IMG/VR virus record: IMGVR_UViG_3300022200_000039
Coordinates: 1-64,000 of that record
Length of the DNA stretch: 64,000 nt
Source of the DNA: a virus
Strand: one strand, 5' to 3'
Below the pieces are notes generated by a model. That model ran no database searches. It was not told the DNA's origin and saw only the letters and a list, made by a program, of their open reading frames with translations. Position numbers and translations under genes: made by a program. Position 1 is the stretch's first letter; every line of letters starts with the position of its first letter. This document shows, one piece after another, positions 1-64,000 of this stretch.

Positions 1-2443
1 TTACTTCTTTGTTTTCTTCATAATAAGAAATTCGCTTTTCGATTTCTATCAACTCACTTTCAAATCTAGCTACACTTGTTTTGTTGCGCTCTCTTTCTAA
101 CTTGGCTGTAGAAATCTCAGCCTGCAAACTACGAGTAAGATTTACAATATTTTCGTATTGTTCAATTCGTTTGTTAATTGTACCAAGATCGTAGTTTGCA
201 AATCTTAAGTTTGTTTGTTGTAATTCAGATTCAACAGAACCAGAAGACGCAACAGCAACGTGAGCATCTTTAATAAATCTACAAGTAGGAAAAGAATTAC
301 CACAAGGTATGCTGTTTAATAGTTTTTTCTTTTTATCGATATCTTGCAAATCACTCATTAAAGAATTTATTTTATCTTTTAATTTATTTGCTTCTTCTTT
401 TTCGACGTGGATCGAGCTAATGTCGATCATCGAAACTAAAGCATTTGCTTTGGCTAGCTTTTCTTCTTTAAGTCCAATAGCACTTGACGCTTCTGTAATC
501 TTTTCATTTACGCAAGACAAAAGGTATTTTGTTTCATTTTGCTTATTGACAAGTTGGGCAACATCGATAAAATCTGTTGGAGCAGATGCTATTTGATTTT
601 TTAAATTGTTCAACTTTTCGTTAAGAACAGAAATTTTAATTTTCAACTCTTCGCACTTTGATTGATTTACCTCAGAGTCTTGCTTTGCCTTAGCTAACCT
701 TTCTTCTGTTTCAGAAATCTCAACATCAAAATCTCTATCAGAGCATTTGTTAAGAAGAACTTTTGTATCACGCGAATCTTCTTTTGCTAATTTGAACTTT
801 TGATCAAAAAACTCAAGATCCAAAAACTTTGCAATAATCTCTTTGCGCTTTGTTGAACCTTCATCGACAAAAGAAAATGCGCCGTGCTGAGAGGCAAGAG
901 AAGACATAGAAAAATCTTCTATGGTGCCAAAGTGCTTGCGAATATTTGCGTCGGTTTGAGCCCGCGTGGTGCCGTTGAGAGAGGTAGTTTCTCCTGTGGT
1001 CTTGTCGTGCTCTTCAAAGTTTAGCTCAGTCTTTGCTTCTGTTATTTCTTCTTTCTTAACGCGACGAGTGTACTTAACAGATTGTCTGGTAATATAATAA
1101 ACTTTATCTCCGATCTCAATCTCTAGTTCTCCGCGCCCATAGTCTCTATTTTGATTAATAACATTTAAATTCTTGCGCTCATTTTTCGAAGTCGTGTTGA
1201 AAAGTGTATAAAGCGCTGCGTCAATAACAGAACTTTTGCCACTAAAGTTCTTGCCAAAAATTCCGATAATCCCAGAGAGACTGTCAAAATTAATGTTGTT
1301 ATCTTCTCCATAATTAAAAAGATTGTCCCATTTAAAGTTGTTGATTTTCCAGTTGACATTTCTTGAAACCTCTTCGTTGTCTTCTACAATTTTATTATAC
1401 TTACGATTTAGTTCGTAAATAGACTCAAGAGTATCTTCATCGATCTGATAATCCTTAAGGTACTCTGAAATAAGTTCTTCTTGTACGTTTATGTCGCGTA
1501 GGTTCTCGCAATACAAATCTCCAGCAATTTCTTCAACGGAACCACGAGAACCAGCAGCACGGTTGAGAAAAGTAACACTTTCAGGCTTGTATTTATGTTT
1601 TGCAACATCAAGCGCTTTACGCATAACGTCGAGAGGCAAATTATTTTCACTTACCAAACGCAAACGAGCGCCACTTGGGACGCTTGTTTTTCTTGGTATC
1701 TTGCCAGTTGGAGTTAGCGTAATAGTAAAAAATGGCTTTGGATTATTAAAAACAATATGATCAACATTCCAATCATTTTTAGATTTTATGTTCCAAAGCA
1801 ACAAGCCTTTATCGTTGCTCTCTCCGTGATTTTGCTGAACGGTAGAGCCAGCATACCAAACTCGTTTTGTTTTATCCAGCGCCTGACAACGATGAATGTC
1901 GCCAAGCATAGCAAAATCAAAATCGTTAAAAATAGATATATCGTCTTCGCCGTTTACCATTTCCCAATCAGCATCGGTTTTACAACCGCTGATAGAGCCA
2001 TGATAAAGCGCTATGTTGATTTTTGATGAATCTGTTGGTTGCGTCCAATTATCTCTATCAAAAACAGAAAGTACATTTAAACATAAATCATTATTTAAAT
2101 GTACTTCACCGGAGTTTTTAAGCAAATGAAGATGAGGAAGATTTAATGCCTCAACGATTGGAGTAATCGCATCTTGGCGGTTACTGTTCTTAAGATTGCC
2201 ATCGTGGTTACCAAGAATAATATAAGTTGGCGCAATTAAAGAAAGATTGCGAAAAAAATCAGAGCACATATCAACAAACTCAGGAGAAATTTGAGTTTTA
2301 GTATGTGCGATATCTCCACAGTGAACAATATAATCTACTTTATTTTCTCTAAGAGAATCGTAAATTTGTTCAAATATTTCTTTGTATTCTTGATGGTATT
2401 TTAAATTTTTAATATGAGTATCAGCAATATGAGCGATCTTCAT
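1..2443 (-). CDS. Fused SbcD-SbcC (gp47-gp46-like) recombination nuclease, C-terminus beyond window
   Basis: A single open frame of 814 codons runs from an ATG at 2443 to the window edge; I checked every codon and found no stop. The N-terminal part is a calcineurin-type phosphoesterase of the Mre11/SbcD/gp47 family, with D8 and H10 (ADTH), D44 (CGDIAH) and G78-N-H-D81, then a GDIH motif. Around residues 394-404 a Rad50/SbcC/gp46 Walker A follows (GIFGKNFSGKS), then a long heptad-rich coiled coil with a CX6C pair at about 714-721, where a zinc hook would sit. In T4 and in bacteria these are two subunits (gp47/gp46, SbcD/SbcC) that resect DNA ends for recombination. Here they form one polypeptide. 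The start overlaps the previous gene by 4 nt (ATGA), and both should be read from the promoter at 2721-2749. Walker B and signature motifs would lie outside the window. Confidence 0.93.
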   Translation of the reverse strand, partial: MKIAHIADTHIKNLKYHQEYKEIFEQIYDSLRENKVDYIVHCGDIAHTKTQISPEFVDMCSDFFRNLSLIAPTYIILGNHDGNLKNSNRQDAITPIVEALNLPHLHLLKNSGEVHLNNDLCLNVLSVFDRDNWTQPTDSSKINIALYHGSISGCKTDADWEMVNGEDDISIFNDFDFAMLGDIHRCQALDKTKRVWYAGSTVQQNHGESNDKGLLLWNIKSKNDWNVDHIVFNNPKPFFTITLTPTGKIPRKTSVPSGARLRLVSENNLPLDVMRKALDVAKHKYKPESVTFLNRAAGSRGSVEEIAGDLYCENLRDINVQEELISEYLKDYQIDEDTLESIYELNRKYNKIVEDNEEVSRNVNWKINNFKWDNLFNYGEDNNINFDSLSGIIGIFGKNFSGKSSVIDAALYTLFNTTSKNERKNLNVINQNRDYGRGELEIEIGDKVYYITRQSVKYTRRVKKEEITEAKTELNFEEHDKTTGETTSLNGTTRAQTDANIRKHFGTIEDFSMSSLASQHGAFSFVDEGSTKRKEIIAKFLDLEFFDQKFKLAKEDSRDTKVLLNKCSDRDFDVEISETEERLAKAKQDSEVNQSKCEELKIKISVLNEKLNNLKNQIASAPTDFIDVAQLVNKQNETKYLLSCVNEKITEASSAIGLKEEKLAKANALVSMIDISSIHVEKEEANKLKDKINSLMSDLQDIDKKKKLLNSIPCGNSFPTCRFIKDAHVAVASSGSVESELQQTNLRFANYDLGTINKRIEQYENIVNLTRSLQAEISTAKLERERNKTSVARFESELIEIEKRISYYEENKEV

Positions 2444-2703
2444 TCAGCACCCTGGACATTATCTCCGATAAGCTTCTGGTTTAAATAGTCAGCATTGTTT
2501 TCAACCAGCATCTCTACATAAGCATCATATGTTTCTTCTTCTATATCCTGTAGAGGGACCGAAATAACATTTGGCTTAACGCTTTCAATACGCGAACGCT
2601 CGTATACAATATCAAAAACTAATCCAGCAGCCGCATGTCCCATGAAAAAAGAGATAACAACAACAGCAAAATAAAACACTCTATCAAAAAGAAGACTTTT
2701 CAT
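2440..2703 (-). CDS. Small single-pass membrane protein, unknown function
   Basis: This 87-residue protein has one hydrophobic N-terminal helix (about residues 8-32) followed by an acidic soluble tail, so it is probably membrane-anchored. I recognise no family. The ATG is preceded by a good ribosome binding site (GGAGGTAAGAG) and, further upstream, by a sigma70-like promoter. Its stop codon overlaps the start of the SbcD-SbcC fusion gene, so translation of the two is probably coupled. It may tether or modulate something in the recombination operon, but that is guesswork from position alone. Confidence 0.7.
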   Translation of the reverse strand: MKSLLFDRVFYFAVVVISFFMGHAAAGLVFDIVYERSRIESVKPNVISVPLQDIEEETYDAYVEMLVENNADYLNQKLIGDNVQGAE

Positions 2704-2720
2704 CTCTTACCTCCATAAAT

Positions 2721-2749
2721 AATATAACTTATTATTGAGGCGATGTCAA
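2721..2749 (-). promoter_or_regulatory. Sigma70-like promoter for the small membrane protein and SbcD-SbcC genes
   Basis: On the minus strand a perfect -35 TTGACA (2749-2744) and a -10 TATATT (2726-2721) are separated by 17 bases. The start codon at 2703 lies a short distance downstream. It overlaps the 3' end of the preceding gene. The -10 context TTATATTATT is shared with the promoter at 54908-54936. Confidence 0.75.
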
Positions 2750-3949
2750 GGAGTCTATCTTTTGAATTCCTGCTCCGTAAAGGATTTTATTCAAAATTTT
2801 AAGCAGCTGTTCTTCGCTTTCAACACCATTAGCTATTAGTGTTGCTTCTGGCTGTCTTTGATAATCGGACACAACTTTATTTATACCATCTTCAACAATT
2901 TCTTGATATAAATTGTATGCAACTGACCATTCTAGAGCAATTACTTGTGCTTGAAGATCTTCATCGCCCCCAGGAAGGTCAGCATAGCGCATTTCAATAT
3001 CGCCGCTATTAGATGGCCATTTTCCAGTATCTCCGAATACAAAATCTCTTAGATCTGAAATATTTTTGACATCATTTTTCAAAATATTTTCAATAACCCA
3101 CTCCTTATACTGCTCTTTAGTGTCAAAAGAATTTGGCATAACAAGGTTATCTGGTATTTGATCGTAATCTATATATGCAATGCCGCCTGGAGCTTGTGTA
3201 GTGACATGCGCTCTTCTGTAATTTAACCGACCAGAGTCAACTAATTGATCAATATGATTCCATAGAACTTCTACAGTTTCATCATTTGTTAAGTCGTCAA
3301 AAGCTTCAGCATTTATATTTCCATAGAAATCGTAGGCTTGGACTTGTGAAAGGTCAGGTGGTCCATCAGAAACTGCAAACGTCATACGCGGCTTCGAATC
3401 AGTTGCCATCATTTCTATTGCACTTTCTGGATCATCGGCAATAACGTTTATGTGATTAAAAATATCAGTACCTTGAGATAATGCTGACGCCAGCAACCCA
3501 GCTATAATTGCTTTTGTACCTCTTGTTTCTCTTCCGATTCTGTCTTTGATTTTTTGTATCGTTGCTCTCGCAAGATTTTCTTTTGACTCACCAGTTTCTT
3601 CAGAGTCGATACGATCAGCGAGTTTGGAAAAAAATCTTTTGACCATGTTAACATCTGGTTGCTCTGATTCGGAAAGTGTATTTAAAAAGTCCACAAGTTC
3701 ATCTGCAATTTTAGATGATGGATCGGATGATGGACCACCTGATGGATCACCCATTCCATGCACTTCAACTACTTGTTCTTTATCTGGAACTTGAAGAACT
3801 TTCGGTGGAGAAGCTAATCTTAAAAATTCAGCAGTTTCTTTGGGAGATAATGTGTTGATTTCCGAAGAAAAAGAGCCGTTTTGTTCTTTCAAAAAAGCAT
3901 TCACTTCTTCTTTAATAATTTGTTTTAATCTTGTTTTTGTTATTAACAT
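2732..3949 (-). CDS. Unknown protein with amphipathic capsid-targeting-like N-terminus
   Basis: About 405 residues with no catalytic motif that I recognise. The N-terminus (LKQIIKEEVNAFLKE) is amphipathic and contains I-K-E and L-K-E sites. These fit the (L/I)-x-E cleavage pattern of T4-type prohead protease gp21 and resemble leaders that send internal proteins into the T4 prohead. A Gly/Ser/Pro-rich linker follows at about 70-85, then a mostly acidic mixed-structure body. Two ATGs (3955 and 3949) are possible. I chose 3949 because AAGGAG lies 7-8 nt before it and only 1 nt before the other. It directly follows the 176-residue gene, whose stop overlaps the first ATG, so the two are probably co-translated. 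An internal head protein or scaffold component is inferred, not shown. Confidence 0.75.
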   Translation of the reverse strand: MLITKTRLKQIIKEEVNAFLKEQNGSFSSEINTLSPKETAEFLRLASPPKVLQVPDKEQVVEVHGMGDPSGGPSSDPSSKIADELVDFLNTLSESEQPDVNMVKRFFSKLADRIDSEETGESKENLARATIQKIKDRIGRETRGTKAIIAGLLASALSQGTDIFNHINVIADDPESAIEMMATDSKPRMTFAVSDGPPDLSQVQAYDFYGNINAEAFDDLTNDETVEVLWNHIDQLVDSGRLNYRRAHVTTQAPGGIAYIDYDQIPDNLVMPNSFDTKEQYKEWVIENILKNDVKNISDLRDFVFGDTGKWPSNSGDIEMRYADLPGGDEDLQAQVIALEWSVAYNLYQEIVEDGINKVVSDYQRQPEATLIANGVESEEQLLKILNKILYGAGIQKIDSLTSPQ

Positions 3950-3951
3950 TT

Positions 3952-4482
3952 TCATGCTCCTTGCAAATATTTATCTTCTATAAGTTTTTTTAAGTAATAC
4001 CGAACCCATACATTTTCAAAAGTGTTGATAGTTGGATCAAAAAAATCTTTTAGAGGATATGTGTCATCCTCGTTTGTACCATCTGGGTGAACAAAAGAAC
4101 CGTTCATGGGCGCCGAGAGCGATTCAATAAGCGATAAATATGCAGGAATAAAACTTTCTATATCTTCTTTTGTTTGTATTTCTGATGCTTTTTTGCGAAG
4201 TTCTTTTATTTGTTTTATTTTTTCAGGCGTTTCATCACGAAATACATTTCCCCAATCAGGGTCTTCATCTGTGGTCAACAATTCAAAAAAAGATCGCTTT
4301 AAGTCTTTAACGGCAAGATTTTCTGCTTCGGCGTAAATGTCTTCAATGGCTAAAGGCGCAAGTTCGTATCCTTGCTCTACAGTATCTGGATCATCATTTG
4401 TTATTAGTTTATAAACTTGTTGTGCGTATGGATCGGCAGCTTCTTTTAAAAACTTGCGCCAATTTTCAAATAGTAATTTCAT
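3952..4482 (-). CDS. Unknown protein with FENW-type capsid-targeting-like leader
   Basis: A 176-residue acidic protein that starts MKLLFENWRKFLKEAAD. The first 14 residues match those of the otherwise unrelated gene at 58327-58896 (K-L-F-E-N-W-x-K-aromatic-L-x-E, with E at position 14 in both). They resemble the T4 capsid-targeting sequence (MKTYQEFIAE) in length, in the MK start and in ending with an L-x-E site for a gp21-like protease. The remainder looks helical and matches no family I know. The ATG has AAAGGGA as ribosome binding site, and the stop overlaps the next gene. It is most plausibly an internal head protein removed from its leader on maturation. That role is inference. Confidence 0.75.
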   Translation of the reverse strand: MKLLFENWRKFLKEAADPYAQQVYKLITNDDPDTVEQGYELAPLAIEDIYAEAENLAVKDLKRSFFELLTTDEDPDWGNVFRDETPEKIKQIKELRKKASEIQTKEDIESFIPAYLSLIESLSAPMNGSFVHPDGTNEDDTYPLKDFFDPTINTFENVWVRYYLKKLIEDKYLQGA

Positions 4483-4493
4483 TTATAGTCCCT

Positions 4494-5429
4494 TTATATT
4501 GCTAATAACAAGTTTCTCAATAAATAGTCGTCATTATCAATAAAAGTAGCTTGTTTTTTACGTTGGTTAAAAACCTCTCTTGGCATCTCACCAACGTCTT
4601 CATAGCCTGTAGTATCTATTTTATATAGTTCAATATCATATTGAAGAAGCGTCTTAATAATCTTTTGCTCTTTTTTGCTTGCATCAGCATCGAGCGCCAG
4701 ATAGACGGGCGTGTCGTTAAGAACGATCTTTCGTACAAGTTTGGAGTTTGCTTGGATTGTTGAACCCAATAAAGGTATAGCGTTTCCTGCGATAATAGCA
4801 TCAAATACTCCTTCGGTTATTGTTAGGTCTTTGTTCCAGTTTACATATAGTTCATTAAAAATAATGTTTTTAGATGCTCTTGGGTTTTTATATCGATAAG
4901 AAGAGTTATTGTAAGTTCTACCAACAAAATAGTTAATATCCCCATCATTATCAAATGACGGAATAATAATTCTTTTGTAGTATTCTCCAGTATTGCAATA
5001 GCCAATCTTCCAGCGCAAAATATCTGCATCCGATACACCACGCTTGCGAAGATAATTGTACGCCGGATAAGCAACTGTAGGCAGTTTTTTACTAGCTAAT
5101 GTGTCGAACTCTGGTGGTAACATTAGCTTTTGTTTTACTTCCGGCTCTGGCTCGCTAAACAAATCCGAAAAGCGATCAAGATCTATACGATTAGTAATTT
5201 GATCCCATTTCTGTAGTAAAGTAAATGAGCCAAATCTACGTATAATACGACGGATGTTACGACCACGGTAATCGCAAATCCAGCATTTAAAAAAGTTTTT
5301 GTCTATATTGATAGACAGTTTATTTTTATGGTGGTTGCACACCGGGCATCCAAAAAGATATTCCGCTCCGTTCTGCTGATAATATCCTAATGTTTGGTGC
5401 AGTATGCTGATAGCTTCTGTTTTATTCAC
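4494..5429 (-). CDS. DNA primase with zinc finger and TOPRIM domain
   Basis: This 311-residue protein has the layout of a small DnaG/gp61-type primase, which makes RNA primers for lagging-strand synthesis. The N-terminal zinc-binding domain carries C28/C31 (CPVC) and C49/C52 (CWIC). A TOPRIM core follows, with the acidic motif ITEGVFDA and the second motif LALDADASKKE. Its length is close to T4 gp61 (about 340). The first in-frame codon is GTG; there is no in-frame ATG before the zinc finger and no clear SD sequence. A weak sigma70-like promoter would place transcription start almost on this GTG, so the message could be leaderless. It sits with RuvC-like and SbcCD-like genes, forming a replication and recombination block. 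Confidence 0.9.
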   Translation of the reverse strand: MNKTEAISILHQTLGYYQQNGAEYLFGCPVCNHHKNKLSINIDKNFFKCWICDYRGRNIRRIIRRFGSFTLLQKWDQITNRIDLDRFSDLFSEPEPEVKQKLMLPPEFDTLASKKLPTVAYPAYNYLRKRGVSDADILRWKIGYCNTGEYYKRIIIPSFDNDGDINYFVGRTYNNSSYRYKNPRASKNIIFNELYVNWNKDLTITEGVFDAIIAGNAIPLLGSTIQANSKLVRKIVLNDTPVYLALDADASKKEQKIIKTLLQYDIELYKIDTTGYEDVGEMPREVFNQRKKQATFIDNDDYLLRNLLLAI

Positions 5430-5435
5430 AAATAC

Positions 5436-5464
5436 AAGATAACATGACGTAAGCTATTAATCAA
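5436..5464 (-). promoter_or_regulatory. Weak sigma70-like promoter before the primase
   Basis: On the minus strand TTGATT (5464-5459) and TATCTT (5441-5436) are 17 bases apart. The -10 element ends only 6 nt before the primase GTG codon, so a transcript from it would have essentially no leader. Each hexamer matches the consensus imperfectly, hence the modest confidence. Confidence 0.35.
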
Positions 5465-5894
5465 CCCTCTTTTGCAAAGTTCCAGACAGTAAATCCATTA
5501 TTGGTAAGACAACCCCCCAACTTTTATTTTGGTTTCTCATGTGGTGATTCCAGTGCCACCAAAAAACTTTTTTAGCTACTGCTGGATATCTATGGACAAA
5601 GTTGTGAATTAAAATAAATAAAACACCGTAAGTAACAAGAGCAGAATAAAAGAAAGGACTGAAAAAAGCAATTGGCAGATGAGCAAGCAAAATAAATGGT
5701 ATACCAATCATTTCGACTTTTGATATTTTAGAATCAAAAAAATCGTTATGTCTTGCAGTCAAGTGGTGCTCTCGCAAGTGAAATGAAAATAATGAATCTT
5801 TCTTTTTGCCAAATTCGTGAAATAAATAACGATGAACTGCATACTCAAATGTGTTAGCATACAAGATGCCAAGAGCAAAAAGAACTATTTCCAT
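5457..5894 (-). CDS. Fatty acid hydroxylase/sterol desaturase-family membrane protein
   Basis: This 145-residue integral membrane protein has the histidine clusters of the di-iron FA_hydroxylase superfamily: HRYLFH near residue 21, HLREHH near 39 followed by another His, HNFVH near 97, and HWNHH near 113, ending in the family-typical segment WGVVLPIMDLLSGT. Hydrophobic segments lie between the clusters. Members hydroxylate fatty acyl chains, sterols or carotenoids at the membrane. It is short, like bacterial CrtZ-type or minimal hydroxylases. A strong AGGAGA lies before the ATG. The phage also encodes an Mpo1-like protein (49142-49444), an enzyme that in yeast acts on 2-hydroxy fatty acids, which hints that the substrate is an acyl chain. 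Lying among replication genes, it is best read as an auxiliary metabolic gene. Confidence 0.82.
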   Translation of the reverse strand: MEIVLFALGILYANTFEYAVHRYLFHEFGKKKDSLFSFHLREHHLTARHNDFFDSKISKVEMIGIPFILLAHLPIAFFSPFFYSALVTYGVLFILIHNFVHRYPAVAKKVFWWHWNHHMRNQNKSWGVVLPIMDLLSGTLQKRVD

Positions 5895-5904
5895 TATTTA
5901 TCTC

Positions 5905-6420
5905 CTATTGTTTGGTTAGCTCGTACCCTGCCTTAGCAATTACGATTGCATCTGCTCTGTCAAATGATTCTGGTTTTGGATTACCAGATTTAGTGTATTC
6001 AACACTAAAAGACTCTTCTGTTTCTAAAAGATGCTCTAAAACAACTAATTTTGCTTTTTCGCCTTTTGGAACTTTAATGTCGCAAAGTTTCCGTGCTTGA
6101 CTCGCACCTATATATTCAGGCTGCATTTCAAAAATCTCATACACCATCCAAGATACGATACCGTTGAATCTTTGTAATGATGCCATTGTTTTTGCAGATG
6201 AGCCTCCAGAATTAAAAAATGTAAAAGGTTGCTCGATGTAGATTCTATCAAATTTATCATATTGTTCGTAAATGTCAAGAATTTTACTTTTTATATGAAT
6301 TGACTTAGCAAAAACATCTTTGTATTTACGCAGATCTATTGAGTCATAACTGATTAGCTTACCGTTATTTACAATCGCAAAACCAGTTATGCTTGTGCTT
6401 ATATCTATACCCAAAATCAT
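5905..6420 (-). CDS. RuvC-like Holliday junction resolvase
   Basis: A 171-residue RNase H-fold nuclease of the RuvC/poxvirus-A22 type. The first acidic residue is in ILGIDISTSITGFA (D5), the second in IYIEQP, and the last in FDRADAIVIA near the C-terminus, the spacing expected for the catalytic carboxylates. Such enzymes cut Holliday junctions or branched DNA before packaging; in T4 this job is done by the unrelated gp49. The start overlaps the end of the preceding structural gene by 4 nt, so it may also be expressed with late genes. The fold and active-site pattern are clear, but the exact substrate preference is not. Confidence 0.85.
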   Translation of the reverse strand: MILGIDISTSITGFAIVNNGKLISYDSIDLRKYKDVFAKSIHIKSKILDIYEQYDKFDRIYIEQPFTFFNSGGSSAKTMASLQRFNGIVSWMVYEIFEMQPEYIGASQARKLCDIKVPKGEKAKLVVLEHLLETEESFSVEYTKSGNPKPESFDRADAIVIAKAGYELTKQ

Positions 6421-7631
6421 ATATCTAACTTTAATTTAAATGTCAAGTCTTCGTCTTCTTTTTTGCGAACAGGATTAGACAAAGTTGCTACGCCAATAAG
6501 ATTTTGTTTGTCGTCGTAGATAGCTACGCGAGAAACATAAACTTGTCGCTCAAAAGAAGCGCTGTAATCAGTATAACTTGAAGACGCAAAATTGTATATT
6601 CTTCTTGAATTGTTTTCTAAATAAATCTGAGAAGAAGTTTGTTCGACTAAACTTTGATTATACTCGATGTAAGTTGGGTTATTGGAATAATTGACTTCTC
6701 CGCGTCTAGCATGCGCGAACATCGTCATAACTTGAATGTCGTTAGTGCCTTCGAAAGATAAGCGAGAAGAAGCAGTTAAATAAGAAGCACCAGCAGTAGA
6801 TGTGCTAACATTATCATGCGCTCCTGCTCCCCAATAAATCCAAGATGGATTTTTTGGTCCCGCGCCAGCTTCCAAAGAGATTGTCTGCGAACTTAATGCC
6901 CAAGAGCCAGTTAGCAATATAAATCCTTCGTTATATAAAACAACACCAGCTACTGAACCAGAGCCAGTAGAACCAACAGGACCAGTTTGTATTAACTCTC
7001 CATTTTGTTTTGTATCTTCTAATGTTCCAATTAGCGAGCCAGTAAAATACCAGTCTAACCTAACAGACCCTGGATTTATTTTCTGTCCGTAGAAAATAGA
7101 AGGAATCGATGTTAAATTTATAGTTTGGTTTGCTTTATCTCCATAAGAAGAAGAAACTTTATAATGCTCGCTGATAGCGCCATAAAAATTTAATCTATTC
7201 TTCAGAGCATAAAAATGCGGATAAACAGGGGTAGTTTGAAAAGTCAATCCTGTGTCTGGATTAGTAGCAGTATTTCTTTGCCCTGCTGTTGCCATGAACT
7301 CGCGAGTAATAGACGCAGATAAAGGATAGCTGCCAGAAATCACAGTGCCGTAAGCATCTGTTGCTTTTGAACCGCTTAAAGCAAATCCAGAACTTTGTTT
7401 ATAAGTAAAAGGATAAATAAATGGATTTGTCCCATCGGCGCGATCAGTATTAATTTCATGCAAACTAATGTGACCAGATGGAACATTATCCGCTTGGGCA
7501 CTAAACGCGCCAGACTGCGAAGGCTTATCGTTGTAGTAGATATTGCTATCAAAAATGAAGAACTCACTTTTTGGGTAAGTTCTCATTGTGTTTAGTATGA
7601 TGTCATTTTCACCAAACTTTTTAAGGGACAT
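6417..7631 (-). CDS. Virion structural protein, paralogue of the next upstream gene
   Basis: A 404-residue Ser/Thr/Gly/Tyr-rich protein with the composition of beta-rich tail or fibre proteins. Its C-terminus (IYDDKQNLIGVATLSNP, then charged residues and FKLKLDI) matches that of the 346-residue protein encoded just upstream (LYSSQNELLAVAKLSEP, RVRLDY). Both also share NPTY and S-S repeats and similar overall order, so they are tandem paralogues. The gene is at the distal end of the structural block and overlaps the RuvC-like gene. A tail or baseplate accessory role is inferred from context only. Confidence 0.75.
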   Translation of the reverse strand: MSLKKFGENDIILNTMRTYPKSEFFIFDSNIYYNDKPSQSGAFSAQADNVPSGHISLHEINTDRADGTNPFIYPFTYKQSSGFALSGSKATDAYGTVISGSYPLSASITREFMATAGQRNTATNPDTGLTFQTTPVYPHFYALKNRLNFYGAISEHYKVSSSYGDKANQTINLTSIPSIFYGQKINPGSVRLDWYFTGSLIGTLEDTKQNGELIQTGPVGSTGSGSVAGVVLYNEGFILLTGSWALSSQTISLEAGAGPKNPSWIYWGAGAHDNVSTSTAGASYLTASSRLSFEGTNDIQVMTMFAHARRGEVNYSNNPTYIEYNQSLVEQTSSQIYLENNSRRIYNFASSSYTDYSASFERQVYVSRVAIYDDKQNLIGVATLSNPVRKKEDEDLTFKLKLDI

Positions 7632-7632
7632 T

Positions 7633-8673
7633 TTAGTAGTCCAATCTAACTCGTAGTGTTATCTCGTTTGTTGGGTCTTTGCGTAGCGGTTCTGAAAGTT
7701 TAGCAACTGCTAGTAATTCGTTTTGAGAGCTATAAAGACCGATTGTTGTAATATAAGCAACTGGAGTATCAGTAGCAACGTTTTTAACTCTGATTGTGCT
7801 AGCCGATAAATAAGTTGGGTTTGACGAGTGGTTATATTTATTATGCGGAACGCGGCAGAAATAAATAGTTGAGTTGATTTCTGTTGTGTTGTTAAAGCTA
7901 ATGTTTTGAACTCTGTGGCGAAGGGCATCGCAAGCACCCGTAATTGAAGACGAAACAAAAACCTGAGCAACTGATTTGGTTCCTGCGGACTCTGATAAGA
8001 AATCTGTCATAACATCAAACGAAGATGTAGAAAGAACCGCAATACCTGCCTGATAAAAGACTAGTCCACGAACAACGTTATCAGAAGAATAAAGAAGACC
8101 ATAATCTCCACCAAACGTATTAGTAGTTCCACCAGTATCGGAAGCAGAAACATCGGTAAGGACTTTAGTGCCAGCAAAAGGAGTTGCCCAAGAACCAGTG
8201 CCCAATGTAATGCTAACGGAACCTTTCTTAATTTGATCTTTGGTAATTAAGCGAGAGAAGTTGAGGAAGAAAGATTCCTGCATCGCTCCAACTTCATCAA
8301 GTGCTAAATCAAGCTCAAATTTACGGACAGTGTTGGTCGAGCCAGTATAACCTAAAAGAACCTGAGAGAACTGGTTATACATGTTAATCTTTTTGGCTTC
8401 CAAAGTAACACCAGGAGATCCAGAAAGAGGAGAAGCTTCATCGTATCCAATAGAAATATCAAAAATGTGGTTTGCAGAAGAAGATAAATAAGGATAGTCA
8501 TAAACAGATTGGAACTGCCCATGAGTATAGTTTTTAATGTTATCTTCACTTGGGAATGTTCCATAAGTACCGCTAATAATCGTTCCTGTTAGTGGGATCG
8601 ACTCGTGAAGTAGCGTTCTTGTTGTCGTAACGTCTTGAGTGAGATCTAAGATCTCATAGTTTGTAACTGCCAT
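7633..8673 (-). CDS. Virion structural protein, paralogue of the downstream 404-residue protein
   Basis: This 346-residue protein is rich in Ser, Thr and small residues. It ends with the same C-terminal module as the 404-residue product encoded next (I-x-LY-SSQNELLAVAKLSEPLRK and a final RVRLDY). A GGAG ribosome binding site precedes the ATG. No catalytic motif is visible. The tandem arrangement suggests duplication of a tail or fibre subunit, with both copies retained in one transcript. Confidence 0.75.
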   Translation of the reverse strand: MAVTNYEILDLTQDVTTTRTLLHESIPLTGTIISGTYGTFPSEDNIKNYTHGQFQSVYDYPYLSSSANHIFDISIGYDEASPLSGSPGVTLEAKKINMYNQFSQVLLGYTGSTNTVRKFELDLALDEVGAMQESFFLNFSRLITKDQIKKGSVSITLGTGSWATPFAGTKVLTDVSASDTGGTTNTFGGDYGLLYSSDNVVRGLVFYQAGIAVLSTSSFDVMTDFLSESAGTKSVAQVFVSSSITGACDALRHRVQNISFNNTTEINSTIYFCRVPHNKYNHSSNPTYLSASTIRVKNVATDTPVAYITTIGLYSSQNELLAVAKLSEPLRKDPTNEITLRVRLDY

Positions 8674-8691
8674 TTATATTCTCCAATTCCT

Positions 8692-9699
8692 TTATGATAT
8701 TCTGGCTATTCTAACGGGGATCTGAATTTGTGCTCCAGTGGTTCCGCCCTGCACATACACTGTTGTATCAATATAATCAATCGTATTGCTTCCAAAACTT
8801 TGGTTTACTGAACCGTAAAGAGTATATTCTGGGTCTAATCCGGCTTTGACCGTAAAAGCAACAGCACCAGCAACTCCTCGTGGTCCCCCAATTGCAGAAT
8901 ATGTTTCTTCTGTATTGTTGGAATCTGAAGTGTAGACGACACCATTTGGAATAACGTTAACTCTAGCTGCCGCATAGTTTTCTAAACCGATAGAAATAGA
9001 AGTAGCTGGAGCGGAATCAAGAGTAAAAGAAATATTTAAACCATTGTTATCGGCAGTATTGTTAAAAACATTATCCACGCCAGAAGAGCCAAGTACAGAA
9101 CCTATAAAACGACTATCATAAAATACGTAGAAAAATCTATCAATTAAATTATTGTTTGTTAAATAACTTGTTCTATTCGTAGATGAGCCAACAGGTACAT
9201 TGCCGAATCCAGTATCTAATCCAGTCTCCAGAAGAACATATCTACCAGTAGAAGTTCCATTAAGGTTATCAGTCGATCCGCTAGCTCTCAATACAGAGCC
9301 GATATTTAAACTTGTTGTATCTTTACTTGTGTCTGTTAGATAAAATAAGCTTGAAGCAGGGGAAGAACCCTTTCTAGCAATACCAGTACCAATACCAGCT
9401 AATTCATTGGTCTTCATTGTTGGAAGGTAAAGTAAGTCTGTAGCTGTATTTGGTAGTAGTCCGTAGTTAATTCCAGCGTTAACTTGCGTAAACGCTTCAA
9501 AAATTGGCGTCTGCAAAATCGTAAGGTCATAATATGCAGAGCCAGAAGGATGAGTTTTATCGTATAGTGAATAATCAATCTCATCGTCGCCTAGTGCGAA
9601 CTTGGTAACTCTAAAGTCACCCTGCGCCATACGACGGCGACCTGTCTCAGTTAAGACAGCATCTAAAATAATGTCGCCAGAATTATCTAAAAAAGCCAT
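8692..9699 (-). CDS. Virion structural protein with conserved MAFLDNSGDIILDAVLT-type N-terminus
   Basis: 335 residues. The N-terminal block (DNSGDIILDAVLTETGR, then KFALGDDEIDYSLYD) is a strongly patterned segment that I associate with structural proteins of large marine myoviruses, though I cannot name its function. The rest is Gly/Ser/Thr/Asn-rich and beta-like. AGAGGAA lies before the ATG. It sits between fibre-like genes, which supports a tail or baseplate role. Confidence 0.72.
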   Translation of the reverse strand: MAFLDNSGDIILDAVLTETGRRRMAQGDFRVTKFALGDDEIDYSLYDKTHPSGSAYYDLTILQTPIFEAFTQVNAGINYGLLPNTATDLLYLPTMKTNELAGIGTGIARKGSSPASSLFYLTDTSKDTTSLNIGSVLRASGSTDNLNGTSTGRYVLLETGLDTGFGNVPVGSSTNRTSYLTNNNLIDRFFYVFYDSRFIGSVLGSSGVDNVFNNTADNNGLNISFTLDSAPATSISIGLENYAAARVNVIPNGVVYTSDSNNTEETYSAIGGPRGVAGAVAFTVKAGLDPEYTLYGSVNQSFGSNTIDYIDTTVYVQGGTTGAQIQIPVRIARIS

Positions 9700-9739
9700 A
9701 AGTGTTCCTCTTTTTATTAAATAGTTTTGCTTTTCTTTA

Positions 9740-12325
9740 TTAACTGTTCAATCTATAAGTAATGTTTAAATCGATTTTTCGTCCAGTCTTTTTAGATGTT
9801 AAACGAATTTTAAATGTTTTATCCCAGATTAAATCATCAGCAGTTCCAATAATCAAATTTGCTTTTTGATTTTGTGCTTCATCGCTAAAGTCTATGTTTG
9901 TTGTGTCTAAAGCAACTTGGCTTAAGTTTGGTTGTAGTTGGAATACTTTTTTGAATTCTTTTGATGGGTTATTAAATATTTTTTGATCTAACTCTGATTC
10001 AAAAATAATATTATATACAGCAAAGTAATAACCACCATCATTAATTAGTTCTGCTTCGTAAATATCTGTTGTATGAGAAAGCACTCTTTGTTCGTTTAAA
10101 ACTCTAAACAAATAATAGTATTTTTTATTTGTTTTAACTGTATCCTCAAAAAAATCTTTTGTGTAAGTTGCATCTTGATTTTCGATTTTTAAGTCTAAAG
10201 TTGCAATTAAATTTTGATCAAAATCTGTTATCGCCATTGGTCTGTCTTCAAGACGATAAATTTCTATGTATCTTGGTTTTGAAATACTTTGTTTTCTGAT
10301 AATAGACGTTTCTAGTATATCATTTGCATTTAGATAATTTTGTTTATAAGTATTATCATCGTTGCTAATCGTAGATGGAAAATGACGATTATTAAATACA
10401 CCATAAGTAAAATCAAATCCAAGTTTTTGAGATTGATTGATATTTTGGAATGGGACAACATCCAACTCATTACCTGGGTGTTCTAATACTCGTAGTGTTT
10501 TAGAATAAACTGGAATCTCAATAATCTTCATTACTGGCTGGTAAGATAAATTAAAATCTGCGACGTATTTAAAATCTGAGTATATTTGAGCATTGGTGCC
10601 ATAGCCTCCCCCCGCTTGTTTATCAAATGAATCATTATTGTCACTATCATAAAGTTCGTCTGTTGCTTCATCGGTGCTTGGAGTGTACATTTCTAAGGCA
10701 TACTGATCAGAAGAATTAGTAAATCCCAAATCTCGACTTAATAGTAAGTTTGAATATTGGTATTCGATTCCAAATGATAATACATAATAATATACGTTGT
10801 ATGTGTAATCAGTGTTGTATTTAATTTGGTTATCAATAAATTCAAATGTTTCTTTTAAATCAGAATTTATAAACCAATAATTTTGTAAAGTGTTTTGAGT
10901 ATTAGCATCGCCAGAACCGGCACCACCTATTTTCTCTACTCTATAGGCTATGACTTCTGTATGTCTTTCGGTATCGGAATACAAATCACTAAAATCATTT
11001 ATGTCGATGTTTGCTGGATTTTTAAGAAAATCTAATCCACCTTTAAGAGTTTTTGACGATACAATCGTGTTAATGTGTCGGTAAATTCCGCCAGATTCAT
11101 TTGCGGAAGCTCTGTATGGGTCACTACCACCAACAAATAAACATCCAATATCATTACTTTCAAAATTTCTGTAAGCGTAAGTTAGCATCGAAATGTAGTC
11201 TATTTCTCTTAAAGTTGTTGTTACCGCTTCGCTTGCCTTGCTGATACCATCACTAAGCGAGCCAGTATAATATTCTTTATTGAGGACAAACGAAGATTGC
11301 TGTGGAGTCAAGCCTTCTATTTCGCCAGAAAAAGATTTATAAAGCAATTTTATTAATTTAGAAGAAAACTTATTATTTTCTATTTCTTGACCTATTTCGC
11401 CCTTTGGTTTACCAGGAAATGAGATCTTAACATAATAAGGTAGCTTGCTTTCTTGTACTCCAAGATTGTTTAGATTTGTGTTTGCATTATGATCAAACAA
11501 TACATTTCTTAATTTGTCTTCTGTCCAAGAAATTGTTGAACTAGACAAAGGAGCACTAAAAACAGCAGATTGCAAATAATCAACAGATAAATTGGTGTTC
11601 TTGCTGATTAATGTTTGATTTGTTTCTTGCTCTGCTTTCGGAATATCTTCTGGTAAGTTCTTGGCATTAAAAACAAATAGCTCATTTATAGCGGGATATG
11701 TATTTTCTCTTGAAATGTAATTGATCAATTCTTCAGGATATATTGCAGAAATGTCTTCTTGTTTTTCCCACCTTGAAAGATCTTTCATTATTGTATAACT
11801 TGGCATCTGAAGTTCAGATGTGTATTGACCAACAGTATCTTGATAAAATGGAGAGTATTGTTGATAGCTGTATCCTATTTCTATTACGTCTGTAGCATAG
11901 TCGCTTGTTAGCTTGGTTTCTTCTATTTTAGAATAAGGCATCGATATACTAAGATTCATATTTCTTAAAATAACTTCATTATAAACTGGTGTATAAGTTT
12001 TTTTACCGTATGTCCCGCCAAGCCAGATAGCTTTCCAATCATCATCATTACGAACTCTTTCATCGTCACCAGTTACACGAACAGCAAAAACTTTATTTGG
12101 GTTCAATACAGATTCATTTAAAGTTACAGAACCCGACACAACATCAGAAAATACTTTATTAAATGGAGGGTATCTTAAATTTTCTGAACTTAGCGAATCA
12201 AATTTTAAAACAGTGCCCTCATCGGATGCAACAGATGTCCAGTTACCACCATTGAGTGTTCTAAAAGCGTCAGAAGAGCCAGAAAGTAAGTCGCTACTGA
12301 TGATTTTAGTTTCAATAGAATTCAT
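9740..12325 (-). CDS. Large virion structural protein with fibronectin-like C-terminal region
   Basis: 861 residues, rich in Asn, Ser, Tyr and acidic residues. The C-terminal third has an alternating strand pattern with YRLEDRP and KKYYYLFRVLNE, reminiscent of a fibronectin type III-like beta sandwich, then a conserved-looking FKIRLTSKKTGRKIDLNITY end. There are no catalytic motifs. Its ATG overlaps the upstream stop (TAATG), with AGGAA as ribosome binding site, so translation is probably coupled. The position within the 32-kb virion module suggests a baseplate-peripheral or fibre protein. Confidence 0.75.
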   Translation of the reverse strand: MNSIETKIISSDLLSGSSDAFRTLNGGNWTSVASDEGTVLKFDSLSSENLRYPPFNKVFSDVVSGSVTLNESVLNPNKVFAVRVTGDDERVRNDDDWKAIWLGGTYGKKTYTPVYNEVILRNMNLSISMPYSKIEETKLTSDYATDVIEIGYSYQQYSPFYQDTVGQYTSELQMPSYTIMKDLSRWEKQEDISAIYPEELINYISRENTYPAINELFVFNAKNLPEDIPKAEQETNQTLISKNTNLSVDYLQSAVFSAPLSSSTISWTEDKLRNVLFDHNANTNLNNLGVQESKLPYYVKISFPGKPKGEIGQEIENNKFSSKLIKLLYKSFSGEIEGLTPQQSSFVLNKEYYTGSLSDGISKASEAVTTTLREIDYISMLTYAYRNFESNDIGCLFVGGSDPYRASANESGGIYRHINTIVSSKTLKGGLDFLKNPANIDINDFSDLYSDTERHTEVIAYRVEKIGGAGSGDANTQNTLQNYWFINSDLKETFEFIDNQIKYNTDYTYNVYYYVLSFGIEYQYSNLLLSRDLGFTNSSDQYALEMYTPSTDEATDELYDSDNNDSFDKQAGGGYGTNAQIYSDFKYVADFNLSYQPVMKIIEIPVYSKTLRVLEHPGNELDVVPFQNINQSQKLGFDFTYGVFNNRHFPSTISNDDNTYKQNYLNANDILETSIIRKQSISKPRYIEIYRLEDRPMAITDFDQNLIATLDLKIENQDATYTKDFFEDTVKTNKKYYYLFRVLNEQRVLSHTTDIYEAELINDGGYYFAVYNIIFESELDQKIFNNPSKEFKKVFQLQPNLSQVALDTTNIDFSDEAQNQKANLIIGTADDLIWDKTFKIRLTSKKTGRKIDLNITYRLNS

Positions 12326-13218
12326 TAATAAGTTCCTGTTGAGGTGCTGGTCGTAGGTGATACACTAACCGAAGTTGATGTTGAAACAGTTGTGGTCGTT
12401 GTAGCGGCTTGTCCAGCTAAAGCAGACTGCGTTTTTTCTTTCATTGGCGTTGTTTTGTTAAATCTAAAAGTTACTTCTTCTGAAGTTGGAGAAAAATTGT
12501 ACATCTCGTTAGTATAAGTATCTATAAAGTTAGTAAAGTTTTCTTCAAAAGTTTCATTTGCCCACTTATTTTGTATGGCTGTAGTTTCTGCTTCAGAGTA
12601 TTGCACGTCGAAACCAACAAGCATGTCAAAGATATCATTTGGGTCACTTACGTTTGGCTCTGTATTTTCGTTTGCGAATGTTGGTCTAGCAGTACCACCG
12701 TTTTCTGCTGACAGATAATAATAACCGTCTTCAACTATGCTTGTTATTCCAAATATTCCTTGTTGAAAAGTGACTTTAACTAAATAAGAGCCAACATCTG
12801 ATGTGTTTCCAGATACTAAATTATAATCAATATTTGTATTATTGGAATTCATTTGTAAAACTACAGTCCCAGATGATGATGTTTTTGCTTCGTCGGCACT
12901 ATCATATGTACCATATGCAATTAACGAATTATATGCAAAGCTAAAATTATTTCCATCTATCAAATTAGAATCTGCTATAGAGCCGTTAATATAGGCAACT
13001 TTCCAAACTTGATAAAAGCTATTAACTATGTCAGCCGTATCTGACGTTGCTAAATTGCCAATTTTTATTTTCGAATTGCCTGATTCTATTTCACTGGTGG
13101 CAGTTTGAGTGGTGCTTCTGGTGGCAGTTTGAGTGGTGCTTCTGGTGGCAGTTTGAGTGGTGCTTGTAGATTGTTCTTTCAAAGCTTCAGTGGCTGCGGT
13201 AGATGGAACTATCGGCAT
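12325..13218 (-). CDS. Structural protein with Thr-rich STTQTATR repeats
   Basis: A 297-residue protein whose N-terminus carries three tandem copies of an 8-residue unit (STTQTATR) and whose C-terminus is again Thr/Ser-rich (TTTTTVSTSTSVSVSP). The central part (about 60-250) looks globular, with a FNEN/GYYYLSAENGG-like beta pattern. Low-complexity Thr/Ser ends are typical of virion linkers or flexible tails and may be sites for length variation. GAGGAGT lies before the ATG. It follows the 220-residue gene, which ends in a similar Thr-rich segment, so the two may share that low-complexity sequence by slippage or duplication. Confidence 0.72.
   Translation of the reverse strand: MPIVPSTAATEALKEQSTSTTQTATRSTTQTATRSTTQTATSEIESGNSKIKIGNLATSDTADIVNSFYQVWKVAYINGSIADSNLIDGNNFSFAYNSLIAYGTYDSADEAKTSSSGTVVLQMNSNNTNIDYNLVSGNTSDVGSYLVKVTFQQGIFGITSIVEDGYYYLSAENGGTARPTFANENTEPNVSDPNDIFDMLVGFDVQYSEAETTAIQNKWANETFEENFTNFIDTYTNEMYNFSPTSEEVTFRFNKTTPMKEKTQSALAGQAATTTTTVSTSTSVSVSPTTSTSTGTY
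13096..13167. repeat. Three tandem 24-bp repeats inside the 297-residue structural gene
   Basis: Two identical 24-bp units (13096-13119 and 13120-13143) and a third nearly identical copy (13144-13167) lie head to tail. Each encodes one STTQTATR-type octapeptide in frame, so copy-number change would lengthen or shorten the protein without a frameshift. Confidence 0.9.
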
Positions 13219-13219
13219 T

Positions 13220-13882
13220 TTAATAACTCCTCACAACTGTTTGGGTAGCAATAGCCATTTGGCTTGTAACTGTTTGAGTCGTAGTCGCACTAGTGGTGCC
13301 AGCTATCGCGCTCGTAGTTCCAATATCTGTAAATTGTTTTAAACTAGAGCTACTGCTTGAGTTTAAAGTTGCAATATCAGAAGCTGTTGATAACAGTTTG
13401 GTTCCTGTCTCTAACTTACTTTGGTTTAATCTTTCGGTTAGTTTATCTTTTGACTCTGTTGTGTCAGCTGATGTTTCAAAAATGGGATCATCTGAGAAAG
13501 TAAAAGATTTTGAAACAGATAGCCCAGCATTGCCTCCTATTCTAACAGATAATGCAGAACTACTATCAATATTTGGATTGTTTATTTTTGTGTTATTCGT
13601 TTGATCAGAAACTAAAGAATAATCTTTTCCTTGGTCTTTCGAAACAACAGCACCGAGAGCTTCAAAAAACAAAATAGACTGCAAAGAAGAATTATCCGAT
13701 TGTGAGCCATCTGCAAATAATTTTTGAGATGTTTTTGCTATTTTCGCCTCACTACTTCCTCTTTCATATTCTACACCGTTTACTGTTATTGTCTTTTGGC
13801 GGAAAGCAGTGCTTTCTAAAGATACTGTCTGATCTATAGATTCAGGATTTAATACATTTGATAAATTAGCGGTTATTGGCAT
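13220..13882 (-). CDS. Small virion structural protein, Ser/Thr-rich
   Basis: 220 residues with high Ser, Thr and Asn content and a Thr/Ala-rich C-terminus (GTTSATTTQTVTSQMAIAT). The start MPITANLSN resembles the MPIVPSTA start of the next protein. No motifs suggest enzymatic function. It sits 1-2 nt from both neighbours, so it is part of the same late operon. It is probably a minor tail or fibre-attachment protein, on context only. Confidence 0.68.
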   Translation of the reverse strand: MPITANLSNVLNPESIDQTVSLESTAFRQKTITVNGVEYERGSSEAKIAKTSQKLFADGSQSDNSSLQSILFFEALGAVVSKDQGKDYSLVSDQTNNTKINNPNIDSSSALSVRIGGNAGLSVSKSFTFSDDPIFETSADTTESKDKLTERLNQSKLETGTKLLSTASDIATLNSSSSSSLKQFTDIGTTSAIAGTTSATTTQTVTSQMAIATQTVVRSY

Positions 13883-13883
13883 T

Positions 13884-16214
13884 TTATTCAGTTGTCCTTT
13901 CTGCTGTTTTCTCCGTTGATGTTAATTCTGACTCTGACTCTGACTCTGGCGGAACAAAAGTGGTAGTAAGTTGGAACCCATTCCTTAAAATTGTTTTATC
14001 TTCAGTGATTGCCGCGTTGAAAAGCGCCACTACAAATTCAAAATTATTTACTACAGTTGAAAATTTATCTTGAAATGATTCAATCGCTTCAAGATTTCCG
14101 TTGATTGGATTTATTGTTTGTGAAATTTGAAGTGCTTTTTCAGTAACTTTCTCTATATCATTATCAAATAAGTTGTAGTATAAATCAAGAATCATACAAT
14201 ACATAAATGGGGCGGTGTACCACGGAGCAGAACTTGGCTTATCTTGATATTGTGCCGAAGCTGATTCTCTAAAAAATCTGTTAAATTTTCCAAGATTTTC
14301 GTTAAATGCACCATTATCGCTTGCATAATCATAATATTGTTGTAATTCCTCTGATGTATCTTGGAGTTTTTGTAGTATTGTGTTTGCAATTGTTGCTGTG
14401 CGATCTTTTATAACAACTTGGAAAGATAGAATAGGAGTATCATTTATGTTTTTTGCGTAATCAAGAATCTCAAACGACATTAGACGATAGTTTTTAATCG
14501 CTAAATCATCTACTCCGTTTAAACTTGGATCTAAATACTGACGGTATATAACGCTACTTGCGTACCCAAAAAGATATCCATACGTACCAGGATAATCAGA
14601 AATTGTTGTTGTTCCATCAGAATTAACTATTTCAACTGTTCCTTGTAATTCTTCATCCGAATAATAATAAGGAGTTCCAGAATAATTTGTATCGCTCGTA
14701 AACTGCTTTAGATAATACGATATTGCTTGCTGTGTGGAGTCGTCTTGATTTAACTGATCTCTAGCATAAATCTTTTCTGATATAGGATAAGCTGAGCCAG
14801 TTGCGAAAGAAGAACCGTAAATTGCTTTTAAAGAAGAATCCGAATCGTTAGTTTCGTATCGATAAACCCAACAAGACTCAACAAAAAATGTATTGAAATC
14901 TATTTCAATGCCATAGTTTTTTAGTTTATTTACATTTAAAATTTTTGAGATATTTGAAGTTCTTTGCAGCGCTTTTTCATAGTCAAAATATATTCTTCCA
15001 AAAATAACGTGCGAGGGAACGTCGTAAGATGTATCAGCACATTCATACATTGACAACTGAGAATCGGTATAAATGTAAGTGTCTGTTAAGTCTGTGTCGT
15101 GAATATTATTAGGTTCTGCTTCCGATGTATCACCTATTTCTCTTAAGTCACTTATTTTAGAATCATAAAGAACTTGTTTTATTAATTTAGCATTCTGTTG
15201 AACTGAATTGTTTGATAATACCAGTCTTTTTCTATAGTTTTTATAAAACTTGCCGATTGGCTTTGCGGGGGACTTATCTGGATAAACTCTTGCGATTTGA
15301 TTTAGCTGAATTAATAAATCCGCACTCTCACCGTATGTTGCGAGAACAGACGAAACATTATCCATAATATCTTTTAGTTTTGAATAGCGCTCGCCTTGTT
15401 CGTAAAAAGATTGATATTCATCAAGTAGATTTTGAAATTTATCAACAACTTGTTGGTGTGTAATAGTTTCAGTTTTATAAGCAGAGCCGTTTAAAGAAAT
15501 CAAAGGTGTTTCGCTGTAAAGATTACCTTCTGCATCCAAGTATTCCGCTTTGGCTCCGCTGGACAACCCACTATCATTAAAAATGGACTCATACGATACT
15601 TCACTTGTTTGAAAATCAAGAAGCTGTAAATTATCCATTTGTTCTGGAAATGTGTCTTCGCTATATTCATACACACTGCTAAAAGCAATAATCTGTAAAG
15701 AAGCGACATTGCTCCAACCGTCTAATTTTATATACATTTGTTTGTCAAGATTAATTGATTGAGAAAAATCATATTTTCTGATTTCATTCCCCGATTCGTC
15801 ATACGCGATATTAGAATCACTTGAAATTTCAATTTGTGTTAGAAAAATAGGAGTTGGTGCGTCGGCAGATCCAGAAGAGTAATAAACCATAAAAGGATTT
15901 ATTTCTTTGCTTATTACTGATTGATATAAACTATCGCCGTTTGAGCCAGTTTGGCTAATTCTTCCATCGACTGACGACATAAAAACCGCAACATAATAGT
16001 ACAAAGAATCATTCAGAATACTGGCAATCGAATCTTTATCTTGCTTAATTTCGCCATCATCATAAAAATACGCATCGTCATAATTGCTAATAAAAATAGA
16101 ACCGTTTATCGTAAGCGAAAGATCGTCTTGTAGTTCCATTTTTTCAATATAAGGTGCTGGAAGGTATTTTCCAGTATTATTAATGATGTCGCCCGTTAGC
16201 GTTAAGTCTGACAT
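13884..16214 (-). CDS. Large virion structural protein, unknown role
   Basis: 776 residues rich in Asp, Ser and Tyr, without recognised catalytic motifs. The N-terminal 250 residues look beta-rich. A helical stretch follows (about 255-330, LDEYQSFYEQGERYSKLKD), then a long mixed region. The C-terminus ends in a short Glu/Ser repeat (ESESESEL). It overlaps the 334-residue upstream gene by 13 nt. The position between the giant protein and fibre-like proteins suggests a baseplate or fibre-network component. Confidence 0.72.
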   Translation of the reverse strand: MSDLTLTGDIINNTGKYLPAPYIEKMELQDDLSLTINGSIFISNYDDAYFYDDGEIKQDKDSIASILNDSLYYYVAVFMSSVDGRISQTGSNGDSLYQSVISKEINPFMVYYSSGSADAPTPIFLTQIEISSDSNIAYDESGNEIRKYDFSQSINLDKQMYIKLDGWSNVASLQIIAFSSVYEYSEDTFPEQMDNLQLLDFQTSEVSYESIFNDSGLSSGAKAEYLDAEGNLYSETPLISLNGSAYKTETITHQQVVDKFQNLLDEYQSFYEQGERYSKLKDIMDNVSSVLATYGESADLLIQLNQIARVYPDKSPAKPIGKFYKNYRKRLVLSNNSVQQNAKLIKQVLYDSKISDLREIGDTSEAEPNNIHDTDLTDTYIYTDSQLSMYECADTSYDVPSHVIFGRIYFDYEKALQRTSNISKILNVNKLKNYGIEIDFNTFFVESCWVYRYETNDSDSSLKAIYGSSFATGSAYPISEKIYARDQLNQDDSTQQAISYYLKQFTSDTNYSGTPYYYSDEELQGTVEIVNSDGTTTISDYPGTYGYLFGYASSVIYRQYLDPSLNGVDDLAIKNYRLMSFEILDYAKNINDTPILSFQVVIKDRTATIANTILQKLQDTSEELQQYYDYASDNGAFNENLGKFNRFFRESASAQYQDKPSSAPWYTAPFMYCMILDLYYNLFDNDIEKVTEKALQISQTINPINGNLEAIESFQDKFSTVVNNFEFVVALFNAAITEDKTILRNGFQLTTTFVPPESESESELTSTEKTAERTTE

Positions 16215-17206
16215 ATCTCAGGCTCCGTTCTCGATCCGTAAATATCGTAAAATGCTTCTTCTTGAGCTTGCTGGTCGCAGTCAAAATCTAAATCAATATA
16301 ATAGCTTTCTTTATTAAAGATTTCTGCTCCTTTGCAAGCAAGTCTTTGTTCAACTTCACTATCTAAGAGAGTGTCAAAATAATACTCAACGCTATCAGTT
16401 GTTATTTCATCAACTGGTAAAACTTGGGCAACTTCTGACATTAGAAAGCCGTTTTGTATTTGTGGTATTTCTTTTCTGAAAAACTTACGCTCCAGTTGTT
16501 CTCTTGAGCCAGCAGCCGAAGATGATAATATTAAAAATACTTCAATATCAAAATTTTGTGTAAGGTTTTCTGTGTTTAGCTCTTCAATATAAAACAAAGG
16601 ATCATCAGATACAAGTTTTAAAACTTTTTGATCTATAAATTGATTTGAATAAGAGTTCAATTCTCGTAGTTCTCGTGCGCGTAAATTAAAGATAGGTTCC
16701 GATACTTGTATTGAATAATTTGCATCTATGTTTAATTGCGGAATCTTTGTGTCGTTTACAGTATCACTCTGCGTTGAAGAAGAAATCTGATTTTGTAAAG
16801 CAACGATCTTCCAAGCAGGAGTATAGTTTGTTTCTCCATCTAAAAAGGCGTCACCAATCTGAGAATCAAACTTAAAAATATCAGACGCTGGAACTTTAGA
16901 TCTTGAAGACGGAGTTAGTTTGTCGTTTGGACTTGGCTCCTCGCCAACTGACGTTTTTAATGTTTCTTCAACGTCTCTAAAGAGCACAAGAGATTCAATA
17001 TACTGCGTTTCATTTTTTATACGAGCATGTACATCATTTTGTTTTTCTGACGCGCTAGAATAGGCATAGCGACGGTCATAAAGCACATTATCGTCATAGA
17101 AAGCATAATGAGTTGGCTTAAACTTGCCAACTGATAGAAGATAGTGCCCATAGGAGGTAAGTTTTAAATCAAAAACCTGTTCTTTTTTGTTTACAAACTT
17201 CGCCAT
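16202..17206 (-). CDS. Conserved-looking tail/baseplate structural protein
   Basis: 334 residues. The N-terminal half has a distinctive pattern (LTSYGHYLLSVGKF, YAFYDDNVLYDRRYA, then ARIKNETQYIESLVLF) that reads like a conserved structural protein of large myophages rather than a fibre. The C-terminus is acidic. AAGGAT lies before the ATG. It lies immediately downstream of the 3027-residue gene and overlaps the following gene, which fits the fixed order of a baseplate or tail operon. The exact role is unknown. Confidence 0.72.
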   Translation of the reverse strand: MAKFVNKKEQVFDLKLTSYGHYLLSVGKFKPTHYAFYDDNVLYDRRYAYSSASEKQNDVHARIKNETQYIESLVLFRDVEETLKTSVGEEPSPNDKLTPSSRSKVPASDIFKFDSQIGDAFLDGETNYTPAWKIVALQNQISSSTQSDTVNDTKIPQLNIDANYSIQVSEPIFNLRARELRELNSYSNQFIDQKVLKLVSDDPLFYIEELNTENLTQNFDIEVFLILSSSAAGSREQLERKFFRKEIPQIQNGFLMSEVAQVLPVDEITTDSVEYYFDTLLDSEVEQRLACKGAEIFNKESYYIDLDFDCDQQAQEEAFYDIYGSRTEPEICQT

Positions 17207-17209
17207 TTA

Positions 17210-20200
17210 CTATCCTTGATCATCTTCTTTATACAGTACATCAGCGCTGATTTTAATTGTCTCTACAAAAGATACATAGTCATAAGGCCAATTGTACTCT
17301 AACTTGTAAGTGTCTTTTGACAAATCATCTTTGTTTTTCTGAGTTTCATTTTTAGCTGCGTTTGTCTGAGAAGACGGAGTAGAGGAGCCAGCCTGAGATG
17401 GTATTAAATCTGCATATTTTGCTTGGCTTCTTTGTTTTACTTTAAAAACCATCCATCGAGTGTTTGAATTATTTATATCGTCAGCAGTTAGTAATTCATT
17501 GTCACCAAGAGTATGAGCAGTAGAAGAAACTGTTTTTGTTATCTTCTTATAGTTTCTTGGTGCCAAGTTCTGCCAAATGTAATTTAAATCATCTTTATCA
17601 AACTTGTATTCAAACTCAAAGAAATACATTACCATTGGATCTGCATCTGGATTATTTAAGAAATCAAATTGAGGTGGTAGAATGTATTGTTGCATTGCTT
17701 CAACTTGTCTTCTGATGGACTCGCCCGCGTAATCAAGGGAGTCTCCCTCTGACGATCCTATTGCGCTTTGCAAGCTAGCTTCGATTCTTGCTTGATCAAT
17801 CTCAAAGAATGTTTTTGTTGCGCCACTAGATTCTTCTTGGTAAGGAACTGCAACAATAGCTTCTTTAATTGTTTTGCTTTCAGCTAACTGACCAAGCTTA
17901 ACTGAAACATTTTCTTCTGTAAAGTTTATAACGTCAGTAAGCGGCTTCATTGTCTGGAACATATTGTTTCCGTTTCCAGCAGCATCATTTTTATTGTAGA
18001 TACTGTTGTTGTCAATAACGTCATAATGCCCGCGTAGCCAATCAGAAGGAATATCGCCAATTTCTAAGAAGATTCCTTTTGTCTCATCTGGTTCCACCAC
18101 ACCAAACTGATGCCAAATGCCTCGTGGAGCCGAATGAGATGCATAAGTTGGAACCGAGAAAGTTGAATTTGCATCTGTAATTGGTCTAACACCTTTGTTG
18201 TTGAAGTTAGGCATTGGAGTTTCCATTTTTGGCTGGATAACCCAACGCGAGCCAACATACTCGTCTTCAGATAGTACTTCGTTGCCAAAGTTATCGGTTC
18301 TAACTTTCTGGATTCTTTCAACGCCAAATGATGCAATACTTGCGCTTAATTGCATCGCGTTAGCATTAACGTTTTTGCCGTCGTAAATTAAATCACCGTA
18401 TGTTGCAGAGCTACCAGAGAAAGCTATGTTTCCGCTAAGGGTTCCAATCAACTGCGTACCTGTCCAGTTAGTGATGTTTGGTCCACTTGGGACAGAAGAA
18501 GCTGATGGACCTGGATCACATCTCCAATACTTTGTTTTTGCTTCTGAAAGAATCTTTTCAAGATCGTAAGATTCGCCAGCATTTGGCTCGAAAACAATAT
18601 CAAGCCAAGCTTCACCGTTGTAATAAGGGGGCGTATAGGACCAGTTAAATCCGTTTAGCGAATCTATTGGGTGAGATGCTGTAATATAAGATCCAGAAGC
18701 TTCTCCTAAATCTGGTCTACCTGCTATCGGAGGACCGAAAGCGCTTGGACGACTGTAAAGAGTGAACGACTCTTGGAATTCATCGGCAGAAAGCTGTCTT
18801 GGATCCTGTGGTAGTGGATATGTTCTTCTATTAACAAATGTGTTGGCACCTGAGTCATAGAATCTCGCACCGTAAGTGCTGTACGCAGAGTTGTTGCCTG
18901 CCGCGCCAGATTCGCTCGTATAAATTCTACTACCGCTAACAGACCTTCTTAGTTTTAGTCTTGCACCGTAAATGCTCCCAGATTCAAATCTTAAATCATT
19001 TGAAACAACATCAGATTGCAATCTTGTGTATTGAGAATCCTTCAAGAAAAAGTTAGCCATTTCACCAAAGTAGTTAGAAGCCATTCTGGTGTAAAGATCA
19101 TCAATCTCGTTTACAGTAAACGAAGCCGTTGCATCTAGCGATGCAGATGGGTGAGGTTCCATATCAAGGAAAGTCAAACCAGCAATATGTTTTTCTGGTC
19201 GAATAATAGCTTCAAATGGGATTCGTTTCTGCCAAACAGAGCCACCTTGATAATCTGTTGGTCCAGAGCCAGTAATAGTTGTTAACATCCACTGTGCAGT
19301 ATCGTCTGTGCTACTAACAGTTCCAAAATGATTTTTGGAAAGTTTGGTTAAAGTTGAGCCGATAGGGTAATCAACAGCCATACCAGATTTAATGGTGTTG
19401 TAAAGAATGCCTGGGGCGAACAAAGGCTGGACCAATGGTCTAACACCGCCGTCTGTGCCATTGGCAATATTTGCACTATTGTTGAAAGCTTGGATTGATT
19501 TTCCATAAGAATTTTTAAACTGCTCAACAAGATCAGCGCTTCTTTGTGCAGGATAAAAACCCTTGTAAGGCATTAGTCTAATCGACGCGCTACAAGCTAA
19601 TCTAATTTCTTTTGGTGCCAAGCCTGTCTTGTTAGAAATGTTAGCAAATCCTTCCATAAACTCGGCATTTGAATAATCATTATAAAAGTTTGTTTGAGAA
19701 CTATCAATGCCAGTTCCAACGACCTCAAAAGTATCTTTTGTTCTGCCAAGTCCAAATTTTCTATAATCAGAAATGTGTTCGCTTAATCTAAACTCTGGAA
19801 CAACAGCGTAACCTTTGCTGACCAAAGAAAGTTCTTCTTTATAAGAATCATAATCATCAAACCACGGTTCAGAAGGATAAGAAACAAACTCATTTGTTGA
19901 ACCGCTCTTTTGTATAATGCCCGCATTTGCTGGAGCATCCCAGAAAGCTTCACCAGCAAAACGATCATAGTTATTAAACTGAGCAGAAACGCTACCCTTG
20001 ACAATAGATCCTGTTTCTGGGATTGGAATGCCAGAAGGTGAAACAACAGAACCTGGGGCACCAAGAAGATGCTTTCTTGAATAAAGGGCGCTTATTGCCC
20101 TGTTTCTGATCTTTGTTTGTGTGTTTAAAGACGCTGTTGTGTAGTGGGCGTGTAGATACTCATTTTGCAACTCACCGGCAGAGTTAGAAGAAATTAAAGC

Positions 20201-23200
20201 ATCAAATATTCCATCAGTTGGAATAGACGATATTCCGCTTAATGTTCTCGTCAAAAAGTCAGAAGGAGCGTCAAGTACCCAAGCAGATTGAGTCACCAAA
20301 ACGCCATACGAATTTGTTTGAACTGAAGAAGTATGTAAGTCTATTCTTTCTTGCTGTGTCGCTCGCCAGTATAGGTTGTCGTACCCAACTCTTGTTGAAG
20401 AAGCTGTGGTTAGTTCTAACTTTCTAGTCGGGAAAAGCGCTTCAGAATACATAACCCAATTTAAAGTATAAGCATTTGGGTTATTTTGTGGAAGTTGAAG
20501 CAACTGATCGAACAACAACGTTTTATTTTGAATCTTTCCAGCGAAGACTTTTTGATTTAAATCTTTATCGCTGAAATATAGATTTTCATTATTATAAGTT
20601 GTTTTTAGTGTTATATTGCTTCCATTAGCATCCATGTTAATATAAACTGGTGCGTTACGGCTACTGAATGGCTTGGTTGAGTATCTAGAAATAGAAGCAC
20701 CATCATAAATCGTTAAAGTATTTTCTCTGGCATGCTTTCTTAAAACAGGGTGGGAAGCAGGACCAGTATAAGGCGTGCGTCGATAACCAAAGTTGTATTT
20801 ACGCTTTGAGAAAGTTAAGTTAACAAAGTCTGCATTGCCATTTAAGTCTGACAACAAGCCAGGAATTGTATCGATTAAATCTGTATTATAATAATTTTGT
20901 GAAGGCGTGCCAGTGCCATAGCCCATAACATTGTTGCTTGCAGAATCAACTGGTTCAGCAATGTAAATGTTGAGATCTAATGTTGGCTGGTAAAGTGAGG
21001 CTGTGCCTGACGCACCAAGAACATCTGAAGCAGATACAAACGGGAAATAAGCTTCATAACGTAAACCGCTGCTGCTACTGTATTGATAGTAGCCAGTTTG
21101 AGGTCCAGATGTTGGAGCATAGCCATAGTATCTAATGTCTCCGTTATGCGCCTGAGAGGCGAGCGAAGCAGTAATCCAAGCGTATTGTCTATCTGCTCTT
21201 GGAATCTGATGTTGAACAAAGAAATTATCAAACTGAGATGAAGAAATAAAAGCACCAGAAGAATCTTGTTTGATAACACGCAAAGTATTGCGGTTCATTT
21301 TATTTAATGTTGGTGCTTGGGAATAAGACGCACCAGGGTTGGTGACTAAATCTGGGTGCCTACCGAATCTACCAGCATGAGTAGCAAGATTTTTGATTAA
21401 ACCAAAGTCTTGACTATTAATGTCGGAAACTCTGATGCCTGTTGTACCTGCACCAACAGTTTCGGAAACAGTTCCAGATATATTTTGGAACGGTCTACGA
21501 ACAGTTAAATTGCGGTAGTTGATAGCATTGTAAGCAGAATATTCATTTGCTCTTATGTCGCCATAGCCTTGACCGATTGATTCAATACCACCAGGAGAAG
21601 AGAATCTACTGCGAATAATGCTTTTATTATTAGCGTTGCTGTGCAAATAGTTCACAGCATAATCAGGAACAAATTCAGTATGAGACTCATCTGTTCTGCG
21701 AATATCAAGGATAGATCGAGCCTGCGAAGCCGAAGGTGTTTGAGTTATTTCAACTGGTAAAGTTGGAGGATTATCAACAAATGCTCTTGGATTGGCATAT
21801 CCACCAACGCTACTAACAACTTCATAGTTTTTATAGTAGTTTCCAAGAATAGTGGAGCCTGTTGTTGTATTAATATTGCGAATATTAACAGGACGCTTTG
21901 CCGTAAAATCTCTGTAATAAACTGCTTTTTGAGAAGCTGTCATTGGGTAAGGAGTTTCACCAACTTCATTTGCTTCTGGATATGGATAATCTGCACCAAC
22001 CATACCAATCGCGCCAGTAAAATCAGCAGTTGAGCGGCAAGAAGGATCGTTTAGAGTGCCAAGTAATAATTTCCAAGCTTCTGGGCGATTAGTATAATCG
22101 TCAGAGCCTTGATTTATTTTAACGTGTCGGGACTGGTGACCACCAACTGCATAATCTGTGAACGGACCTTGCATTGGTCGTTCCATGTCAGAGCCGTAAA
22201 CGTCGTTGTGCAAGTTAACAATCTCAACGTTTCCAGTAACTTTCTCGACAACTTGTTTGTTGTATCCAGTAGTAACATCAGATTTAACAACATTGAATGG
22301 GAATATTCTAGAAGACTTTAAGTTGTAATAACCAAGACCATCTTCCCATTGTCTACCATATTGAACTTTAAAGTTTCTTTTGATTTTGACACTTGGAGCA
22401 GATCCAGTTTCGCTGTTTTCTGGTAGCGCGCCAATGTCCTCTGCTTTTGCAAGAAGAACGTTTGTTGGAACAAAAACCCCACCATCTGTATTGACTGGTC
22501 CTGCTGGATAAAGAGCGGCGTAGGTTAAGCCAAGATCTTTATTGTTATTAAAGTTTGTTCCGCCCTTCACAACATGACGAGTTGCCATTGTTAGTTTGTA
22601 AGGCTTTGCGCGAGTTCGTAAAACATCAACAGAACCTTGATACTCAACCGCCCCATTTGTACTTAAAGTTGGAGCAGATTGATCGTTTGCAATATCTATT
22701 GTTTCACGAATTGTTTCTCTTTGAGCATTTACGGTTGTATCGCCAGATGTTATTGTGGTATTAACATCGCGTTGTGCTCTTTCTTTCCACCAAAGAGTAT
22801 TTTGATCTTGCGAACCACCGATAGGAGCATGATTAATTTTCCAGTTATAAAGTAACTTATTGATACCAAGAATAGGGAACTTTGGTTCTGGAACAGTTTC
22901 TTTGATAATTGGTAGCGGAGTTTTATATTTGTTTCTTTCTAAAACGTGGCTTTCAATGATATTGTAAGCATCTTCAACAACTGGCGAAGATGCCGGTAAC
23001 AATTGTGCGACAACAGAAGCCAACGCATCGTCTATCCATTTATAATACTCAATAAACTTTTCAACGTTAGAAACAGTTGAGACTTTTCTAAAGAAGTTTT
23101 CTCTTAGTTTCTCAAGTTTCTTGTAGCGACCGCGATAACGCTGAACTGGCTCGCCAATAACATTATGAAAATCAACAACACCAGCAAAGAAATCAAGCAT

Positions 23201-26200
23201 TTCTTGAGATACCGCAGAGTACATGCTTTTTTCAATCGTGTGGAAATACTTTGGTCTAACCTCGCTGACACCAAATAAATTTTGTGAATCAGAAAGAACT
23301 TTGATCATATTAGAAGAAATAGCTGTTTCTGGCTCAAGAAGCCTCATTGCATTAACAAGGTTATTTTTGACAACATCAGTTGAAGATGTAGCAAAACCAT
23401 ATCCATAACCAGTATGCTGATAACCGCCAATCGCGCCGATCCATCCGTAGTTATCTCTTATTTCTGATGAACCAGAGCTATTATCAGTTACATAATAAAA
23501 GTTACCGCTTGAATCTGAACCTGTTATGTTGGAGAATGTCCAATGTAGCGCTAGCGAGTTTGCGTTTTTTACATCTACTTGTTTTAAATTAGAATCAAGG
23601 GCAGATAAATTTTTATAAGACCCAGAGATGCCGCCGTTATTTAAATCAAATGCGTGATGTTGTAAGTCAGAATCTTCAAGATACTTTGTCCAGTATTTAA
23701 CGTTTGAGATAAGAACATCAGATCTTGTATCTAATGCTCCAGTTATGTTAGTACGACGAGCGCCAGCGTAAATTCTTTTTGCGCTTTTTAAGAAATCTTG
23801 ACCTGTTGTTTTAGAGAGCGAGCCAGTTAGCGTGAAAGTATTTTCAATAGTTCCATTGACTGAATTGATTCCGCTAAATTCAAGATCGTAGGTGTATCCA
23901 CTGGAGCCAGAAACCAAATCTGCATACGGATAGTTTGACGGTTTTAGACGAACAGCAAAAGACCAATCATCATTATCGTAAGTTCCGAGGAAGAAACTAC
24001 TGGTTAACTCTGGGAATGGATTTGGAGAAATTGAGGAAGTTAACTTAAAATAAACTCCCTTTGACCATTGCTTGTCTCTAATCGCATAAACTTGGAAGTT
24101 TACAGGATCAGTAGACGCCCAAGTGGTATCAGATGCAGAAGCAGTATTCGCCAAAGCCATACCGAATAGTGACACATCAGTATAGTTTCTGTTGACTGTT
24201 TCGTCAATACGTTCAAATGCCGGGAAGGTTGTTTTTACTTCCAGCGTAAAGCCGTATCTTGCTTCTTTGTCGGTCGAGTAGGAACCAGAAATATAATCAA
24301 GAGATTCAGCGTTAGTTGGATCTGCTTTCTGATAAACAACACCAGCAAGATTATTGTTGTCGTTAAAATTAACTTGAGAGTTTGGCTCTAGATTAATTTG
24401 TAAATTAGATTCTAAATCATAAATCTCACGATCTGAATATGTTTTGAACTTAATAACTCTATCGTCAAAATTGAAACATCTAAAAGCATTTCTGATTGCT
24501 TTTTCTGTTCCTTTCGCTTTGTAGATTCCCGCAAGACTGTTGTAAAGGTTAAGATAAATTAAATTTTTTGCATCGTTTAAATCAGATTCCATGAATTGAT
24601 CATCAGAACGATTTAAAAACTTCTCCATAACCGTGGAATCTACAAAGATCTCTGGCATATAAAGACCAAGAGATTGAGGTAAATGTTGTGCAAATGGCAC
24701 TGGCTTTGCAGATGCCGATGTGTGTTGTAGAAACTTTAACGATGGAATAGATTGAATTTGTAAAGTTAGTTTATCAAGATAAGCACCAACAATATGCGAA
24801 ACCATACGAAGATCTGATGTATCCTCTTCTGCTTCTTCGATAACCCAGGAAGGCATCATGTTTACAAACATGGAGTTATTGTTTCTATCGTGGAAAGAAC
24901 CTTTATTTAATAGATCAGTCTTCAAAGAAGCAACATCTGGGTGATCAGAATAAATTATTGGATCTAAATATTCGCTTGTTGCGTTTGTAGAAAGCACCAT
25001 CGCGGAGCTTGTTGAGCGAGAATTGGAGCCATAGCCTGTCCATGTTCCGTTACCGATTCGCCCAGAATAGTCAAGGACACTACTATCTGTTGTTGTATTC
25101 CCAACAATACCTTCGTTAAACTTATAATACAAGCCAAGAGTTGTGTTGCTAACATCTGTATTCGCGCCACCTCTAACTTGAGATTTCCAATATCTTGCAA
25201 TATCTCTTGCAGATCGGGTAGCATTCCAAAATCTAAATTCGTCTAACGAACCACTTAATTTACCAGCGCCAGCAGATGCAGTTGAGCCAGACGGACTTGT
25301 GATTAGGGCACCGATGCGACCTTGCATGTTTTTTGAGTTTAGTTCGCTAAGCGCCCCAGCAGTCGTATTCTCGTCATTTAAAACCCCATCTACATAAAGC
25401 TTTGTGATCAAGTTTGTTCCAGAGTTATAGAACACAAAAGCATAGTGAGCGTAGCTCCCAAGAGATGCAGTTGTTAAAGAAGCACCAATTGATTGTTGGT
25501 AAATGCCAGATGTTCCAGCTTGCGCTGTAATAAGAAACGGACTACCACTAGAAGAGCCAGTTAGTTCAATTGTTAAGCGACCGTAATCAGCGCTGGAAGA
25601 TAAGTTATTGTTCCAGATGTCAAGAACAACTTCTTTTTCTGTCAAACTTGTTGAGAAAGCGTCTTTCTTTAGCCAGAACTCAACAGTAACACCATTATCA
25701 AAATTAGATTTTAAATTTGATTCTCTCGTGCCTACACCATAATCAGAAGGCAATCCAGCAGTTGTGTATAAATCATCGTCGTAGATGTTTGAAAACTGGA
25801 ACTTGCTGTTTTTGTCTGTTGGAAAAGCTTCTGATAGTTTGGTAAAACTAGTTTTGTTAGGTCCACCGTCAAAAGAAATATATTCTAACGTCGCTGGTAG
25901 ACCATAACCATCAGCAGTAGAAGACAAAGAACCCCAACCATCAGCGGAAAAGTTAGCTAAACCGTTTGTTCTTGGGTATAGGTTATTGAAAATGTATTTT
26001 TCAATATCTAGTAATTTGTTGTAGTATTCTGTTATTTCCGCATCAGATCCATCGTATGGATAATAATCATGAACTTGTTTGATTGCGGAATCATAATACA
26101 AGTAAGCAGAACCATAGCGAGAAAAGTTTTCTGGCTCAGAGTAATCAATCTGTGGAATAAACTCTTGTTGCTTTGTAGATAAAGCACGAAGATTTCGATC

Positions 26201-26293
26201 TGATTCAACTGACTCAAAAGCTTCTTTTTGATCTGTTTTAGAAAGATAGTTTCTTGTCTTGTTTGACGAATCAAAAAGTTTTTTAATACTCAT
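17210..26293 (-). CDS. Giant 3027-residue virion protein with LamG-like and tail-protein-I-like regions
   Basis: An uninterrupted 9-kb gene. Residues roughly 120-400 form a concanavalin A/LamG-type domain (VTVEFWLKKD, YAHYAFVFYNSG, LYVDGVLN, LDEFRFWNATRS). Residues about 440-640 contain an all-helical segment with AGIYKAKGTEKAIRNAFR, similar to the KGT-x-x-AIR pattern of P2 gpI-type baseplate proteins. A second LamG-like region follows at about 680-960. The remaining 2000 residues are Ser/Asn/Tyr-rich beta segments. Lectin-like domains bind glycans, so host attachment or baseplate-fibre bridging is likely. The gene overlaps the end of the 505-residue adhesin-like gene. T4 gp7 occupies a comparable position after gp6 but is a third of the size; orthology is not shown. 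Confidence 0.85.
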   Translation of the reverse strand: MSIKKLFDSSNKTRNYLSKTDQKEAFESVESDRNLRALSTKQQEFIPQIDYSEPENFSRYGSAYLYYDSAIKQVHDYYPYDGSDAEITEYYNKLLDIEKYIFNNLYPRTNGLANFSADGWGSLSSTADGYGLPATLEYISFDGGPNKTSFTKLSEAFPTDKNSKFQFSNIYDDDLYTTAGLPSDYGVGTRESNLKSNFDNGVTVEFWLKKDAFSTSLTEKEVVLDIWNNNLSSSADYGRLTIELTGSSSGSPFLITAQAGTSGIYQQSIGASLTTASLGSYAHYAFVFYNSGTNLITKLYVDGVLNDENTTAGALSELNSKNMQGRIGALITSPSGSTASAGAGKLSGSLDEFRFWNATRSARDIARYWKSQVRGGANTDVSNTTLGLYYKFNEGIVGNTTTDSSVLDYSGRIGNGTWTGYGSNSRSTSSAMVLSTNATSEYLDPIIYSDHPDVASLKTDLLNKGSFHDRNNNSMFVNMMPSWVIEEAEEDTSDLRMVSHIVGAYLDKLTLQIQSIPSLKFLQHTSASAKPVPFAQHLPQSLGLYMPEIFVDSTVMEKFLNRSDDQFMESDLNDAKNLIYLNLYNSLAGIYKAKGTEKAIRNAFRCFNFDDRVIKFKTYSDREIYDLESNLQINLEPNSQVNFNDNNNLAGVVYQKADPTNAESLDYISGSYSTDKEARYGFTLEVKTTFPAFERIDETVNRNYTDVSLFGMALANTASASDTTWASTDPVNFQVYAIRDKQWSKGVYFKLTSSISPNPFPELTSSFFLGTYDNDDWSFAVRLKPSNYPYADLVSGSSGYTYDLEFSGINSVNGTIENTFTLTGSLSKTTGQDFLKSAKRIYAGARRTNITGALDTRSDVLISNVKYWTKYLEDSDLQHHAFDLNNGGISGSYKNLSALDSNLKQVDVKNANSLALHWTFSNITGSDSSGNFYYVTDNSSGSSEIRDNYGWIGAIGGYQHTGYGYGFATSSTDVVKNNLVNAMRLLEPETAISSNMIKVLSDSQNLFGVSEVRPKYFHTIEKSMYSAVSQEMLDFFAGVVDFHNVIGEPVQRYRGRYKKLEKLRENFFRKVSTVSNVEKFIEYYKWIDDALASVVAQLLPASSPVVEDAYNIIESHVLERNKYKTPLPIIKETVPEPKFPILGINKLLYNWKINHAPIGGSQDQNTLWWKERAQRDVNTTITSGDTTVNAQRETIRETIDIANDQSAPTLSTNGAVEYQGSVDVLRTRAKPYKLTMATRHVVKGGTNFNNNKDLGLTYAALYPAGPVNTDGGVFVPTNVLLAKAEDIGALPENSETGSAPSVKIKRNFKVQYGRQWEDGLGYYNLKSSRIFPFNVVKSDVTTGYNKQVVEKVTGNVEIVNLHNDVYGSDMERPMQGPFTDYAVGGHQSRHVKINQGSDDYTNRPEAWKLLLGTLNDPSCRSTADFTGAIGMVGADYPYPEANEVGETPYPMTASQKAVYYRDFTAKRPVNIRNINTTTGSTILGNYYKNYEVVSSVGGYANPRAFVDNPPTLPVEITQTPSASQARSILDIRRTDESHTEFVPDYAVNYLHSNANNKSIIRSRFSSPGGIESIGQGYGDIRANEYSAYNAINYRNLTVRRPFQNISGTVSETVGAGTTGIRVSDINSQDFGLIKNLATHAGRFGRHPDLVTNPGASYSQAPTLNKMNRNTLRVIKQDSSGAFISSSQFDNFFVQHQIPRADRQYAWITASLASQAHNGDIRYYGYAPTSGPQTGYYQYSSSSGLRYEAYFPFVSASDVLGASGTASLYQPTLDLNIYIAEPVDSASNNVMGYGTGTPSQNYYNTDLIDTIPGLLSDLNGNADFVNLTFSKRKYNFGYRRTPYTGPASHPVLRKHARENTLTIYDGASISRYSTKPFSSRNAPVYINMDANGSNITLKTTYNNENLYFSDKDLNQKVFAGKIQNKTLLFDQLLQLPQNNPNAYTLNWVMYSEALFPTRKLELTTASSTRVGYDNLYWRATQQERIDLHTSSVQTNSYGVLVTQSAWVLDAPSDFLTRTLSGISSIPTDGIFDALISSNSAGELQNEYLHAHYTTASLNTQTKIRNRAISALYSRKHLLGAPGSVVSPSGIPIPETGSIVKGSVSAQFNNYDRFAGEAFWDAPANAGIIQKSGSTNEFVSYPSEPWFDDYDSYKEELSLVSKGYAVVPEFRLSEHISDYRKFGLGRTKDTFEVVGTGIDSSQTNFYNDYSNAEFMEGFANISNKTGLAPKEIRLACSASIRLMPYKGFYPAQRSADLVEQFKNSYGKSIQAFNNSANIANGTDGGVRPLVQPLFAPGILYNTIKSGMAVDYPIGSTLTKLSKNHFGTVSSTDDTAQWMLTTITGSGPTDYQGGSVWQKRIPFEAIIRPEKHIAGLTFLDMEPHPSASLDATASFTVNEIDDLYTRMASNYFGEMANFFLKDSQYTRLQSDVVSNDLRFESGSIYGARLKLRRSVSGSRIYTSESGAAGNNSAYSTYGARFYDSGANTFVNRRTYPLPQDPRQLSADEFQESFTLYSRPSAFGPPIAGRPDLGEASGSYITASHPIDSLNGFNWSYTPPYYNGEAWLDIVFEPNAGESYDLEKILSEAKTKYWRCDPGPSASSVPSGPNITNWTGTQLIGTLSGNIAFSGSSATYGDLIYDGKNVNANAMQLSASIASFGVERIQKVRTDNFGNEVLSEDEYVGSRWVIQPKMETPMPNFNNKGVRPITDANSTFSVPTYASHSAPRGIWHQFGVVEPDETKGIFLEIGDIPSDWLRGHYDVIDNNSIYNKNDAAGNGNNMFQTMKPLTDVINFTEENVSVKLGQLAESKTIKEAIVAVPYQEESSGATKTFFEIDQARIEASLQSAIGSSEGDSLDYAGESIRRQVEAMQQYILPPQFDFLNNPDADPMVMYFFEFEYKFDKDDLNYIWQNLAPRNYKKITKTVSSTAHTLGDNELLTADDINNSNTRWMVFKVKQRSQAKYADLIPSQAGSSTPSSQTNAAKNETQKNKDDLSKDTYKLEYNWPYDYVSFVETIKISADVLYKEDDQG

Positions 26294-27800
26294 AGTCTTC
26301 TACTCTAAATTTAAATGTCTGTGGTTGTTCAATCCAAGATGATAATTCTGGATCATAGAAAGAGAACTTAAACGCATAACCATACCCAGGCTCAAGAACT
26401 GACATATCAAAGTCGAAATAAGAACCTGAAATATCATAAGATAAAACAGTATGCGCGTCAGAACCAGTTCCGTATTCAATAGCCTCATATGCGTCCAAAA
26501 GTCGATAAACTCTGTACGAAGCGCTTTGAATAATCGTGGAAGGAGGGTCTGTTCTTGACACAGTATAAATACTTGGACTCCAGTTTTTATTGCGAACATA
26601 AAGGTTGAAACGTGGAGCTTCTGAAGTATTGTATTTGCTCTTCAAGTTTGTGATATTTATGTAATAAGAAAGTTTTGTTGCTGTCTGGGAAGCATACTGA
26701 ACTACTGGCTTGATTGTGCCTGTAAAATATTGTGTTGAGCCTGAATACCAAACATCAAATAAAGTTGTTATTGGTGTTGAAGCAGCAGTAATGCTGACAG
26801 AACAAGAGTAAATACCAGTCGAAACATACCCGCCAGTAGCAGGAGTGCTAACTGATTGATTCAAGGCGGAACCAGAAGGTCCGCTATTGTTAGCAGAACC
26901 AGAATAAAGATCAACGTAAATAGCACCCGTGCCAATATCTGGAATATTGCGTAGCCTACCGCGAACATAATTGTATAAATATAATGTGTTTAAGTTGTCC
27001 TCTGCTGGTGCGAGAGAAGAACTGTAATAAAAGTTACCCCTATCATCACGAGTAGAAGAATCCCAACGAGCCTCAATAATCGGTCTTTTAAAGAAATATT
27101 GAGAGCCGCGAGCAAAAAAACGTTTCGTATAATAAGATGTAGTAGCACCACCAGTATTATGAATAATACCACCATCGTCTAATCCTGTTGAACTTGAGTA
27201 ATAAGCTTCTTGAGAAGAAGTTAAATGAACACCAACGCCATAGTTTTCTTGCGTTCCATCGATCCAGTTTTCAACTAGTGATGTAATATCAACTTCAAGA
27301 TCTTCTAATCCAGTTTCAAAACTTTGAGAAAATAAATAACCTGAACCTGTTAGGTAATCTCCACCCACGTTAGTCCAAGCAGCAGTATTGGAAGCAGACA
27401 TCCAATTGGAGCCCTCGTTTCCTTTGGTATCATCTTGGTAAGTTTCCAAATCTAATCCGACGCCTTCTTGCCAAGATTGAGAAACAGCCGAAACTAAAAG
27501 CGTAAAACTTTCTGGAACTGTTTTGGAGTGCTGCGCGTTATAAAGCTTAAGATAAAAAGACACAGAACCAGATGCCGGAATCGTTCCTGCTGTCCTATCA
27601 GTTGAAATACTGGAAACAGGAAACTTAACTAAGATTCTAGAAAGTTCTTGCGAACCGCTTGCTTCCCTACCGTAAATTGAATAAACTTCCATTACGTCAG
27701 CATAGCCAGCGTTAGAGCCAGTAGCTCTTAACTTAAATCCTGGTTTAAAAGTATTTACTATCGTGTTATCGGCATCTGCTTTATATCTTTTAAAAGCCAT
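26283..27800 (-). CDS. DNRLRE/CBM-like beta-sandwich virion protein
   Basis: 505 residues. The first 250 match the layout of DNRLRE-type carbohydrate-binding-like modules of cell-surface proteins: ELSRILVKFPVSSI, strands, SQSWQEGVG, WTNVGGDYLTGSG, then DITSLVENWIDG and NYGVGVHL. The C-terminal part is more beta-rich sequence. Such a module on a virion would suit binding to surface polysaccharide. The start overlaps the gp6-like gene stop (TAATG), tying it to the baseplate operon. The domain assignment is by pattern and needs profile confirmation. Confidence 0.75.
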   Translation of the reverse strand: MAFKRYKADADNTIVNTFKPGFKLRATGSNAGYADVMEVYSIYGREASGSQELSRILVKFPVSSISTDRTAGTIPASGSVSFYLKLYNAQHSKTVPESFTLLVSAVSQSWQEGVGLDLETYQDDTKGNEGSNWMSASNTAAWTNVGGDYLTGSGYLFSQSFETGLEDLEVDITSLVENWIDGTQENYGVGVHLTSSQEAYYSSSTGLDDGGIIHNTGGATTSYYTKRFFARGSQYFFKRPIIEARWDSSTRDDRGNFYYSSSLAPAEDNLNTLYLYNYVRGRLRNIPDIGTGAIYVDLYSGSANNSGPSGSALNQSVSTPATGGYVSTGIYSCSVSITAASTPITTLFDVWYSGSTQYFTGTIKPVVQYASQTATKLSYYINITNLKSKYNTSEAPRFNLYVRNKNWSPSIYTVSRTDPPSTIIQSASYRVYRLLDAYEAIEYGTGSDAHTVLSYDISGSYFDFDMSVLEPGYGYAFKFSFYDPELSSWIEQPQTFKFRVEDYEY

Positions 27801-29596
27801 TATCTAACTTTTCCTTTGATATCAACTTCTGAAAATTTAATTTCTGCAACAGCATTCTTTGGAATTATTAGCTGTGTGCCGTCAGGCGATAGGTTTTTGT
27901 TGATGTTAAAATCGACATTTGAGTAATTTCCGCCTTTCTTATTAATTAGTTTAACAGAAGAAACATCAAGCACTCCTGATACCTTATTTAGCTCATTATA
28001 AATATCAGCTATGTTAACAGGTTCTCCAATATAATACTGTGTTTTAAATTTATTTCTTAACTGTGTCACACAAGCTTCCAGTAAATCAAACTTATCAACA
28101 TTAGCCTTTGGTTTAACAATAAAATCAATACCAAAGTTAATAATGTAAGTATCTAAAATGTCGATTGTATCTGAAAGCATTCTATACTGGTTTAACCAAG
28201 TTTTTAAATTATTTTTAATTGTTATATTTGATGTCGTTAGTTTTCCAAAGCGGTCTTCCGAAATAACGTACATGTTTAAGTTTCTTTTTCTCGCACTTGG
28301 ATCTCTTTGAACAGAGCAGCGTTTGATGGATCCAAACTTTGCTGGCATTCTATAAGCAAGATTCTCGTAGTCTGCTTGAGTTACCGCACGGTTCTGTGTT
28401 GGGAAAGTATCGTAAATTCTTCTTTTAATCTCTGATGTAGTTGCATTGGTGACATTACCAACGATTGGCTCTTCATTACTAACTTCAATAGAGTTTCTAA
28501 TTGTTGTTAAAACTGAAGAATCTAGGTTTTGTGGATTTGCAAACTCCAAGTTTGCAGAACTAACGGCATTCAAAGATCCAACAGCTATGTTTGAGTTAAC
28601 GGGTTGAATGACTCTATAAGACACATTTAGCGTTGTATTGGTTGGCACTACACCAAAGCTATCATTTTCAGATAATCTTGAAGGATCGAACGTTGTACTT
28701 GATATATATTCTTTTCCAAACAAACTCATAGCAACATTTGATGGATCAGCAATAACATCAGTCTGCCCTTCTTTGCCGCTACCAAACTGTAAAATTGTTC
28801 TGTTGCGCAATCTTTCAACCACGAACTTGCGAGAAACAAGGAAAGGCTTAAGAATAGAAGGAACATTATCATTTCTGAAATTATTGTTTGTTGCTTCTTT
28901 GAAAATCATGTCTTGAGACAAATAATCAACTTCATAGTATTCATTACCTTGCGAATCTCTTACAGAGATAATTTCTGCTATGTTGTTATCGCCAATACTA
29001 ACTGCTTTAAATCTCTCATACGCGCCGACTTCAACTTGTGTGCGACTAAAAAATCCAGAAACAACATTACCATAAGCTTTAATTGCATAATAAGTCGGAG
29101 CACCAGTTGTTGTATCCGTTCTCGCAACAACGATTGGGTTTTCTGGAGATCCAAAATCTACGTTCTCTGTGAGCACAAAGTTAATACCAGTATCTGAAGT
29201 AAAGCGCGAGCCTCGTTTTATTGTTGGAATGTAACTTGAATCTGGTCCGATACCTGTTGAGCTAGCTGGCACAAGCACATAAATTGCCACCTTACCATAT
29301 GTTGATGGTCTTCCAGTATATTTATAGCCAAGAGTGCGACCATGACGGATAACATTATCGTATTGGTAAGCGGTATCTAAAAATGCCTCGTTAACGTTAT
29401 AATCAAGATAAAAAGACATCTGGTCACCGATGTAAGCAACAGCGTCCACCATCATCGCACCGAAAGAACCTTGACTGAAATCTTGAAAGCTATCAGGATA
29501 AAGACGTTCTGCAATACCTAACAAGTCTCTTCTGATGCCTTCAAATTCTCTATTCGTATAATTGATAGGCACTATCTTTTTTTGTTCATCTGACAT
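27800..29596 (-). CDS. Baseplate wedge protein, gp6/Baseplate_J-like
   Basis: 598 residues. The N-terminal segment (INYTNREFEGIRRDLLGIAE, then SQGSFGAMMVDAVAYIGDQMSFYLDYNVNEAFLDTA) is the hallmark start of T4 gp6-type wedge proteins. The middle (RRIYDTFPTQNRAVTQADYENLAYRMP) matches the Baseplate_J/gp47 family. gp6 forms the inner ring of the baseplate and binds gp25 and gp7. The upstream gene is gp25-like, as expected. AGAGGACT lies before the ATG. Confidence 0.93.
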   Translation of the reverse strand: MSDEQKKIVPINYTNREFEGIRRDLLGIAERLYPDSFQDFSQGSFGAMMVDAVAYIGDQMSFYLDYNVNEAFLDTAYQYDNVIRHGRTLGYKYTGRPSTYGKVAIYVLVPASSTGIGPDSSYIPTIKRGSRFTSDTGINFVLTENVDFGSPENPIVVARTDTTTGAPTYYAIKAYGNVVSGFFSRTQVEVGAYERFKAVSIGDNNIAEIISVRDSQGNEYYEVDYLSQDMIFKEATNNNFRNDNVPSILKPFLVSRKFVVERLRNRTILQFGSGKEGQTDVIADPSNVAMSLFGKEYISSTTFDPSRLSENDSFGVVPTNTTLNVSYRVIQPVNSNIAVGSLNAVSSANLEFANPQNLDSSVLTTIRNSIEVSNEEPIVGNVTNATTSEIKRRIYDTFPTQNRAVTQADYENLAYRMPAKFGSIKRCSVQRDPSARKRNLNMYVISEDRFGKLTTSNITIKNNLKTWLNQYRMLSDTIDILDTYIINFGIDFIVKPKANVDKFDLLEACVTQLRNKFKTQYYIGEPVNIADIYNELNKVSGVLDVSSVKLINKKGGNYSNVDFNINKNLSPDGTQLIIPKNAVAEIKFSEVDIKGKVR

Positions 29597-29608
29597 TTAA
29601 AGTCCTCT

Positions 29609-29986
29609 CTATAAACCAGAAATCGTAAATTCTAAAATATTACGTATGTTCAAGCCAGTATAACTATAACTAATTCTAATTCCAAGTTGACCTTGATCGA
29701 TATTAACTGTATTAAAACCAATATCATTTATGGTCAAACCTCTCATGTAAACGGAAGCTTGTTCTCTTATTTTACTATCGATTCTTGCATAAACAGTTTG
29801 ATCGAAGTTTTCAAATAAAAACTGTCTCATTCCCACGCCATAATTAGGATCCATTACTCTTTCACCTGGGTTTGTAAGAAGCAACATTTTTAAATTTTGT
29901 TTTATAAGTTGATTGAAGTTCTTAATGTTGGCAAAGCCATCAGCAGAATTTCTAATAAGTGGCAAACTAGGAGCTAATCCAGACAT
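29609..29986 (-). CDS. Baseplate wedge protein gp25-like
   Basis: 125 residues with the T4 gp25/GPW family pattern: an N-terminal helix, LLLTNPGERVMDPNYGVGMRQFLFEN in the middle (conserved P-G-E-R and G), and a C-terminal strand pair ending in LEFTISGL. gp25 joins gp6 and gp53 in the wedge core and is conserved in contractile tails, including gpW and type VI secretion TssE. GAGGGAA precedes the ATG, and the gp6-like gene follows 12 nt after its stop. Confidence 0.93.
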   Translation of the reverse strand: MSGLAPSLPLIRNSADGFANIKNFNQLIKQNLKMLLLTNPGERVMDPNYGVGMRQFLFENFDQTVYARIDSKIREQASVYMRGLTINDIGFNTVNIDQGQLGIRISYSYTGLNIRNILEFTISGL

Positions 29987-30030
29987 ATAATGTTTCCCTC
30001 ATCAACTATAAATACAACCTCGTTTGCTTT

Positions 30031-33000
30031 TTAGTCGCAAAGATTTCCATTAGCATCAAATGGATTAGTTCTTAATTTACGACGCTTCCACCACGGCAAC
30101 AGTCTTTTGCCAGGAGCAGGGCGTAAAGCTTCTCTTAGTTTTTTAAACTCTATTTGTGCTGGCGAGCTTTGGTTTCCAAACTCTGCGTTATCAAAGTCGC
30201 GAGAATTGTAATAATTTTTGAACAGCTTTTTGATTCTATAAGTTGAATTCTTAAGCAATTCTTGATCCCAATTATCCCACTCAAGAACCCCTACCCCGCC
30301 AAACAACCCAGGGGCTCGATCTTTATAAGACGCCCATGCACCATCGGGAGCAGTTGCTTCGTATTCCGTTATATTTCCAAATATATCTTGAGTTTGTGTT
30401 GGCTCTCCAAATTTTTCAATTTCAATTCCATTAACTTCTGTCGTTGTTATTTGAACCCCCGGCTTTCCACCAAAATCAAAGTCTAATGATCGTTTAAATG
30501 TTTGACCTTTTTCAACGGTTACCTCGCCAATAGAAGGCAGCATTGCCACATCGTTGTAAATGGCAGCTATTGCCACAAGCTTATTGAAACCAAAAACATA
30601 CTGACTAGCAAGAATATAATCTTTATCTTTCTTTAAATGGTTTATTAAACAAAGTAAATTTAAACTATCGCCAGTTAGATTTTTGAAATCAGATAACGGA
30701 AGATCAAGTGCATCAATTTCAACAGAAGTTATTTCTCTGTAAATACCATTATAATACGTCCCAAAAGCTAAACCGTATCTAACTCCAAGCTTACCTTTGA
30801 TACCAACAGCATTTCCACTTTCGTCCTCTATTAACCTCATGTCGCCAGGATAAACTTCGGAGATTAATAAATCAAGATTTTCATTTGAAGTTATTTCTGA
30901 TGAAGCTTCTGTTGGGCTATACCTCTCTCCATTGATTGAAATATATTTTTGTAATGCGAAAGGCTGTGCCTGATCGTAACTAAATCCGCTACCGTACTCT
31001 GGAACGTCACCAACTTTAACTTCTACAATATTCGCAAATGGAGTTAATATATCTTGTGATGCTTCTTCGTCATGATATTCCCCAGCCATGTAAATTGGAA
31101 GACCAGTCGTTGAATCGATGTGAACATGATAATAGCCAATATATTCTTGTCCAACTGTTCTAGTTCCTTCATTTGATTCTGAAACAGTTAGTTGTGCTCC
31201 GTTTGTGTAATAAGGCTCCTCAACTTCCTCGTTTTCTTCGTAAGGAATCGTTGGCAAGTCTCCATTAGTCGCGGAGTAAGTCCCATCAACATTTAATGAT
31301 TCGTTAAGTGTTAGTGTCGAACCTTGACACATTTTTTCAAAAATATAATAATCTAAATCAAGGATGTCTGGCTCAAGATTAATACGTTTTAAATTAACCA
31401 TAAAGTTCTTGCCCATCTCATTTAATTGCTGGACAACGAAATCTGTTAATATTAGTTTTGCATCTTCTTCTGTGTCCCTAACAGCTTCAAGATTTTTCTT
31501 TTGTCTGTAATTTTTAAGGTTAGTTAAGCGGTTAATTTCACCAATCTCAACTGCTTCTTTTCTTTCTTCTTTGTAGGGATACTCGTACTCTTCTTGGAGG
31601 TCGTTTAACCTAAAGAGCGCATCTAAAACTTCAGGTGGAGCTTCGATTTTTCCAATATCTACAAGATAAGCATAAGTCTGAACTGACTGCTCTAAGAAAG
31701 AATACCAGAATTCATCGTCGCTGAAAAGGTTGAAGATCTCCCACGGAGGGTTTTTAACATCTCTAAATGACTTTTCCATGTTCTCAACAATAAAAGAAGC
31801 ATAAACAGAGCTAAATATCTGCGGGAACTTTGGAGCAAAACGAGAAAATGTTGGGAGAGTCTTAATCATGCTCGCGCTAATAAAGATGCGTGTTGCTGCC
31901 ATAATAAGCCCTTGCATACTGGCTTTGGCAGCACGAGTCATAACTCTGTTATACGGAAGCTCAACTATGCAATCTTCGTCGTATTTTAATCGCTCATCTT
32001 CTGGGATGTTGGGATAAATTTCGTCTATCATATCTTGAATAGATTCAAAATTAACAACATCTGCAATTTGTGGCTTGCACGCACTTAACTCAGGAAAGAA
32101 TACATCCACCACACCCATCCAACCTTCAGGCGTTTGTGGCTTGATGTATAGTGGTGGACTAACATAATTTCCACCGTACTTTGCAGGATCAAGATAAAAG
32201 ATTCTAGTTTTATCTGGCGTTTCAGCAATATCATTTTTGTATTGATCATAGCTGATACCCAAGATCATGTCTCTATTTGAATATCCAGTATCAGCATACG
32301 GAACCCATTCACCGTCTTGGTTGATACCATATGCCGTATCTTCTTCTGTTAAGTTCTCAAACTGCGCACCATAATTCCAAGCACTTTGGTCGCTTTCATA
32401 ATCCGAGATTGTAGTAAAAACAGTTTTTGAGAATTGTTTTATTACTTGCGCACGTAGTTTATTGACATCTGAAATTGTAATAGAATCATCGTTTTTCATT
32501 TCCAGCATTTCTTTGAATAAAGTTGATTGAGGCGGGCTTGCTGGCTTGTCGCCGCCGAACTGACCTATAAAACTTGGGTAGTTATCATTTAAATATAACT
32601 CCATACTATCGCCATTAGGAGCAATTCTCGTTAAAGTATTATCAACGCCAATAAATTCGTATTTTAAATCTGTGATAATTGAAGGATCTTTCTTCTCGGC
32701 TGTTGAAGTTGCTGCATCTGAGCTTATTTCGTCGCCTTCTCCTTCAAATACTGGAGGAATAAAATCACTATTAATTTCGTTTACTTTTGCATTTTGGTTG
32801 TTGTAGTCGTAAATTCTAATGCGTACATTATCGCTAAAGATGTTTTCTACAGATCCAGATTCATTTAAAGCTAAATCCCCAAAGAAGCTTTGAAGCTCGA
32901 AGCCCCAACTAAAATCTGATTCATCAGTAGCTTTTAATCCTTTTGCATTATCATAATAAGTAAAAGATAAATCAGGTTCAGCTTTTCTTGGTAAATAAGT

Positions 33001-36000
33001 AAACTGAACTTCTTCTATTTTACCATCAGATTCTATTGGCTGAACATCTACATTATATCCAAGGTCAGGTATACCAAGAAGATCGACACTTCCAAATATA
33101 CCATCCATGCCAAGTTCCTTCAGTGATAAAGACCATTGCTCTTCTTCTGAAACTTCGTTGTTTATATTTGTTGTGATTGAACTCCCTATGTTATTCATTT
33201 CTTCTTGAAGATACGCAGCAACTTTTGTTGGGAAAGCTCCTCTTTGGAAATCAGCAATAAACGGAGTAAGTGCAAGACCAAGGAGCGGATTTGTTAAAAA
33301 GATTGCAGCCATTTGAGCATCAGTAGGTGAAAATGTTCCGTACCCATCAACGTAATTTGGTCTTAAAATTGCTCTTCTTGTATGCGCGGTAAGGGGAATG
33401 CCCATAGTGTCAGACAACATCATGTTGATTAAACCCCAATTATCTTCACCAGGACCGTTGCCAATCATGTCTTTTGAATAATCAACTTGTAACTGTTCAA
33501 AATCTCCACCAATCGCGAACGTTGTTGATTGTGATGCAACTTCGGACTCGTAAGGAATAATGCCGTTATTACAACCAGGATCTGAAACTAACGGCGGCAT
33601 TTGCTGCTGTAAATAACAAGCAATACCATCAGGCTTTGAAATACAATCCAAAACATTTGCAAAATCACCTAAATCCTCAAGACCTCTTGAGTTATCGCAC
33701 ATTTGAGAGATTTGTTCTGGTGATGCTCTGCCTTCTAATATTGAGAATCTTGTTTCACAAAAGTTTTCCACTAAAGCTGGATCCAAACAGATGCTTGGGT
33801 TTGCTGGACTATCATCTAAAATGTTGCCCAAAGATTGACCTAAAGAATCTCTAAAATCGGCTGGCATAAGCTTGCCCATATTGCCAAAAAAACTTCCAAT
33901 TGCTTGTCTGTTTGGAATCGTAGATCTATAATCTGGATACTCATATTCAATAAGAGAATCAATTATTGAAAGAGTTTCGTCTGTTGCTTGCCCGAGGATT
34001 AACTGCGTTAACTCTGCTTGTGTTAGTGATGAACTAACATCTTCAGCAAATTGCAAAGTTTGTTCTGTATTTGCAAGAGCAGCAGAACCAACTCCGAGAG
34101 AAGCAACCATATCTATAATTGTATTATCAACGTCTTCGCTTGCTGCATTCTCTCCGCAAATAGACTCTCTAATTAAGTTTACTAAATTTTGTCTTCCAGT
34201 TGAAAGCTGGGGGCTGTTCGACAAAATATCCCCTGCTAATTCTAGTCTATTACAAGTTGCGTTTCCAAGTGTTTGGCAAATCTTAACAATTAATTTAATT
34301 AAGATCTTCATTATTGTAACTTGAATTGTGCATCGAATAGCTGCGAAAAGGGATGCGGTCAAATCAAATCTAAGAGGCAACCAAACAAATGGATTTTGAA
34401 AATTTGGAAATGTTAGATCATCTATGTTCTCACAAAAAGGTAAATCAATTTCTTTAATAAAATCAATTATGCTTGGCTCGAAAAGAGGTGGCACTGGACA
34501 ATCCACCAAAGCAATAATATTTGAAATTAAACGTGCGCCTGGGAATCGATTTAATTCATCTACTAATTCTAATAAGTTGTTTCCATAGACCTCAAGCATT
34601 GCTTGGATATAAGCTTCCAATACGATACTAGAACTCAATTTATTTGCCGCAGATGCCGGATCTAGCTGACTAGCAAGTGTTCTTTTTTCTTGTTGCGTTT
34701 GTTGGTTACTGGAATTTGCTCCCGTCGTGTCATTTAAGCTTTCTGAACCAGCATCATTATCTTCCCACGGAGGTAAAGCAGAAATATTTCCAGCAGCTAT
34801 TGCATCAGAAATTTCTTGATTTGTTGAGCCTTCTTTAAAAATATCGCCACTTTCTAGCTTTTGCTTTACAAGGGCGTCTAGTTCTGCTTGTTTGTCTGGG
34901 GGCAAGCCTACAAATAAATCTCCAAAATTGGTTATTGACATTCCACGTAGAGCAGATTCAGTAATTTTAGAAAGTGATTCTTCAAGTGTCAGACCGCTCA
35001 TCAAACAATTAATAACATCAATTAGCGCATCATAAAGACCACATAATTTAATATCGTCTAACCCAAGCTCCCACAATTGATTAATGTCAAAATCGGTACT
35101 ACTGCCAGTTGAACCGCCAGCAAAACAAGAAATAAAATTAATTTTGTCTAACGAACTAGATCCTCCAATAAGAATCGTGTCACATAAATTTAAAAATGGT
35201 TGTTTGCCTTGTTCAAGCTCGGCGTAAGCTTGCTCTAAAGCCATCGCTTTCATATTTTGTTCAGCTTCGTCAAGATTTCCAACAGCCACAAGGGTTCTAA
35301 CTTCTAACGAAAAATCTAGGTCGGCTGTAAACCTGTTTTCTCTTTTTGCTTCGCTTACAGACTTACACAGCGATTCGTGGAACTTATAAGCAATAGCATC
35401 ACCAATACCAAATACATCATCTAAAATATCTTGACCGAGTTGCTTTCCTTCTTCTGCAAGCGCACTTGCAATACAACTTCCGGCAGACAAATTAGCTGTT
35501 AAGTTATCGCCACCAGCGGAATAGACTTCTGGAAATGTATGTTTAATAACAAAATCAAGCCAAGGTAAGGGCTCTCTTGCTGTTAAGTCAGTTTCCATCT
35601 CTTTCATGCGAGAGAAATAATAAACTGCTGTTTGATCTTTCCACGCTTGCTTGCTGTTTAAATCGTTACACCTTTTCTGTCCCCAAACAATAGGCTTAGA
35701 ACCACACGCTTCATAAAAAAACTCTATTTTCTTGACAACATACCGACTAAGATTTTGATTAAAAGTAATAGTAAATGTAGCTTCTGTAACTACATTTCTG
35801 CCTTTTAAGAATAGTCCATCTGTGCCTGGGATTGAATAATTGTATTTTGAAAAGAAAGCTCCAAGGTCGTCTATTAAAGACTTCATGCTTGAGTTGCCAA
35901 ACCCAAAATCACCATAGTTGCCTAAGTTGAAAACACGATCATCGTCTAAAAATCGAAGACTTTCTTCTTGAGTGAACTGATATGCTTTATAATAGCGGTT

Positions 36001-36579
36001 ATAAAGACTAAGACCTTTACGAATTTTAAGTGCTAAAATGGCGATCTCATCACCAGAATAGGTAAATTCAATATCTCCAGCTTCTGTTTCTGATTCTTCT
36101 TCTGAATCTGATTCTCCAATAGCGTCCAGAACTTCAATTGGGACAGAGTAAAGTAATTTTAATTTAGAGAATTGTCGTGGATCAAGATAATAATCAGTAT
36201 ACTCAAGATTTTCTTTTATAAAAGAGCGAGTTCCTTCTGTGTCGTTTTTATTGTAAGACAACAAAAGAAACTCAATTGCTTGATCAGAATAAGCATCATA
36301 AATATTATTTAAAGCGCTTTGAGCTTCACTATCTGACATTCCATCTGTATAGCCAGTATTTGATTCTGTTGTAGTAATAGTAATTTGGTATTGGCATTCT
36401 CGACCATTAAAATACGGCTCGTATTCCGTCAAGTTGTACCAAATAGGAATTATCGCATTTGGATCTGGAGTGCAAGTGGGACATTCTTTAACGTCTTCTA
36501 TTCTTACTTCTTCTTTACAAGAATCGTTAAACCCATCACCATCAACATCTTGGAATGGTAAAAACTTTGATTCAGCCAT
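30031..36579 (-). CDS. Giant 2182-residue virion protein, unknown role
   Basis: One continuous 6.5-kb frame. The N-terminus has a calcium-loop-like DVDGDGFNDSC and paired cysteines (CPTC). Several helical segments with scattered cysteines follow, a hydrophobic patch around residues 740-790, and long acidic stretches. I recognise no enzymatic motif. It precedes gp25 and gp6 and follows the hub/spike-like genes, so it belongs to the baseplate or tail-hub module. It could be a tape-measure-like or hub-surrounding protein, but long coiled coils are not obvious. AAAGGT precedes the ATG. Confidence 0.8.
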   Translation of the reverse strand: MAESKFLPFQDVDGDGFNDSCKEEVRIEDVKECPTCTPDPNAIIPIWYNLTEYEPYFNGRECQYQITITTTESNTGYTDGMSDSEAQSALNNIYDAYSDQAIEFLLLSYNKNDTEGTRSFIKENLEYTDYYLDPRQFSKLKLLYSVPIEVLDAIGESDSEEESETEAGDIEFTYSGDEIAILALKIRKGLSLYNRYYKAYQFTQEESLRFLDDDRVFNLGNYGDFGFGNSSMKSLIDDLGAFFSKYNYSIPGTDGLFLKGRNVVTEATFTITFNQNLSRYVVKKIEFFYEACGSKPIVWGQKRCNDLNSKQAWKDQTAVYYFSRMKEMETDLTAREPLPWLDFVIKHTFPEVYSAGGDNLTANLSAGSCIASALAEEGKQLGQDILDDVFGIGDAIAYKFHESLCKSVSEAKRENRFTADLDFSLEVRTLVAVGNLDEAEQNMKAMALEQAYAELEQGKQPFLNLCDTILIGGSSSLDKINFISCFAGGSTGSSTDFDINQLWELGLDDIKLCGLYDALIDVINCLMSGLTLEESLSKITESALRGMSITNFGDLFVGLPPDKQAELDALVKQKLESGDIFKEGSTNQEISDAIAAGNISALPPWEDNDAGSESLNDTTGANSSNQQTQQEKRTLASQLDPASAANKLSSSIVLEAYIQAMLEVYGNNLLELVDELNRFPGARLISNIIALVDCPVPPLFEPSIIDFIKEIDLPFCENIDDLTFPNFQNPFVWLPLRFDLTASLFAAIRCTIQVTIMKILIKLIVKICQTLGNATCNRLELAGDILSNSPQLSTGRQNLVNLIRESICGENAASEDVDNTIIDMVASLGVGSAALANTEQTLQFAEDVSSSLTQAELTQLILGQATDETLSIIDSLIEYEYPDYRSTIPNRQAIGSFFGNMGKLMPADFRDSLGQSLGNILDDSPANPSICLDPALVENFCETRFSILEGRASPEQISQMCDNSRGLEDLGDFANVLDCISKPDGIACYLQQQMPPLVSDPGCNNGIIPYESEVASQSTTFAIGGDFEQLQVDYSKDMIGNGPGEDNWGLINMMLSDTMGIPLTAHTRRAILRPNYVDGYGTFSPTDAQMAAIFLTNPLLGLALTPFIADFQRGAFPTKVAAYLQEEMNNIGSSITTNINNEVSEEEQWSLSLKELGMDGIFGSVDLLGIPDLGYNVDVQPIESDGKIEEVQFTYLPRKAEPDLSFTYYDNAKGLKATDESDFSWGFELQSFFGDLALNESGSVENIFSDNVRIRIYDYNNQNAKVNEINSDFIPPVFEGEGDEISSDAATSTAEKKDPSIITDLKYEFIGVDNTLTRIAPNGDSMELYLNDNYPSFIGQFGGDKPASPPQSTLFKEMLEMKNDDSITISDVNKLRAQVIKQFSKTVFTTISDYESDQSAWNYGAQFENLTEEDTAYGINQDGEWVPYADTGYSNRDMILGISYDQYKNDIAETPDKTRIFYLDPAKYGGNYVSPPLYIKPQTPEGWMGVVDVFFPELSACKPQIADVVNFESIQDMIDEIYPNIPEDERLKYDEDCIVELPYNRVMTRAAKASMQGLIMAATRIFISASMIKTLPTFSRFAPKFPQIFSSVYASFIVENMEKSFRDVKNPPWEIFNLFSDDEFWYSFLEQSVQTYAYLVDIGKIEAPPEVLDALFRLNDLQEEYEYPYKEERKEAVEIGEINRLTNLKNYRQKKNLEAVRDTEEDAKLILTDFVVQQLNEMGKNFMVNLKRINLEPDILDLDYYIFEKMCQGSTLTLNESLNVDGTYSATNGDLPTIPYEENEEVEEPYYTNGAQLTVSESNEGTRTVGQEYIGYYHVHIDSTTGLPIYMAGEYHDEEASQDILTPFANIVEVKVGDVPEYGSGFSYDQAQPFALQKYISINGERYSPTEASSEITSNENLDLLISEVYPGDMRLIEDESGNAVGIKGKLGVRYGLAFGTYYNGIYREITSVEIDALDLPLSDFKNLTGDSLNLLCLINHLKKDKDYILASQYVFGFNKLVAIAAIYNDVAMLPSIGEVTVEKGQTFKRSLDFDFGGKPGVQITTTEVNGIEIEKFGEPTQTQDIFGNITEYEATAPDGAWASYKDRAPGLFGGVGVLEWDNWDQELLKNSTYRIKKLFKNYYNSRDFDNAEFGNQSSPAQIEFKKLREALRPAPGKRLLPWWKRRKLRTNPFDANGNLCD

Positions 36580-36603
36580 ATAATTTACCTTTGTGTACAG
36601 TAG

Positions 36604-37578
36604 TTAGTTTGTTTTAACGTTTTTAGATACGATGTAGCGATCAGCGGTAGCTCCAATATATCTATTTTTCCAAAGTGTTGAATTGACTCTTGTTTGGTAC
36701 AAAGAAGTTAAAACTTTAGATGCATACTGGCTGTTTCCATAAGCAACAGCAGGAGCCTGCCACGGCAAAGGACTAACACCAAGAGGAATATTAACACCTA
36801 TTTGTATTAATGTCATATTAAATACTGCACTCCAAAGTTCGCCTATAATGTCGTTTAACTCTGAAATACAAAGCTCTGTTCTTTTTCCTAAAGCCACGCC
36901 TTGAACTTGGTCAAATGCATCTTTGCTATTGAATTTTAAGCTATAGTTATTGCCTGCGACCAATTCAATTTTTGGAGCTTTTGATTCTAAAACACCACCA
37001 AGAGAATTTGTTTCACCTTTAGGTCCAAGTTTGCCACCACGCATTTTGCCAGTAGTAATCTTGACTCCTTCGCGCCCGATAATACGCACACCATCTGCTT
37101 TAATGCCAATACCAGAACGCGCTATTAATCCTCGTCCTTCTTTTTTTGTTGGCGAAGATTCTAATCCAAAGATCTGATCAATGTCGCAGAGCCTTGAAAT
37201 ATAAATTCTTGCTGCATCTGCTGAAAAGTTATTATCAATAACAGAACCTTCTTTCGGTCCTTTTCCACCATAAGTCGAAGAATGGCGACCTACAACCAAA
37301 TCGATTGAAGAAGCTGGAATACCTTTGGCACCATATCCGCTTGTTTTACCGGAAGGAGGAACTTGACCAAATACAATATAAGCACCTTTATTTTCAAGTT
37401 GGGAAGCGCCAGCGGGAGTATCGTAAGTAAAAGGAGTGCCGTATAAAGGCGTGTTAAATAATCCAGTTCCAGTAGGTACTGAGTTTATTTGTGCTCCAGA
37501 ATCAATAATCTCTTGTGCGGTTAGAGTTGGATCTTCTGAATTGCCTTTGACTAAATCTGATAATTTCTTTTTTGCCAT
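36604..37578 (-). CDS. Central spike/hub-like virion protein
   Basis: 324 residues. The central part (RSGIGIKADGVRIIGREGVKI, then GNNYSLKF) has the short repeating strand pattern of spike beta-helices such as the gp5/gpV C-terminal domain, where I-x-x-K-A-D-x-I-R-I-x-G motifs recur. The N-terminus has SGKTSGYGAKGIPASSIDLVVGRHSS. It is followed by the 2182-residue gene and preceded by the peptidase-bearing hub-like gene, the location expected for a spike. Assignment rests on pattern and context. Confidence 0.6.
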   Translation of the reverse strand: MAKKKLSDLVKGNSEDPTLTAQEIIDSGAQINSVPTGTGLFNTPLYGTPFTYDTPAGASQLENKGAYIVFGQVPPSGKTSGYGAKGIPASSIDLVVGRHSSTYGGKGPKEGSVIDNNFSADAARIYISRLCDIDQIFGLESSPTKKEGRGLIARSGIGIKADGVRIIGREGVKITTGKMRGGKLGPKGETNSLGGVLESKAPKIELVAGNNYSLKFNSKDAFDQVQGVALGKRTELCISELNDIIGELWSAVFNMTLIQIGVNIPLGVSPLPWQAPAVAYGNSQYASKVLTSLYQTRVNSTLWKNRYIGATADRYIVSKNVKTN

Positions 37579-37581
37579 TTT

Positions 37582-38706
37582 TTATCTACCGTCTATGCTC
37601 CAGTGCCAGGGTTCTTCCCTATAATTTTTAAAACCATCTGTCTTTTTCTCTAAATCCAGCATGTAGTTGTAAGTTTTTGAATTTTTAGCTGAATCAGTAC
37701 CTAGAATGCCAGAAAAGTCTATCGCAAGACCAAATAAATGTCGAGAACCATCTTCTGGCGATTTAGTTGGGATAGGAGCAGCAGGAGGTTCAAAATTGCC
37801 ATCGCCAGAACTTATTGTCAAAAGTTGTTCATAGGTAAAATCGTTTCCTGCTTTTATAGAATTAGTTATTCTTAGTGACATTTGCGTCTCCACGCTTCTA
37901 AGTCCACCTCCAGCGTCGAATTTTTCACCAAACCCTTGTGCTTTAACGTTCTCGTAAACTTCTTTTACTTTATCCCAAAAAACGGGGTGTAAAGTTACAT
38001 TCTTTGTTCCTATCTTGCCTGTCTTACAAAGCACTATGTCATAGCCGCCTATGCCGCCACAATGTCCCTCTGGAGGAAACAATTTTGCTGCGTTAGGGTA
38101 CTGGCTTGTCCAGTAGTCATAAAGCTTTTGTGTATTTTCTATATTACCTGGATTTTCACCATTCCTAAGTTCTGCTAAAGAAAAAACTGGAGATGTGTCA
38201 AAAGCATCTTTTAAACTTTCACAAGGTGCGCCGCCCTCTGGTGATTTTTGGAATATTTCTGATATTCTGGATAATTCTATTGTTTGTAAGTCAAAATCTC
38301 CAACATCAGATGCGCGACATTCACCCACGATCTCATCACCAATTTGTAGATTGCCAACGTCAGGGCTGATTTTTGTACTAGCTATTATTCTTGTATGCAA
38401 ACTACCAAGAACATTTTGTTTGTAAGGATCAGAAGCGACAGAAAGATCACAAATGTCAGGCAAGTAACTTTCATGAGCCATATTGTTTTGTAATATTCTT
38501 CCCATAAAAATAAACTTAGTTTCGGCTCTTCCATCTTCTGTCTCCTTCTCCTCGGTATCACCACTTGAAGTTTGAGGTCCAGAAAATCTTGTTGGCTTAC
38601 TAATCACCCTAATCTTAAAGGAGTTTTCGTTTTTAAACGCATTTGTTCCATCGTCAAGTGTTTTAACAAAAAGAATCTCTGCTAGCTCCCTTAATGAAAG
38701 AGACAT
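37582..38706 (-). CDS. Hub-like protein with C-terminal M15 (VanY-type) peptidase domain
   Basis: 374 residues. The C-terminal half is an M15 D-Ala-D-Ala carboxypeptidase or endolysin domain: the zinc motif S-R-H-L-F-G-L-A-I-D near residue 333 and the closing E-P-W-H-W-S near 366 supply the two His ligands, the Asp and the catalytic Glu. The N-terminal half looks beta-barrel/OB-like (FIFMGRILQNNMAHESYLPD). The domain order and position, next to the spike-like gene, suggest a tail-tip enzyme that opens peptidoglycan at entry, comparable to T4 gp5, which carries a lysozyme. CAGGAGTC lies before the ATG. A free endolysin is the alternative. Confidence 0.85.
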   Translation of the reverse strand: MSLSLRELAEILFVKTLDDGTNAFKNENSFKIRVISKPTRFSGPQTSSGDTEEKETEDGRAETKFIFMGRILQNNMAHESYLPDICDLSVASDPYKQNVLGSLHTRIIASTKISPDVGNLQIGDEIVGECRASDVGDFDLQTIELSRISEIFQKSPEGGAPCESLKDAFDTSPVFSLAELRNGENPGNIENTQKLYDYWTSQYPNAAKLFPPEGHCGGIGGYDIVLCKTGKIGTKNVTLHPVFWDKVKEVYENVKAQGFGEKFDAGGGLRSVETQMSLRITNSIKAGNDFTYEQLLTISSGDGNFEPPAAPIPTKSPEDGSRHLFGLAIDFSGILGTDSAKNSKTYNYMLDLEKKTDGFKNYREEPWHWSIDGR

Positions 38707-38708
38707 GA

Positions 38709-39005
38709 TTATGACTCCTGATTACTATCTTGGAGCATATCAAAGATGTCATTTTTATCGTCGTCTGTAAGCTCAAAAGATTGAATTTTTGCTTTTTGAC
38801 GTAAACCGATAATTTTAACTAACTGCTCGTTTGAACGTTGCATGGTTTCTATATGTTTTGCAGCTACAGGTGAAAGATATTTATTATTTTCTGCATTAAC
38901 CGCGATTTGGTTTGCGATCTCATTTAAAAACTCACGAGCTATCTTGCGATCATCTCGTATGTTGTCTAATGCTTCGCTAATTAATGAATCAATATCTTTG
39001 CTCAT
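38709..39005 (-). CDS. Small helical protein, unknown
   Basis: 98 residues starting MSKDIDSLISEALDNI, almost entirely helical (NEIANQIAVNAENNKYLSP, then QRSNEQLVKIIGLRQKA). I chose the ATG at 39005; an upstream ATG (39023) lies well inside the sigma factor gene. It sits between the late sigma gene and the hub gene. A small terminase-like or regulatory role is conceivable from size and helicity, but nothing specific supports it. Confidence 0.65.
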   Translation of the reverse strand: MSKDIDSLISEALDNIRDDRKIAREFLNEIANQIAVNAENNKYLSPVAAKHIETMQRSNEQLVKIIGLRQKAKIQSFELTDDDKNDIFDMLQDSNQES

Positions 39006-39697
39006 ATTAAACCATTTTCCCAATCTTCTTTAAATGATGAATACTGCTTTCTAAACTTCTTTAAAGAATTAACTATTTGTTTAGTGTTTAAATCAGTAAT
39101 CTCGCGAAGATATAAGTAAATAGCTTTCTTGTTAAAAATTTCAATGTCTTCTTTGGACTCAAAGAGAATCAAAATAGCTTTATAAACTTTTAAATCGTTT
39201 TCTTTCATGGACTCTGTATTCCAATCTTTTATTTCCTCGTAAAAAGATTGCCAGAACTCTTTCTGTAAACGATTTACTTCATAAGCATTTTGGGTTGATA
39301 AATATTGTTCTTCATATTTTTTAGAGATGTTGTCTAAATCAATCTCTCTTGTATTTTTCTTTTTCTGTTGTTTTACCTTATGAATAAACCAGTTCTTTGA
39401 GACAACAGAAAAATAAGAAAATGCCTTTGCTTTTTCTGGACTATATTTATCGAGAACTGTAACTAACCATATTTTGCATTCTTCTCGCAAATCATCACAG
39501 TTTGGTAAGGTTGTAAATTTGTAAGTAAAAACTATTTTATCAACCATTTCAGAAAAAGCAGGTTGTATAAAGTTTTCATAAAGGTATGTCTTTTCTTTTA
39601 AATCATCACTATTGACATACCCTATAATTGCATCTTCATGAACTTGAGTAAAATAATGATTTGGTTCTCTACTCGACCTGCGTTGCCTGTTCTTCAT
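39002..39697 (-). CDS. Late transcription sigma factor, T4 gp55-like
   Basis: 231 residues. The N-terminal region (YFTQVHEDAIIGYVNSDD) and the following core (FTYKFTTLPNCDDLREECK, YSPEKAKAFSYFSVVSKNW) match the reduced sigma region 2 of T4-type gp55, which binds host RNA polymerase core and recognises the -10-only late promoter. AAGGAAAC precedes the ATG; the gene overlaps the previous one by 29 nt and the next by 4 nt. It implies a late promoter class distinct from the sigma70-like promoters found here, although I could not identify convincing late promoter sites. Confidence 0.88.
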   Translation of the reverse strand: MKNRQRRSSREPNHYFTQVHEDAIIGYVNSDDLKEKTYLYENFIQPAFSEMVDKIVFTYKFTTLPNCDDLREECKIWLVTVLDKYSPEKAKAFSYFSVVSKNWFIHKVKQQKKKNTREIDLDNISKKYEEQYLSTQNAYEVNRLQKEFWQSFYEEIKDWNTESMKENDLKVYKAILILFESKEDIEIFNKKAIYLYLREITDLNTKQIVNSLKKFRKQYSSFKEDWENGLI

Positions 39698-40013
39698 CTA
39701 TTGTTTCCTTTAACTGCGTTTGCTCTTCTTCGGCAGTTAAAGAATAGATATATTCAAAAGTTGTTAACTGCTCGCTAAAAGACGAGGCATGATCTAATAA
39801 AAACTTCAAAGTATTATCGCCATAATACATTTCTAATTCGTAAATTGACTGTACGTGTGCCGCAAACGATTCTACCATGCTTTGTAGATCGCCAAGCTCT
39901 TCAGAGATAGATAATAATCTTATAATCGCTGAACGAGCATAAATAAGCATGCCAACATTAAATACAAGAGAAACCAACAAAATCGCTGATAAAATAATTT
40001 CAAGTCGGCTCAT
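39669..40013 (-). CDS. Single-pass membrane protein with coiled-coil tail
   Basis: 114 residues. The N-terminal hydrophobic helix (about 5-26, IILSAILLVSLVFNVGMLIY) is followed by a helical, then acidic, Glu-rich C-terminus. AAGGAA precedes the ATG. It overlaps both the zinc-ribbon gene and the sigma factor gene, so it is translationally coupled with them. Function unknown; a spanin or holin would be possible by topology, but no specific motif supports that. Confidence 0.68.
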   Translation of the reverse strand: MSRLEIILSAILLVSLVFNVGMLIYARSAIIRLLSISEELGDLQSMVESFAAHVQSIYELEMYYGDNTLKFLLDHASSFSEQLTTFEYIYSLTAEEEQTQLKETIDEEQATQVE

Positions 40014-40260
40014 AAGTTTGTTTCCTTGCTTTCTGTTGCTCTTCTTTTAGAAGCTTTCTGTTATCTTCTATATATTGCTTTGTTAGTTTTCCAACTTGTG
40101 CATTTGATTCTATCACTTCTTTTTTCAATGAAGGGGAAGTCAAGCCACGCACAAGTTGTGACTCACAAACATCGCAAATAACAATAGGCGACTCAGAGTA
40201 CAAATGAAAAACCATTTTCTCTGAATCGCAATCTTGGCATGAGTATTTATATCTCGGCAT
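40000..40260 (-). CDS. FmdB-like zinc ribbon protein
   Basis: 86 residues. The N-terminus (MPRYKYSCQDCDSEKMVFH, then CDVC near 32) is a small two-CxxC zinc ribbon of the FmdB/putative regulatory type, followed by a Lys/Gln-rich helical tail. Such proteins are common in T4-like phages of marine hosts, and their role is not established. Its ATG overlaps the stop of the preceding gene (TAATG). Confidence 0.75.
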   Translation of the reverse strand: MPRYKYSCQDCDSEKMVFHLYSESPIVICDVCESQLVRGLTSPSLKKEVIESNAQVGKLTKQYIEDNRKLLKEEQQKARKQTYEPT

Positions 40261-40469
40261 TAGCTTACTGTGCTGTTTAGATCATCTTCTGAAATCTGCT
40301 CACCAGTAATGCGAACTGTTGGAGGGTTCATTACAACTAGCCCCTCTTCTGAAAGGTTTAGCTCAAAGCCCTTTAAAATAGGCACAATATCTAGCTGATG
40401 TAGTAGCGACTCTTGCAAAGCCATCATAATAGCACCAAGCGCTTGGTTTGATAATCTCATGTTTTCCAT
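40260..40469 (-). CDS. Small protein, unknown
   Basis: 69 residues when begun at the ATG at 40469, which has AAAAGGAGATTA immediately upstream; a longer frame from 40529 would run into the cupin gene and lacks such a site. The sequence (MENMRLSNQALGAIMMAL, then a Leu-rich helix and a strand-rich end) has the look of a conserved small phage protein. It is packed between the cupin and zinc-ribbon genes. No function can be assigned. Confidence 0.65.
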   Translation of the reverse strand: MENMRLSNQALGAIMMALQESLLHQLDIVPILKGFELNLSEEGLVVMNPPTVRITGEQISEDDLNSTVS

Positions 40470-40470
40470 A

Positions 40471-40830
40471 TTAATCTCCTTTTTGAATTCTATAACTATC
40501 TGAATCAAAATGTTGAGTTGAAAACTCAAACAATTCAGTGTCTTCTAACGCTATCATTTGGTGTCTAAGCCCACGATATACATGGAAATTGTCGCCCGAT
40601 CCAAGTATTATTTCCTGTGCTTTTTCAATATCATCTGTGTCTGAAAAAAGAACTTTTATTTTTCCAGATTGGATATAAAAAACTTCATCTTTTAGTTCAT
40701 GATAATGCCAAGAGCATTTTTTGTCTTTGACAAAATAGAGAAGCTTTCCGCAATACTCTTCGCAGTTAACGATCCATTTTTCAAATCCCCAGCCTTTGGG
40801 GACAAATTTAATTTCCAAAGAAGTCTTCAT
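40471..40830 (-). CDS. Cupin-fold sugar enzyme-like protein
   Basis: 119 residues forming one cupin barrel: the metal-binding motif CSWHYHELKDEVFYIQSG (two His and Glu) and a second motif around FHVYRGLRHQMIALED. This resembles the cupin of mannose-6-phosphate isomerase/GDP-mannose pyrophosphorylase C-termini and other sugar-nucleotide enzymes. Its location directly after the HAD phosphatase and HldE-like genes suggests a sugar isomerase or epimerase role in the glycan cassette. Substrate unknown. AAAGGAATG precedes the ATG. Confidence 0.78.
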   Translation of the reverse strand: MKTSLEIKFVPKGWGFEKWIVNCEEYCGKLLYFVKDKKCSWHYHELKDEVFYIQSGKIKVLFSDTDDIEKAQEIILGSGDNFHVYRGLRHQMIALEDTELFEFSTQHFDSDSYRIQKGD

Positions 40831-41128
40831 CTTTCATTCCTTTGTCATCAATATAAAAATCACCAGATGGTTTGCCTAAAAACAAACGATGATATTTAAC
40901 ACCCCATTCTTTTAGTTGTGATTTTGTTAAAACCTCAAAAGCCTCATAAGCAAAAGCAATAGAATTTCCGCTTCTGCCCATACCTCTTGCTGTTAAAAAA
41001 TAAATGGTATGTCCTTGGTCATATAACTTATTTACAGTGTCTATTCTGTCTTGTAGAGGCTCTGCTCTTGAATATTTTCCATTAGTATTGGTGCAAATTG
41101 TACCATCTATATCAAAAACATATGTCAT
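40808..41128 (-). CDS. HAD-family phosphatase of capsule/heptose type
   Basis: 106 residues, a minimal HAD phosphatase: motif I FDIDGTIC (Asp nucleophile and DxDGT), motif II FLTARG, and a late GKPSGDFYIDDKG acidic motif. It resembles the short phosphatases found in capsule and LPS loci, where one removes a phosphate from a sugar bisphosphate between kinase and nucleotidyltransferase steps. It lies next to genes for exactly those activities. It overlaps both neighbours. Confidence 0.82.
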   Translation of the reverse strand: MTYVFDIDGTICTNTNGKYSRAEPLQDRIDTVNKLYDQGHTIYFLTARGMGRSGNSIAFAYEAFEVLTKSQLKEWGVKYHRLFLGKPSGDFYIDDKGMKDEDFFGN

Positions 41129-41517
41129 TGTAAACCTACCAATATATTTGTTGTTGAGTATCCTTCTATTCTATCAAAAAATTTTACTTCCTGCACATGT
41201 CTGGAGCCGATCACTCTTTTATCTTTGTAATCGGAACCTACCACCATTATTTCAGCACGACTTAAAAGAATCTGTGTATCAAGCTCATCATCGTGGTTAA
41301 ACACTCTTATTTCGTCAATGTACTTAATTGATTCAAGTAACATAACCCTATCTTCTATAGTGTTAAAAGGGCGCGACTCTCCCTTAGCGGCTCTAACTCT
41401 CTGGTCAGTATCAATTCCGACCACCAACCAATCACCAAGAGACTTAGCATATTTAAATAATTCTATATGTCCTCGATGTAAAACGTCAAAACAACCGTTT
41501 GTCCATATAACTTTCAT
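41125..41517 (-). CDS. Sugar-phosphate nucleotidyltransferase, HldE C-terminal-like
   Basis: 130 residues from the ATG at 41517, which overlaps the kinase stop (ATGA). The HIGH-type motif TNGCFDVLHRGHIELF and the later VGIDTDQRVRAAKGESRP and FNTIEDR segments are characteristic of the RfaE/HldE adenylyltransferase domain, which converts D-glycero-D-manno-heptose 1-phosphate to ADP-heptose. In E. coli this is fused to the kinase; here it is a separate gene. It should act after the kinase and HAD phosphatase encoded beside it. The true sugar and nucleotide may differ. Confidence 0.85.
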   Translation of the reverse strand: MKVIWTNGCFDVLHRGHIELFKYAKSLGDWLVVGIDTDQRVRAAKGESRPFNTIEDRVMLLESIKYIDEIRVFNHDDELDTQILLSRAEIMVVGSDYKDKRVIGSRHVQEVKFFDRIEGYSTTNILVGLQ

Positions 41518-42245
41518 ACTATAGTAACGCCTTTTTTCTGTACCACAATTGTAGCACATGTATTACCGAATTTTATAGATTTATGAATATTTTTAGATTT
41601 TACATATTCGGCAACCATAGCAGCAATAAAAGTATCACCAGCACCCGATGTGTCTTTGATTTCTACTTTTGGTACTGGATAAATCATATTATTATACTTT
41701 GCCCCATCTGATCCCATTGTTACTATTAGGGTGTTTAATATTTCTTCATCTAATATGTGTTTTGTTTTTTCATATTCATCAAGGTTAATCTTAATATAAT
41801 TTATGCTTTTACACCACGAGCCTAAAATCTTTTTTGTATCTAAAAATACACAATCATGATTTTCTCCAATAAACTTTATATCTTCTTCCGTAAGAAAACC
41901 TTTGTTATAATCAGAAATTAGAATAACCGCATACTGAGAAAAATCTATTTTCTTAATATCACATTTATCATAAGAATTATCATTTTTATCAAGTCTCATA
42001 AACATATGATTTGTCTTTTCATCAATAAATCTAGTTTTTGTAATATTTTTAAAATTATTGTTTGTGTGTAGAGTGCATTCAACTTCTAGAGATTGTAGAT
42101 TTTGATAAACATTATAAGCCATTCCTCCATTTTCAATTTTATACAAAGGATTAAAAACAGGTACGGGGGCTTCAGGACACAACCTTTTACATTCTCCGTA
42201 CATAAATATATCTAAACAACTCTCTCCTATAACAAGAACTGTCAT
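41514..42245 (-). CDS. PfkB-family sugar kinase, HldE N-terminal-like
   Basis: 243 residues from the ATG at 42245, supported by AAAGGATAT and overlap with the previous stop. Ribokinase/PfkB fold: VLVIGESCLDIFMYGEC at the N-terminus, GGMAYNV, and the catalytic C-terminal DTSGAGDTFIAAMVAEY with the invariant GAGD. Shorter than HldE kinase domains (about 315), but the pattern is complete. With the adjacent nucleotidyltransferase it reconstitutes a two-gene HldE. It likely phosphorylates a heptose phosphate at C1. Confidence 0.85.
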   Translation of the reverse strand: MTVLVIGESCLDIFMYGECKRLCPEAPVPVFNPLYKIENGGMAYNVYQNLQSLEVECTLHTNNNFKNITKTRFIDEKTNHMFMRLDKNDNSYDKCDIKKIDFSQYAVILISDYNKGFLTEEDIKFIGENHDCVFLDTKKILGSWCKSINYIKINLDEYEKTKHILDEEILNTLIVTMGSDGAKYNNMIYPVPKVEIKDTSGAGDTFIAAMVAEYVKSKNIHKSIKFGNTCATIVVQKKGVTIV

Positions 42246-43408
42246 TATATATCCTTTATAACGTTGCAAATAAATTCTATCTCTTCTTCGGTCAATTCGG
42301 GGTAATTAGGCACAAAAAATCCTCTAGAATGAATTGCATCGCTTTGAAAATCAGCGAATTCATTATACAAATCAATCCAAAATGGATGTCTTCCTAAATT
42401 TCCAGCACTAAAAATTCTTGTCTCGATACCGTTTTCAACCAAACGACTTACTATTTCTTTTCTATGTTGCGTACTGTTAGCTAAGGCACCAAAAGAAATA
42501 GATACCGGGTACTCAACTCCCCAATCTTGAAACTCAACATAGCCTTGAAGCTTTTTAGCATACAGTAAATGATTTCTATTTCTGTTTTTAGATGCCCACT
42601 CTGCTTTTTTGATTTGTCTAATTCCCAAAAAAGCCTGCAAGTCTGTTGACCTTAAATTGTATCCGGGTACAAAAAATGTAAAAGGAGAATGAAAATCGTC
42701 AATATTCCTTTCTTTCATCATGTCACTATAAGTTTCCTCATCCAGATCTTTAGCCCAACCGTGACTACGCAACATTAAAAGCATATCATAAAGTTTCTTA
42801 TCATTGACGTTTACCATACCACCTTCAATTGTGGAAAGCTGATGTCCAAAATAAAATGAAAAAGAAGACATATCACCGATAGTACCAACCATTGTGCCAT
42901 CACTATATCTAGCCCCAAGTGCTGCACAAGCGTCCTCTAGAAGTACAAAACCATATTTTTCTTTCAGTTTCAACAACCTTTCTTTATGATGAGGAACACC
43001 CAATACTTGTACAAATATAACAGCATCAGGTCTTTCGGTTTCACAAATTTGCTCCAACTGATCCAGATCAATACCAAAAGTTTTTGGGTCCGCACCACAC
43101 ATAATTGGGTGTAATCCTAGCTGAATAGCTGGTGAAATCGTTGTAACCCATCCAACCGATGGAACAACTATTTTCTTATTTGGTATTAGACCACATTGAA
43201 CTGCTGTGGCTATCATTAAAAGATTAGCCGAAGACCCAGAATTATTGAATACTGAATATTTTGTACCGATATATTCAGCCCAATCTTTTTCTACCTGTAA
43301 AGTCAAATCTCCTTTTGTTAGTCTAGGATAACTTTTTAGCCAATTGCACAGCGCATCGACATCTTCATCATTAATTGTTTCTTTAGCCAACGGATATCTT
43401 ATTTTCAT
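42245..43408 (-). CDS. DegT-family PLP sugar dehydratase with His in place of the Schiff-base Lys
   Basis: 387 residues, DegT/DnrJ/EryC1 fold type I. The PLP phosphate loop is around NNSGSSANLL (55-64), and the PLP-binding Asp is in LLEDACAALGA (159). Where aminotransferases have the Schiff-base Lys, this protein has His189 in SFYFGHQLSTIEGGM. That substitution is the signature of the 3-dehydratases ColD and DdhC/E1, which remove the C3 hydroxyl of a 4-keto-6-deoxy sugar nucleotide. So the cassette likely makes a 3,6-dideoxy or derived sugar rather than an amino sugar. AAGGAGAT precedes the ATG. The neighbouring RmlC-like and SDR genes fit. Confidence 0.88.
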   Translation of the reverse strand: MKIRYPLAKETINDEDVDALCNWLKSYPRLTKGDLTLQVEKDWAEYIGTKYSVFNNSGSSANLLMIATAVQCGLIPNKKIVVPSVGWVTTISPAIQLGLHPIMCGADPKTFGIDLDQLEQICETERPDAVIFVQVLGVPHHKERLLKLKEKYGFVLLEDACAALGARYSDGTMVGTIGDMSSFSFYFGHQLSTIEGGMVNVNDKKLYDMLLMLRSHGWAKDLDEETYSDMMKERNIDDFHSPFTFFVPGYNLRSTDLQAFLGIRQIKKAEWASKNRNRNHLLYAKKLQGYVEFQDWGVEYPVSISFGALANSTQHRKEIVSRLVENGIETRIFSAGNLGRHPFWIDLYNEFADFQSDAIHSRGFFVPNYPELTEEEIEFICNVIKDI

Positions 43409-43932
43409 TTAATCTCCTTTAAAAATTTAGATTTTTTGTCTCGTTCTGATAAAACCGGCAATGCCTTTATTAAAGGCCATTTAATGTCTAATATTGGTTC
43501 GTCCCATCTTAGAGAAAATTGGTTTTCTGGAGAAACATAGTTTTCTGACCATTTATAATAGAACAAGCAATCTTCAGTTAAACAGTAGTGTCCATTCAAG
43601 AAATTTTTAGGAATAAAAACAGCAAAATTGCTATCTTCGTCCATCTCTATCTCAAATTTTTGTAAATATTGTTCACTTTGTTTATCATAATTTACAATAG
43701 CTAAATATATTTTTCCTTTAAGGCAGTATATCAATTTATCATTTATTGAATCTCCGTGCAAGCCCCTTAATACATTTTTTTTTGATTTTGTCAATTTATC
43801 AATTTTAAAATCTGGAAATTGGTTTACATCAAATAAATTTGTGATATTTCCTCTATTGTCTGAGAAGTTTTCTAAATATATTTTATACACTCCATTTAAT
43901 GGAAGCTCTTCTTTTACAAACAACATTTTCAT
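43405..43932 (-). CDS. RmlC-like sugar nucleotide 3,5-epimerase
   Basis: 175 residues, cupin-type RmlC fold. Visible are DNRGNITNLFDV, the catalytic-His segment NVLRGLHGD, and the C-terminal active-site and dimer region PENQFSLRWDEPILDIKWP, nearly a textbook RmlC ending. Members epimerise 4-keto-6-deoxy hexoses at C3 and/or C5. It overlaps the DegT-family gene by 4 nt, so the two enzymes probably act on the same intermediate. GGAGTAC lies before the ATG. Confidence 0.85.
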   Translation of the reverse strand: MKMLFVKEELPLNGVYKIYLENFSDNRGNITNLFDVNQFPDFKIDKLTKSKKNVLRGLHGDSINDKLIYCLKGKIYLAIVNYDKQSEQYLQKFEIEMDEDSNFAVFIPKNFLNGHYCLTEDCLFYYKWSENYVSPENQFSLRWDEPILDIKWPLIKALPVLSERDKKSKFLKEIK

Positions 43933-43957
43933 ACAATATTGTACTCCACAAATCAGT

Positions 43958-44746
43958 TCATTTGTTATTATTTTGCATATTATTATATGCTTTTATCATT
44001 CGATCTGCAACTATATTTAAATATAGATTTTTGGCTTGTTGCGCGACTAAATCATAATAGTACAAATTTTCAGGGTTTTTCATACCATCCATTTCCATAT
44101 TGTTATAAGATCCCCCAAATCCTGATGCTCCATCGGTGGGATTCCGACTGAAAAAATCGGGGACTGTTCTCCACAAATCTATCCCGTAAGACTCATACAT
44201 TAAGATATGCAATAATGTTTTCCAATTATCTCCATTACATTGCCAACCGTAATTTTGTAAAACTTCAATACATCTTACTGAAAAGCATGGCAAACTAACA
44301 CCTTCATTGTGTTTCCATACTTCCATGATTTGCGGTTCTCTCCAGCGACCTTTATAAAGCTCTACTCTTGGACGGCGGGGACCAACAAAACAATATTCAT
44401 CTTTTATTGATAAGATATCATCAATAAAACCTTTTTTTATAAATGTGAAATCATCAGCACAAAGTAGAACAAATGTTGATTTTTGGTTTCTTTGTGAAAA
44501 CAAATAAAAATGATCTAAATGAAAACCATGACGACCTTCGCCTCTTGACCAAACAAAAGTTTTAACACTAAAAGGAAATTTATTAAAATATTCTTGAGGA
44601 GGGCGTAAATCATCATCAGAATCATATTTTATCAAAACCTCACAATTTTCCGCATTTCCTCCACATTGCTGTAAACTTGTCAGTAGTTGATCTATATTGC
44701 TATCTTTATTACCTTTTACTCTTGAAGTCAATATCAATGTTAACAC
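43958..44746 (-). CDS. Glycosyltransferase-like protein
   Basis: 262 residues starting at GTG, supported by GAGAGG 6 nt upstream. The N-terminus LTLILTSRVKG and the later LLCADDFTFIKKGFIDD (with a D-D motif) look like a GT-A nucleotide-sugar-binding fold, and the residues RGEGRHG and NPTDGASGFG are unusual. I take it to be a GT2-like glycosyltransferase, but the family match is weaker than for the others. It lies between another glycosyltransferase and the RmlC-like gene in the glycan cassette. Confidence 0.65.
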   Translation of the reverse strand: MLTLILTSRVKGNKDSNIDQLLTSLQQCGGNAENCEVLIKYDSDDDLRPPQEYFNKFPFSVKTFVWSRGEGRHGFHLDHFYLFSQRNQKSTFVLLCADDFTFIKKGFIDDILSIKDEYCFVGPRRPRVELYKGRWREPQIMEVWKHNEGVSLPCFSVRCIEVLQNYGWQCNGDNWKTLLHILMYESYGIDLWRTVPDFFSRNPTDGASGFGGSYNNMEMDGMKNPENLYYYDLVAQQAKNLYLNIVADRMIKAYNNMQNNNK

Positions 44747-44756
44747 AAAATACCTC

Positions 44757-45527
44757 TCAAATTTCTAAATAAAATTTCTTCATATCTTCTAGATTATCAA
44801 AAACACTGTTTTTGTCATAGTAGTTGTTATTCAAATTACCAACCAGATTGTATAGAACAATCATATCGTAAACATCATAAGTTGTTTTAGCGTTTCTCCC
44901 AGCCCAATCCCACAAAGTAATTTCTCTGCATTCTATTGTTGGTTCCCCCATGTGACCAAGATAAATTGACATATAGTTGTCTGCTACATGGTGTAGGAAA
45001 TGAGGATGAAATATTTTTTCTCCAAACAACTCATAAGTTTTTCTGTCCATTGTTGGGAATTTCATAATATAATTTCTATTATGTTTTCTTTCGGCTTTGG
45101 TTATTGGGTGTATTACACTTGGCGGAACTAATTCGGCTGGTAATTTATAGTAATGCCCGTTATTTTTAACCGTAACTGATAAGCTAGTAACTTTATATAT
45201 TCTATCATAATATAAAGGAGATTGTAAGAAATTAATAACAGAAAACAAATTTTTTGACGGCAAATAATCATCTACCAAAACACAAAGATAATCTCCATTT
45301 GCCTGAGAAGCAAGAAAATTAATTGGGCGTATTGATCCTTCGTTGTCAGTATCTTTAAAATATTTAATATTTTTACTATCAATACCAGAATTGGTAGAAG
45401 AAACTAAAATTTCATAATCAAAACCCAAGCTGTCCATACGATTAATAGTTAATATTGTTTTATCTAAATATTTTTCGTGTGACCTGTTGGTTGGTATCAA
45501 AAAAGAAATATCTTTTTTACTTTTCAT
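44757..45527 (-). CDS. GT2-like glycosyltransferase
   Basis: 256 residues from the ATG at 45527 (GGTGAT upstream; its start overlaps the end of the preceding gene). It starts KKDISFLIPTNRSHEKYLDK, a classic GT-A beta strand, followed by FASQ/GDYLCVLVDDYLPSKN with the DxD-like D-D pair that binds the metal-nucleotide. The C-terminal half has a Trp/His-rich region. It likely transfers one of the unusual sugars made by the cassette onto a surface glycan. Confidence 0.75.
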   Translation of the reverse strand: MKSKKDISFLIPTNRSHEKYLDKTILTINRMDSLGFDYEILVSSTNSGIDSKNIKYFKDTDNEGSIRPINFLASQANGDYLCVLVDDYLPSKNLFSVINFLQSPLYYDRIYKVTSLSVTVKNNGHYYKLPAELVPPSVIHPITKAERKHNRNYIMKFPTMDRKTYELFGEKIFHPHFLHHVADNYMSIYLGHMGEPTIECREITLWDWAGRNAKTTYDVYDMIVLYNLVGNLNNNYYDKNSVFDNLEDMKKFYLEI

Positions 45528-46056
45528 TATAATAATCACCCCACTCAACTAAAATGGTACTTTTTCCATCTGTCCTGTGATATGCTTTATGATATGCTGG
45601 AAAAATATCTTCTGGCTCATCTAGTCTTATAACTTCTACTGTTGTCAACATATTTCTAAATGCATCGGTAAAGTCTCCAGTGTGTTGTATTTGCGGATTT
45701 AAAGGATTTTCAGACCCAATGCCAACCCGAATAATTGCTTTTGGAGCATATTCTCCGTGTGTATAAATTGAGTATTTGTCCAAATGATTAACCAATTGAT
45801 TTACTGCTAAAAGAAGAAAATTCCAACGCGGGTATATACTAATCGGAACAGTTCCAGCTATGCTTAAGCCATTTGTGATTCCCATTTGCATTTCTTCATT
45901 AACAGGCATTTCCAACAATTTATTTCTTGGAACTTCTTTCAAAGTATTTGTCATTGCCGTTCCTTTATATTCAACCGCTTGACCCAAAAATAAAGTATTA
46001 TTTTGTTCTCCCAAATAAGACATAGCACGGCTTAATTCATCAAAATATTTTCCCAT
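45517..46056 (-). CDS. TPP enzyme beta-like subunit (E1-beta/transketolase pyrimidine-binding domain)
   Basis: 179 residues. The region MPVNEEMQMGITNGLSIAG with a conserved Glu is the pyrimidine-binding segment of E1-beta/transketolase, where Glu activates the aminopyrimidine of thiamine diphosphate. PISIYPRWNFLLLAVNQLVNH follows. It is about half the length of a normal E1-beta, without the C-terminal domain. It must pair with the alpha-like subunit encoded 12 nt upstream. AAGGAGAA precedes the ATG. Split two-gene TPP enzymes of this kind occur in sugar-modification clusters; the substrate is unknown. Confidence 0.8.
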   Translation of the reverse strand: MGKYFDELSRAMSYLGEQNNTLFLGQAVEYKGTAMTNTLKEVPRNKLLEMPVNEEMQMGITNGLSIAGTVPISIYPRWNFLLLAVNQLVNHLDKYSIYTHGEYAPKAIIRVGIGSENPLNPQIQHTGDFTDAFRNMLTTVEVIRLDEPEDIFPAYHKAYHRTDGKSTILVEWGDYYNEK

Positions 46057-46068
46057 ATTGTTTTCTCC

Positions 46069-46680
46069 TTAAAATTGAACTCTGATTCCAGCACCAGCAT
46101 GAGGATATTTGTCTAATTTATATTTATAATAAGTAACATAATCGTCATTAATACCTTCATAAGTTAGCTTTTCCATATTCCATGTTGCTCTTGTGTCGGT
46201 GCAAACTGATTTTCCATTATCTTCAATTATAAAGTGTATCGGCAATTTGTGATTACGAGCATATTTTATACACTCATGGGCAGCGCCAGTCTCGGAAGTC
46301 ATTTCTCCCATAAAACAATATACTTTATTTTTTCCGCCTCGACGTTTAATATCAATGGCTATGCCTAATGAAACAGACAATTGTCCAGTTACAATTCCAG
46401 AACAAAGAATTTTGTGTTCTTTAAAACTTAAAGATATCGATCTCCCTTCTAAGATCGCTTCCTTCAATTGTTTTGGTGGAACACCTTTTAAAAGACACTG
46501 ATAATGGCTTCTCCAAGAACATAAAACCCAATCTTCTTTTCCTATTTTATGTTTTTTAAAAACATCAATTATTTGTTCTTCATTACCATTATATAAATGA
46601 ACAGGAGCTTTAATCATGGCTGAATTAAAACAATCTGCTATATCATTTTCGAATTCTATCAATTCTTCTTTTGTTAACAT
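46069..46680 (-). CDS. TPP enzyme alpha-like subunit (E1-alpha-type)
   Basis: 203 residues. It contains a TPP-binding motif of the form G-E-M-T-S-E-T-G-x-x-H-E (in place of G-D-G) and ends in IEDNG about 30 residues later, as in E1-alpha subunits. The N-terminal part (VLCSWRSHYQCLLKGVPP) resembles the E1-alpha region that precedes the motif. Shorter than the usual 320 or so. The Asp-to-Glu change at the metal-binding position deserves notice but is conservative. With the beta-like gene it should form a heteromer performing two-carbon or decarboxylative chemistry in sugar synthesis. Confidence 0.82.
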   Translation of the reverse strand: MLTKEELIEFENDIADCFNSAMIKAPVHLYNGNEEQIIDVFKKHKIGKEDWVLCSWRSHYQCLLKGVPPKQLKEAILEGRSISLSFKEHKILCSGIVTGQLSVSLGIAIDIKRRGGKNKVYCFMGEMTSETGAAHECIKYARNHKLPIHFIIEDNGKSVCTDTRATWNMEKLTYEGINDDYVTYYKYKLDKYPHAGAGIRVQF

Positions 46681-48195
46681 TTAATCACCTAATATTTTCC
46701 TCTTTAATTTATGTTCGCACATTTTCACAATTCCATCGTGGGTTTCTTGACCGAATTTTTGCTTAATGTAACTTAGGTATTTTGGATTTTGATAATACTC
46801 GTTAAAAGCATTATCTCTAAATTTTACTACTTCTGAAGAAGTAATATATTTTGTACTTAAAGGAAGTATATCATAGGAATGCTGTGAATATCCACTATAA
46901 GTTTCTGGTAAGGGTAAATTATTTTTGATAGCATCCAAATATAGTCGTGAACCGGGGTATGCCATAGAACAATAAAAATTGGCAAATTCACAATTTAAGT
47001 CTTTTGCTAGTTCTAAAGTTTCTCTCATTGTGCTGTGATCATCTTCCGGTAGACCAAAAATAAAATTCCCTATTACATTAATTCCAGAATCTTGTATTTC
47101 TTTAACTAAATCAGAAATCTTTACATCTGTAAACTTTCCTTTAACAACATCTTTTCTAACTACACCGTTACCAGACTCGATACCAAGAGCTAACCATTCT
47201 ATACCAGCTTTCTTTAGAGTGTCTAGGTAAGATTTTTTAACTGTATCAATTCTAGCATATGCCCAAATATTAAAATCATATTTTCTGTCTATTATTAGAT
47301 TACACAATTTTAAAAAATGATCTTGATTTAAAACAAACATTTCGTCAGCAATTTTGATATTTCTAATCCCCATTTGATGTATCTTATCAAATTCATTTAT
47401 AGCATATTCTGGATTCCAAAATCTAAATTTGTTTCTTTCATAATTCCAGTTCTCAACATTATTATTTCCAAACGGGGCGTTAATGCAACAAAAACTACAT
47501 CTAAATGGACAACCCAAACTAGTATAAAGAGAGGCAAAAGGCATTGTTTGATTTTTGTTAGACATCCCATGCCAATTTGAAGTTCTATATTTTTCCATTG
47601 GCAACAAATCCCAAGCCATACCCGGAAGTTCTGTTTGCATCTCTTCTTGTGTTATTAATGGGGCAGGTTTAGTAAAACAAATTTTATCTCCATCCCTATA
47701 CCATAAACCGGGAACCTTACTTAGCTGATAAGGATCCGATAAATTATCAACTTCCATTAATGCTGTTAATGTTCTGGGTCCTTCTCCCTGACAAACAAAA
47801 TCAGTTTTTTCGTCTTGCATTGTTTTTCTAGAAACAGCAGACGGATAAAGTCCTGTTATTAGTACTTTTCTTTCTGGATTGTTTTGTTTTAATATTTCTA
47901 AGCAATTGTGGACACCTAGCATATTCTGAGCCGATGCTGATGGCTGCTGTCCATAGACAACAAACACTACTAACTTTGGATCAAAATCTTCTATTTTTAA
48001 ATAACTTTCGACTGGACTTAGCTGCTCAGCCTCACAATCTAATATGGCTACATTTTCATATCCTTTCGAGCGGACATGATTTGCCAACAAAGCAGCCCAT
48101 ATTGGTGGCTCTATAGCTGAGTATTTTTTACTCAGACTCTGATAAATTTGTTTTGAAGCATTCGGATGCACAAATAGAATGTCCAATTTATTCAT
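46681..48195 (-). CDS. B12-binding-domain radical SAM protein
   Basis: 504 residues from the ATG at 48195, chosen because AAGGAA lies 7 nt before it while an earlier ATG lies within the SDR gene. N-terminal Rossmann-like B12-binding domain (LDILFVHPNAS, AALLANHVRSKGYENVAILD). Then a radical SAM barrel with the cluster motif CPFRCSFCC (CxxxCxxC) and the downstream LALGIESGN and NFIFGLPED. Such enzymes often methylate or rearrange unactivated carbons. In this cassette a methyl-branched sugar or lipid modification is plausible. The B12 might be bound by fold without the DxHxxG motif, which I do not see. Confidence 0.85.
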   Translation of the reverse strand: MNKLDILFVHPNASKQIYQSLSKKYSAIEPPIWAALLANHVRSKGYENVAILDCEAEQLSPVESYLKIEDFDPKLVVFVVYGQQPSASAQNMLGVHNCLEILKQNNPERKVLITGLYPSAVSRKTMQDEKTDFVCQGEGPRTLTALMEVDNLSDPYQLSKVPGLWYRDGDKICFTKPAPLITQEEMQTELPGMAWDLLPMEKYRTSNWHGMSNKNQTMPFASLYTSLGCPFRCSFCCINAPFGNNNVENWNYERNKFRFWNPEYAINEFDKIHQMGIRNIKIADEMFVLNQDHFLKLCNLIIDRKYDFNIWAYARIDTVKKSYLDTLKKAGIEWLALGIESGNGVVRKDVVKGKFTDVKISDLVKEIQDSGINVIGNFIFGLPEDDHSTMRETLELAKDLNCEFANFYCSMAYPGSRLYLDAIKNNLPLPETYSGYSQHSYDILPLSTKYITSSEVVKFRDNAFNEYYQNPKYLSYIKQKFGQETHDGIVKMCEHKLKRKILGD

Positions 48196-48206
48196 TTTTT
48201 TATTCC

Positions 48207-49142
48207 TTAATAATTCGCATACCACGGTGATTCTATAATAGAATAAGCTTTTATCAATTGTATAATACCATCATCCAAATCATATTTGCAGTCAAATCCT
48301 TTATTATAAATCTTCTGACTACTAACTTCATAATCACGAACATCTGGATCAGTATTTATTTCCGCTTTTATAATTTGTAAAGGTATGTGCTCTTGAATTT
48401 TTTTAGCTAGCTGTAGCTTATTCATATTTATTCCATCGTGACCCACATTATATGTCTCATTTTTACAATTATCCCAATTATCAATTACAAATTTAAAAGA
48501 TCTACATGCATCTTGTAAGTGCAAATAATTTCTCATAAATTCACATTCGTATAAAACTAATACGCCTTCTCTCAGTGCCTTAAGAACAAAATTATTTACC
48601 AATAGATCTGTTCTCATTCTAGAACCGGGTCCGAATACAGTTGCAAATCTAAAAGTGACATGATTTTCTATTTCTCGATAAGCCTTTTCTGCCTGAACTT
48701 TTGTTGTTCCATATAGAGAAACTGGATTAAGAGGAGATTCTTCTGTACACATGGAGCCATCTTTGGAGGTTCCATAACCAGAATTAGTGCAAGGATAAAT
48801 CACCATTTGATCTTTTGATTTGTTATCGGCAATCCATTGATTTACCTCATAATTTATTTCTCTTGCTCCTCGTTTGTCTTTTTCGCACAACGGGAAGCCG
48901 ACTAAAGCTGCCAAGGGTATAATAACATCTGCTTGTGCCATATGCTTTCGTAAAAAATTTATATTTCTTACATCCCCTTTTTCAAAATTAAAATTTGAAT
49001 CAACTGTATATCTTAACAGAGACGTAGCATCATACATAAGATTATCTATACAAGTAACTTGATGACCGTCTCTTAGTAAATGTCCCGTCAATTCGCTACC
49101 GATATATCCAGCGCCACCTGTAATCAATATTTTTTTACTCAT
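48207..49142 (-). CDS. NAD-dependent epimerase/dehydratase (extended SDR)
   Basis: 311 residues. The N-terminal glycine motif ITGGAGYIGSELTGHLL and the catalytic YGTTKVQAEKAY (Y-x-x-x-K) define an extended short-chain dehydrogenase; VFGPGSRMRTD and YNVGHDG follow the usual order. These act on nucleotide sugars as 4-epimerases, 4,6-dehydratases or reductases. GGAGT precedes the ATG. It is followed by the radical SAM gene and probably feeds or finishes the sugar made by the cassette. Confidence 0.88.
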   Translation of the reverse strand: MSKKILITGGAGYIGSELTGHLLRDGHQVTCIDNLMYDATSLLRYTVDSNFNFEKGDVRNINFLRKHMAQADVIIPLAALVGFPLCEKDKRGAREINYEVNQWIADNKSKDQMVIYPCTNSGYGTSKDGSMCTEESPLNPVSLYGTTKVQAEKAYREIENHVTFRFATVFGPGSRMRTDLLVNNFVLKALREGVLVLYECEFMRNYLHLQDACRSFKFVIDNWDNCKNETYNVGHDGINMNKLQLAKKIQEHIPLQIIKAEINTDPDVRDYEVSSQKIYNKGFDCKYDLDDGIIQLIKAYSIIESPWYANY

Positions 49143-49444
49143 TAAAACTCCAATCTTCCAATTAAAATGTCTTTAAACATAATCCAATCACACAATTTTG
49201 CTTTTATGGGGTGACTAAACGCGGCTGGTTTATTTTTTTCAAAAAAGTAATGCCCAGACCAAGCAAAAGGGTATACTACAAAAGGTGCTAAAAACAACAA
49301 TAACCAAAGTTTAAGGTATACAACCATAGCAATAAATATTATTGTTGCAATCTGTCCTAGTATGTGTGTTCTTCTGGTCCATCTATTTTGATGTAAGGTT
49401 AGATAATATTCATAATATTCACTAAGACTCATATCTTTATTCAT
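49142..49444 (-). CDS. DUF962/Mpo1-like 2-hydroxy fatty acid dioxygenase-family membrane protein
   Basis: 100 residues from an ATG at 49444 that overlaps the end of the 141-residue gene; the longer frame to 49510 lies inside that gene. Pattern: YEYYLTLHQNRWTRRTHILG (conserved His, Asn, Arg and His), two hydrophobic helices, then FAWSGHYFFEKNKPAAFSHP with the family's S-G-H-F-x-x-E-x-N-x-P-A-x-F-x-H-P motif. Yeast Mpo1, of this family, is an Fe(II) dioxygenase that shortens 2-hydroxy fatty acids by one carbon. Its presence here with a FA_hydroxylase-family protein is notable. Membrane-located. Confidence 0.85.
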   Translation of the reverse strand: MNKDMSLSEYYEYYLTLHQNRWTRRTHILGQIATIIFIAMVVYLKLWLLLFLAPFVVYPFAWSGHYFFEKNKPAAFSHPIKAKLCDWIMFKDILIGRLEF

Positions 49445-49862
49445 TCCAACTAATCTCCCAATCTTTGAATTCTGCTGCCAGACAATCGATTTTATAATCT
49501 TTCCTGCCACCTACAATTTCTTGAATTTTATTTTTAGCAGTATTTCGAATTCCATTTAATCCGTGCGTCAACTCTAGATTGTTGCCGTCTTTAATACCTT
49601 TACGGTAATTCGACTCGTTATGCCAAATGTGTAAATTCATTTGTGAAAGTACTACGATAGCTCTAATCGTTTTGGCATCAACTACCATATGTCCTTCTGA
49701 AGATTGTTTTTCTTCTAAAATCATCTGGATATCATACAAGATATCTGAAATTTCTTGTGCGTATTCATCTTTATGCTCTGAAATAAAGACTTCTTTTAAC
49801 TGTGCGATACTAAGTCTGTCAACTAGTTCCGACAGTGTTGGGAGATATTTCCTATTTGTCAT
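49437..49862 (-). CDS. Conserved-looking helical protein, unknown; first gene of the AT-rich cassette
   Basis: 141 residues, mostly helical (YLPTLSELVDRLSIAQLKEV, then QMILEEKQ and a long helix with NLHIWHNESNYRKGIKDGNN). AAAGGAACAC precedes the ATG, and a strong sigma70-like promoter lies 30-60 nt upstream, so this is the first gene read from it. I recognise no catalytic signature. The DUF962 gene overlaps its end. Confidence 0.72.
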   Translation of the reverse strand: MTNRKYLPTLSELVDRLSIAQLKEVFISEHKDEYAQEISDILYDIQMILEEKQSSEGHMVVDAKTIRAIVVLSQMNLHIWHNESNYRKGIKDGNNLELTHGLNGIRNTAKNKIQEIVGGRKDYKIDCLAAEFKDWEISWNE

Positions 49863-49893
49863 TTGGGTGTTCCTTTTTTAATAGAATAAACAT

Positions 49894-49922
49894 ATTATAG
49901 CGCATATTAAACTGCATTTCAA
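49894..49922 (-). promoter_or_regulatory. Strong sigma70-like promoter of the glycan cassette
   Basis: On the minus strand -35 TTGAAA (49922-49917) and -10 TATAAT (49899-49894, perfect consensus) are spaced by 17 bases. It lies in the 89-nt gap between the 543-residue glycosyltransferase gene and the 141-residue gene, with a small AT-rich palindrome (AATAATnATTATT type) just upstream. It would drive the cassette early in infection or from host sigma70. Confidence 0.8.
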
Positions 49923-49951
49923 TATAATAATCATTATTCTTGTTATCACAT

Positions 49952-51583
49952 TTATTTTGTATTTAAAAATTGTGAAAAATAGTTTTTATAAAGTTCATAG
50001 TTTTTTCCAAAAATATGACCATTTTTAAAAAATATCTGCGCTTCTTCTTTACGTTGCTCCAGATTATTTTGCGATTGCGATCTGCCGCCTTCCATATATA
50101 AACCAACAACTTGTTCAACTTTAGAGAATATGCAGTTCTCGTTAACAGCACGAAGCCATAAATCCCAATCATCTGAAAAATCTAGATTTACTTCATCAAA
50201 AAAACCAACTTTTTCATGAAGTCTTTTCCTCCACATTGGCATTGGCCCCGGTAAACATTTTATCATATTTTCTTTTGAAAATGGTAAAATGGAATGTTCA
50301 GATAATTTTGTTGATTTGGTGTTTTCTACTGTTTCGTTTTTTTTGTCCGTAACTAAGCAATCCCCATACACCAACTCTATTTTATCACTGGATGTTAATC
50401 TATTATATAGAATTTCTATACCATCAATACTTTTTCTATCATCTATCATAGCCCAAACAACAAAAGGGCAATTACTCTTCATGATTGCTATATTGTGTCC
50501 AATTGTGGGCTTAAAATTTTTACTATATTGATAATAATGTATATTATTAAATTTTTTCATGTATTTTTTAACTATTTCTTTTTCTCTGCCGGGTGAAGCA
50601 GAATCAACTAGAATTAGTTCACACTGATCGAAAATTGTTTGTTTGGTTATGTTATCTAAATAATCTTCTATGTATTCTTCTGCTTTATGAAATGTTGTTA
50701 TAATGCTAATCTTTTTATCAGTTTTTGTGATTCTAGGTTTATCTATTTCCTCTAATACTAAATTTAATATATAATCTCTTCTATCGTTCATATAATCTAT
50801 TAATTTTTCGCCTTTTAGCTTAAACCACGGTTCATGACTAGCACCAACCATTTGATTTAAAATAACACCGACTCCCATCATTCTAGCTTCACACACAATT
50901 CTAGATAATGTTTCCGGTGATTTAGGGAAAAAAATCAATTTTTTGTTATTACTAAGTTTATGTAAAAAATTGATATAATTTGAGTCTTCTATTAAATCAT
51001 ATTCTAAATTATTTTTATTACAATAATCAATAGCACCTACTGTGTTTTTATGGGGTATTTGACTTTTCAAAATAGAAACTCTATCTTTTTTTTGGTTTTG
51101 AGATAAAGCTTTCAATTTAGTTAATACTTCCAAAGACCACAAATTTCCATTTACGGATAAAACATTGTCTAACTCAAGATTTTTTGTGATTATATTTTTG
51201 TGATAATTTGTTTGGCAAAAGACTTTTTTAGCATTTTTGTAAAAGAAATAATTTCTAAAATTATCATTTGAAGCTTTGAAGTCTTTAAAAAATATTGGAT
51301 TTCTTGTATTTAAATATTTATGATCATGTTCGTATATTATGTATTCGCACTCATAGGTAATTTTTTCTCTAACATCATATGAAAGATTACAAAAATTAGA
51401 TATTATATAAAAACAATCCAGATTGTTTTGAATTATTTTCTTAGTAACCAAATGAGATTGAAAACATTCAACTTTCCTACCACTATGTCTTAGAAGTTTA
51501 ATTAATTCATGGTCGTTTAATTCGCCACCACCAACAATGTGGTTTACGAAAAAATCAGCTATATAAATTATTTTTCTATTCAT
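49952..51583 (-). CDS. Two-domain glycosyltransferase (GT4-like N-terminal, GT2 C-terminal)
   Basis: 543 residues. The first 290 resemble a GT-B protein (HIVGGGELNDHELIKLLR, YIIYEHDHKYL, LSRIVCEARMMGVGVILNQMV), like mannosyl- or glucosyltransferases. The rest is a GT2 domain: ISIITTFHKAEEYIEDYL, VDSASPGREKEIVKKYM, WAMIDDRKS and VYGDCLVTD. The fusion would let one chain add two sugars or hold an acceptor. Its codons are very AT-rich, unlike the GT4 gene just upstream, and the composition break falls at the gene boundary. Confidence 0.8.
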   Translation of the reverse strand: MNRKIIYIADFFVNHIVGGGELNDHELIKLLRHSGRKVECFQSHLVTKKIIQNNLDCFYIISNFCNLSYDVREKITYECEYIIYEHDHKYLNTRNPIFFKDFKASNDNFRNYFFYKNAKKVFCQTNYHKNIITKNLELDNVLSVNGNLWSLEVLTKLKALSQNQKKDRVSILKSQIPHKNTVGAIDYCNKNNLEYDLIEDSNYINFLHKLSNNKKLIFFPKSPETLSRIVCEARMMGVGVILNQMVGASHEPWFKLKGEKLIDYMNDRRDYILNLVLEEIDKPRITKTDKKISIITTFHKAEEYIEDYLDNITKQTIFDQCELILVDSASPGREKEIVKKYMKKFNNIHYYQYSKNFKPTIGHNIAIMKSNCPFVVWAMIDDRKSIDGIEILYNRLTSSDKIELVYGDCLVTDKKNETVENTKSTKLSEHSILPFSKENMIKCLPGPMPMWRKRLHEKVGFFDEVNLDFSDDWDLWLRAVNENCIFSKVEQVVGLYMEGGRSQSQNNLEQRKEEAQIFFKNGHIFGKNYELYKNYFSQFLNTK

Positions 51584-52838
51584 ATTCTTTTATAATATCC
51601 GATATTTCATTAAACCAATCATTGACATTTTCTTGATTATTATAAAATAAAATAATAAACCTCTCATACATCTTTTCGGCAGAGAAAGTCTCGTGTAGGC
51701 GCTTTACATTTTGCTCCAAAGCAATCATTTGTGTACCACGAGTCTCTTCGTTAGTCATTTGTTCATAACAAAGTCTCATTTGTTGCTTTGCAGACTGCTC
51801 ACGCGGATAAGCCCACATAGAGTCTTTGATCAAAACATTCTCCCAAACAACCTCCTGCTGAATTGGCTGTAAGTCAAATGCGACGTTATAAAAATGTTGC
51901 TTACCTTGCTCATCAACCAAAAAATCTAACTGCCCTGACCAGCCTGTAGCGACCACAGGAAGCCCAGAATAGGCTGCTTCAAAGATTGGAAGACCAAAAC
52001 CCTCACCATGAGGTAAAGCAAGGAAAGCATCTACAGAAGAATCTTTATAAAGCGCATGCATTTCTTTATCGGTCATATCGCCATGAAGAAGATAAACTTT
52101 GCATTTGTGTTCTGGAAGGTTTGCTAAAAACGATTTAAGATCTTTAAGAATCTTGTTTCTATCCATTAAGCTATTTTTAACAATGTTGGTCTTAAGAATT
52201 AAGCCAACGTCTTCGTTATCTGCGAATTCCTCAACAAACCACTTAAGAGTATTTGGAAGGTTTTTGCGAGGTCCAAACTGAGCAACAGATAGAAAATTAA
52301 AGCTGGTGGAAAGATTTAGATTTAAATCTGGAAGGTTTTCAAAAACTTTAACTGGATAATTCACAGCCTCAACTGGAGTTTGAAGTCTGTACTGAAATTC
52401 TTGCTGACCGTTGGTTGCAATAGCCACAGTGTCTTCAAAGATATTTTTAGAATGGTTAGAGACAACAATAATTTTATCTACAACCTCATTTCCTTTTTGA
52501 AGCCAGACGGGAGCCACTTTAGTTGTTTCAATTCCAGCCGTGTAGCCAATATTGATAGGAGCCAGTTTTTCCCATTCGTTTGGAATCGTAACTTGAACTG
52601 ACATATCAAAAGTGCCACCGCTTTGAATATAAGCAATGGTCTTTTCAATCGTCATATCGATCCATACTCGCTCTTCATCCATGTCAGTCAGCCAAGACGT
52701 GGCACCCCATTGAAGAGGCTGAATGAAAACTTCAAATAAGTCCTCTCTTGAGCGAAGAGAGCGTAGCGCAAATCTTGCTTGCTCTCCATAGCCAGAACGA
52801 GTTAGTAGTGGTCCTTTTAGTAAAACCTTTTTTCTCAC
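51576..52838 (-). CDS. GT4 family glycosyltransferase
   Basis: 420 residues from a GTG at 52838 (GGAGG just upstream; GTGA overlaps the preceding stop). The C-terminal donor-binding region is clear: LLHGDMTDKEMHALYKDS, FLALPHGEGFGLPIFEAAYSGLPVVATGWSG, with the conserved E-x(7)-E arrangement. The N-terminal SGYGEQARFALRSL is typical of GT-B acceptor domains. It follows another GT4 gene and probably acts in the same pathway. Confidence 0.88.
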   Translation of the reverse strand: MRKKVLLKGPLLTRSGYGEQARFALRSLRSREDLFEVFIQPLQWGATSWLTDMDEERVWIDMTIEKTIAYIQSGGTFDMSVQVTIPNEWEKLAPINIGYTAGIETTKVAPVWLQKGNEVVDKIIVVSNHSKNIFEDTVAIATNGQQEFQYRLQTPVEAVNYPVKVFENLPDLNLNLSTSFNFLSVAQFGPRKNLPNTLKWFVEEFADNEDVGLILKTNIVKNSLMDRNKILKDLKSFLANLPEHKCKVYLLHGDMTDKEMHALYKDSSVDAFLALPHGEGFGLPIFEAAYSGLPVVATGWSGQLDFLVDEQGKQHFYNVAFDLQPIQQEVVWENVLIKDSMWAYPREQSAKQQMRLCYEQMTNEETRGTQMIALEQNVKRLHETFSAEKMYERFIILFYNNQENVNDWFNEISDIIKEYE

Positions 52839-54121
52839 GCTACCTCCAGTAAGTGCCAAGTTTGATAGTTCTTTCTATTTTCCCAAGAACCATGCTTCTC
52901 GATTATTTCATCCATTATCCGTACCCATTCGCTTTCATAGTTATCAAAGTTGTAATTTTCACGAACATGCATCTGACCAGAAATAGACATTTTCTTATAA
53001 GCACGGTCGCTTGTATACATAGCTTCGCTTAAAGCATTGATAAAGTCTTGTTTGGCGATTCTATCCTCGTAAATATAAGGAACGCTTAAAGAACCAATAA
53101 TAGACTTAGATGCAGGCTCTATGCCGATACCAAACCAATCTTTACCATTTGTAACTTGCTCTTGCAATCCACCAGTCATGTTAACAATAATTGGAGTTCC
53201 ACAAGACAGCGATTCAAGCGTAGATAACCCAAAGCCTTCTGCATCTGAAATATTAATCGTAAAATCGGCTGCATTATAAATATTCGCAAGGTCTTCTGGT
53301 GCTACCTTATTTGTTGAAATAAGAACCTGACCATCATCAAGACCAAGATGCTCAATAATGTGTGGCAGATCTTGACCATGTGGGTCACGAGGATCAGTGT
53401 GCATTAGTAACATCGCTTTATCATGACCAACATAATCTAGAAAGCTTTTAAACCACCAGATAAGTGTACCGCTTTGTTTACGACGGGCATTTCTGTTATT
53501 CCAAAAGAAAATAGTTTTTTCTTTATTTTTGAACTTTCTACTTGATTCAACAGTTAGTTTGGTTCTTGTATCTTTTACTTGTTGCTTTAGTTCATCAGTT
53601 TTATACTTATAAAAAACATTGGAATTTACAGCATGTGGAAGATAACGCGAGCTTACATCTGGTGAAACTTCCTTAACAATGTCATGGGTCACTTTTGAGA
53701 TGCAAACAACCTCATCGGTTGAGTTATAAAACTCAGCGTTGTAGTGAGGAGCAGGAAAGTTATCCCATACATGATAATAAACCATAGGAACACAAGCCCT
53801 AATCTCATTTTCAATTTCCCAAAGCCAAGTATAAAAACGAGGATCAGTCATAAACCAAAGAACATCGGGGCGCTCTTTCTGCAGAATTGACCGAATAATC
53901 TCGTGATTACCATAACCATCAACTGGAAAGATTCGCCAATCATCACCATAAGGTTCGACTTTCTGCGGCTGATAGCTCTGATGCTTCATAGCCCCGCCCA
54001 AGCAAACGAAAGAATATCGTCCAGTCTTGAGCAGGGCTTCAATCATATATTTTGTTTGCGTACCAACACCAGACGGTGTTAGTGGATGGTCCGATAAGAC
54101 CAAAATCTTTTTCTTTTGCAT
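52835..54121 (-). CDS. GT4 family glycosyltransferase
   Basis: 428 residues with GT-B organisation: VLSDHPLTPSGVGTQTKYMIEA at the N-terminus and the donor site LANIYNAADFTINISDAEGFGLSTLESLSCGTPIIV. It shares its overall plan with the next gene. TGAGGTAT precedes the ATG. Its composition is less AT-rich than the cassette starting at 51.58 kb, so it may belong to an older part of the genome. Confidence 0.88.
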   Translation of the reverse strand: MQKKKILVLSDHPLTPSGVGTQTKYMIEALLKTGRYSFVCLGGAMKHQSYQPQKVEPYGDDWRIFPVDGYGNHEIIRSILQKERPDVLWFMTDPRFYTWLWEIENEIRACVPMVYYHVWDNFPAPHYNAEFYNSTDEVVCISKVTHDIVKEVSPDVSSRYLPHAVNSNVFYKYKTDELKQQVKDTRTKLTVESSRKFKNKEKTIFFWNNRNARRKQSGTLIWWFKSFLDYVGHDKAMLLMHTDPRDPHGQDLPHIIEHLGLDDGQVLISTNKVAPEDLANIYNAADFTINISDAEGFGLSTLESLSCGTPIIVNMTGGLQEQVTNGKDWFGIGIEPASKSIIGSLSVPYIYEDRIAKQDFINALSEAMYTSDRAYKKMSISGQMHVRENYNFDNYESEWVRIMDEIIEKHGSWENRKNYQTWHLLEVA

Positions 54122-54128
54122 TTATACC

Positions 54129-54887
54129 TCATGGGCACTGCTCCGAGTGCCGAAATACACATTTTTTACAAGACAAGCGATTTTTAATGTATCGCTGACT
54201 TTTAATATTATACAATGCCTTTTCTAAAAGTTTAAGGGCATTTTGAGTTTTTCTTGGACCACTAGTGACTCTAAAAAATTCAACTCGATCCTTCTTGGCA
54301 GTACGCTTAAGTAGTGCAAAGTGAGTTTCAATCTTTTTAGGGTCAATATTCATTTTAACAGAATAGAAATACTTGTATAGGGTTAGCTGATAAGTTGTGA
54401 TAGCATCAGACCGCTTTTGAGCGTCCCAGCCCCATGAACAAGTCTTCCAATCAAAGATGTGGTACTTGCCGTCAGGTGTCTTGACAATAGCATCAATATA
54501 TCCGTTGAACTGATAATCTTCGTGATTATCAATCGGCTCACCAAGCTCTTGCTCAATAGCAACAACCTCGTATTCACCGAAATAATCATCAAGCGCATCT
54601 TTAATCTCAGGGATAATCTGATTACCTTGAGTACGCATATCATTTACAAGGTCTTCTCTAATTTCAACATCAGATAGACTTTCAATGTTCTTAGAAAACT
54701 CTTGAATAAAATAAGACTCGTCAATATCCTCGTTTAGTAGAATTTTTTCACAAGCGCTGTGGATTGTAGTTCCAAAAGCCGTAAACTCATTACCAGTAAA
54801 GCCGTCGATCTTGTCAATACGAGTAAGCTTGTGGTAAAAAGCACAAAAAACCCAATCCTTCAAGCTAGAATAAGAAATATGTGCCAT
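54129..54887 (-). CDS. Cas4/RecB-like PD-(D/E)XK nuclease with Cys-rich ends
   Basis: 252 residues. The nuclease core is EDYQFNGYIDAIVKTPDG and HIFDWKT (GxxDxxxxxxxx... then D-x-K), the PD-(D/E)XK pattern of PDDEXK_1/Cas4 proteins. A single Cys lies in the N-terminal DWVFCAFYHKL and a cluster at the C-terminus (SCKKCVFRHSEQC), the arrangement that binds a 4Fe-4S cluster in Cas4 and AddB. Probably a DNA-end-processing exonuclease for recombination or degradation of host DNA. AAAGGAGAA and a sigma70-like promoter precede it. There is no CRISPR array in the window. Confidence 0.85.
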   Translation of the reverse strand: MAHISYSSLKDWVFCAFYHKLTRIDKIDGFTGNEFTAFGTTIHSACEKILLNEDIDESYFIQEFSKNIESLSDVEIREDLVNDMRTQGNQIIPEIKDALDDYFGEYEVVAIEQELGEPIDNHEDYQFNGYIDAIVKTPDGKYHIFDWKTCSWGWDAQKRSDAITTYQLTLYKYFYSVKMNIDPKKIETHFALLKRTAKKDRVEFFRVTSGPRKTQNALKLLEKALYNIKSQRYIKNRLSCKKCVFRHSEQCP

Positions 54888-54907
54888 CTTTTCTCCTTTG
54901 TCATAAT

Positions 54908-54936
54908 AATATAACCTTTGGAGATCAGATCGTCAA
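54908..54936 (-). promoter_or_regulatory. Sigma70-like promoter before the Cas4-like nuclease
   Basis: On the minus strand -35 TTGACG (54936-54931) and -10 TATATT (54913-54908) with a 17-base spacer. It overlaps the last bases of the preceding gene and directs transcription into the nuclease and probably the glycosyltransferases after it. Confidence 0.72.
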
Positions 54937-55619
54937 GTTTGATCTTTCATTTTATTTATTTTATCTATCTTAGAGTATAGAATAGGGCAAGTCATTTTCA
55001 ACCAAACGAGGTCTTCGTTTAAATAATAATAAGTAAATCCTGTTGCAAAATATTCTCTTAATGAAGTAGCAGCATAAGCACTAATAAAAATACCAAGAGC
55101 GACCATTGATAATTTATTATAGCCAACTTTGTTTAATAGGTAATCATCAAACTCAGCATCATATTCTGGATCTAAAAAGAAACTTTTTGGTGTTTTGTAA
55201 CCATGAGCCCAAAGCTCATCATAAAGACGAATTCTTTTTTGCAAGAACTCTTCTTCAAGTTGTTTGTCTCCGTATATTTCATATCCATAAGATTCTTCTA
55301 AAGAATGTGACATTTCATGAATTAAATCATCAATAAGATCTGCCTCATTATCTTGTTCATTTGAAATGTAAAGGCAACCATCACTATAGAATGCATTTAT
55401 TTTTCTTTCTTCAAACTCTTTGAAGTGTCCGATTGCAACCATTTCAACTTCAGAAAATAAATGTGGCGGCAAAACACTTTCTAATTTTGAAATTACTACT
55501 TCGGGGTTAACTCCGTTTGAAACAGGATCTTTAACGTAAACGTGTAGACCGTTTGAAGTATAAAAATCGTTCACGCTATTCAGATTCCGCTGATAGGACT
55601 CTTTCAAGTAATTGAGCAT
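54933..55619 (-). CDS. HEXXH zinc metallopeptidase-like protein
   Basis: 228 residues. The central DLIHEMSHSLEES contains HEMSH (HExxH) with a Glu-rich helix after it (DKQLEEEFLQKRIRLYDELW), which fits a zincin with the third ligand downstream. A hydrophobic segment follows (about 170-190, LSMVALGIFISAYAA). GAGGG lies 8 nt before the ATG, which supports this start even though it overlaps the preceding gene by 44 nt. Substrate unknown. A virion or host protein-processing role is open. Confidence 0.75.
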   Translation of the reverse strand: MLNYLKESYQRNLNSVNDFYTSNGLHVYVKDPVSNGVNPEVVISKLESVLPPHLFSEVEMVAIGHFKEFEERKINAFYSDGCLYISNEQDNEADLIDDLIHEMSHSLEESYGYEIYGDKQLEEEFLQKRIRLYDELWAHGYKTPKSFFLDPEYDAEFDDYLLNKVGYNKLSMVALGIFISAYAATSLREYFATGFTYYYLNEDLVWLKMTCPILYSKIDKINKMKDQT

Positions 55620-55854
55620 CTTCTAAACCCTCTTGGTATCCTCTTAAGAAATTTTCTTCGGCTACTGCATAAAGAAATTCTGGAAACTCAGAAGCAATAA
55701 CCTCGACAATCATATTCACAGAAACTTCTTCAGAATTAAATTTCGTCCCAGCATACTCAACCAAATATTTTTTCAAATCAGAATCAGGCTGGACAACCAG
55801 CCCTAAATCTGGGTTTGTATGAACTTCTTCTTCTGTCAATACTTTCTCATTCAT
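55576..55854 (-). CDS. Small acidic protein, unknown
   Basis: 92 residues, acidic and mainly helical (PDSDLKKYLVEYAGTKF, VIASEFPEFLYAVAEENFL). No family recognised. It is packed against the PhoH gene and overlaps the zincin gene, so it is part of the same transcript. Confidence 0.65.
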   Translation of the reverse strand: MNEKVLTEEEVHTNPDLGLVVQPDSDLKKYLVEYAGTKFNSEEVSVNMIVEVIASEFPEFLYAVAEENFLRGYQEGLEDAQLLERVLSAESE

Positions 55855-57191
55855 TATAACACCTTTGACGCTAATGTAGCAAGGTCAGAACGCTCGCCTT
55901 TCTTAAAAGTAACGTGCCCAGCAATCTTATAATTCTTAAACGATTCAACCGCATGAGCTAACCCATTTGATGTTTCGTTTACATAAGCATTGTCAATCTG
56001 TTCAACGTCACCAGTTAGAATGATTTTTGCATTCTCACCTATTCTTGTAATTATAGTCTTAATTTCGTGTTTTGTTAAGTTCTGTGCCTCATCAATTACG
56101 ACAAAAGCATCTGATATACTTCTTCCGCGAATGTAAGTTAGTGCTTCAATTTCGATTTTGCCTTTATCAACATAAATCTGCATTGAAGTACCATCGCCCA
56201 TAAGAAACTTTAAGTTATCTTGAATAGGCATAAGCCACGGAAGCATCTTTTCTTCCATCGTACCGGGAAGGAAGCCGATATCTTTGCCAAGAGGCTGAAC
56301 AGGTCTAGAAACAATAAGACGAGAATAATGATTACTGTTTCCTCTTAATCCTATTGTTTGTTGCAGCCCTGCTGCTATCGCACATAAAGTTTTACCTGAG
56401 CCTGCTCTACCAACAAGAGAAACCAACCTAACATCAGGATCCATTAGCAAATCAATTGCAAAGGCTTGCTCTTTGTTTCTTGAGTTAATTTTCCAATCAG
56501 GTATCTTGTCATGATATATTTTTTTCAAAGGCGTCTGATGGTCCACAAAGCGTGCTATGCATGTTTTCTTTGGGTTCGCGTTAGAGATCAACAAAAGATA
56601 TTGGTTTGGGTACAGCTTTTGATTAATTTCTTCTTTGTTTATAAATAAATGATTTCCATCGTAAAACTGTTCGATAAAAGCATCATCAACAAGAATCTCA
56701 GTAAAACCTTGGTAAAGCTCGTCTGAGGATTTTACAGCTTTTTCAGAATCATAATCTTCTGCAACGATACCTATAGAGTCACAGATAACTCGCATGTTAA
56801 TGTCACGAGAAACTACAACTACTTTTCTTTTTGGATTTGTATTTTCAATTGCTTTGGCTGTTGCAATGATCTGATGATCTGGAACTGATAAGTTTAAATC
56901 AGATGGAAAGTTTGCATGCTCTAAAGCATCATAAGACATTACTTTTAATATGCCTTTGCCTTTATCGAGTCGGACGCCTTTCTGAAGACAACCCTTCGCT
57001 CTTAGTTCGTCTAAAAAGCGAATAATCTTTCTTGCGTTAACACCGACTGAATCTTGTCTTTTCTTGTGCTTGTCTATTTCTTCAAGCACTTTTAGAGGCA
57101 AAAATAAATCATGATTTTCAAATTTATAAATTGCTTCTGCGTCTGTTAGGCAAACGCTTGTATCTAATAAATAATTCTTCTTTACAGCCAT
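55854..57191 (-). CDS. PIN-PhoH fusion (PhoH2-type) ATPase
   Basis: 445 residues. The N-terminal PIN ribonuclease domain has YLLDTSVCLTD with acidic residues, KVLEEIDKHKK and SVPDHQIIATA. The C-terminal PhoH ATPase has Walker A VGRAGSGKT (about 258-266), FVVIDEAQNLT (Walker B) and LTGDVEQID. This order (PIN then PhoH) is PhoH2, reported in bacteria as an RNA helicase/RNase. PhoH genes are common in marine phages and were once linked to phosphate. The SD sequence AAGGGG is held in a possible hairpin (57198-57241). Confidence 0.93.
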   Translation of the reverse strand: MAVKKNYLLDTSVCLTDAEAIYKFENHDLFLPLKVLEEIDKHKKRQDSVGVNARKIIRFLDELRAKGCLQKGVRLDKGKGILKVMSYDALEHANFPSDLNLSVPDHQIIATAKAIENTNPKRKVVVVSRDINMRVICDSIGIVAEDYDSEKAVKSSDELYQGFTEILVDDAFIEQFYDGNHLFINKEEINQKLYPNQYLLLISNANPKKTCIARFVDHQTPLKKIYHDKIPDWKINSRNKEQAFAIDLLMDPDVRLVSLVGRAGSGKTLCAIAAGLQQTIGLRGNSNHYSRLIVSRPVQPLGKDIGFLPGTMEEKMLPWLMPIQDNLKFLMGDGTSMQIYVDKGKIEIEALTYIRGRSISDAFVVIDEAQNLTKHEIKTIITRIGENAKIILTGDVEQIDNAYVNETSNGLAHAVESFKNYKIAGHVTFKKGERSDLATLASKVL

Positions 57192-57197
57192 AAAAAA

Positions 57198-57241
57198 CCC
57201 CTTATTGGCAAAAGATAAATAGTTCTCAACACTAATAAGGG
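57198..57241 (-). promoter_or_regulatory. Possible SD-sequestering hairpin upstream of PhoH
   Basis: In the minus-strand transcript CCCTTATT (57241-57234) can pair with AATAAGGG (57206-57199). The paired 3' arm contains the AAGGGG Shine-Dalgarno of the PhoH gene, and six Us follow before the AUG. The loop is 27 nt. It may be a translational switch, or an imperfect terminator; the sequence cannot decide between them. Confidence 0.45.
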
Positions 57242-57250
57242 CAATTAAAA

Positions 57251-57325
57251 GTCTGAGTGGTAGGACTTGAACCTACAACCCCCGCACCCCAAATGCGGTG
57301 CGCTACCAATTGCGCTACACCCAGA
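57251..57325 (-). tRNA. tRNA-Pro (anticodon UGG)
   Basis: 75 nt forming a full cloverleaf: acceptor TCTGGGT/ACTCAGA, D stem GCGC with loop AATTGGTA, anticodon stem CCGCA/TGCGG with loop TTTGGGG (anticodon TGG), and T arm GTAGG TTCAAGT CCTAC. The discriminator is C, and no CCA is encoded. It reads CCA proline codons. Confidence 0.95.
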
Positions 57326-57335
57326 AATAAGATAA

Positions 57336-57408
57336 TGGAGATAAAGAGATTCGAACTCTTGACCTTCTGCGTGCAAAGCAGATGCTCTCCCAACTGAGCT
57401 ATACCCCC
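57336..57408 (-). tRNA. tRNA-Ala (anticodon UGC)
   Basis: 73 nt cloverleaf: acceptor GGGGGTA/TATCTCC, D stem GCTC/GAGC, anticodon stem TCTGC/GCAGA with loop TTTGCAC (anticodon TGC), T arm AAGAG TTCGAAT CTCTT. The discriminator is A; no CCA is encoded. It lies 10 nt upstream of tRNA-Pro on the same strand. Confidence 0.95.
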
Positions 57409-57415
57409 ATAATCC

Positions 57416-57610
57416 TTATCCGACTTTTTCAGTTAGATACTGAACATCGGAAGCAACATCGCTTTTAAAGCGCTTGAGTTCGTTTCGAAGAATATTAACT
57501 TCATCATTTAAAGCGCTGATTCTACCAAGAGCGTGAACAAGTCTTTTATTCTGCTCTTGAAGTCTGCTCTCAAAATAATTTCTATCGAATACATCTACGG
57601 TATCGGGCAT
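57416..57610 (-). CDS. Small coiled-coil protein
   Basis: 64 residues from the ATG at 57610, supported by AAAAAAGGAGTGAAG directly upstream; the longer frame to 57664 has no such site and would overlap the promoter region. It is strongly heptad-patterned (LQEQNKRLVHALGRISALND). Function unknown. The two tRNAs follow 8 nt after its stop and are probably processed from its transcript. Confidence 0.7.
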   Translation of the reverse strand: MPDTVDVFDRNYFESRLQEQNKRLVHALGRISALNDEVNILRNELKRFKSDVASDVQYLTEKVG

Positions 57611-57662
57611 CTTCACTCCTTTTTTAAAAATTGAAAACCAAATTTGCTTTATTCTTAATAAC

Positions 57663-57690
57663 ATTTTACACCATTCACGTCAAATGTAAA
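57663..57690 (-). promoter_or_regulatory. Possible sigma70-like promoter before the coiled-coil gene and tRNAs
   Basis: On the minus strand TTTACA (57690-57685) and TAAAAT (57668-57663) are spaced by 16 bases. A TTGACG lies just after the first hexamer and offers an alternative -35. It sits in the 86-nt gap after the HNH gene and would drive the coiled-coil gene and tRNAs. Confidence 0.45.
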
Positions 57691-57696
57691 GTTATT

Positions 57697-58191
57697 TTAC
57701 CACAAATAATTCTTCCAGATATCATTTATTTGAGAATTACTAACATATCTAAGAGAAGAATATCTTGGTGGTGCTGGAGTTCTTAGCAAATCCATGCCAC
57801 TTTCTTTTGGCGTTCTATTACTTTTCTTTTGGTTGCATTTTCTGCAAGCAGCAACAAGATTGTTCCAAGAGTTATTGCCACCACGAGATTTAGGCAAAAC
57901 ATGATCTAATGTCAGTTCTTTATCTGGAAATCTGTTTCCGCAGTATTGACAAATATTATCATCTCTACAAAGAATGTGCTTTCTAGTTGGAGATACAATA
58001 GCTGTCCTATACTTTACCAATCGATTTAAAACAATAACTGCTGGAAGCTCAAAAGTTTGGCTTGTTGAATTTATTTTTTGTGTGTAATTTTCAATTGCCT
58101 TTGCTTTGCCAATAATACAAAGAACTAAAGCCTCTAAAGAATCTATAACTTCGATTGGTCGAAAAGTAGAATCTAATTTTAAAGTTTTCAT
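57697..58191 (-). CDS. HNH endonuclease
   Basis: 164 residues. The C-terminal half has the zinc-ribbon HNH core: CQYCGNRF, then LTLDHVLPKSRGGNNSWNN (catalytic D-H and N) and ACRKCNQKKSNRTP. The N-terminal half (LDSTFRPIEVIDSLEALVL) is a DUF-like region often seen in free-standing bacterial HNH proteins. It may be a homing-type nuclease or take part in packaging. Its start overlaps the preceding small gene (TAATG). Confidence 0.9.
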   Translation of the reverse strand: MKTLKLDSTFRPIEVIDSLEALVLCIIGKAKAIENYTQKINSTSQTFELPAVIVLNRLVKYRTAIVSPTRKHILCRDDNICQYCGNRFPDKELTLDHVLPKSRGGNNSWNNLVAACRKCNQKKSNRTPKESGMDLLRTPAPPRYSSLRYVSNSQINDIWKNYLW

Positions 58192-58319
58192 TATTCTTCT
58201 TCGTATTCTTCTTCACGCTCGTCATAACAAGAAAGACAAATTATCTCTCCATCTTCAGTAATTTCATAACCTGAATTATAAATGCAGGTATCGCAGAAAT
58301 CACAAACTTTAGCAGTCAT
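58191..58319 (-). CDS. 42-residue zinc-ribbon protein
   Basis: A short reading frame with MTAKVCDFCDTCIYNSGYE and a second pair ICLSC, ending in a Glu-rich tail (EREEEYEEE). Cysteines at about 6, 9, 12, 28 and 31 would bind one zinc. Its stop and the HNH start share a base (TAATG). Likely a small nucleic acid- or protein-binding factor. A weak AT-rich leader without a close SD reduces certainty. Confidence 0.7.
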   Translation of the reverse strand: MTAKVCDFCDTCIYNSGYEITEDGEIICLSCYDEREEEYEEE

Positions 58320-58326
58320 TTATTTT

Positions 58327-58896
58327 TTAATCTCCGTAAAAGTCCACATCAAGTGGAGTAGCTGGTAAAGGTTGCCAAATGGCAACAATAACTTGGTTTG
58401 GATCTTTACTTTGGGGATAAATAAAGCCTTTAAAGCCATATTCTCTTTCACCTAAAGTTGCCACTCTTTCAAAAACGTTTGTTGGGTAATATCTTGGAGT
58501 ACCAAACTCTTTTTCTCTTATTTCTTTATATTCATCAACACGTCTGGATAATCCAAGAGGATCTTTCATAACAGGATACAAATCATGTTTATTAACTGTA
58601 ACAGTGTAAGCAGAGCCTTGAATTCTTCCAATGCCAGTATCTTCTTGCCCAAGACGAGTAAAATAAAACACTCTTGGACGATCCCAAGCTCGATATTCAG
58701 CTTGACTATACGTTTTTCTACCAGCAGCAGCAATTTGAGGATCTAAAACTTCAATATCTGGAGTCGAAGAAACATGATAAAGCTGAACTTGGTCAGGAAG
58801 ATCTAAAGGATAAGCATTATCTAACTTTGCAAGCTGCTCATCATCCATTATTTCTTCAGTTAAATATTTGTTCCAGTTTTCAAAAAGTTTTTTCAT
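58327..58896 (-). CDS. Possible ADP-ribosyltransferase-like protein with capsid-targeting-like leader
   Basis: 189 residues. Residues 1-14 (MKKLFENWNKYLTE) match the leader of the 176-residue protein 54 kb away and end in an L-T-E gp21-type site. The body begins VQLYHVSSTPDIEVLDPQ (His41) and continues with RPRVFYFTRLGQED and QVIVAIWQPLP, the loose H...(Y/F)...pattern of ART/PARP-fold proteins that start LYHxS. In T4, Alt is an ADP-ribosyltransferase packaged in the head with a capsid-targeting leader. That parallel makes an injected modifying enzyme a reasonable hypothesis. The fold call is by eye and could be wrong. Confidence 0.7.
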   Translation of the reverse strand: MKKLFENWNKYLTEEIMDDEQLAKLDNAYPLDLPDQVQLYHVSSTPDIEVLDPQIAAAGRKTYSQAEYRAWDRPRVFYFTRLGQEDTGIGRIQGSAYTVTVNKHDLYPVMKDPLGLSRRVDEYKEIREKEFGTPRYYPTNVFERVATLGEREYGFKGFIYPQSKDPNQVIVAIWQPLPATPLDVDFYGD

Positions 58897-58897
58897 T

Positions 58898-59245
58898 TTA
58901 AGTGTTTCCTGTATCTTCTTCTATAAAGAAATTATCTATATCGTACTTATCATATTGTGCTGAAAACTCACTATAAGTCAACCCTAAAAATCTTGCAGCA
59001 TCTATTTTTGATTTAGAAGTTGAAATAGCAAATTTTAAAAGTGCTTCTTTCACAATATAATCCGATCTTCTCCAAATGTCAAGTCCATATAACCTGTATT
59101 TTAAATTAGCACATGCTAGTTCTAACTTTATAGCAATTAGATCTTCTAAAGTTAAATTAGAAATTAACACTAACAGATCATTGCTGATCAAATTATTATA
59201 TGTTAATTTATTAATTATACTTTTATTCTTTAATTTGCTAATCAT
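58898..59245 (-). CDS. Small DNA-binding protein with C-terminal Fis-like helix-turn-helix
   Basis: 115 residues. The C-terminal part (SKSKIDAARFLGLTYSEFS) has the recognition-helix pattern of Fis-type HTH proteins. The N-terminal half is helical and AT-rich in sequence. A sigma70-like promoter with TTGACA precedes it, and palindromic sequences lie both over its leader and inside its first codons, which suggests autoregulation. The ATG at 59245 has no clear SD, but it is the first in frame. Confidence 0.7.
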   Translation of the reverse strand: MISKLKNKSIINKLTYNNLISNDLLVLISNLTLEDLIAIKLELACANLKYRLYGLDIWRRSDYIVKEALLKFAISTSKSKIDAARFLGLTYSEFSAQYDKYDIDNFFIEEDTGNT

Positions 59246-59268
59246 TTGCTAATCACTACTGATCAATT
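59175..59268. repeat. Pair of GATCA-type palindromes and an 11-bp tandem repeat at the HTH gene start
   Basis: Two related sites, 59175-59193 and 59251-59268, agree at 13 of 16 bases; the first is a near-perfect inverted repeat (GATCA-TTGC-TGATC). Between them TTTGCTAATCA is repeated twice head to tail (59234-59255), overlapping the start codon. The layout resembles an operator for the HTH protein that it abuts. Confidence 0.5.
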
Positions 59269-59275
59269 CTTTAAT

Positions 59276-59304
59276 AATGTAATTTGATTTCAATAATCTG
59301 TCAA
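59276..59304 (-). promoter_or_regulatory. Sigma70-like promoter of the HTH gene
   Basis: On the minus strand a perfect -35 TTGACA (59304-59299) and -10 TACATT (59281-59276) are 17 bases apart, in the 77-nt gap after the 257-residue gene. Possible operators lie immediately downstream. Confidence 0.72.
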
Positions 59305-59322
59305 GGGACTTTTTTGTAATTT

Positions 59323-60096
59323 TTAATCTAAACCAAGATCAATCTCATCTTCTGTAGGTTGCTCCAGATCTTGTTTAGCCATATCATAAGCTTGGTTAGA
59401 AGGCTCTTCAATACTTGGATCTAATTCTTTTTCAAACTTATCAAAATAAAGCTTTACATTTGTAATCAAGTAATCGTAGAATAATTCTTGATCTTCAGCA
59501 TTAGATAACAACTCATAAGCATCAATTATGTTTGTTTCGATCTTTTTAAAACACGAATAAGCAATGTTTCTTCCAGTCTCGTCCTGACCTTCAATACCAA
59601 ATTCTTTTCTTGGATCTTCAGGTTCTTCTTCTTCCGCTTTTTCAGCATCAGAGCGAATATCAATAAACTTGTCAGATTCTGGATTAGCTTCATCGTCTTC
59701 AATTTCAATACTAATCTCTTCTTCTAAATCTTCTTCAGAGTTGCCTGCTTTTGTATTCATTTCAACAGGAGTTAAAGTATTAATGATAGCTTGGATAACG
59801 TGAGCACGGAAAGACTTACGTTGTTCTGGGTCGGTTGTCATAATTTTGTAATCTGCTTCTAAAACAGGAACAATCTTCTTTAATAGATCTTCCAGAATGT
59901 TAATTCCAGTAGACTTATTTGGGGTTGGATTTGTATCAGAAACCTGAGCTTCCAAGATCAATAAATCGCGAATAATAGAACGTAGTTTTTGCTCTTCTAT
60001 TTCAATTGCTTTTTGTTCTTGCAATCTTTTTCTTTTAGTGACTCTGATCATTTCTCTAATGTCTTGTCTCAGTTGTTTCTCTTCTTTTGTAATCAT
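59323..60096 (-). CDS. Acidic protein with amphipathic N-terminus, possible internal/scaffold protein
   Basis: 257 residues, highly acidic in the middle (SEEDLEEEISIEIEDDE). The N-terminus is a Lys/Arg/Gln helix running into LRSIIRDLLILEAQ, which contains an I-L-E/A site like the (L/I)-x-E cleavage pattern of gp21-type protease. The C-terminal half is helical. This composition is typical of scaffold or core proteins. Its start overlaps the nucleotidyltransferase stop by 4 nt. The role is inferred. Confidence 0.7.
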   Translation of the reverse strand: MITKEEKQLRQDIREMIRVTKRKRLQEQKAIEIEEQKLRSIIRDLLILEAQVSDTNPTPNKSTGINILEDLLKKIVPVLEADYKIMTTDPEQRKSFRAHVIQAIINTLTPVEMNTKAGNSEEDLEEEISIEIEDDEANPESDKFIDIRSDAEKAEEEEPEDPRKEFGIEGQDETGRNIAYSCFKKIETNIIDAYELLSNAEDQELFYDYLITNVKLYFDKFEKELDPSIEEPSNQAYDMAKQDLEQPTEDEIDLGLD

Positions 60097-60884
60097 TTTA
60101 AAATGCCTCTTTTAAGGAAAATGTTATAAATTTGTTCGCTTATGCAGCCGCAGTCTTCGTCTCTCTTTCCAACAAATGGTTTAGAATACCCAGCAACTGC
60201 TCCAGCACCCATAGCTGAAATCTCTTCAATTGGCTCTGAGGACGCCGGTACAATACCTAGAATGTCCAGAAATTTTTTTGCCATAGCGTCATCTAAAACA
60301 AAATCTCGAAGGAGTTCTACAGCCTCTGGGGAGGTCGAAGCTTTACCTAAAAGATAGCGCATATCTGATGCATGAAATAAACTAAAGTCTTTATTTGTAA
60401 TAATACTTGGCATGGATTCCTTAAAATCAGAACTCATTACTGATTGTATGTATTCTGGGCTATGAACTTCTGGCTGTACTGCTGTTGTTTGTGGATTAAG
60501 AAGCATTACGCCTTTTTTCACATATCTATCGGCATCTTTCCAACGCTGAACATCAGTTCCTTTGTTGCTTGCTCCAAGGGTAATAAAGTCGCCTTCTTGC
60601 AAATCACCTTCAGGTCCAATATAATTATAAGATGCACCAACGGGAGAAGCTGATGGTGAAACTTGTATTTCCACATTTGAAAGTCCTGAAGTTAGTTCGT
60701 CCCACATGTCTATTGCGTTTTGGGCAGTAATAACAGTGCCATCTTCAAGAGCGCGTTGATTTTTTAACGGATTTGAAATTAATATAATAACTTTATCGTT
60801 ATTTTGTGAATACTGCTCTACCATAGCAAGATGCCCCCTGTGCGGAGGCTTAAAAGAACCAGGAACAATTGCAATCTTAGCCAT
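60093..60884 (-). CDS. Nucleotidyltransferase (cytidylyltransferase-like fold)
   Basis: 263 residues. The N-terminal VPGSFKPPHRGHLAMVEQYS contains the HxGH-type nucleotide-binding motif of the NMNAT/CTP-transferase superfamily. The C-terminal motif expected for catalysis is less clear. The long middle region and a C-terminal GAGAVAGYSKPFVGK tail are unusual for metabolic enzymes; the gene is embedded among head-like small genes. Possible roles are NAD or sugar/nucleotide metabolism. Substrate unknown. Confidence 0.78.
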   Translation of the reverse strand: MAKIAIVPGSFKPPHRGHLAMVEQYSQNNDKVIILISNPLKNQRALEDGTVITAQNAIDMWDELTSGLSNVEIQVSPSASPVGASYNYIGPEGDLQEGDFITLGASNKGTDVQRWKDADRYVKKGVMLLNPQTTAVQPEVHSPEYIQSVMSSDFKESMPSIITNKDFSLFHASDMRYLLGKASTSPEAVELLRDFVLDDAMAKKFLDILGIVPASSEPIEEISAMGAGAVAGYSKPFVGKRDEDCGCISEQIYNIFLKRGILK

Positions 60885-61143
60885 CTAAAATTTCTCCATC
60901 TGATAGATTGTGCTCTAATATGTTTATTTTTGCTTCCAATAAATCATTTTTGGTTTCTAATCTTTTGGCTAATTTTCTAACTTCTTTTAAATATTCTTTT
61001 GCTGTTTCAATTTGTTGTTTCTCTCCAAAAGTTTTAGGACGCATTTGTCCAACGAACTCTTGAAGAGAACCAATATAATCAAAAATGTCTTTTTCAACAT
61101 TTTGATTGTTTAAAAAATCTTTCCAGCTTTTTTCCACCGACAT
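60877..61143 (-). CDS. Small coiled-coil protein, unknown
   Basis: 88 residues; a C-terminal heptad-rich helix (KEYLKEVRKLAKRLETKNDL) follows an N-terminal SWKDFLNNQNVEKDIFDYIG segment. The WKDFL stretch resembles the leader motif seen in other proteins here (W-x-K/D-F-L), though it lacks the L-x-E end. AAGGCT precedes the ATG. Overlaps the nucleotidyltransferase by 8 nt. Confidence 0.65.
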   Translation of the reverse strand: MSVEKSWKDFLNNQNVEKDIFDYIGSLQEFVGQMRPKTFGEKQQIETAKEYLKEVRKLAKRLETKNDLLEAKINILEHNLSDGEILDG

Positions 61144-61147
61144 AGCC

Positions 61148-61426
61148 TTATCTTTTAACGATTGACTTTTTTAAAGCTTCACGAACAGCGCGACGAAGTT
61201 TTGCTTCACTAAGACTCGGAGGAGCACCAAATTGGTCTTTTTCTTTGTCACCTTCTTCTGCTTGTTCTGCTGCTTGTTTCATCGGCTCTTCTTTATCACC
61301 GTCTTTATCAAGATCAAGATAATCAGGCTTTGCTTCTTCGTTTAAGTTATCAAAATTCATATTAAAGCCCCAGCTTTCAGCTAAAAGGCTGTTAAGTTCT
61401 TTGTTTTTCCATTTTTTGTTAGACAT
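61148..61426 (-). CDS. Possible nested in-frame gene product within the zincin gene
   Basis: 92 residues from the ATG at 61426, in frame with the 231-residue protein (its residue 140). AAAAAGGAG lies 8 nt upstream, one of the best ribosome binding sites in the window, although it is inside a coding region. The product starts MSNKKWKNKELNSLLAESW and is acidic with a basic amphipathic end, like scaffold or core proteins. In lambda the scaffold Nu3 is likewise made from an internal in-frame start within protease gene C. Confidence 0.6.
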   Translation of the reverse strand: MSNKKWKNKELNSLLAESWGFNMNFDNLNEEAKPDYLDLDKDGDKEEPMKQAAEQAEEGDKEKDQFGAPPSLSEAKLRRAVREALKKSIVKR

Positions 61427-61843
61427 ATTGTTTGCTCCTTTTTGCAAATGTTCAAAATAAATAGTATGCTTAATGCTGTCTTCCCAATCGCGAAAACATA
61501 AATTTCCTTGTTCGTAAGCTTCTCTTTCCATTTCTCTTAAATGTTCATCGTTTTGTGCGTATCCGTCGCCCATCTGACCTACTTGATCAAATTTGCCATT
61601 ACAATTTTGAGTATGATGAACCAATTCATGAGAAAGTGAACGCATAACATCTTTAGGATGTCTTCCAGTAATGTAAAGAGTCACGCTTTTTTGTTCTGGA
61701 TCGTAATACGCTGTTTTGCCAAGAGGGTTTTGAGCGTTTGTTTGATCTCTTTTCAAGAATAATCTTGGAGGAGATTCAAATCCCATACGCTCTTTTGCAA
61801 ATGGCATAAATTGCTTTATCATTGGCTTAAGAACATCAATCAT
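61148..61843 (-). CDS. Zincin-type metalloprotein with C-terminal scaffold-like domain
   Basis: 231 residues. Residues about 68-80 contain SHELVHHTQNCNGKF (HExxH), and later LREMEREAYEQGNLC may supply the third ligand, so the N-terminal 135 residues look like a zinc peptidase. The C-terminal 92 residues are an acidic, low-complexity segment (KPDYLDLDKDGDKEEPMKQA) and an amphipathic tail (AKLRRAVREALKKSIVKR). An in-frame ATG with its own strong SD begins the second part (see 61148-61426). The zinc part has no close relative that I can name. Confidence 0.8.
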   Translation of the reverse strand: MIDVLKPMIKQFMPFAKERMGFESPPRLFLKRDQTNAQNPLGKTAYYDPEQKSVTLYITGRHPKDVMRSLSHELVHHTQNCNGKFDQVGQMGDGYAQNDEHLREMEREAYEQGNLCFRDWEDSIKHTIYFEHLQKGANNMSNKKWKNKELNSLLAESWGFNMNFDNLNEEAKPDYLDLDKDGDKEEPMKQAAEQAEEGDKEKDQFGAPPSLSEAKLRRAVREALKKSIVKR

Positions 61844-62174
61844 CTAAAAATACCTTTTTTTGTTTATCTGAATACCAAATATATTCTAAATAGTTGTTAA
61901 ATGGGTCTTTTACATAAGCACCTGTAGTTCCATCACGATGTTCTACAATTTCTGCGTTTTCTGGGAAGTCTTTTTTACTATCTATAAGTATTCCAATATG
62001 TGCATATGGATACCATTTTTTATCAATAAGAGCAATATTTGTGTTTTCTACTTTTAATCTTATGTATTTTTGATCTCGAAAAGTTACTTCGCCCTTTAAA
62101 TGGCTTACATACCATTCTTCCGCGACTTGCAAATCATCAACTAATAAGGCTATGTGATCAATTACTGATTTCAT
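61836..62174 (-). CDS. VOC (glyoxalase/bleomycin-resistance) family protein
   Basis: 112 residues of a VOC fold: VIDHIALLVDDLQVAEEWYVSHL at the start, then AHIGILIDSK and GAYVKDPFNNYLEYIWY with the metal-ligand His and Glu. A single VOC unit would act as a dimer. The family covers dioxygenases, glyoxalases and resistance proteins; the substrate cannot be inferred. It overlaps both neighbours. Confidence 0.85.
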   Translation of the reverse strand: MKSVIDHIALLVDDLQVAEEWYVSHLKGEVTFRDQKYIRLKVENTNIALIDKKWYPYAHIGILIDSKKDFPENAEIVEHRDGTTGAYVKDPFNNYLEYIWYSDKQKKVFLDD

Positions 62175-62439
62175 TTTGTTTGCTCTCCGACGCTTTTGAG
62201 ATTATTCGCAGATTAAAAGTAAATAGTTCTATCTCGCCTCTAACGGGCTCTTTCATCGGAATAACAGTACAAACAGAAACAAGTCTATTAGATTTGATTT
62301 TATTGCTAATATTTGTTATTAAACCATAGTTTAATTTCCAACTTTTGTCGATAGGACACCACTTAGACCACTCTACAATATCGCCAATACAAAAATCATC
62401 AGAGATTAGCTTGCCGAATGGACTATCGCTTGGTTCCAT
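62158..62439 (-). CDS. Small protein, unknown
   Basis: 93 residues, strand-rich (FCIGDIVEWSKWCPIDKSWKLNYGLI). It has the look of a small SH3-like beta barrel, but I recognise no family. It overlaps the VOC gene by 17 nt. Confidence 0.65.
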   Translation of the reverse strand: MEPSDSPFGKLISDDFCIGDIVEWSKWCPIDKSWKLNYGLITNISNKIKSNRLVSVCTVIPMKEPVRGEIELFTFNLRIISKASESKQNEISN

Positions 62440-62445
62440 TAATAT

Positions 62446-62583
62446 TTACCTTTCTTTTAAAATTGATGCTATTAAAGCCAATAAAGTTAAAGCAACAAAT
62501 TCAAAACCCCAAAGAGCATAACAAATCCAAGTAACAACAAGAAAAATTATAACCCTCCAGAACACACCAAATTCAAATAACAT
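62446..62583 (-). CDS. 45-residue membrane protein
   Basis: One or two hydrophobic helices (FGVFWRVIIFLVVTWICYALW, then VALTLLALIASIL) with a basic end (KER). The ATG at 62583 shares a base with the stop of the upstream gene (TAATG). A short membrane protein that could act in lysis or superinfection exclusion, but nothing specific shows it. Confidence 0.65.
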   Translation of the reverse strand: MLFEFGVFWRVIIFLVVTWICYALWGFEFVALTLLALIASILKER

Positions 62584-62876
62584 TAGTTGTAGCCCACATA
62601 AAATATTTCTTTTCTGTCTATCATGACTACGTTGTTTGAAGAAACATAAACCATAACTCTATTTCTTGAATCTAAAGTTTCGTCTATCATAAAACAAGTA
62701 GTGCCTCTCGCAACCTTAATAAAGCTACGAGAAGTTATATCATAACACATTATGTAACCGCTTGAACCTCTTATTATCATTTCTGGAAGAAGTTCTTTAT
62801 TTTTATCTGGTATTCCAGCTAACTGATTTAAAACTCTTTGAAGTTTTTTTGTTATAACTGTATCTTCTAACTTCAT
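62583..62876 (-). CDS. Small protein, unknown
   Basis: 97 residues with an N-terminal helix (VITKKLQRVLNQLAGI) and a strand-rich remainder (GYIMCYDITSRSFIKVARG, then VMVYVSSNNVVMIDRKEIF). I do not recognise it. It is followed without a gap by the 45-residue membrane protein. Confidence 0.65.
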   Translation of the reverse strand: MKLEDTVITKKLQRVLNQLAGIPDKNKELLPEMIIRGSSGYIMCYDITSRSFIKVARGTTCFMIDETLDSRNRVMVYVSSNNVVMIDRKEIFYVGYN

Positions 62877-62896
62877 ACAATAAATAGAAGCTTAAA

Positions 62897-63133
62897 TTAA
62901 CTTTCTTTATACTTTTTTAAAGCATCAAGTACAACACGAGCAATCTTGCGACTATCAGCCGCTGAAGGCGAAGTTGAAGAAGTTGGATCGTAAGCTGCCA
63001 GCCAGTCCCCCACTTCTGAAAGAGGAACAAGAACCGGAATAATAATACATTCTTCTGAAATGCTACTTCCGTCCGTGTCTTCAGTAGAAATGGTTCCTTC
63101 TACAACTTGAGAATAATCTGCGTTCATGTGCAT
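62897..63133 (-). CDS. Small protein downstream of the chimeric gene, unknown
   Basis: 78 residues (MHMNADYSQVVEGTIST, then IIIPVLVPLSEVGDWLAAYD), acidic with a helical end. It begins 2 nt after the stop of the 257-residue gene, so they belong to one operon. No function can be assigned. Confidence 0.62.
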   Translation of the reverse strand: MHMNADYSQVVEGTISTEDTDGSSISEECIIIPVLVPLSEVGDWLAAYDPTSSTSPSAADSRKIARVVLDALKKYKES

Positions 63134-63135
63134 TT

Positions 63136-63909
63136 TTAAGCTCCTGCTGCAATAGTTGTTGAGACATGGCTCAACTTAAATTTAGTTTGATCGCCTGCGG
63201 TGATTGTCACATTGTTCGCCCCAATGCCTAAACCAACCATTAACTGCACGTCTGTAGGGACAGGAAGACCTGTAGTGTAAACGCCAGCAGAGCGAGCGGC
63301 GGCTTGGAGGTTCGCGTCGGTGTTGTCGAAAATCATAAATTCACCACCACCAAGCCCGTCGCCACCGCGTATCGTAGTACAAACGCCATAGATCCCGTTA
63401 TTCGGACCGTTTGAAGATTCTGTGTGTCGTGTAAATACACCATAAAGGGGATTGGTCACTGTCGAAAAACGCCCCATCGTACCGCCAGTCCCACACATCA
63501 AGCCGGTGTCCGTTGATGCAGCATCAAGGGCTGCACCGAAAACACCTTTCCATCTGAACGGGCATACGTCAGGGGAGCCCAGGGGAGGTACTTCCATGCG
63601 ATAGGTCGACACAAGTAGGTCCAATGACGTGACCTGTGTGCCATCAATTTCCAAGTTCTTGTACCAACGTGGTGCTCTAACAGTAGTACCGTAAAACCAG
63701 TTATAGTCACCAGAGCCAACAGGCAGTGCGTTCCATGTTAGTGTATGCCAAGCACCAGAAAAAGTAATTGTATTAACAAGACTGTCTGGATCATAAAGCG
63801 TCCATGAACCATCTGTTAAATCTATTATTGTTAGGGTCTTATCATATTCAGAACCACCAGCAGCAGGAGTTAGTGTCCAAACGCCATTCGTTAAAGTCCA
63901 GTCAGCCAT
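63136..63909 (-). CDS. Structural-like protein with GC-rich central domain
   Basis: 257 residues. The N-terminus (WTLTNGVWTLTPAAGGSEY) is ordinary in composition, while residues about 75-225 are Gly/Thr/Val-rich and encoded by DNA near 55-60% G+C against about 35% elsewhere. Beta-rich pattern with GGDGLGGGEFMIFDN, like tail-fibre or head-decoration domains. It starts at a TAATG overlap. The base composition break suggests that part of the gene was acquired by exchange with a GC-richer phage or host. Confidence 0.72.
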   Translation of the reverse strand: MADWTLTNGVWTLTPAAGGSEYDKTLTIIDLTDGSWTLYDPDSLVNTITFSGAWHTLTWNALPVGSGDYNWFYGTTVRAPRWYKNLEIDGTQVTSLDLLVSTYRMEVPPLGSPDVCPFRWKGVFGAALDAASTDTGLMCGTGGTMGRFSTVTNPLYGVFTRHTESSNGPNNGIYGVCTTIRGGDGLGGGEFMIFDNTDANLQAAARSAGVYTTGLPVPTDVQLMVGLGIGANNVTITAGDQTKFKLSHVSTTIAAGA

Positions 63910-64000
63910 TATCTATCACCTACAATAAGCCAACCTAAAGCACCGCCAGCAATAATGGTAACTGCGCTCCAAGCGCTTTGAATTTTAGCTTCAGTTCCTG
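63909..64000 (-). CDS. C-terminal end of an upstream gene
   Basis: The last 30 or so codons of a protein whose start lies beyond the window. It ends in a hydrophobic helix (SAWSAVTIIAGGALGWLIVG) and GDR before the stop; the stop shares a base with the next ATG. A membrane-anchored protein, possibly holin-like, but it cannot be identified from this fragment. Confidence 0.6.
   Translation of the reverse strand, partial: GTEAKIQSAWSAVTIIAGGALGWLIVGDR

Follow-up and report, generated by a model that had tools for sequence, protein, structure and literature searches.

We have analysed a 64,000-nucleotide stretch of viral DNA (the window), bases 1-64000 of a virus record that is 66,811 bp long and given as linear, and confirm that the gene at its very start encodes a real SbcD-SbcC (Mre11-Rad50) fusion of a marine phage, cut only by the end of the contig. 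Fusions of this type have been known since 2011, and it is the hook at the tip of the coiled coil, with six residues between its two cysteines, that looks to be the new part. Judged on its sequence, this CX6C hook truly departs from the definition of Rad50, and among relatives the type of hook has changed repeatedly.

The fusion gene occupies positions 1..2443 of the minus strand, on which all of its features and the upstream frame, primase and resolvase described below also lie. From the ATG at 2443 the open reading frame (2..2443) runs through both domains for 814 codons without a stop, as the earlier note on this DNA had read it, and ends only at the start of the contig; the chance of a stop-free frame of this length at 35% GC is about 1e-26. 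Pfam places Metallophos at residues 1-185 (2.9e-13) and AAA_23 at 374-593 (3e-7), and PHROGs places an SbcD-like family at 1-378 (3e-30) and an SbcC-like family at 302-809 (2.6e-27). The window copy is without its last ~221 residues, with the signature motif, Walker B, D-loop and H-loop, and these are known from orthologues alone; the missing C-terminus was sought at the other end of the 66,811-bp record and is not there. A 67% identical orthologue (locus L002, 5001..8108; identity over the shared part) is complete in one frame of 1035 residues, and therefore no frameshift error is needed to explain the fusion. The Rad50 C-lobe motifs of orthologues read SGAEK, ILDEPGTALD and SHLD and would lie beyond the contig end in the window. 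Together with the reading frame and the Pfam and PHROGs matches, this complete homologue upholds the proposal of a single-chain SbcD-SbcC protein.

The Rad50 hook is defined by a highly conserved CXXC (PMC9569753). In place of this canonical zinc-hook motif, alignment and sequence give C714-x6-C721 (PCGNSFPTC, 281..304) in the window protein, between an ascending coiled-coil arm (residues 544-712, 308..814) and a descending arm that is followed from residue 722 to the contig end at residue 814 (2..280). The earlier note had singled out an unusual CX6C at this position, and it has proved a stronger lead than the fusion itself. An AlphaFold2 model of the complete orthologue, run with 67 sequences (mean pLDDT 83.5), has arms of ~167 residues each (544-710 and 722-887) flanking a loop at 711-721; with a pTM of 0.48 and a pLDDT near 63 at the hook, its domain placement and hook geometry are approximate. 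Among the matches listed, 146 sequences fall into the classes CX6C (111), CX7C (11), CX2C (21), CXC (2) and CX3C (1), so that the first two together make up 122, and 17 of the 21 CX2C hooks read [YF]DPxCxxC, the other four differing. None of these 146 hooks has fewer than two cysteines, and metal binding by CX6C is putative. Five hooks of two-gene phages (Kyanoviridae and Herelleviridae) are all CPxC. A search for a structure of a CX6C hook found none, and a 32-residue hook query against 50,697 cultured-phage records, weakly sensitive because it is short, gave no CX6C match.

Hook type switches repeatedly on a phylogeny of the heads. On a heads-only tree of 123 rows, six hook classes need 21 changes, or 16 when CX6C and CX7C are merged, and the well-supported branches alone force eight changes for [YF]DPxCxxC. 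A single origin of [YF]DPxCxxC is rejected by the AU test (p = 6e-5) on a subset that was chosen after the switched pairs had been seen. The closest switched pair among the matches listed, L012 (CX6C) and L030 (CX2C), is 90.6% identical and comes from one shared metagenome; in the heads its DNA identity lies mostly at 87-97%, with a low of 83% before the arms, but it is 63-64% over residues 661-780, where the same-hook pair L030/L021 retains 81-82%. For pairs with 85-92% head identity, median identities of the arms near the hook are 0.38 and 0.22 when the hook is switched versus 0.62 and 0.56 when it is not, these pairs being non-independent. Relatives of about 30% identity also carry both types (L160 has CX6C; Microcystis phage Mel-JY01 and L163 have CX2C). 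The simplest account of these sequence patterns is that two old hook types have been exchanged by recombination; repeated parallel change of hook type may instead have taken place. Zinc supply was considered as a cause of hook type and is disfavoured, since both types share one metagenome in seven cases, including L012/L030.

Exchange by recombination raises the possibility, which we put forward tentatively, that the tip is a swappable specificity cassette, with hook types recombined between phages and each pairing with its own kind only. The old types would be CX6C/CX7C (PCGxxFPxC) and CX2C ([YW]D..C..C), with rarer CXXC, CX3C and CXC forms besides, and the partners in exchange would be phages with nearly identical heads present in one sample. 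Hook type might then set which chains dimerise, separating the phage nuclease from that of a co-infecting relative or of the host. Yeast Rad50 still works when its hook is replaced by an SMC hinge (PMC6969161), and exchange of the hook is thus mechanically tolerable. Hook switching appears to be undescribed; no account of it or of CX6C hooks was found in the literature searched, which is not proof of absence.

The nuclease half of the protein is a calcineurin-like metallophosphoesterase (Mre11/SbcD) domain at residues 1-232 (1748..2443), assigned by Pfam, by the AlphaFold2 model and by a Foldseek match of that model to S. aureus SbcD (7dog_A, aligned over 340 columns). Alignment and sequence place motif I at D8-x-H10 (2414..2422), motif II at CGD 42-44 with D44 (2312..2320), motif III at GNHD 78-81 (2201..2212) and motif IV at ALYHG with H148 (1997..2011); DTH 8-10, GD 43-44 and GNHD 78-81 thus stand where the earlier note had them, as does the Walker A. 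Motif V is GDIH 181-184 (1892..1903): where GHxH has its first His, this protein has Asp, a change shared with Mimivirus R555 (PMC3175470). Throughout the family, the metal motifs DxH, GD, GNHD/E and H are all present and GHxH is GDIH.

With Asp standing in for one of the metal-ligand His residues, the preferred metal or the activity could differ, and this change is the ground for supposing that the fused chain is processed, or that its nuclease is weakened and its role is mostly that of a structural tether. Among the matches listed, D182 stands at the equivalent of P. furiosus Mre11 His206 in all 146 sequences that have the column. The other metal ligands are invariant, however: in the alignment of the matches listed D8, H10, D44, N79, H80, H148, D182 and H184, and in the Walker A G402 and K403, do not vary wherever the column is present. 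Furthermore, Asp can bind metal, Mimivirus R555 shares the change (PMC3175470) and the nuclease domain is among the best-conserved parts of the protein. We therefore consider a processed chain or weakened nuclease improbable and retain an active single-chain nuclease as the preferred reading.

Between nuclease and ATPase the Mre11 hairpin is retained. A capping-domain region of approximate boundaries (residues 235-300, 1544..1741; modelled strands and a helix at 238-301) is followed by a predicted Rad50-binding helix-loop-helix (318-358, 1370..1492; modelled helices 318-332 and 336-356, pLDDT blocks 79-93), and the fusion joint (359-363, 1355..1369) then leads into the Rad50/SbcC ATPase N-lobe (364-540, 824..1354; Pfam AAA_23 and AlphaFold2), which contains Walker A GKNFSGKS at 397-404 (1232..1255). 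Of the Rad50/SbcC ATPase, Walker A and the N-lobe are thus found in the window and the C-lobe motifs in orthologues. The model of the orthologue has the same order of phosphoesterase, capping region, two-helix hairpin (318-356) and Rad50 strand 1 from residue 364, together with a C-lobe. Foldseek matches the model to Chaetomium Mre11-Rad50-Nbs1 (7zr1, 3.4e-20) and to the E. coli SbcCD head (7yzp_C, 1.4e-13), its full-length matches being R555-like giant-virus fusions (Tupanvirus, 4.8e-56), and the family profile matches solved Rad50 C-lobes at 3e-17. In 144 of the 146 sequences among the matches listed, the length from the hairpin up to the first strand of Rad50 comes to exactly 55 residues, and R361-N362 in the joint does not vary across 68 aligned rows, Mel-JY01 and a 735-kb phage among them. 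Such a fixed length argues that nuclease-ATPase geometry matters, and the suggestion in the earlier note that fusion constrains this geometry is plausible and gains support from it.

An 87-residue reading frame upstream of the fusion (2440..2703) has a stop that overlaps the fusion start (ATGA), an arrangement in the sequence that suggests translational coupling. A DnaG-like primase (4494..5429) and a RuvC-like Holliday junction resolvase (5905..6420) have homologues near the fusion in 96 and 87 of 100 eligible loci, respectively. Ten contigs of relatives, 183-204 kb long, each hold one fusion with no second copy, and all have a RecA-family gene. Between primase and resolvase the window carries a 145-residue fatty-acid-hydroxylase-like gene (5457-5894), with a homologue near the fusion in one of 100 eligible loci. 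Further off is a sugar/glycan block (42245-54121) with a DegT aminotransferase, a nucleotide-sugar epimerase and glycosyltransferases. In other loci, a 380-residue gene downstream of the fusion (L002 9010-10149; L003 2809-3957) has a GGGGGTGSS motif, putatively tubulin/FtsZ-like, and a homologue in 45 of 138 eligible loci.

According to the model that we favour, the protein is very probably a phage-encoded single-chain Mre11-Rad50 (SbcDC) nuclease of M2R2-like form that processes ends in phage recombination and replication. Two chains would make the equivalent of M2R2, with their N-terminal nuclease domains paired. The hairpin at 318-358 would sit on the root of the coiled coil, its own or its partner's, the short joint of fixed length would lead into the Rad50 N-lobe, and ATP would join both heads. 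The tips would dimerise through the two cysteines of each CX6C, most likely sharing one putative metal ion. Such an assembly may process and tether double-strand ends and palindromic or hairpin DNA in recombination-dependent replication, its partners there probably being a phage RecA-type recombinase, the primase and the RuvC-like resolvase; by analogy, this context would fit replication of the T4 type.

Hairpins and DNA ends are cut by enzymes of the SbcCD kind, and there are related SMC-like systems with a role in immunity. A protein for counter-defence or for degradation of host DNA, rather than for phage recombination and replication, could be imagined on these grounds. However, the conserved linkage to primase and RuvC-like genes and the presence of a RecA homologue in each of the ten long contigs fit replication and recombination, for which T4 gp46/47 is a precedent (PMC3175470), and we regard a role in defence as still less likely than a weakened nuclease.

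Two alignment-based scans of IMG/VR confirmed at least 488 of 599 and at least 583 of 600 candidate stretches as relatives. One reading frame spans both domains in 143 of 148 loci among the matches listed, down to about 45% identity, a count biased towards fused relatives because these loci are the best 80 per scan for a fused query. The remaining loci are mostly cut by a contig end, distant, or a known two-gene pair (L009). The earlier note had allowed that homologues might always be two separate genes; this is not so, as most of the relatives fetched are fused. Its proposed search for other fused phage proteins found them both in these IMG/VR relatives and in the cultured Microcystis phage Mel-JY01, Tenacibaculum phages pT24 and PTm1, Chryseobacterium phage MA9V-1 and Sphingomonas phage PAU, where they are annotated merely as 'AAA domain', 'DNA repair' or 'metallo-phosphoesterase' and the fusion goes unremarked. 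In Listeria phage LMTA-57 (NC_047871.1, 59521-62550) the usual sbcD and sbcC genes form one annotated frame, with a one-base length difference from relatives, either a sequencing error or a new fusion, but for the window protein an assembly or sequencing artefact (two normal genes joined by a frameshift or an overlooked stop) is refuted, to near certainty, by the fused frame of the relatives, cultured phages included, and by their constant joint.

Yoshida, Claverie and Ogata (2011; PMC3175470) described thirteen Mre11/Rad50 fusions, Mimivirus R555 and twelve more, a set that spans Bacillus phage 0305phi8-36, plasmids and eukaryotes. The same authors inferred abundant marine relatives to be viral, many of them probably phage, and saw that these share scaffolds with primases; they also argued for a position of the C-terminus of Mre11 close to the N-terminus of Rad50, and noted the same Asp for P. 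furiosus His206 (PMC3175470). The window protein agrees on these points (motif V Asp, primase and hairpin). The fusion itself is a further member of an already known kind, and the novelty that the earlier note implied for it is not borne out. When 15 fused viral forms are placed in a tree with six split phage pairs and E. coli SbcCD, all the fused ones make one clade (support 99/97), and a single old fusion would be enough for this sample. Absent from it are the eukaryotic and plasmid fusions, for which Yoshida and co-workers proposed several origins (PMC3175470), and the branch of E. coli is long. A search for plasmid relatives gave just weak one-domain matches.

A few loci depart from the intact gene. 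In L006 (4944-9169; LR756508.1, a 484-kb phage) the fusion is split after GDIHKRQ by a 305-residue reading frame and resumes at 6584. An intron was considered here and set aside, as there is no Rfam match and the insert is a reading frame with a TnsA-like endonuclease domain; it has the look of a mobile endonuclease that inserted where the gene is highly conserved. L116 (7650-7859) and L150 (7696-7902) carry a partial second copy of the last ~60 fusion codons directly downstream of the intact gene, which looks as if left over from replacement of the 3' end by recombination. A 698-residue relative, 59% identical (L159, 5956-8049; CP070664.1), is found in the assembly of a WOR-3 bacterium, on a chromosome of 2.8 Mb, and would be either an integrated phage or a misassembly.

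The family was inferred in 2011 from short marine reads; our work contributes phage sequences of full length and shows how abundant it is. Should the hook result hold, the tip is a dimerisation module that is exchangeable in nature, as it is by design in yeast (PMC6969161). CXXC would then not be the sole route to a Rad50 hook, and why phages keep switching becomes a testable question. With its fixed-length joint, the fusion is also a 1:1 construct that structural studies could use as it stands.

Among known systems, E. coli SbcCD shares the head fold by Foldseek and differs in being made of two subunits, with a GHxH motif and a CXXC hook. The T4-type gp47/gp46 and Herelleviridae SbcD/SbcC pairs have the same two activities in neighbouring genes, but are two genes in a separate clade, with CPxC hooks in the five compared, which are from Kyanoviridae and Herelleviridae. 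The fused chains of cultured jumbo phages pT24/PTm1, MA9V-1 and PAU (the 'metallo-phosphoesterase' proteins, 1301-1326 residues) belong to the same fused clade, although they are distant (pT24 is 22.5% identical) and longer, with CX2C hooks. Mel-JY01 (WWT39521, 1066 residues) likewise has a fused chain, adjoining a DNA primase gene and with the R361-N362 joint, but is about 30% identical and has a CX2C hook (YDPKCKHC). Fusions of the Mimivirus R555 type are alike in domain order, in the hairpin before Rad50, in the His-to-Asp change of motif V, in their marine viral distribution and in the phage primases nearby on metagenomic scaffolds (PMC3175470). R555 itself is a protein of 1351 residues from a giant virus, whereas the window family is of phage, with chains of ~1035 residues, shorter arms and mostly CX6C hooks.

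Follow-up and report, generated by a model that had tools for sequence, protein, structure and literature searches.

Why do proteins with unrelated bodies begin alike in a single phage fragment? The question arises from IMGVR_UViG_3300022200_000039, a 66.8-kb fragment of which positions 1–64,000 were analyzed (64,000 nt, here called the window). The original prediction had noticed one 14-residue plan at the start of the 3952–4482 and 58327–58896 products, and had read such starts as capsid-targeting leaders of the T4 kind. Injected phage proteins and their effects on host defence are an open question, mostly studied one phage at a time; the tag alone may expose injected proteins in the genomes of uncultured phages.

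Leader-bearing genes of the window

Both proteins indeed begin MKxLFENWxK[FY]LxE, here called the class A leader (Table 1), and their leader DNA is diverged, with codons differing at several sites. The bodies are also unrelated, as claimed: compared with the collected loci, its own record excluded, the 3952–4482 protein matches through the first 15 residues only. These 15 residues are identical in L063, L077 and L118, where they sit atop one other, unrelated body. The protein gave no significant Pfam or PHROG match; its neighbor 4494–5429 was judged primase-like by eye. Homologues of the 58327–58896 protein in L014, L018, L179 and G018 (L286) retain a class A-type start. A third class A copy, MKLLFENWRQFISEE, is found at record positions 65182–66318, just past the window end. 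The 66.8-kb record has three class A genes, on unrelated bodies, and G006 and G018 have five or more. The strict motif Wxx[FYH][LI]xE occurs in the first 32 residues of 2/64 window ORFs versus 0/546 internal 32-residue windows; in 1018 control ORFs, from loci retrieved by an arbitrary 14-mer, it was found at one N-terminus and in 1/7453 internal windows. The shared start exceeds chance.

Related amphipathic starts had also been proposed for two further products, and this held for one of them. The ORF listed earlier as 2732–3949 really spans 2732–3955, and its product carries a leader of a different class (class B). The 59323–60096 product was dropped as a leader protein because it belongs to a core family conserved over its full length (19 tblastn matches), whose amphipathic start shows no fixed L-x-E end among 11 aligned members.

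Table 1. Features of the window (coordinates in nt; cut sites are predicted)
Feature	Position	Strand	Details
Class A leader	4441..4482	-	residues 1-14 MKLLFENWRKFLKE; predicted cut after E14
Leader-bearing protein, 176 aa	3952..4482	-	start MKLLFENWRKFLKEA; between primase-like 4494-5429 and 2732-3955
Class B leader	3884..3955	-	residues 1-24 MKMLITKTRLKQIIKEEVNAFLKE; predicted cut after E24
Leader-bearing protein, 407 aa	2732..3955	-	start ITKTRLKQIIKEEVNAFLKE; second leader family
Class A leader	58855..58896	-	residues 1-14 MKKLFENWNKYLTE; predicted cut after E14
Leader-bearing protein, 189 aa	58327..58896	-	start MKKLFENWNKYLTEE
Conserved core gene, rejected as leader gene	59323..60096	-	adjoins nucleotidyltransferase 60093-60884 and metallopeptidase-like 61148-61843
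tRNA-Pro and tRNA-Ala	57251..57409	-	between PhoH-like gene and 58327 leader gene; context

Leader families on unrelated bodies

Searched without a start-codon requirement, the class A pattern gave at least 142 matches in at least 118 stretches. Among the 142 matches listed, an ATG precedes the match by exactly 3 residues in 123 cases and by 4–12 residues in a further 6. A few elements are not N-terminal, being C-terminal in L017 and L097 and internal in L067, so that a cut after the motif would free no cargo there. The bodies behind 207 MKxLFENW starts form 100 clusters that show no blastp similarity to one another at E 1e-3 (control loci L121–L175 excluded). While W8 was fixed by the search pattern, positions outside it converge on R-K-[FY]-[LI]-x-E: in the 100 representatives, position 11 is Y in 51, F in 32 and H in 10 (Y/F/H in 93/100), position 12 is L in 63 and I in 20 (L/I in 83/100), and position 14 is E in 85. 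[LI]xE stands at residues 12–14 in 78/100 representatives, compared to 256/22126 body positions. The remaining 22 have it within residues 11–20 in 12 cases, compared to 181/2186 body windows, and it is absent from residues 11–20 in 10/100. The [LI]xE is thus often retained where insertions shift its position.

It is most improbable that this likeness is chance or ordinary protein homology. Short N-terminal amphipathic helices are common, and 59323–60096 did prove to be ordinary homology; however, the class A bodies, like those of 88 class B clusters, share no blastp similarity at E 1e-3, and a control pattern one residue shorter gave 55 matches, none of which continues exactly as [RKN]x[FY]LxE. 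Against the same reading, 257 billion bases of bacterial and archaeal genomes yielded 6 class A matches, one of which was judged by eye to be a genuine leader. One control-pattern match, L124, lies within a class A record and comes near [RKN]x[FY]LxE.

Three further classes were found, and all four, different in sequence, end in [LI]xE. Class B (LRxIIKEE...LxE) is a large N-terminal family that includes 2732–3955; in 75% of its 88 body clusters an E stands two places past the L. Its search gave 131/132 matches tallied as N-terminal; for this tally a start codon of any kind up to 12 residues away was enough, and about three of the matches counted look like chance (L326, L407, L417). Class C has an [LI]xE-type end in 46/55, compared to 46/370 body windows, and class D has one in 23/26.

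Homologous bodies bear different leader classes. Residues 218–394 of the 2732–3955 protein are homologous to the G006 94568–95488 product, which carries a class A leader, and residues 131–396 are homologous to a protein of L230 whose leader is class B-like. We rely on such individually named pairs, since the class regexes of the swap survey are loose and mislabel some proteins (e.g. L787). Matches among the bodies include protein kinase (Pkinase), NUDIX, DnaJ, exonuclease and amidase, and many bodies are unmatched. Several have a YH-type start that resembles ADP-ribosyltransferases by eye. The idea, also formed by eye, that the 58327 and 65182 proteins are ADP-ribosyltransferases found no support in Pfam, PHROG and PDB sequence searches. 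Ten proteins searched gave one weak ART-PolyVal Pfam match (E 0.11), and the AlphaFold models of the 58327 and 65182 proteins (pLDDT 41.8 and 37) were too poor for use in a fold search.

At the DNA level, class A leader codons are biased against those of the bodies: CTA at L4 (49/99 versus 13%), CGA at R9 (37/77 versus 14%) and AAG at K10 (41/56 versus 32%). Part of the sharing may therefore be recent common descent. This bias also fits spread by DNA copying, as if the shared start were a DNA or RNA element (a translation start signal or a recombination cassette) whose peptide has no function of its own. We regard such an element as very unlikely: the residues hold while third positions vary (0.3, 0.1 and 0.9 bit at codons 9, 12 and 14), none of the 30 bases upstream of class A starts exceeds 0.5 bit, the [LI]xE often survives indels, and bodies swap among classes that differ in sequence.

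Head-module genes in leader-bearing records

A gp21-like protease gene, sought as a consequence of the original prediction, was not found within the window's 66.8-kb record: the record gave no PF03420 match, in a search in which the control genomes gave none either, and it has no gp23 match. Of 11 records related to it, a protease match came only from the one of 203 kb; the other ten span 12–51 kb. Elsewhere, the S77 protease (PF03420) is present in 22/34 class A records (34 of the 35 listed at ≥75 kb; L061, 75.1 kb, left out), in 19/24 of those at ≥90 kb, and in 13/13 class B records. The five class A records at ≥90 kb without a match may be fragments. Chance-picked control records have the protease in 1/6 at ≥90 kb and 1/13 at 50–90 kb (19 of the 20 records listed for the chance pattern at ≥50 kb and without known class A leaders; L174, 52.8 kb, left out). 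Class A and control records were both taken among the matches listed, 80 per scan. The S77 homologues inspected from leader-bearing records show GELDHP and GISSRG segments. Common T4-like descent may account for this association as much as function does.

Other genes of the head module carry similar segments. In class A records, 16/16 gp23 sequences carry LLRE or LLKE, its E at residue 59 or 60, and MK(E)LFENW opens four gp23 genes, all from one close family. By eye, the gene behind the protease has a class B-like start in 12 of 21 loci and a class A-type start in 3; the 12 appear to be, for the most part, a single homologous gene. The class D leader also forms the C-terminal peptide of a scaffold protein, and in 69/70 loci with room a gp23 homologue starts within 1.5 kb behind this tail.

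Could the leader instead dock proteins outside the head, on a replication complex, a membrane or a host factor, with [LI]xE being the mere end of an amphipathic helix? Some bodies match enzymes able to act within the infected cell (Pkinase, NUDIX, exonuclease), as this would have it. We consider it unlikely, as segments of these kinds also begin some gp23 genes, stand behind the protease gene and form the tail of the scaffold, and the S77 protease is abundant in leader-bearing records. Docking elsewhere is also at odds with the survival of the [LI]xE in 12 of the 22 class A representatives that lack it at 12–14, and with four classes of differing sequence sharing that end.

Leaders as putative prohead addresses

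Most probably, judging from sequence, the leaders act as transferable addresses for the prohead core, akin to T4 capsid targeting, with cargo that would be cut after [LI]xE, packaged and injected. The T4 spacing, the [LI]xE, the S77 enrichment, the head-module parallels and the swapping speak for this part of the original prediction; the loss of 59323–60096 and the absence of protease and gp23 from the fragment temper it. We infer docking, cleavage, packaging and injection as follows. The short amphipathic N-terminal leader would dock the new protein in the scaffold core while the prohead assembles, and a gp21-type S77 protease of the phage would cut after [LI]-x-E and release the body, which would remain in the head with the DNA and then be delivered into the next host. 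The few classes (A–D), some resembling parts of the core's own proteins, would be reused while the cargo varies. Should the leaders be head addresses, each leader-bearing gene in uncultured T4-like phages is a predicted injected protein.

A broader reading, which could equally prove right or wrong, is a multi-class head address code: interchangeable A–D leaders would mimic prohead parts and mark an injected set far larger than the three internal proteins of T4, readable from the genome. Here, class D would mimic the scaffold tail, class A the start of some gp23 precursors and class B that of the gene following the protease. The scaffold-tail (class D) leaders, if head addresses, would suggest how cargo is recruited.

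Among named phages, tblastn with 30–34-residue class A and B leader queries, weak for such short peptides, gave no convincing isolate, and the class D query matched immuto phages only. The isolated Flavobacterium phage vB_FspM_immuto_2-6A (host Flavobacterium sp. LMO8), which has an S77 protease, shows class B, C and D starts at 102–119 kb, e.g. in proteins beginning at record positions 102294, 103806, 111675 and 118632; eight starts were named by eye, and a regex scan of the phage flagged five ORFs and 0/8 of these. Among titles and abstract openings, those found by leader sequence were on unrelated subjects, and those found by topic, on T4, P1, SPN3US and other phages, held no description of the leaders, a coverage that leaves absence unproven.

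Comparison with T4 and other known systems

T4 IPII and IPIII start MKTYQEFIAEA, and T4 IPI starts MKTFKEFTSTTTPVSTITEA. In a review (PMC9026906), targeting by the T4 capsid-targeting sequence is assigned mainly to residues 4 and 7 and processing to residues 8 and 10, with L/I-X-E as the gp21 cleavage motif. W8, [FYH]11, [LI]12 and E14 of class A align with residues 4, 7, 8 and 10 of MKTYQEFIAE. Class A has the T4-type plan (aromatics at i and i+3, [LI] at i+4, E at i+6; Y4 and F7 in T4); classes B–D have only the [LI]xE end in common with it. Like T4 capsid-targeting sequences, the leaders are N-terminal, 10–19 residues in length and borne by unrelated cargo in phages that often encode an S77 protease. 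The aromatic-x-x-aromatic-[LI]-x-E is shared with IPII and IPIII, and the displaced [LI]xE with IPI. T4 gp21 and its substrates gp23 and gp22 have the same L/I-X-E site motif; cleavage of the leaders described here is predicted.

T4 Alt is an injected ADP-ribosyltransferase with a cut N-terminus, according to the same review. Compared to Alt, leader bodies with a YH-type start look alike by eye, whereas their identity as ADP-ribosyltransferases is unsupported. Ejection proteins of the SPN3US type, from a giant Salmonella phage, are reported to be head-packaged, ejected and in some cases trimmed by a prohead protease. Different from T4, the leaders here have a longer LFENW prefix, with Trp replacing Tyr; there are three more classes and 100 clusters of class A bodies, some of the cargo looks enzyme-like, and classes swap on one body. 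T4 already shows the principle; the novelty here lies in the scale, the classes and the swapping.

Leader genes of the window

The uncultured virus record is 66,811 bases in length, 64,000 of which are covered by the window, and the likely genes of the window are nearly all located on the minus strand. With its baseplate-like, primase-like and PhoH-like genes and two tRNAs, the window resembles a contractile-tailed phage of the T4-like type. Since Pfam searches of the 66,811-base record matched neither the prohead protease family (S77, PF03420) nor the gp23 family (PF07068), the head module of this phage is probably outside the fragment.

The class A start that the original prediction assigned to two genes of the window was read in both, and a third copy lies further along the record. 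The gene at 2732-3949, claimed to have a related start, does carry a leader; however, the leader is a different one (class B), and the gene is slightly longer. The fourth proposed member, 59323-60096, was dropped; it is a conserved core gene with 19 tblastn hits, 11 members of which were aligned. The nucleotidyltransferase gene at 60093-60884 has no leader, whereas a related one in locus L061 has a class A leader before the domain.

Leader genes of the virus record
Class	Position	N-terminus
A	3952-4482	begins MKLLFENWRKFLKEA
A (third gene)	65182-66318 of the record, beyond the window	begins MKLLFENWRQFISEE
A	58327-58896	begins MKKLFENWNKYLTEE
B	2732-3955	begins MKMLITKTRLKQIIKEEVNAFLKE, unlike class A

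Class A leaders and their predicted cut site

As listed below, the strict class A motif, Wxx[FYH][LI]xE, was scored in the first 32 residues of ORFs and in internal windows, together with a class B regex, for the window, two other leader-bearing virus records (G006 and G018) and loci fetched by an arbitrary 14-mer.

Motif matches at ORF N-termini and in internal windows
Set	Class A, N-termini	Class A, internal	Class B, N-termini	Class B, internal
Window	2/64	0/546	1/64	0/546
G006	7/263	0/1524	2/263	2/1524
G018	5/191	0/1492	5/191	2/1492
Arbitrary 14-mer	1/1018	1/7453	0/1018	1/7453

Searched in viral contigs with no start codon required, the pattern LFENW..[FY]LxE gave at least 118 stretches. 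Among the 142 matches listed, 123 follow an ATG at a distance of exactly 3 residues, a further 6 show one 4-12 residues upstream, and 13 have no ATG at either distance. Two of these 13 are C-terminal (in a 612-residue ORF of L017, whose protein resembles by eye a lysozyme plus SGNH hydrolase, and in a 334-residue ORF of L097) and one is internal (L067); nine, at most 41 residues from the upstream stop, may begin at codons other than ATG, and the last (L003) looks like chance. The shorter control pattern MKxFENW had 55 matches, two being gp23 genes; none shows the exact [RKN]x[FY]LxE continuation, and the nearest (FENWRKFQ, L124) belongs to a class A record. A bacterial and archaeal genome collection gave 6 class A matches, one of them by eye a real leader, which lies in a metagenome-assembled genome on a contig of 7 kb.

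A second pattern, in which everything after W was left free, gave at least 119 stretches and, together with the earlier class A loci, at least 207 starts, of which 202 were complete or no shorter than 60 residues and 200 had a body (the protein minus its leader) that could be compared. Among the starts listed, the 200 bodies fell into 100 single-linkage clusters at E 1e-3, whose representatives still include a gp23 and what looks like a chance match to a tail tube protein (L185). At the pattern-free positions, the 100 representatives have R at 9 (77), K at 10 (56), Y, F or H at 11 (51, 32 and 10), L or I at 12 (63 and 20) and E at 14 (85).

Of the 100 representatives, 78 have the predicted cut motif, [LI]xE, at residues 12-14, compared to 256 of 22,126 body positions. 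Among the other 22, 12 have it within residues 11-20, a stretch that has none in the remaining ten; of ten-residue windows in the bodies, 181 of 2,186 contain it. Because these 12 keep it, [LI]xE is often retained despite insertions that shift it, as would be expected of a protease site more than of a helix face.

Pfam searches at E 1e-3 matched the class A representatives to 19 families of one or two members each, including protein kinase, NUDIX, DnaJ, HD, exonuclease, amidase and alpha/beta hydrolase, and 88 class B representatives to 10 families of one member each; most bodies match no Pfam family. An ADP-ribosyltransferase identity was tested for two bodies and found no support. The usage of leader codons 4, 9 and 10 differs strongly from that of the bodies, which suggests spread of the class A leader by copying of a DNA segment. 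One 1145-residue minus-strand ORF (L189) resembles a chain of leaders: class A-like segments lie in its middle and at both ends, the C-terminal one being MKLFFEGWRKFIKE, and KKSELRRMIKEL units occur as well.

Further classes, swaps and clusters

The class B pattern, LRxIIKEExxxxL, gave at least 120 stretches. Among the 132 matches listed, 131 have some start codon within 12 residues, and about three are chance; 88 body clusters were obtained from the 108 complete proteins whose ATG lies 4-12 residues upstream, and 75% of these clusters have E two places past the L. Class C (FxLKKFLxENK) also gave at least 120 stretches, and 134 of the 137 matches listed have a start codon within 14 residues. 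The 119 complete proteins among them form 55 clusters, with [LI]xE following in 46, compared to 46 of 370 body windows.

Class D (MQKLAGI; at least 120 stretches) is different in place. Among the 120 matches listed from newly fetched loci, 91 are C-terminal, 27 near N-termini by a script rule, and 2 neither. Of the 89 within 12 residues of a stop, 70 were followed by 700 bases or more, and a gp23 homologue follows within 1.5 kb in 69 of these 70, compared to 1 of 31 other matches; therefore, the peptide forms the end of the gene preceding gp23, which by gene order corresponds to the T4 scaffold slot. A related tail, R[MWL]xxLAG[IL], terminates the scaffold-slot gene upstream of gp23 in 12/12 class A loci (16 examined, ORF found in 12); T4 gp22 lacks a tail of this kind. 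As an N-terminal leader, class D has [LI]xE following in 23/26; two exceptions (L606, L667) are apparent chance matches and the third has VNE. Another recurring N-terminus, KK[RI]DPRYFLNE, ends in L-x-E in G018 (L278, 2813-3319) and L097, and is possibly a fifth class.

Different leaders are found on homologous bodies. The class B gene of the window has a body matching a class A protein of G006 (94568-95488) and an L230 protein with a class B-like leader. A P-loop protein occurs behind a class B leader in L359 and, at 63% identity, behind a class A leader in L085; a single family shows three classes among members of 36-42% identity, in L059 (A), L749 (C) and L605 (D). By eye, most leader genes of G006 and G018 cluster in ~12-16 kb stretches, with one class A gene of G006 set apart at 94.6 kb. 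In the isolate Flavobacterium phage immuto, whose prohead protease and gp23 are annotated, eight starts resembling class B, C or D were picked out by eye at 102-119 kb, directly before the terminase gene, and not all of them show a clear [LI]xE; a regex scan of the phage's ORFs gave five others and missed all eight.

Head-module context and comparison with T4

The gp21-like protease that the original prediction proposed to look for had no match in the 66,811-base record; it was found in 22/34 class A records of at least 75 kb (19/24 at 90 kb or more; 3/10 at 50-90 kb) and in 13/13 class B records of at least 90 kb among those listed, the L124 record being tallied under class A. Control records from chance patterns (MKxFENW; arbitrary 14-mer) had it in 1/6 at 90 kb or more and 1/13 at 50-90 kb, plus one further hit that fell short of the cut-off. 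Part of this association can be put down to shared ancestry. In class A records, the gp23 propeptide region contains LLRE or LLKE with its last residue at 59 or 60 in 16/16, and MK(E)LFENW is the start of four gp23 genes from one close family. At 21 loci inspected by eye (a further 12, in which the script found no plus-strand protease gene, are omitted), the ORF behind the plus-strand protease gene has a class B-like start in 12, a class A-type in 3 and another in 6; the class B-like ORFs mostly look like copies of a single homologous gene.

Taken together, a greatly expanded form of T4-like, leader-directed head targeting is the best reading of these sequences, and we regard it as likely. The leaders would dock cargo and be cut, yielding packaged, injected proteins.

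A review (PMC9026906) reports that the T4 leader acts in targeting mainly via residues 4 and 7 and in processing via 8 and 10, and that gp21 cleaves after L/I-X-E. T4 IPII and IPIII begin MKTYQEFIAEA; Y4, F7, I8 and E10 align at equal spacing with class A W8, [FYH]11, [LI]12 and E14. In T4 IPI, [LI]xE lies further on (MKTFKEFTSTTTPVSTITEA); class A has displaced motifs too. The T4 core protein gp67 (L690:4282-4524) contains DLIKEEKIAIARNFLIE, resembling class B LRQIIKEExxxLxE, a likeness noticed post hoc and possibly further core mimicry. A 2025 article (PMC12373910) describes T4 Ip1-3 as inhibitors of type IV restriction enzymes with nothing in common except the packaging leader. Because targeting by a leader and its cutting by gp21 are reported for T4, the principle itself is known; new here are the scale, the leader classes and class swapping.
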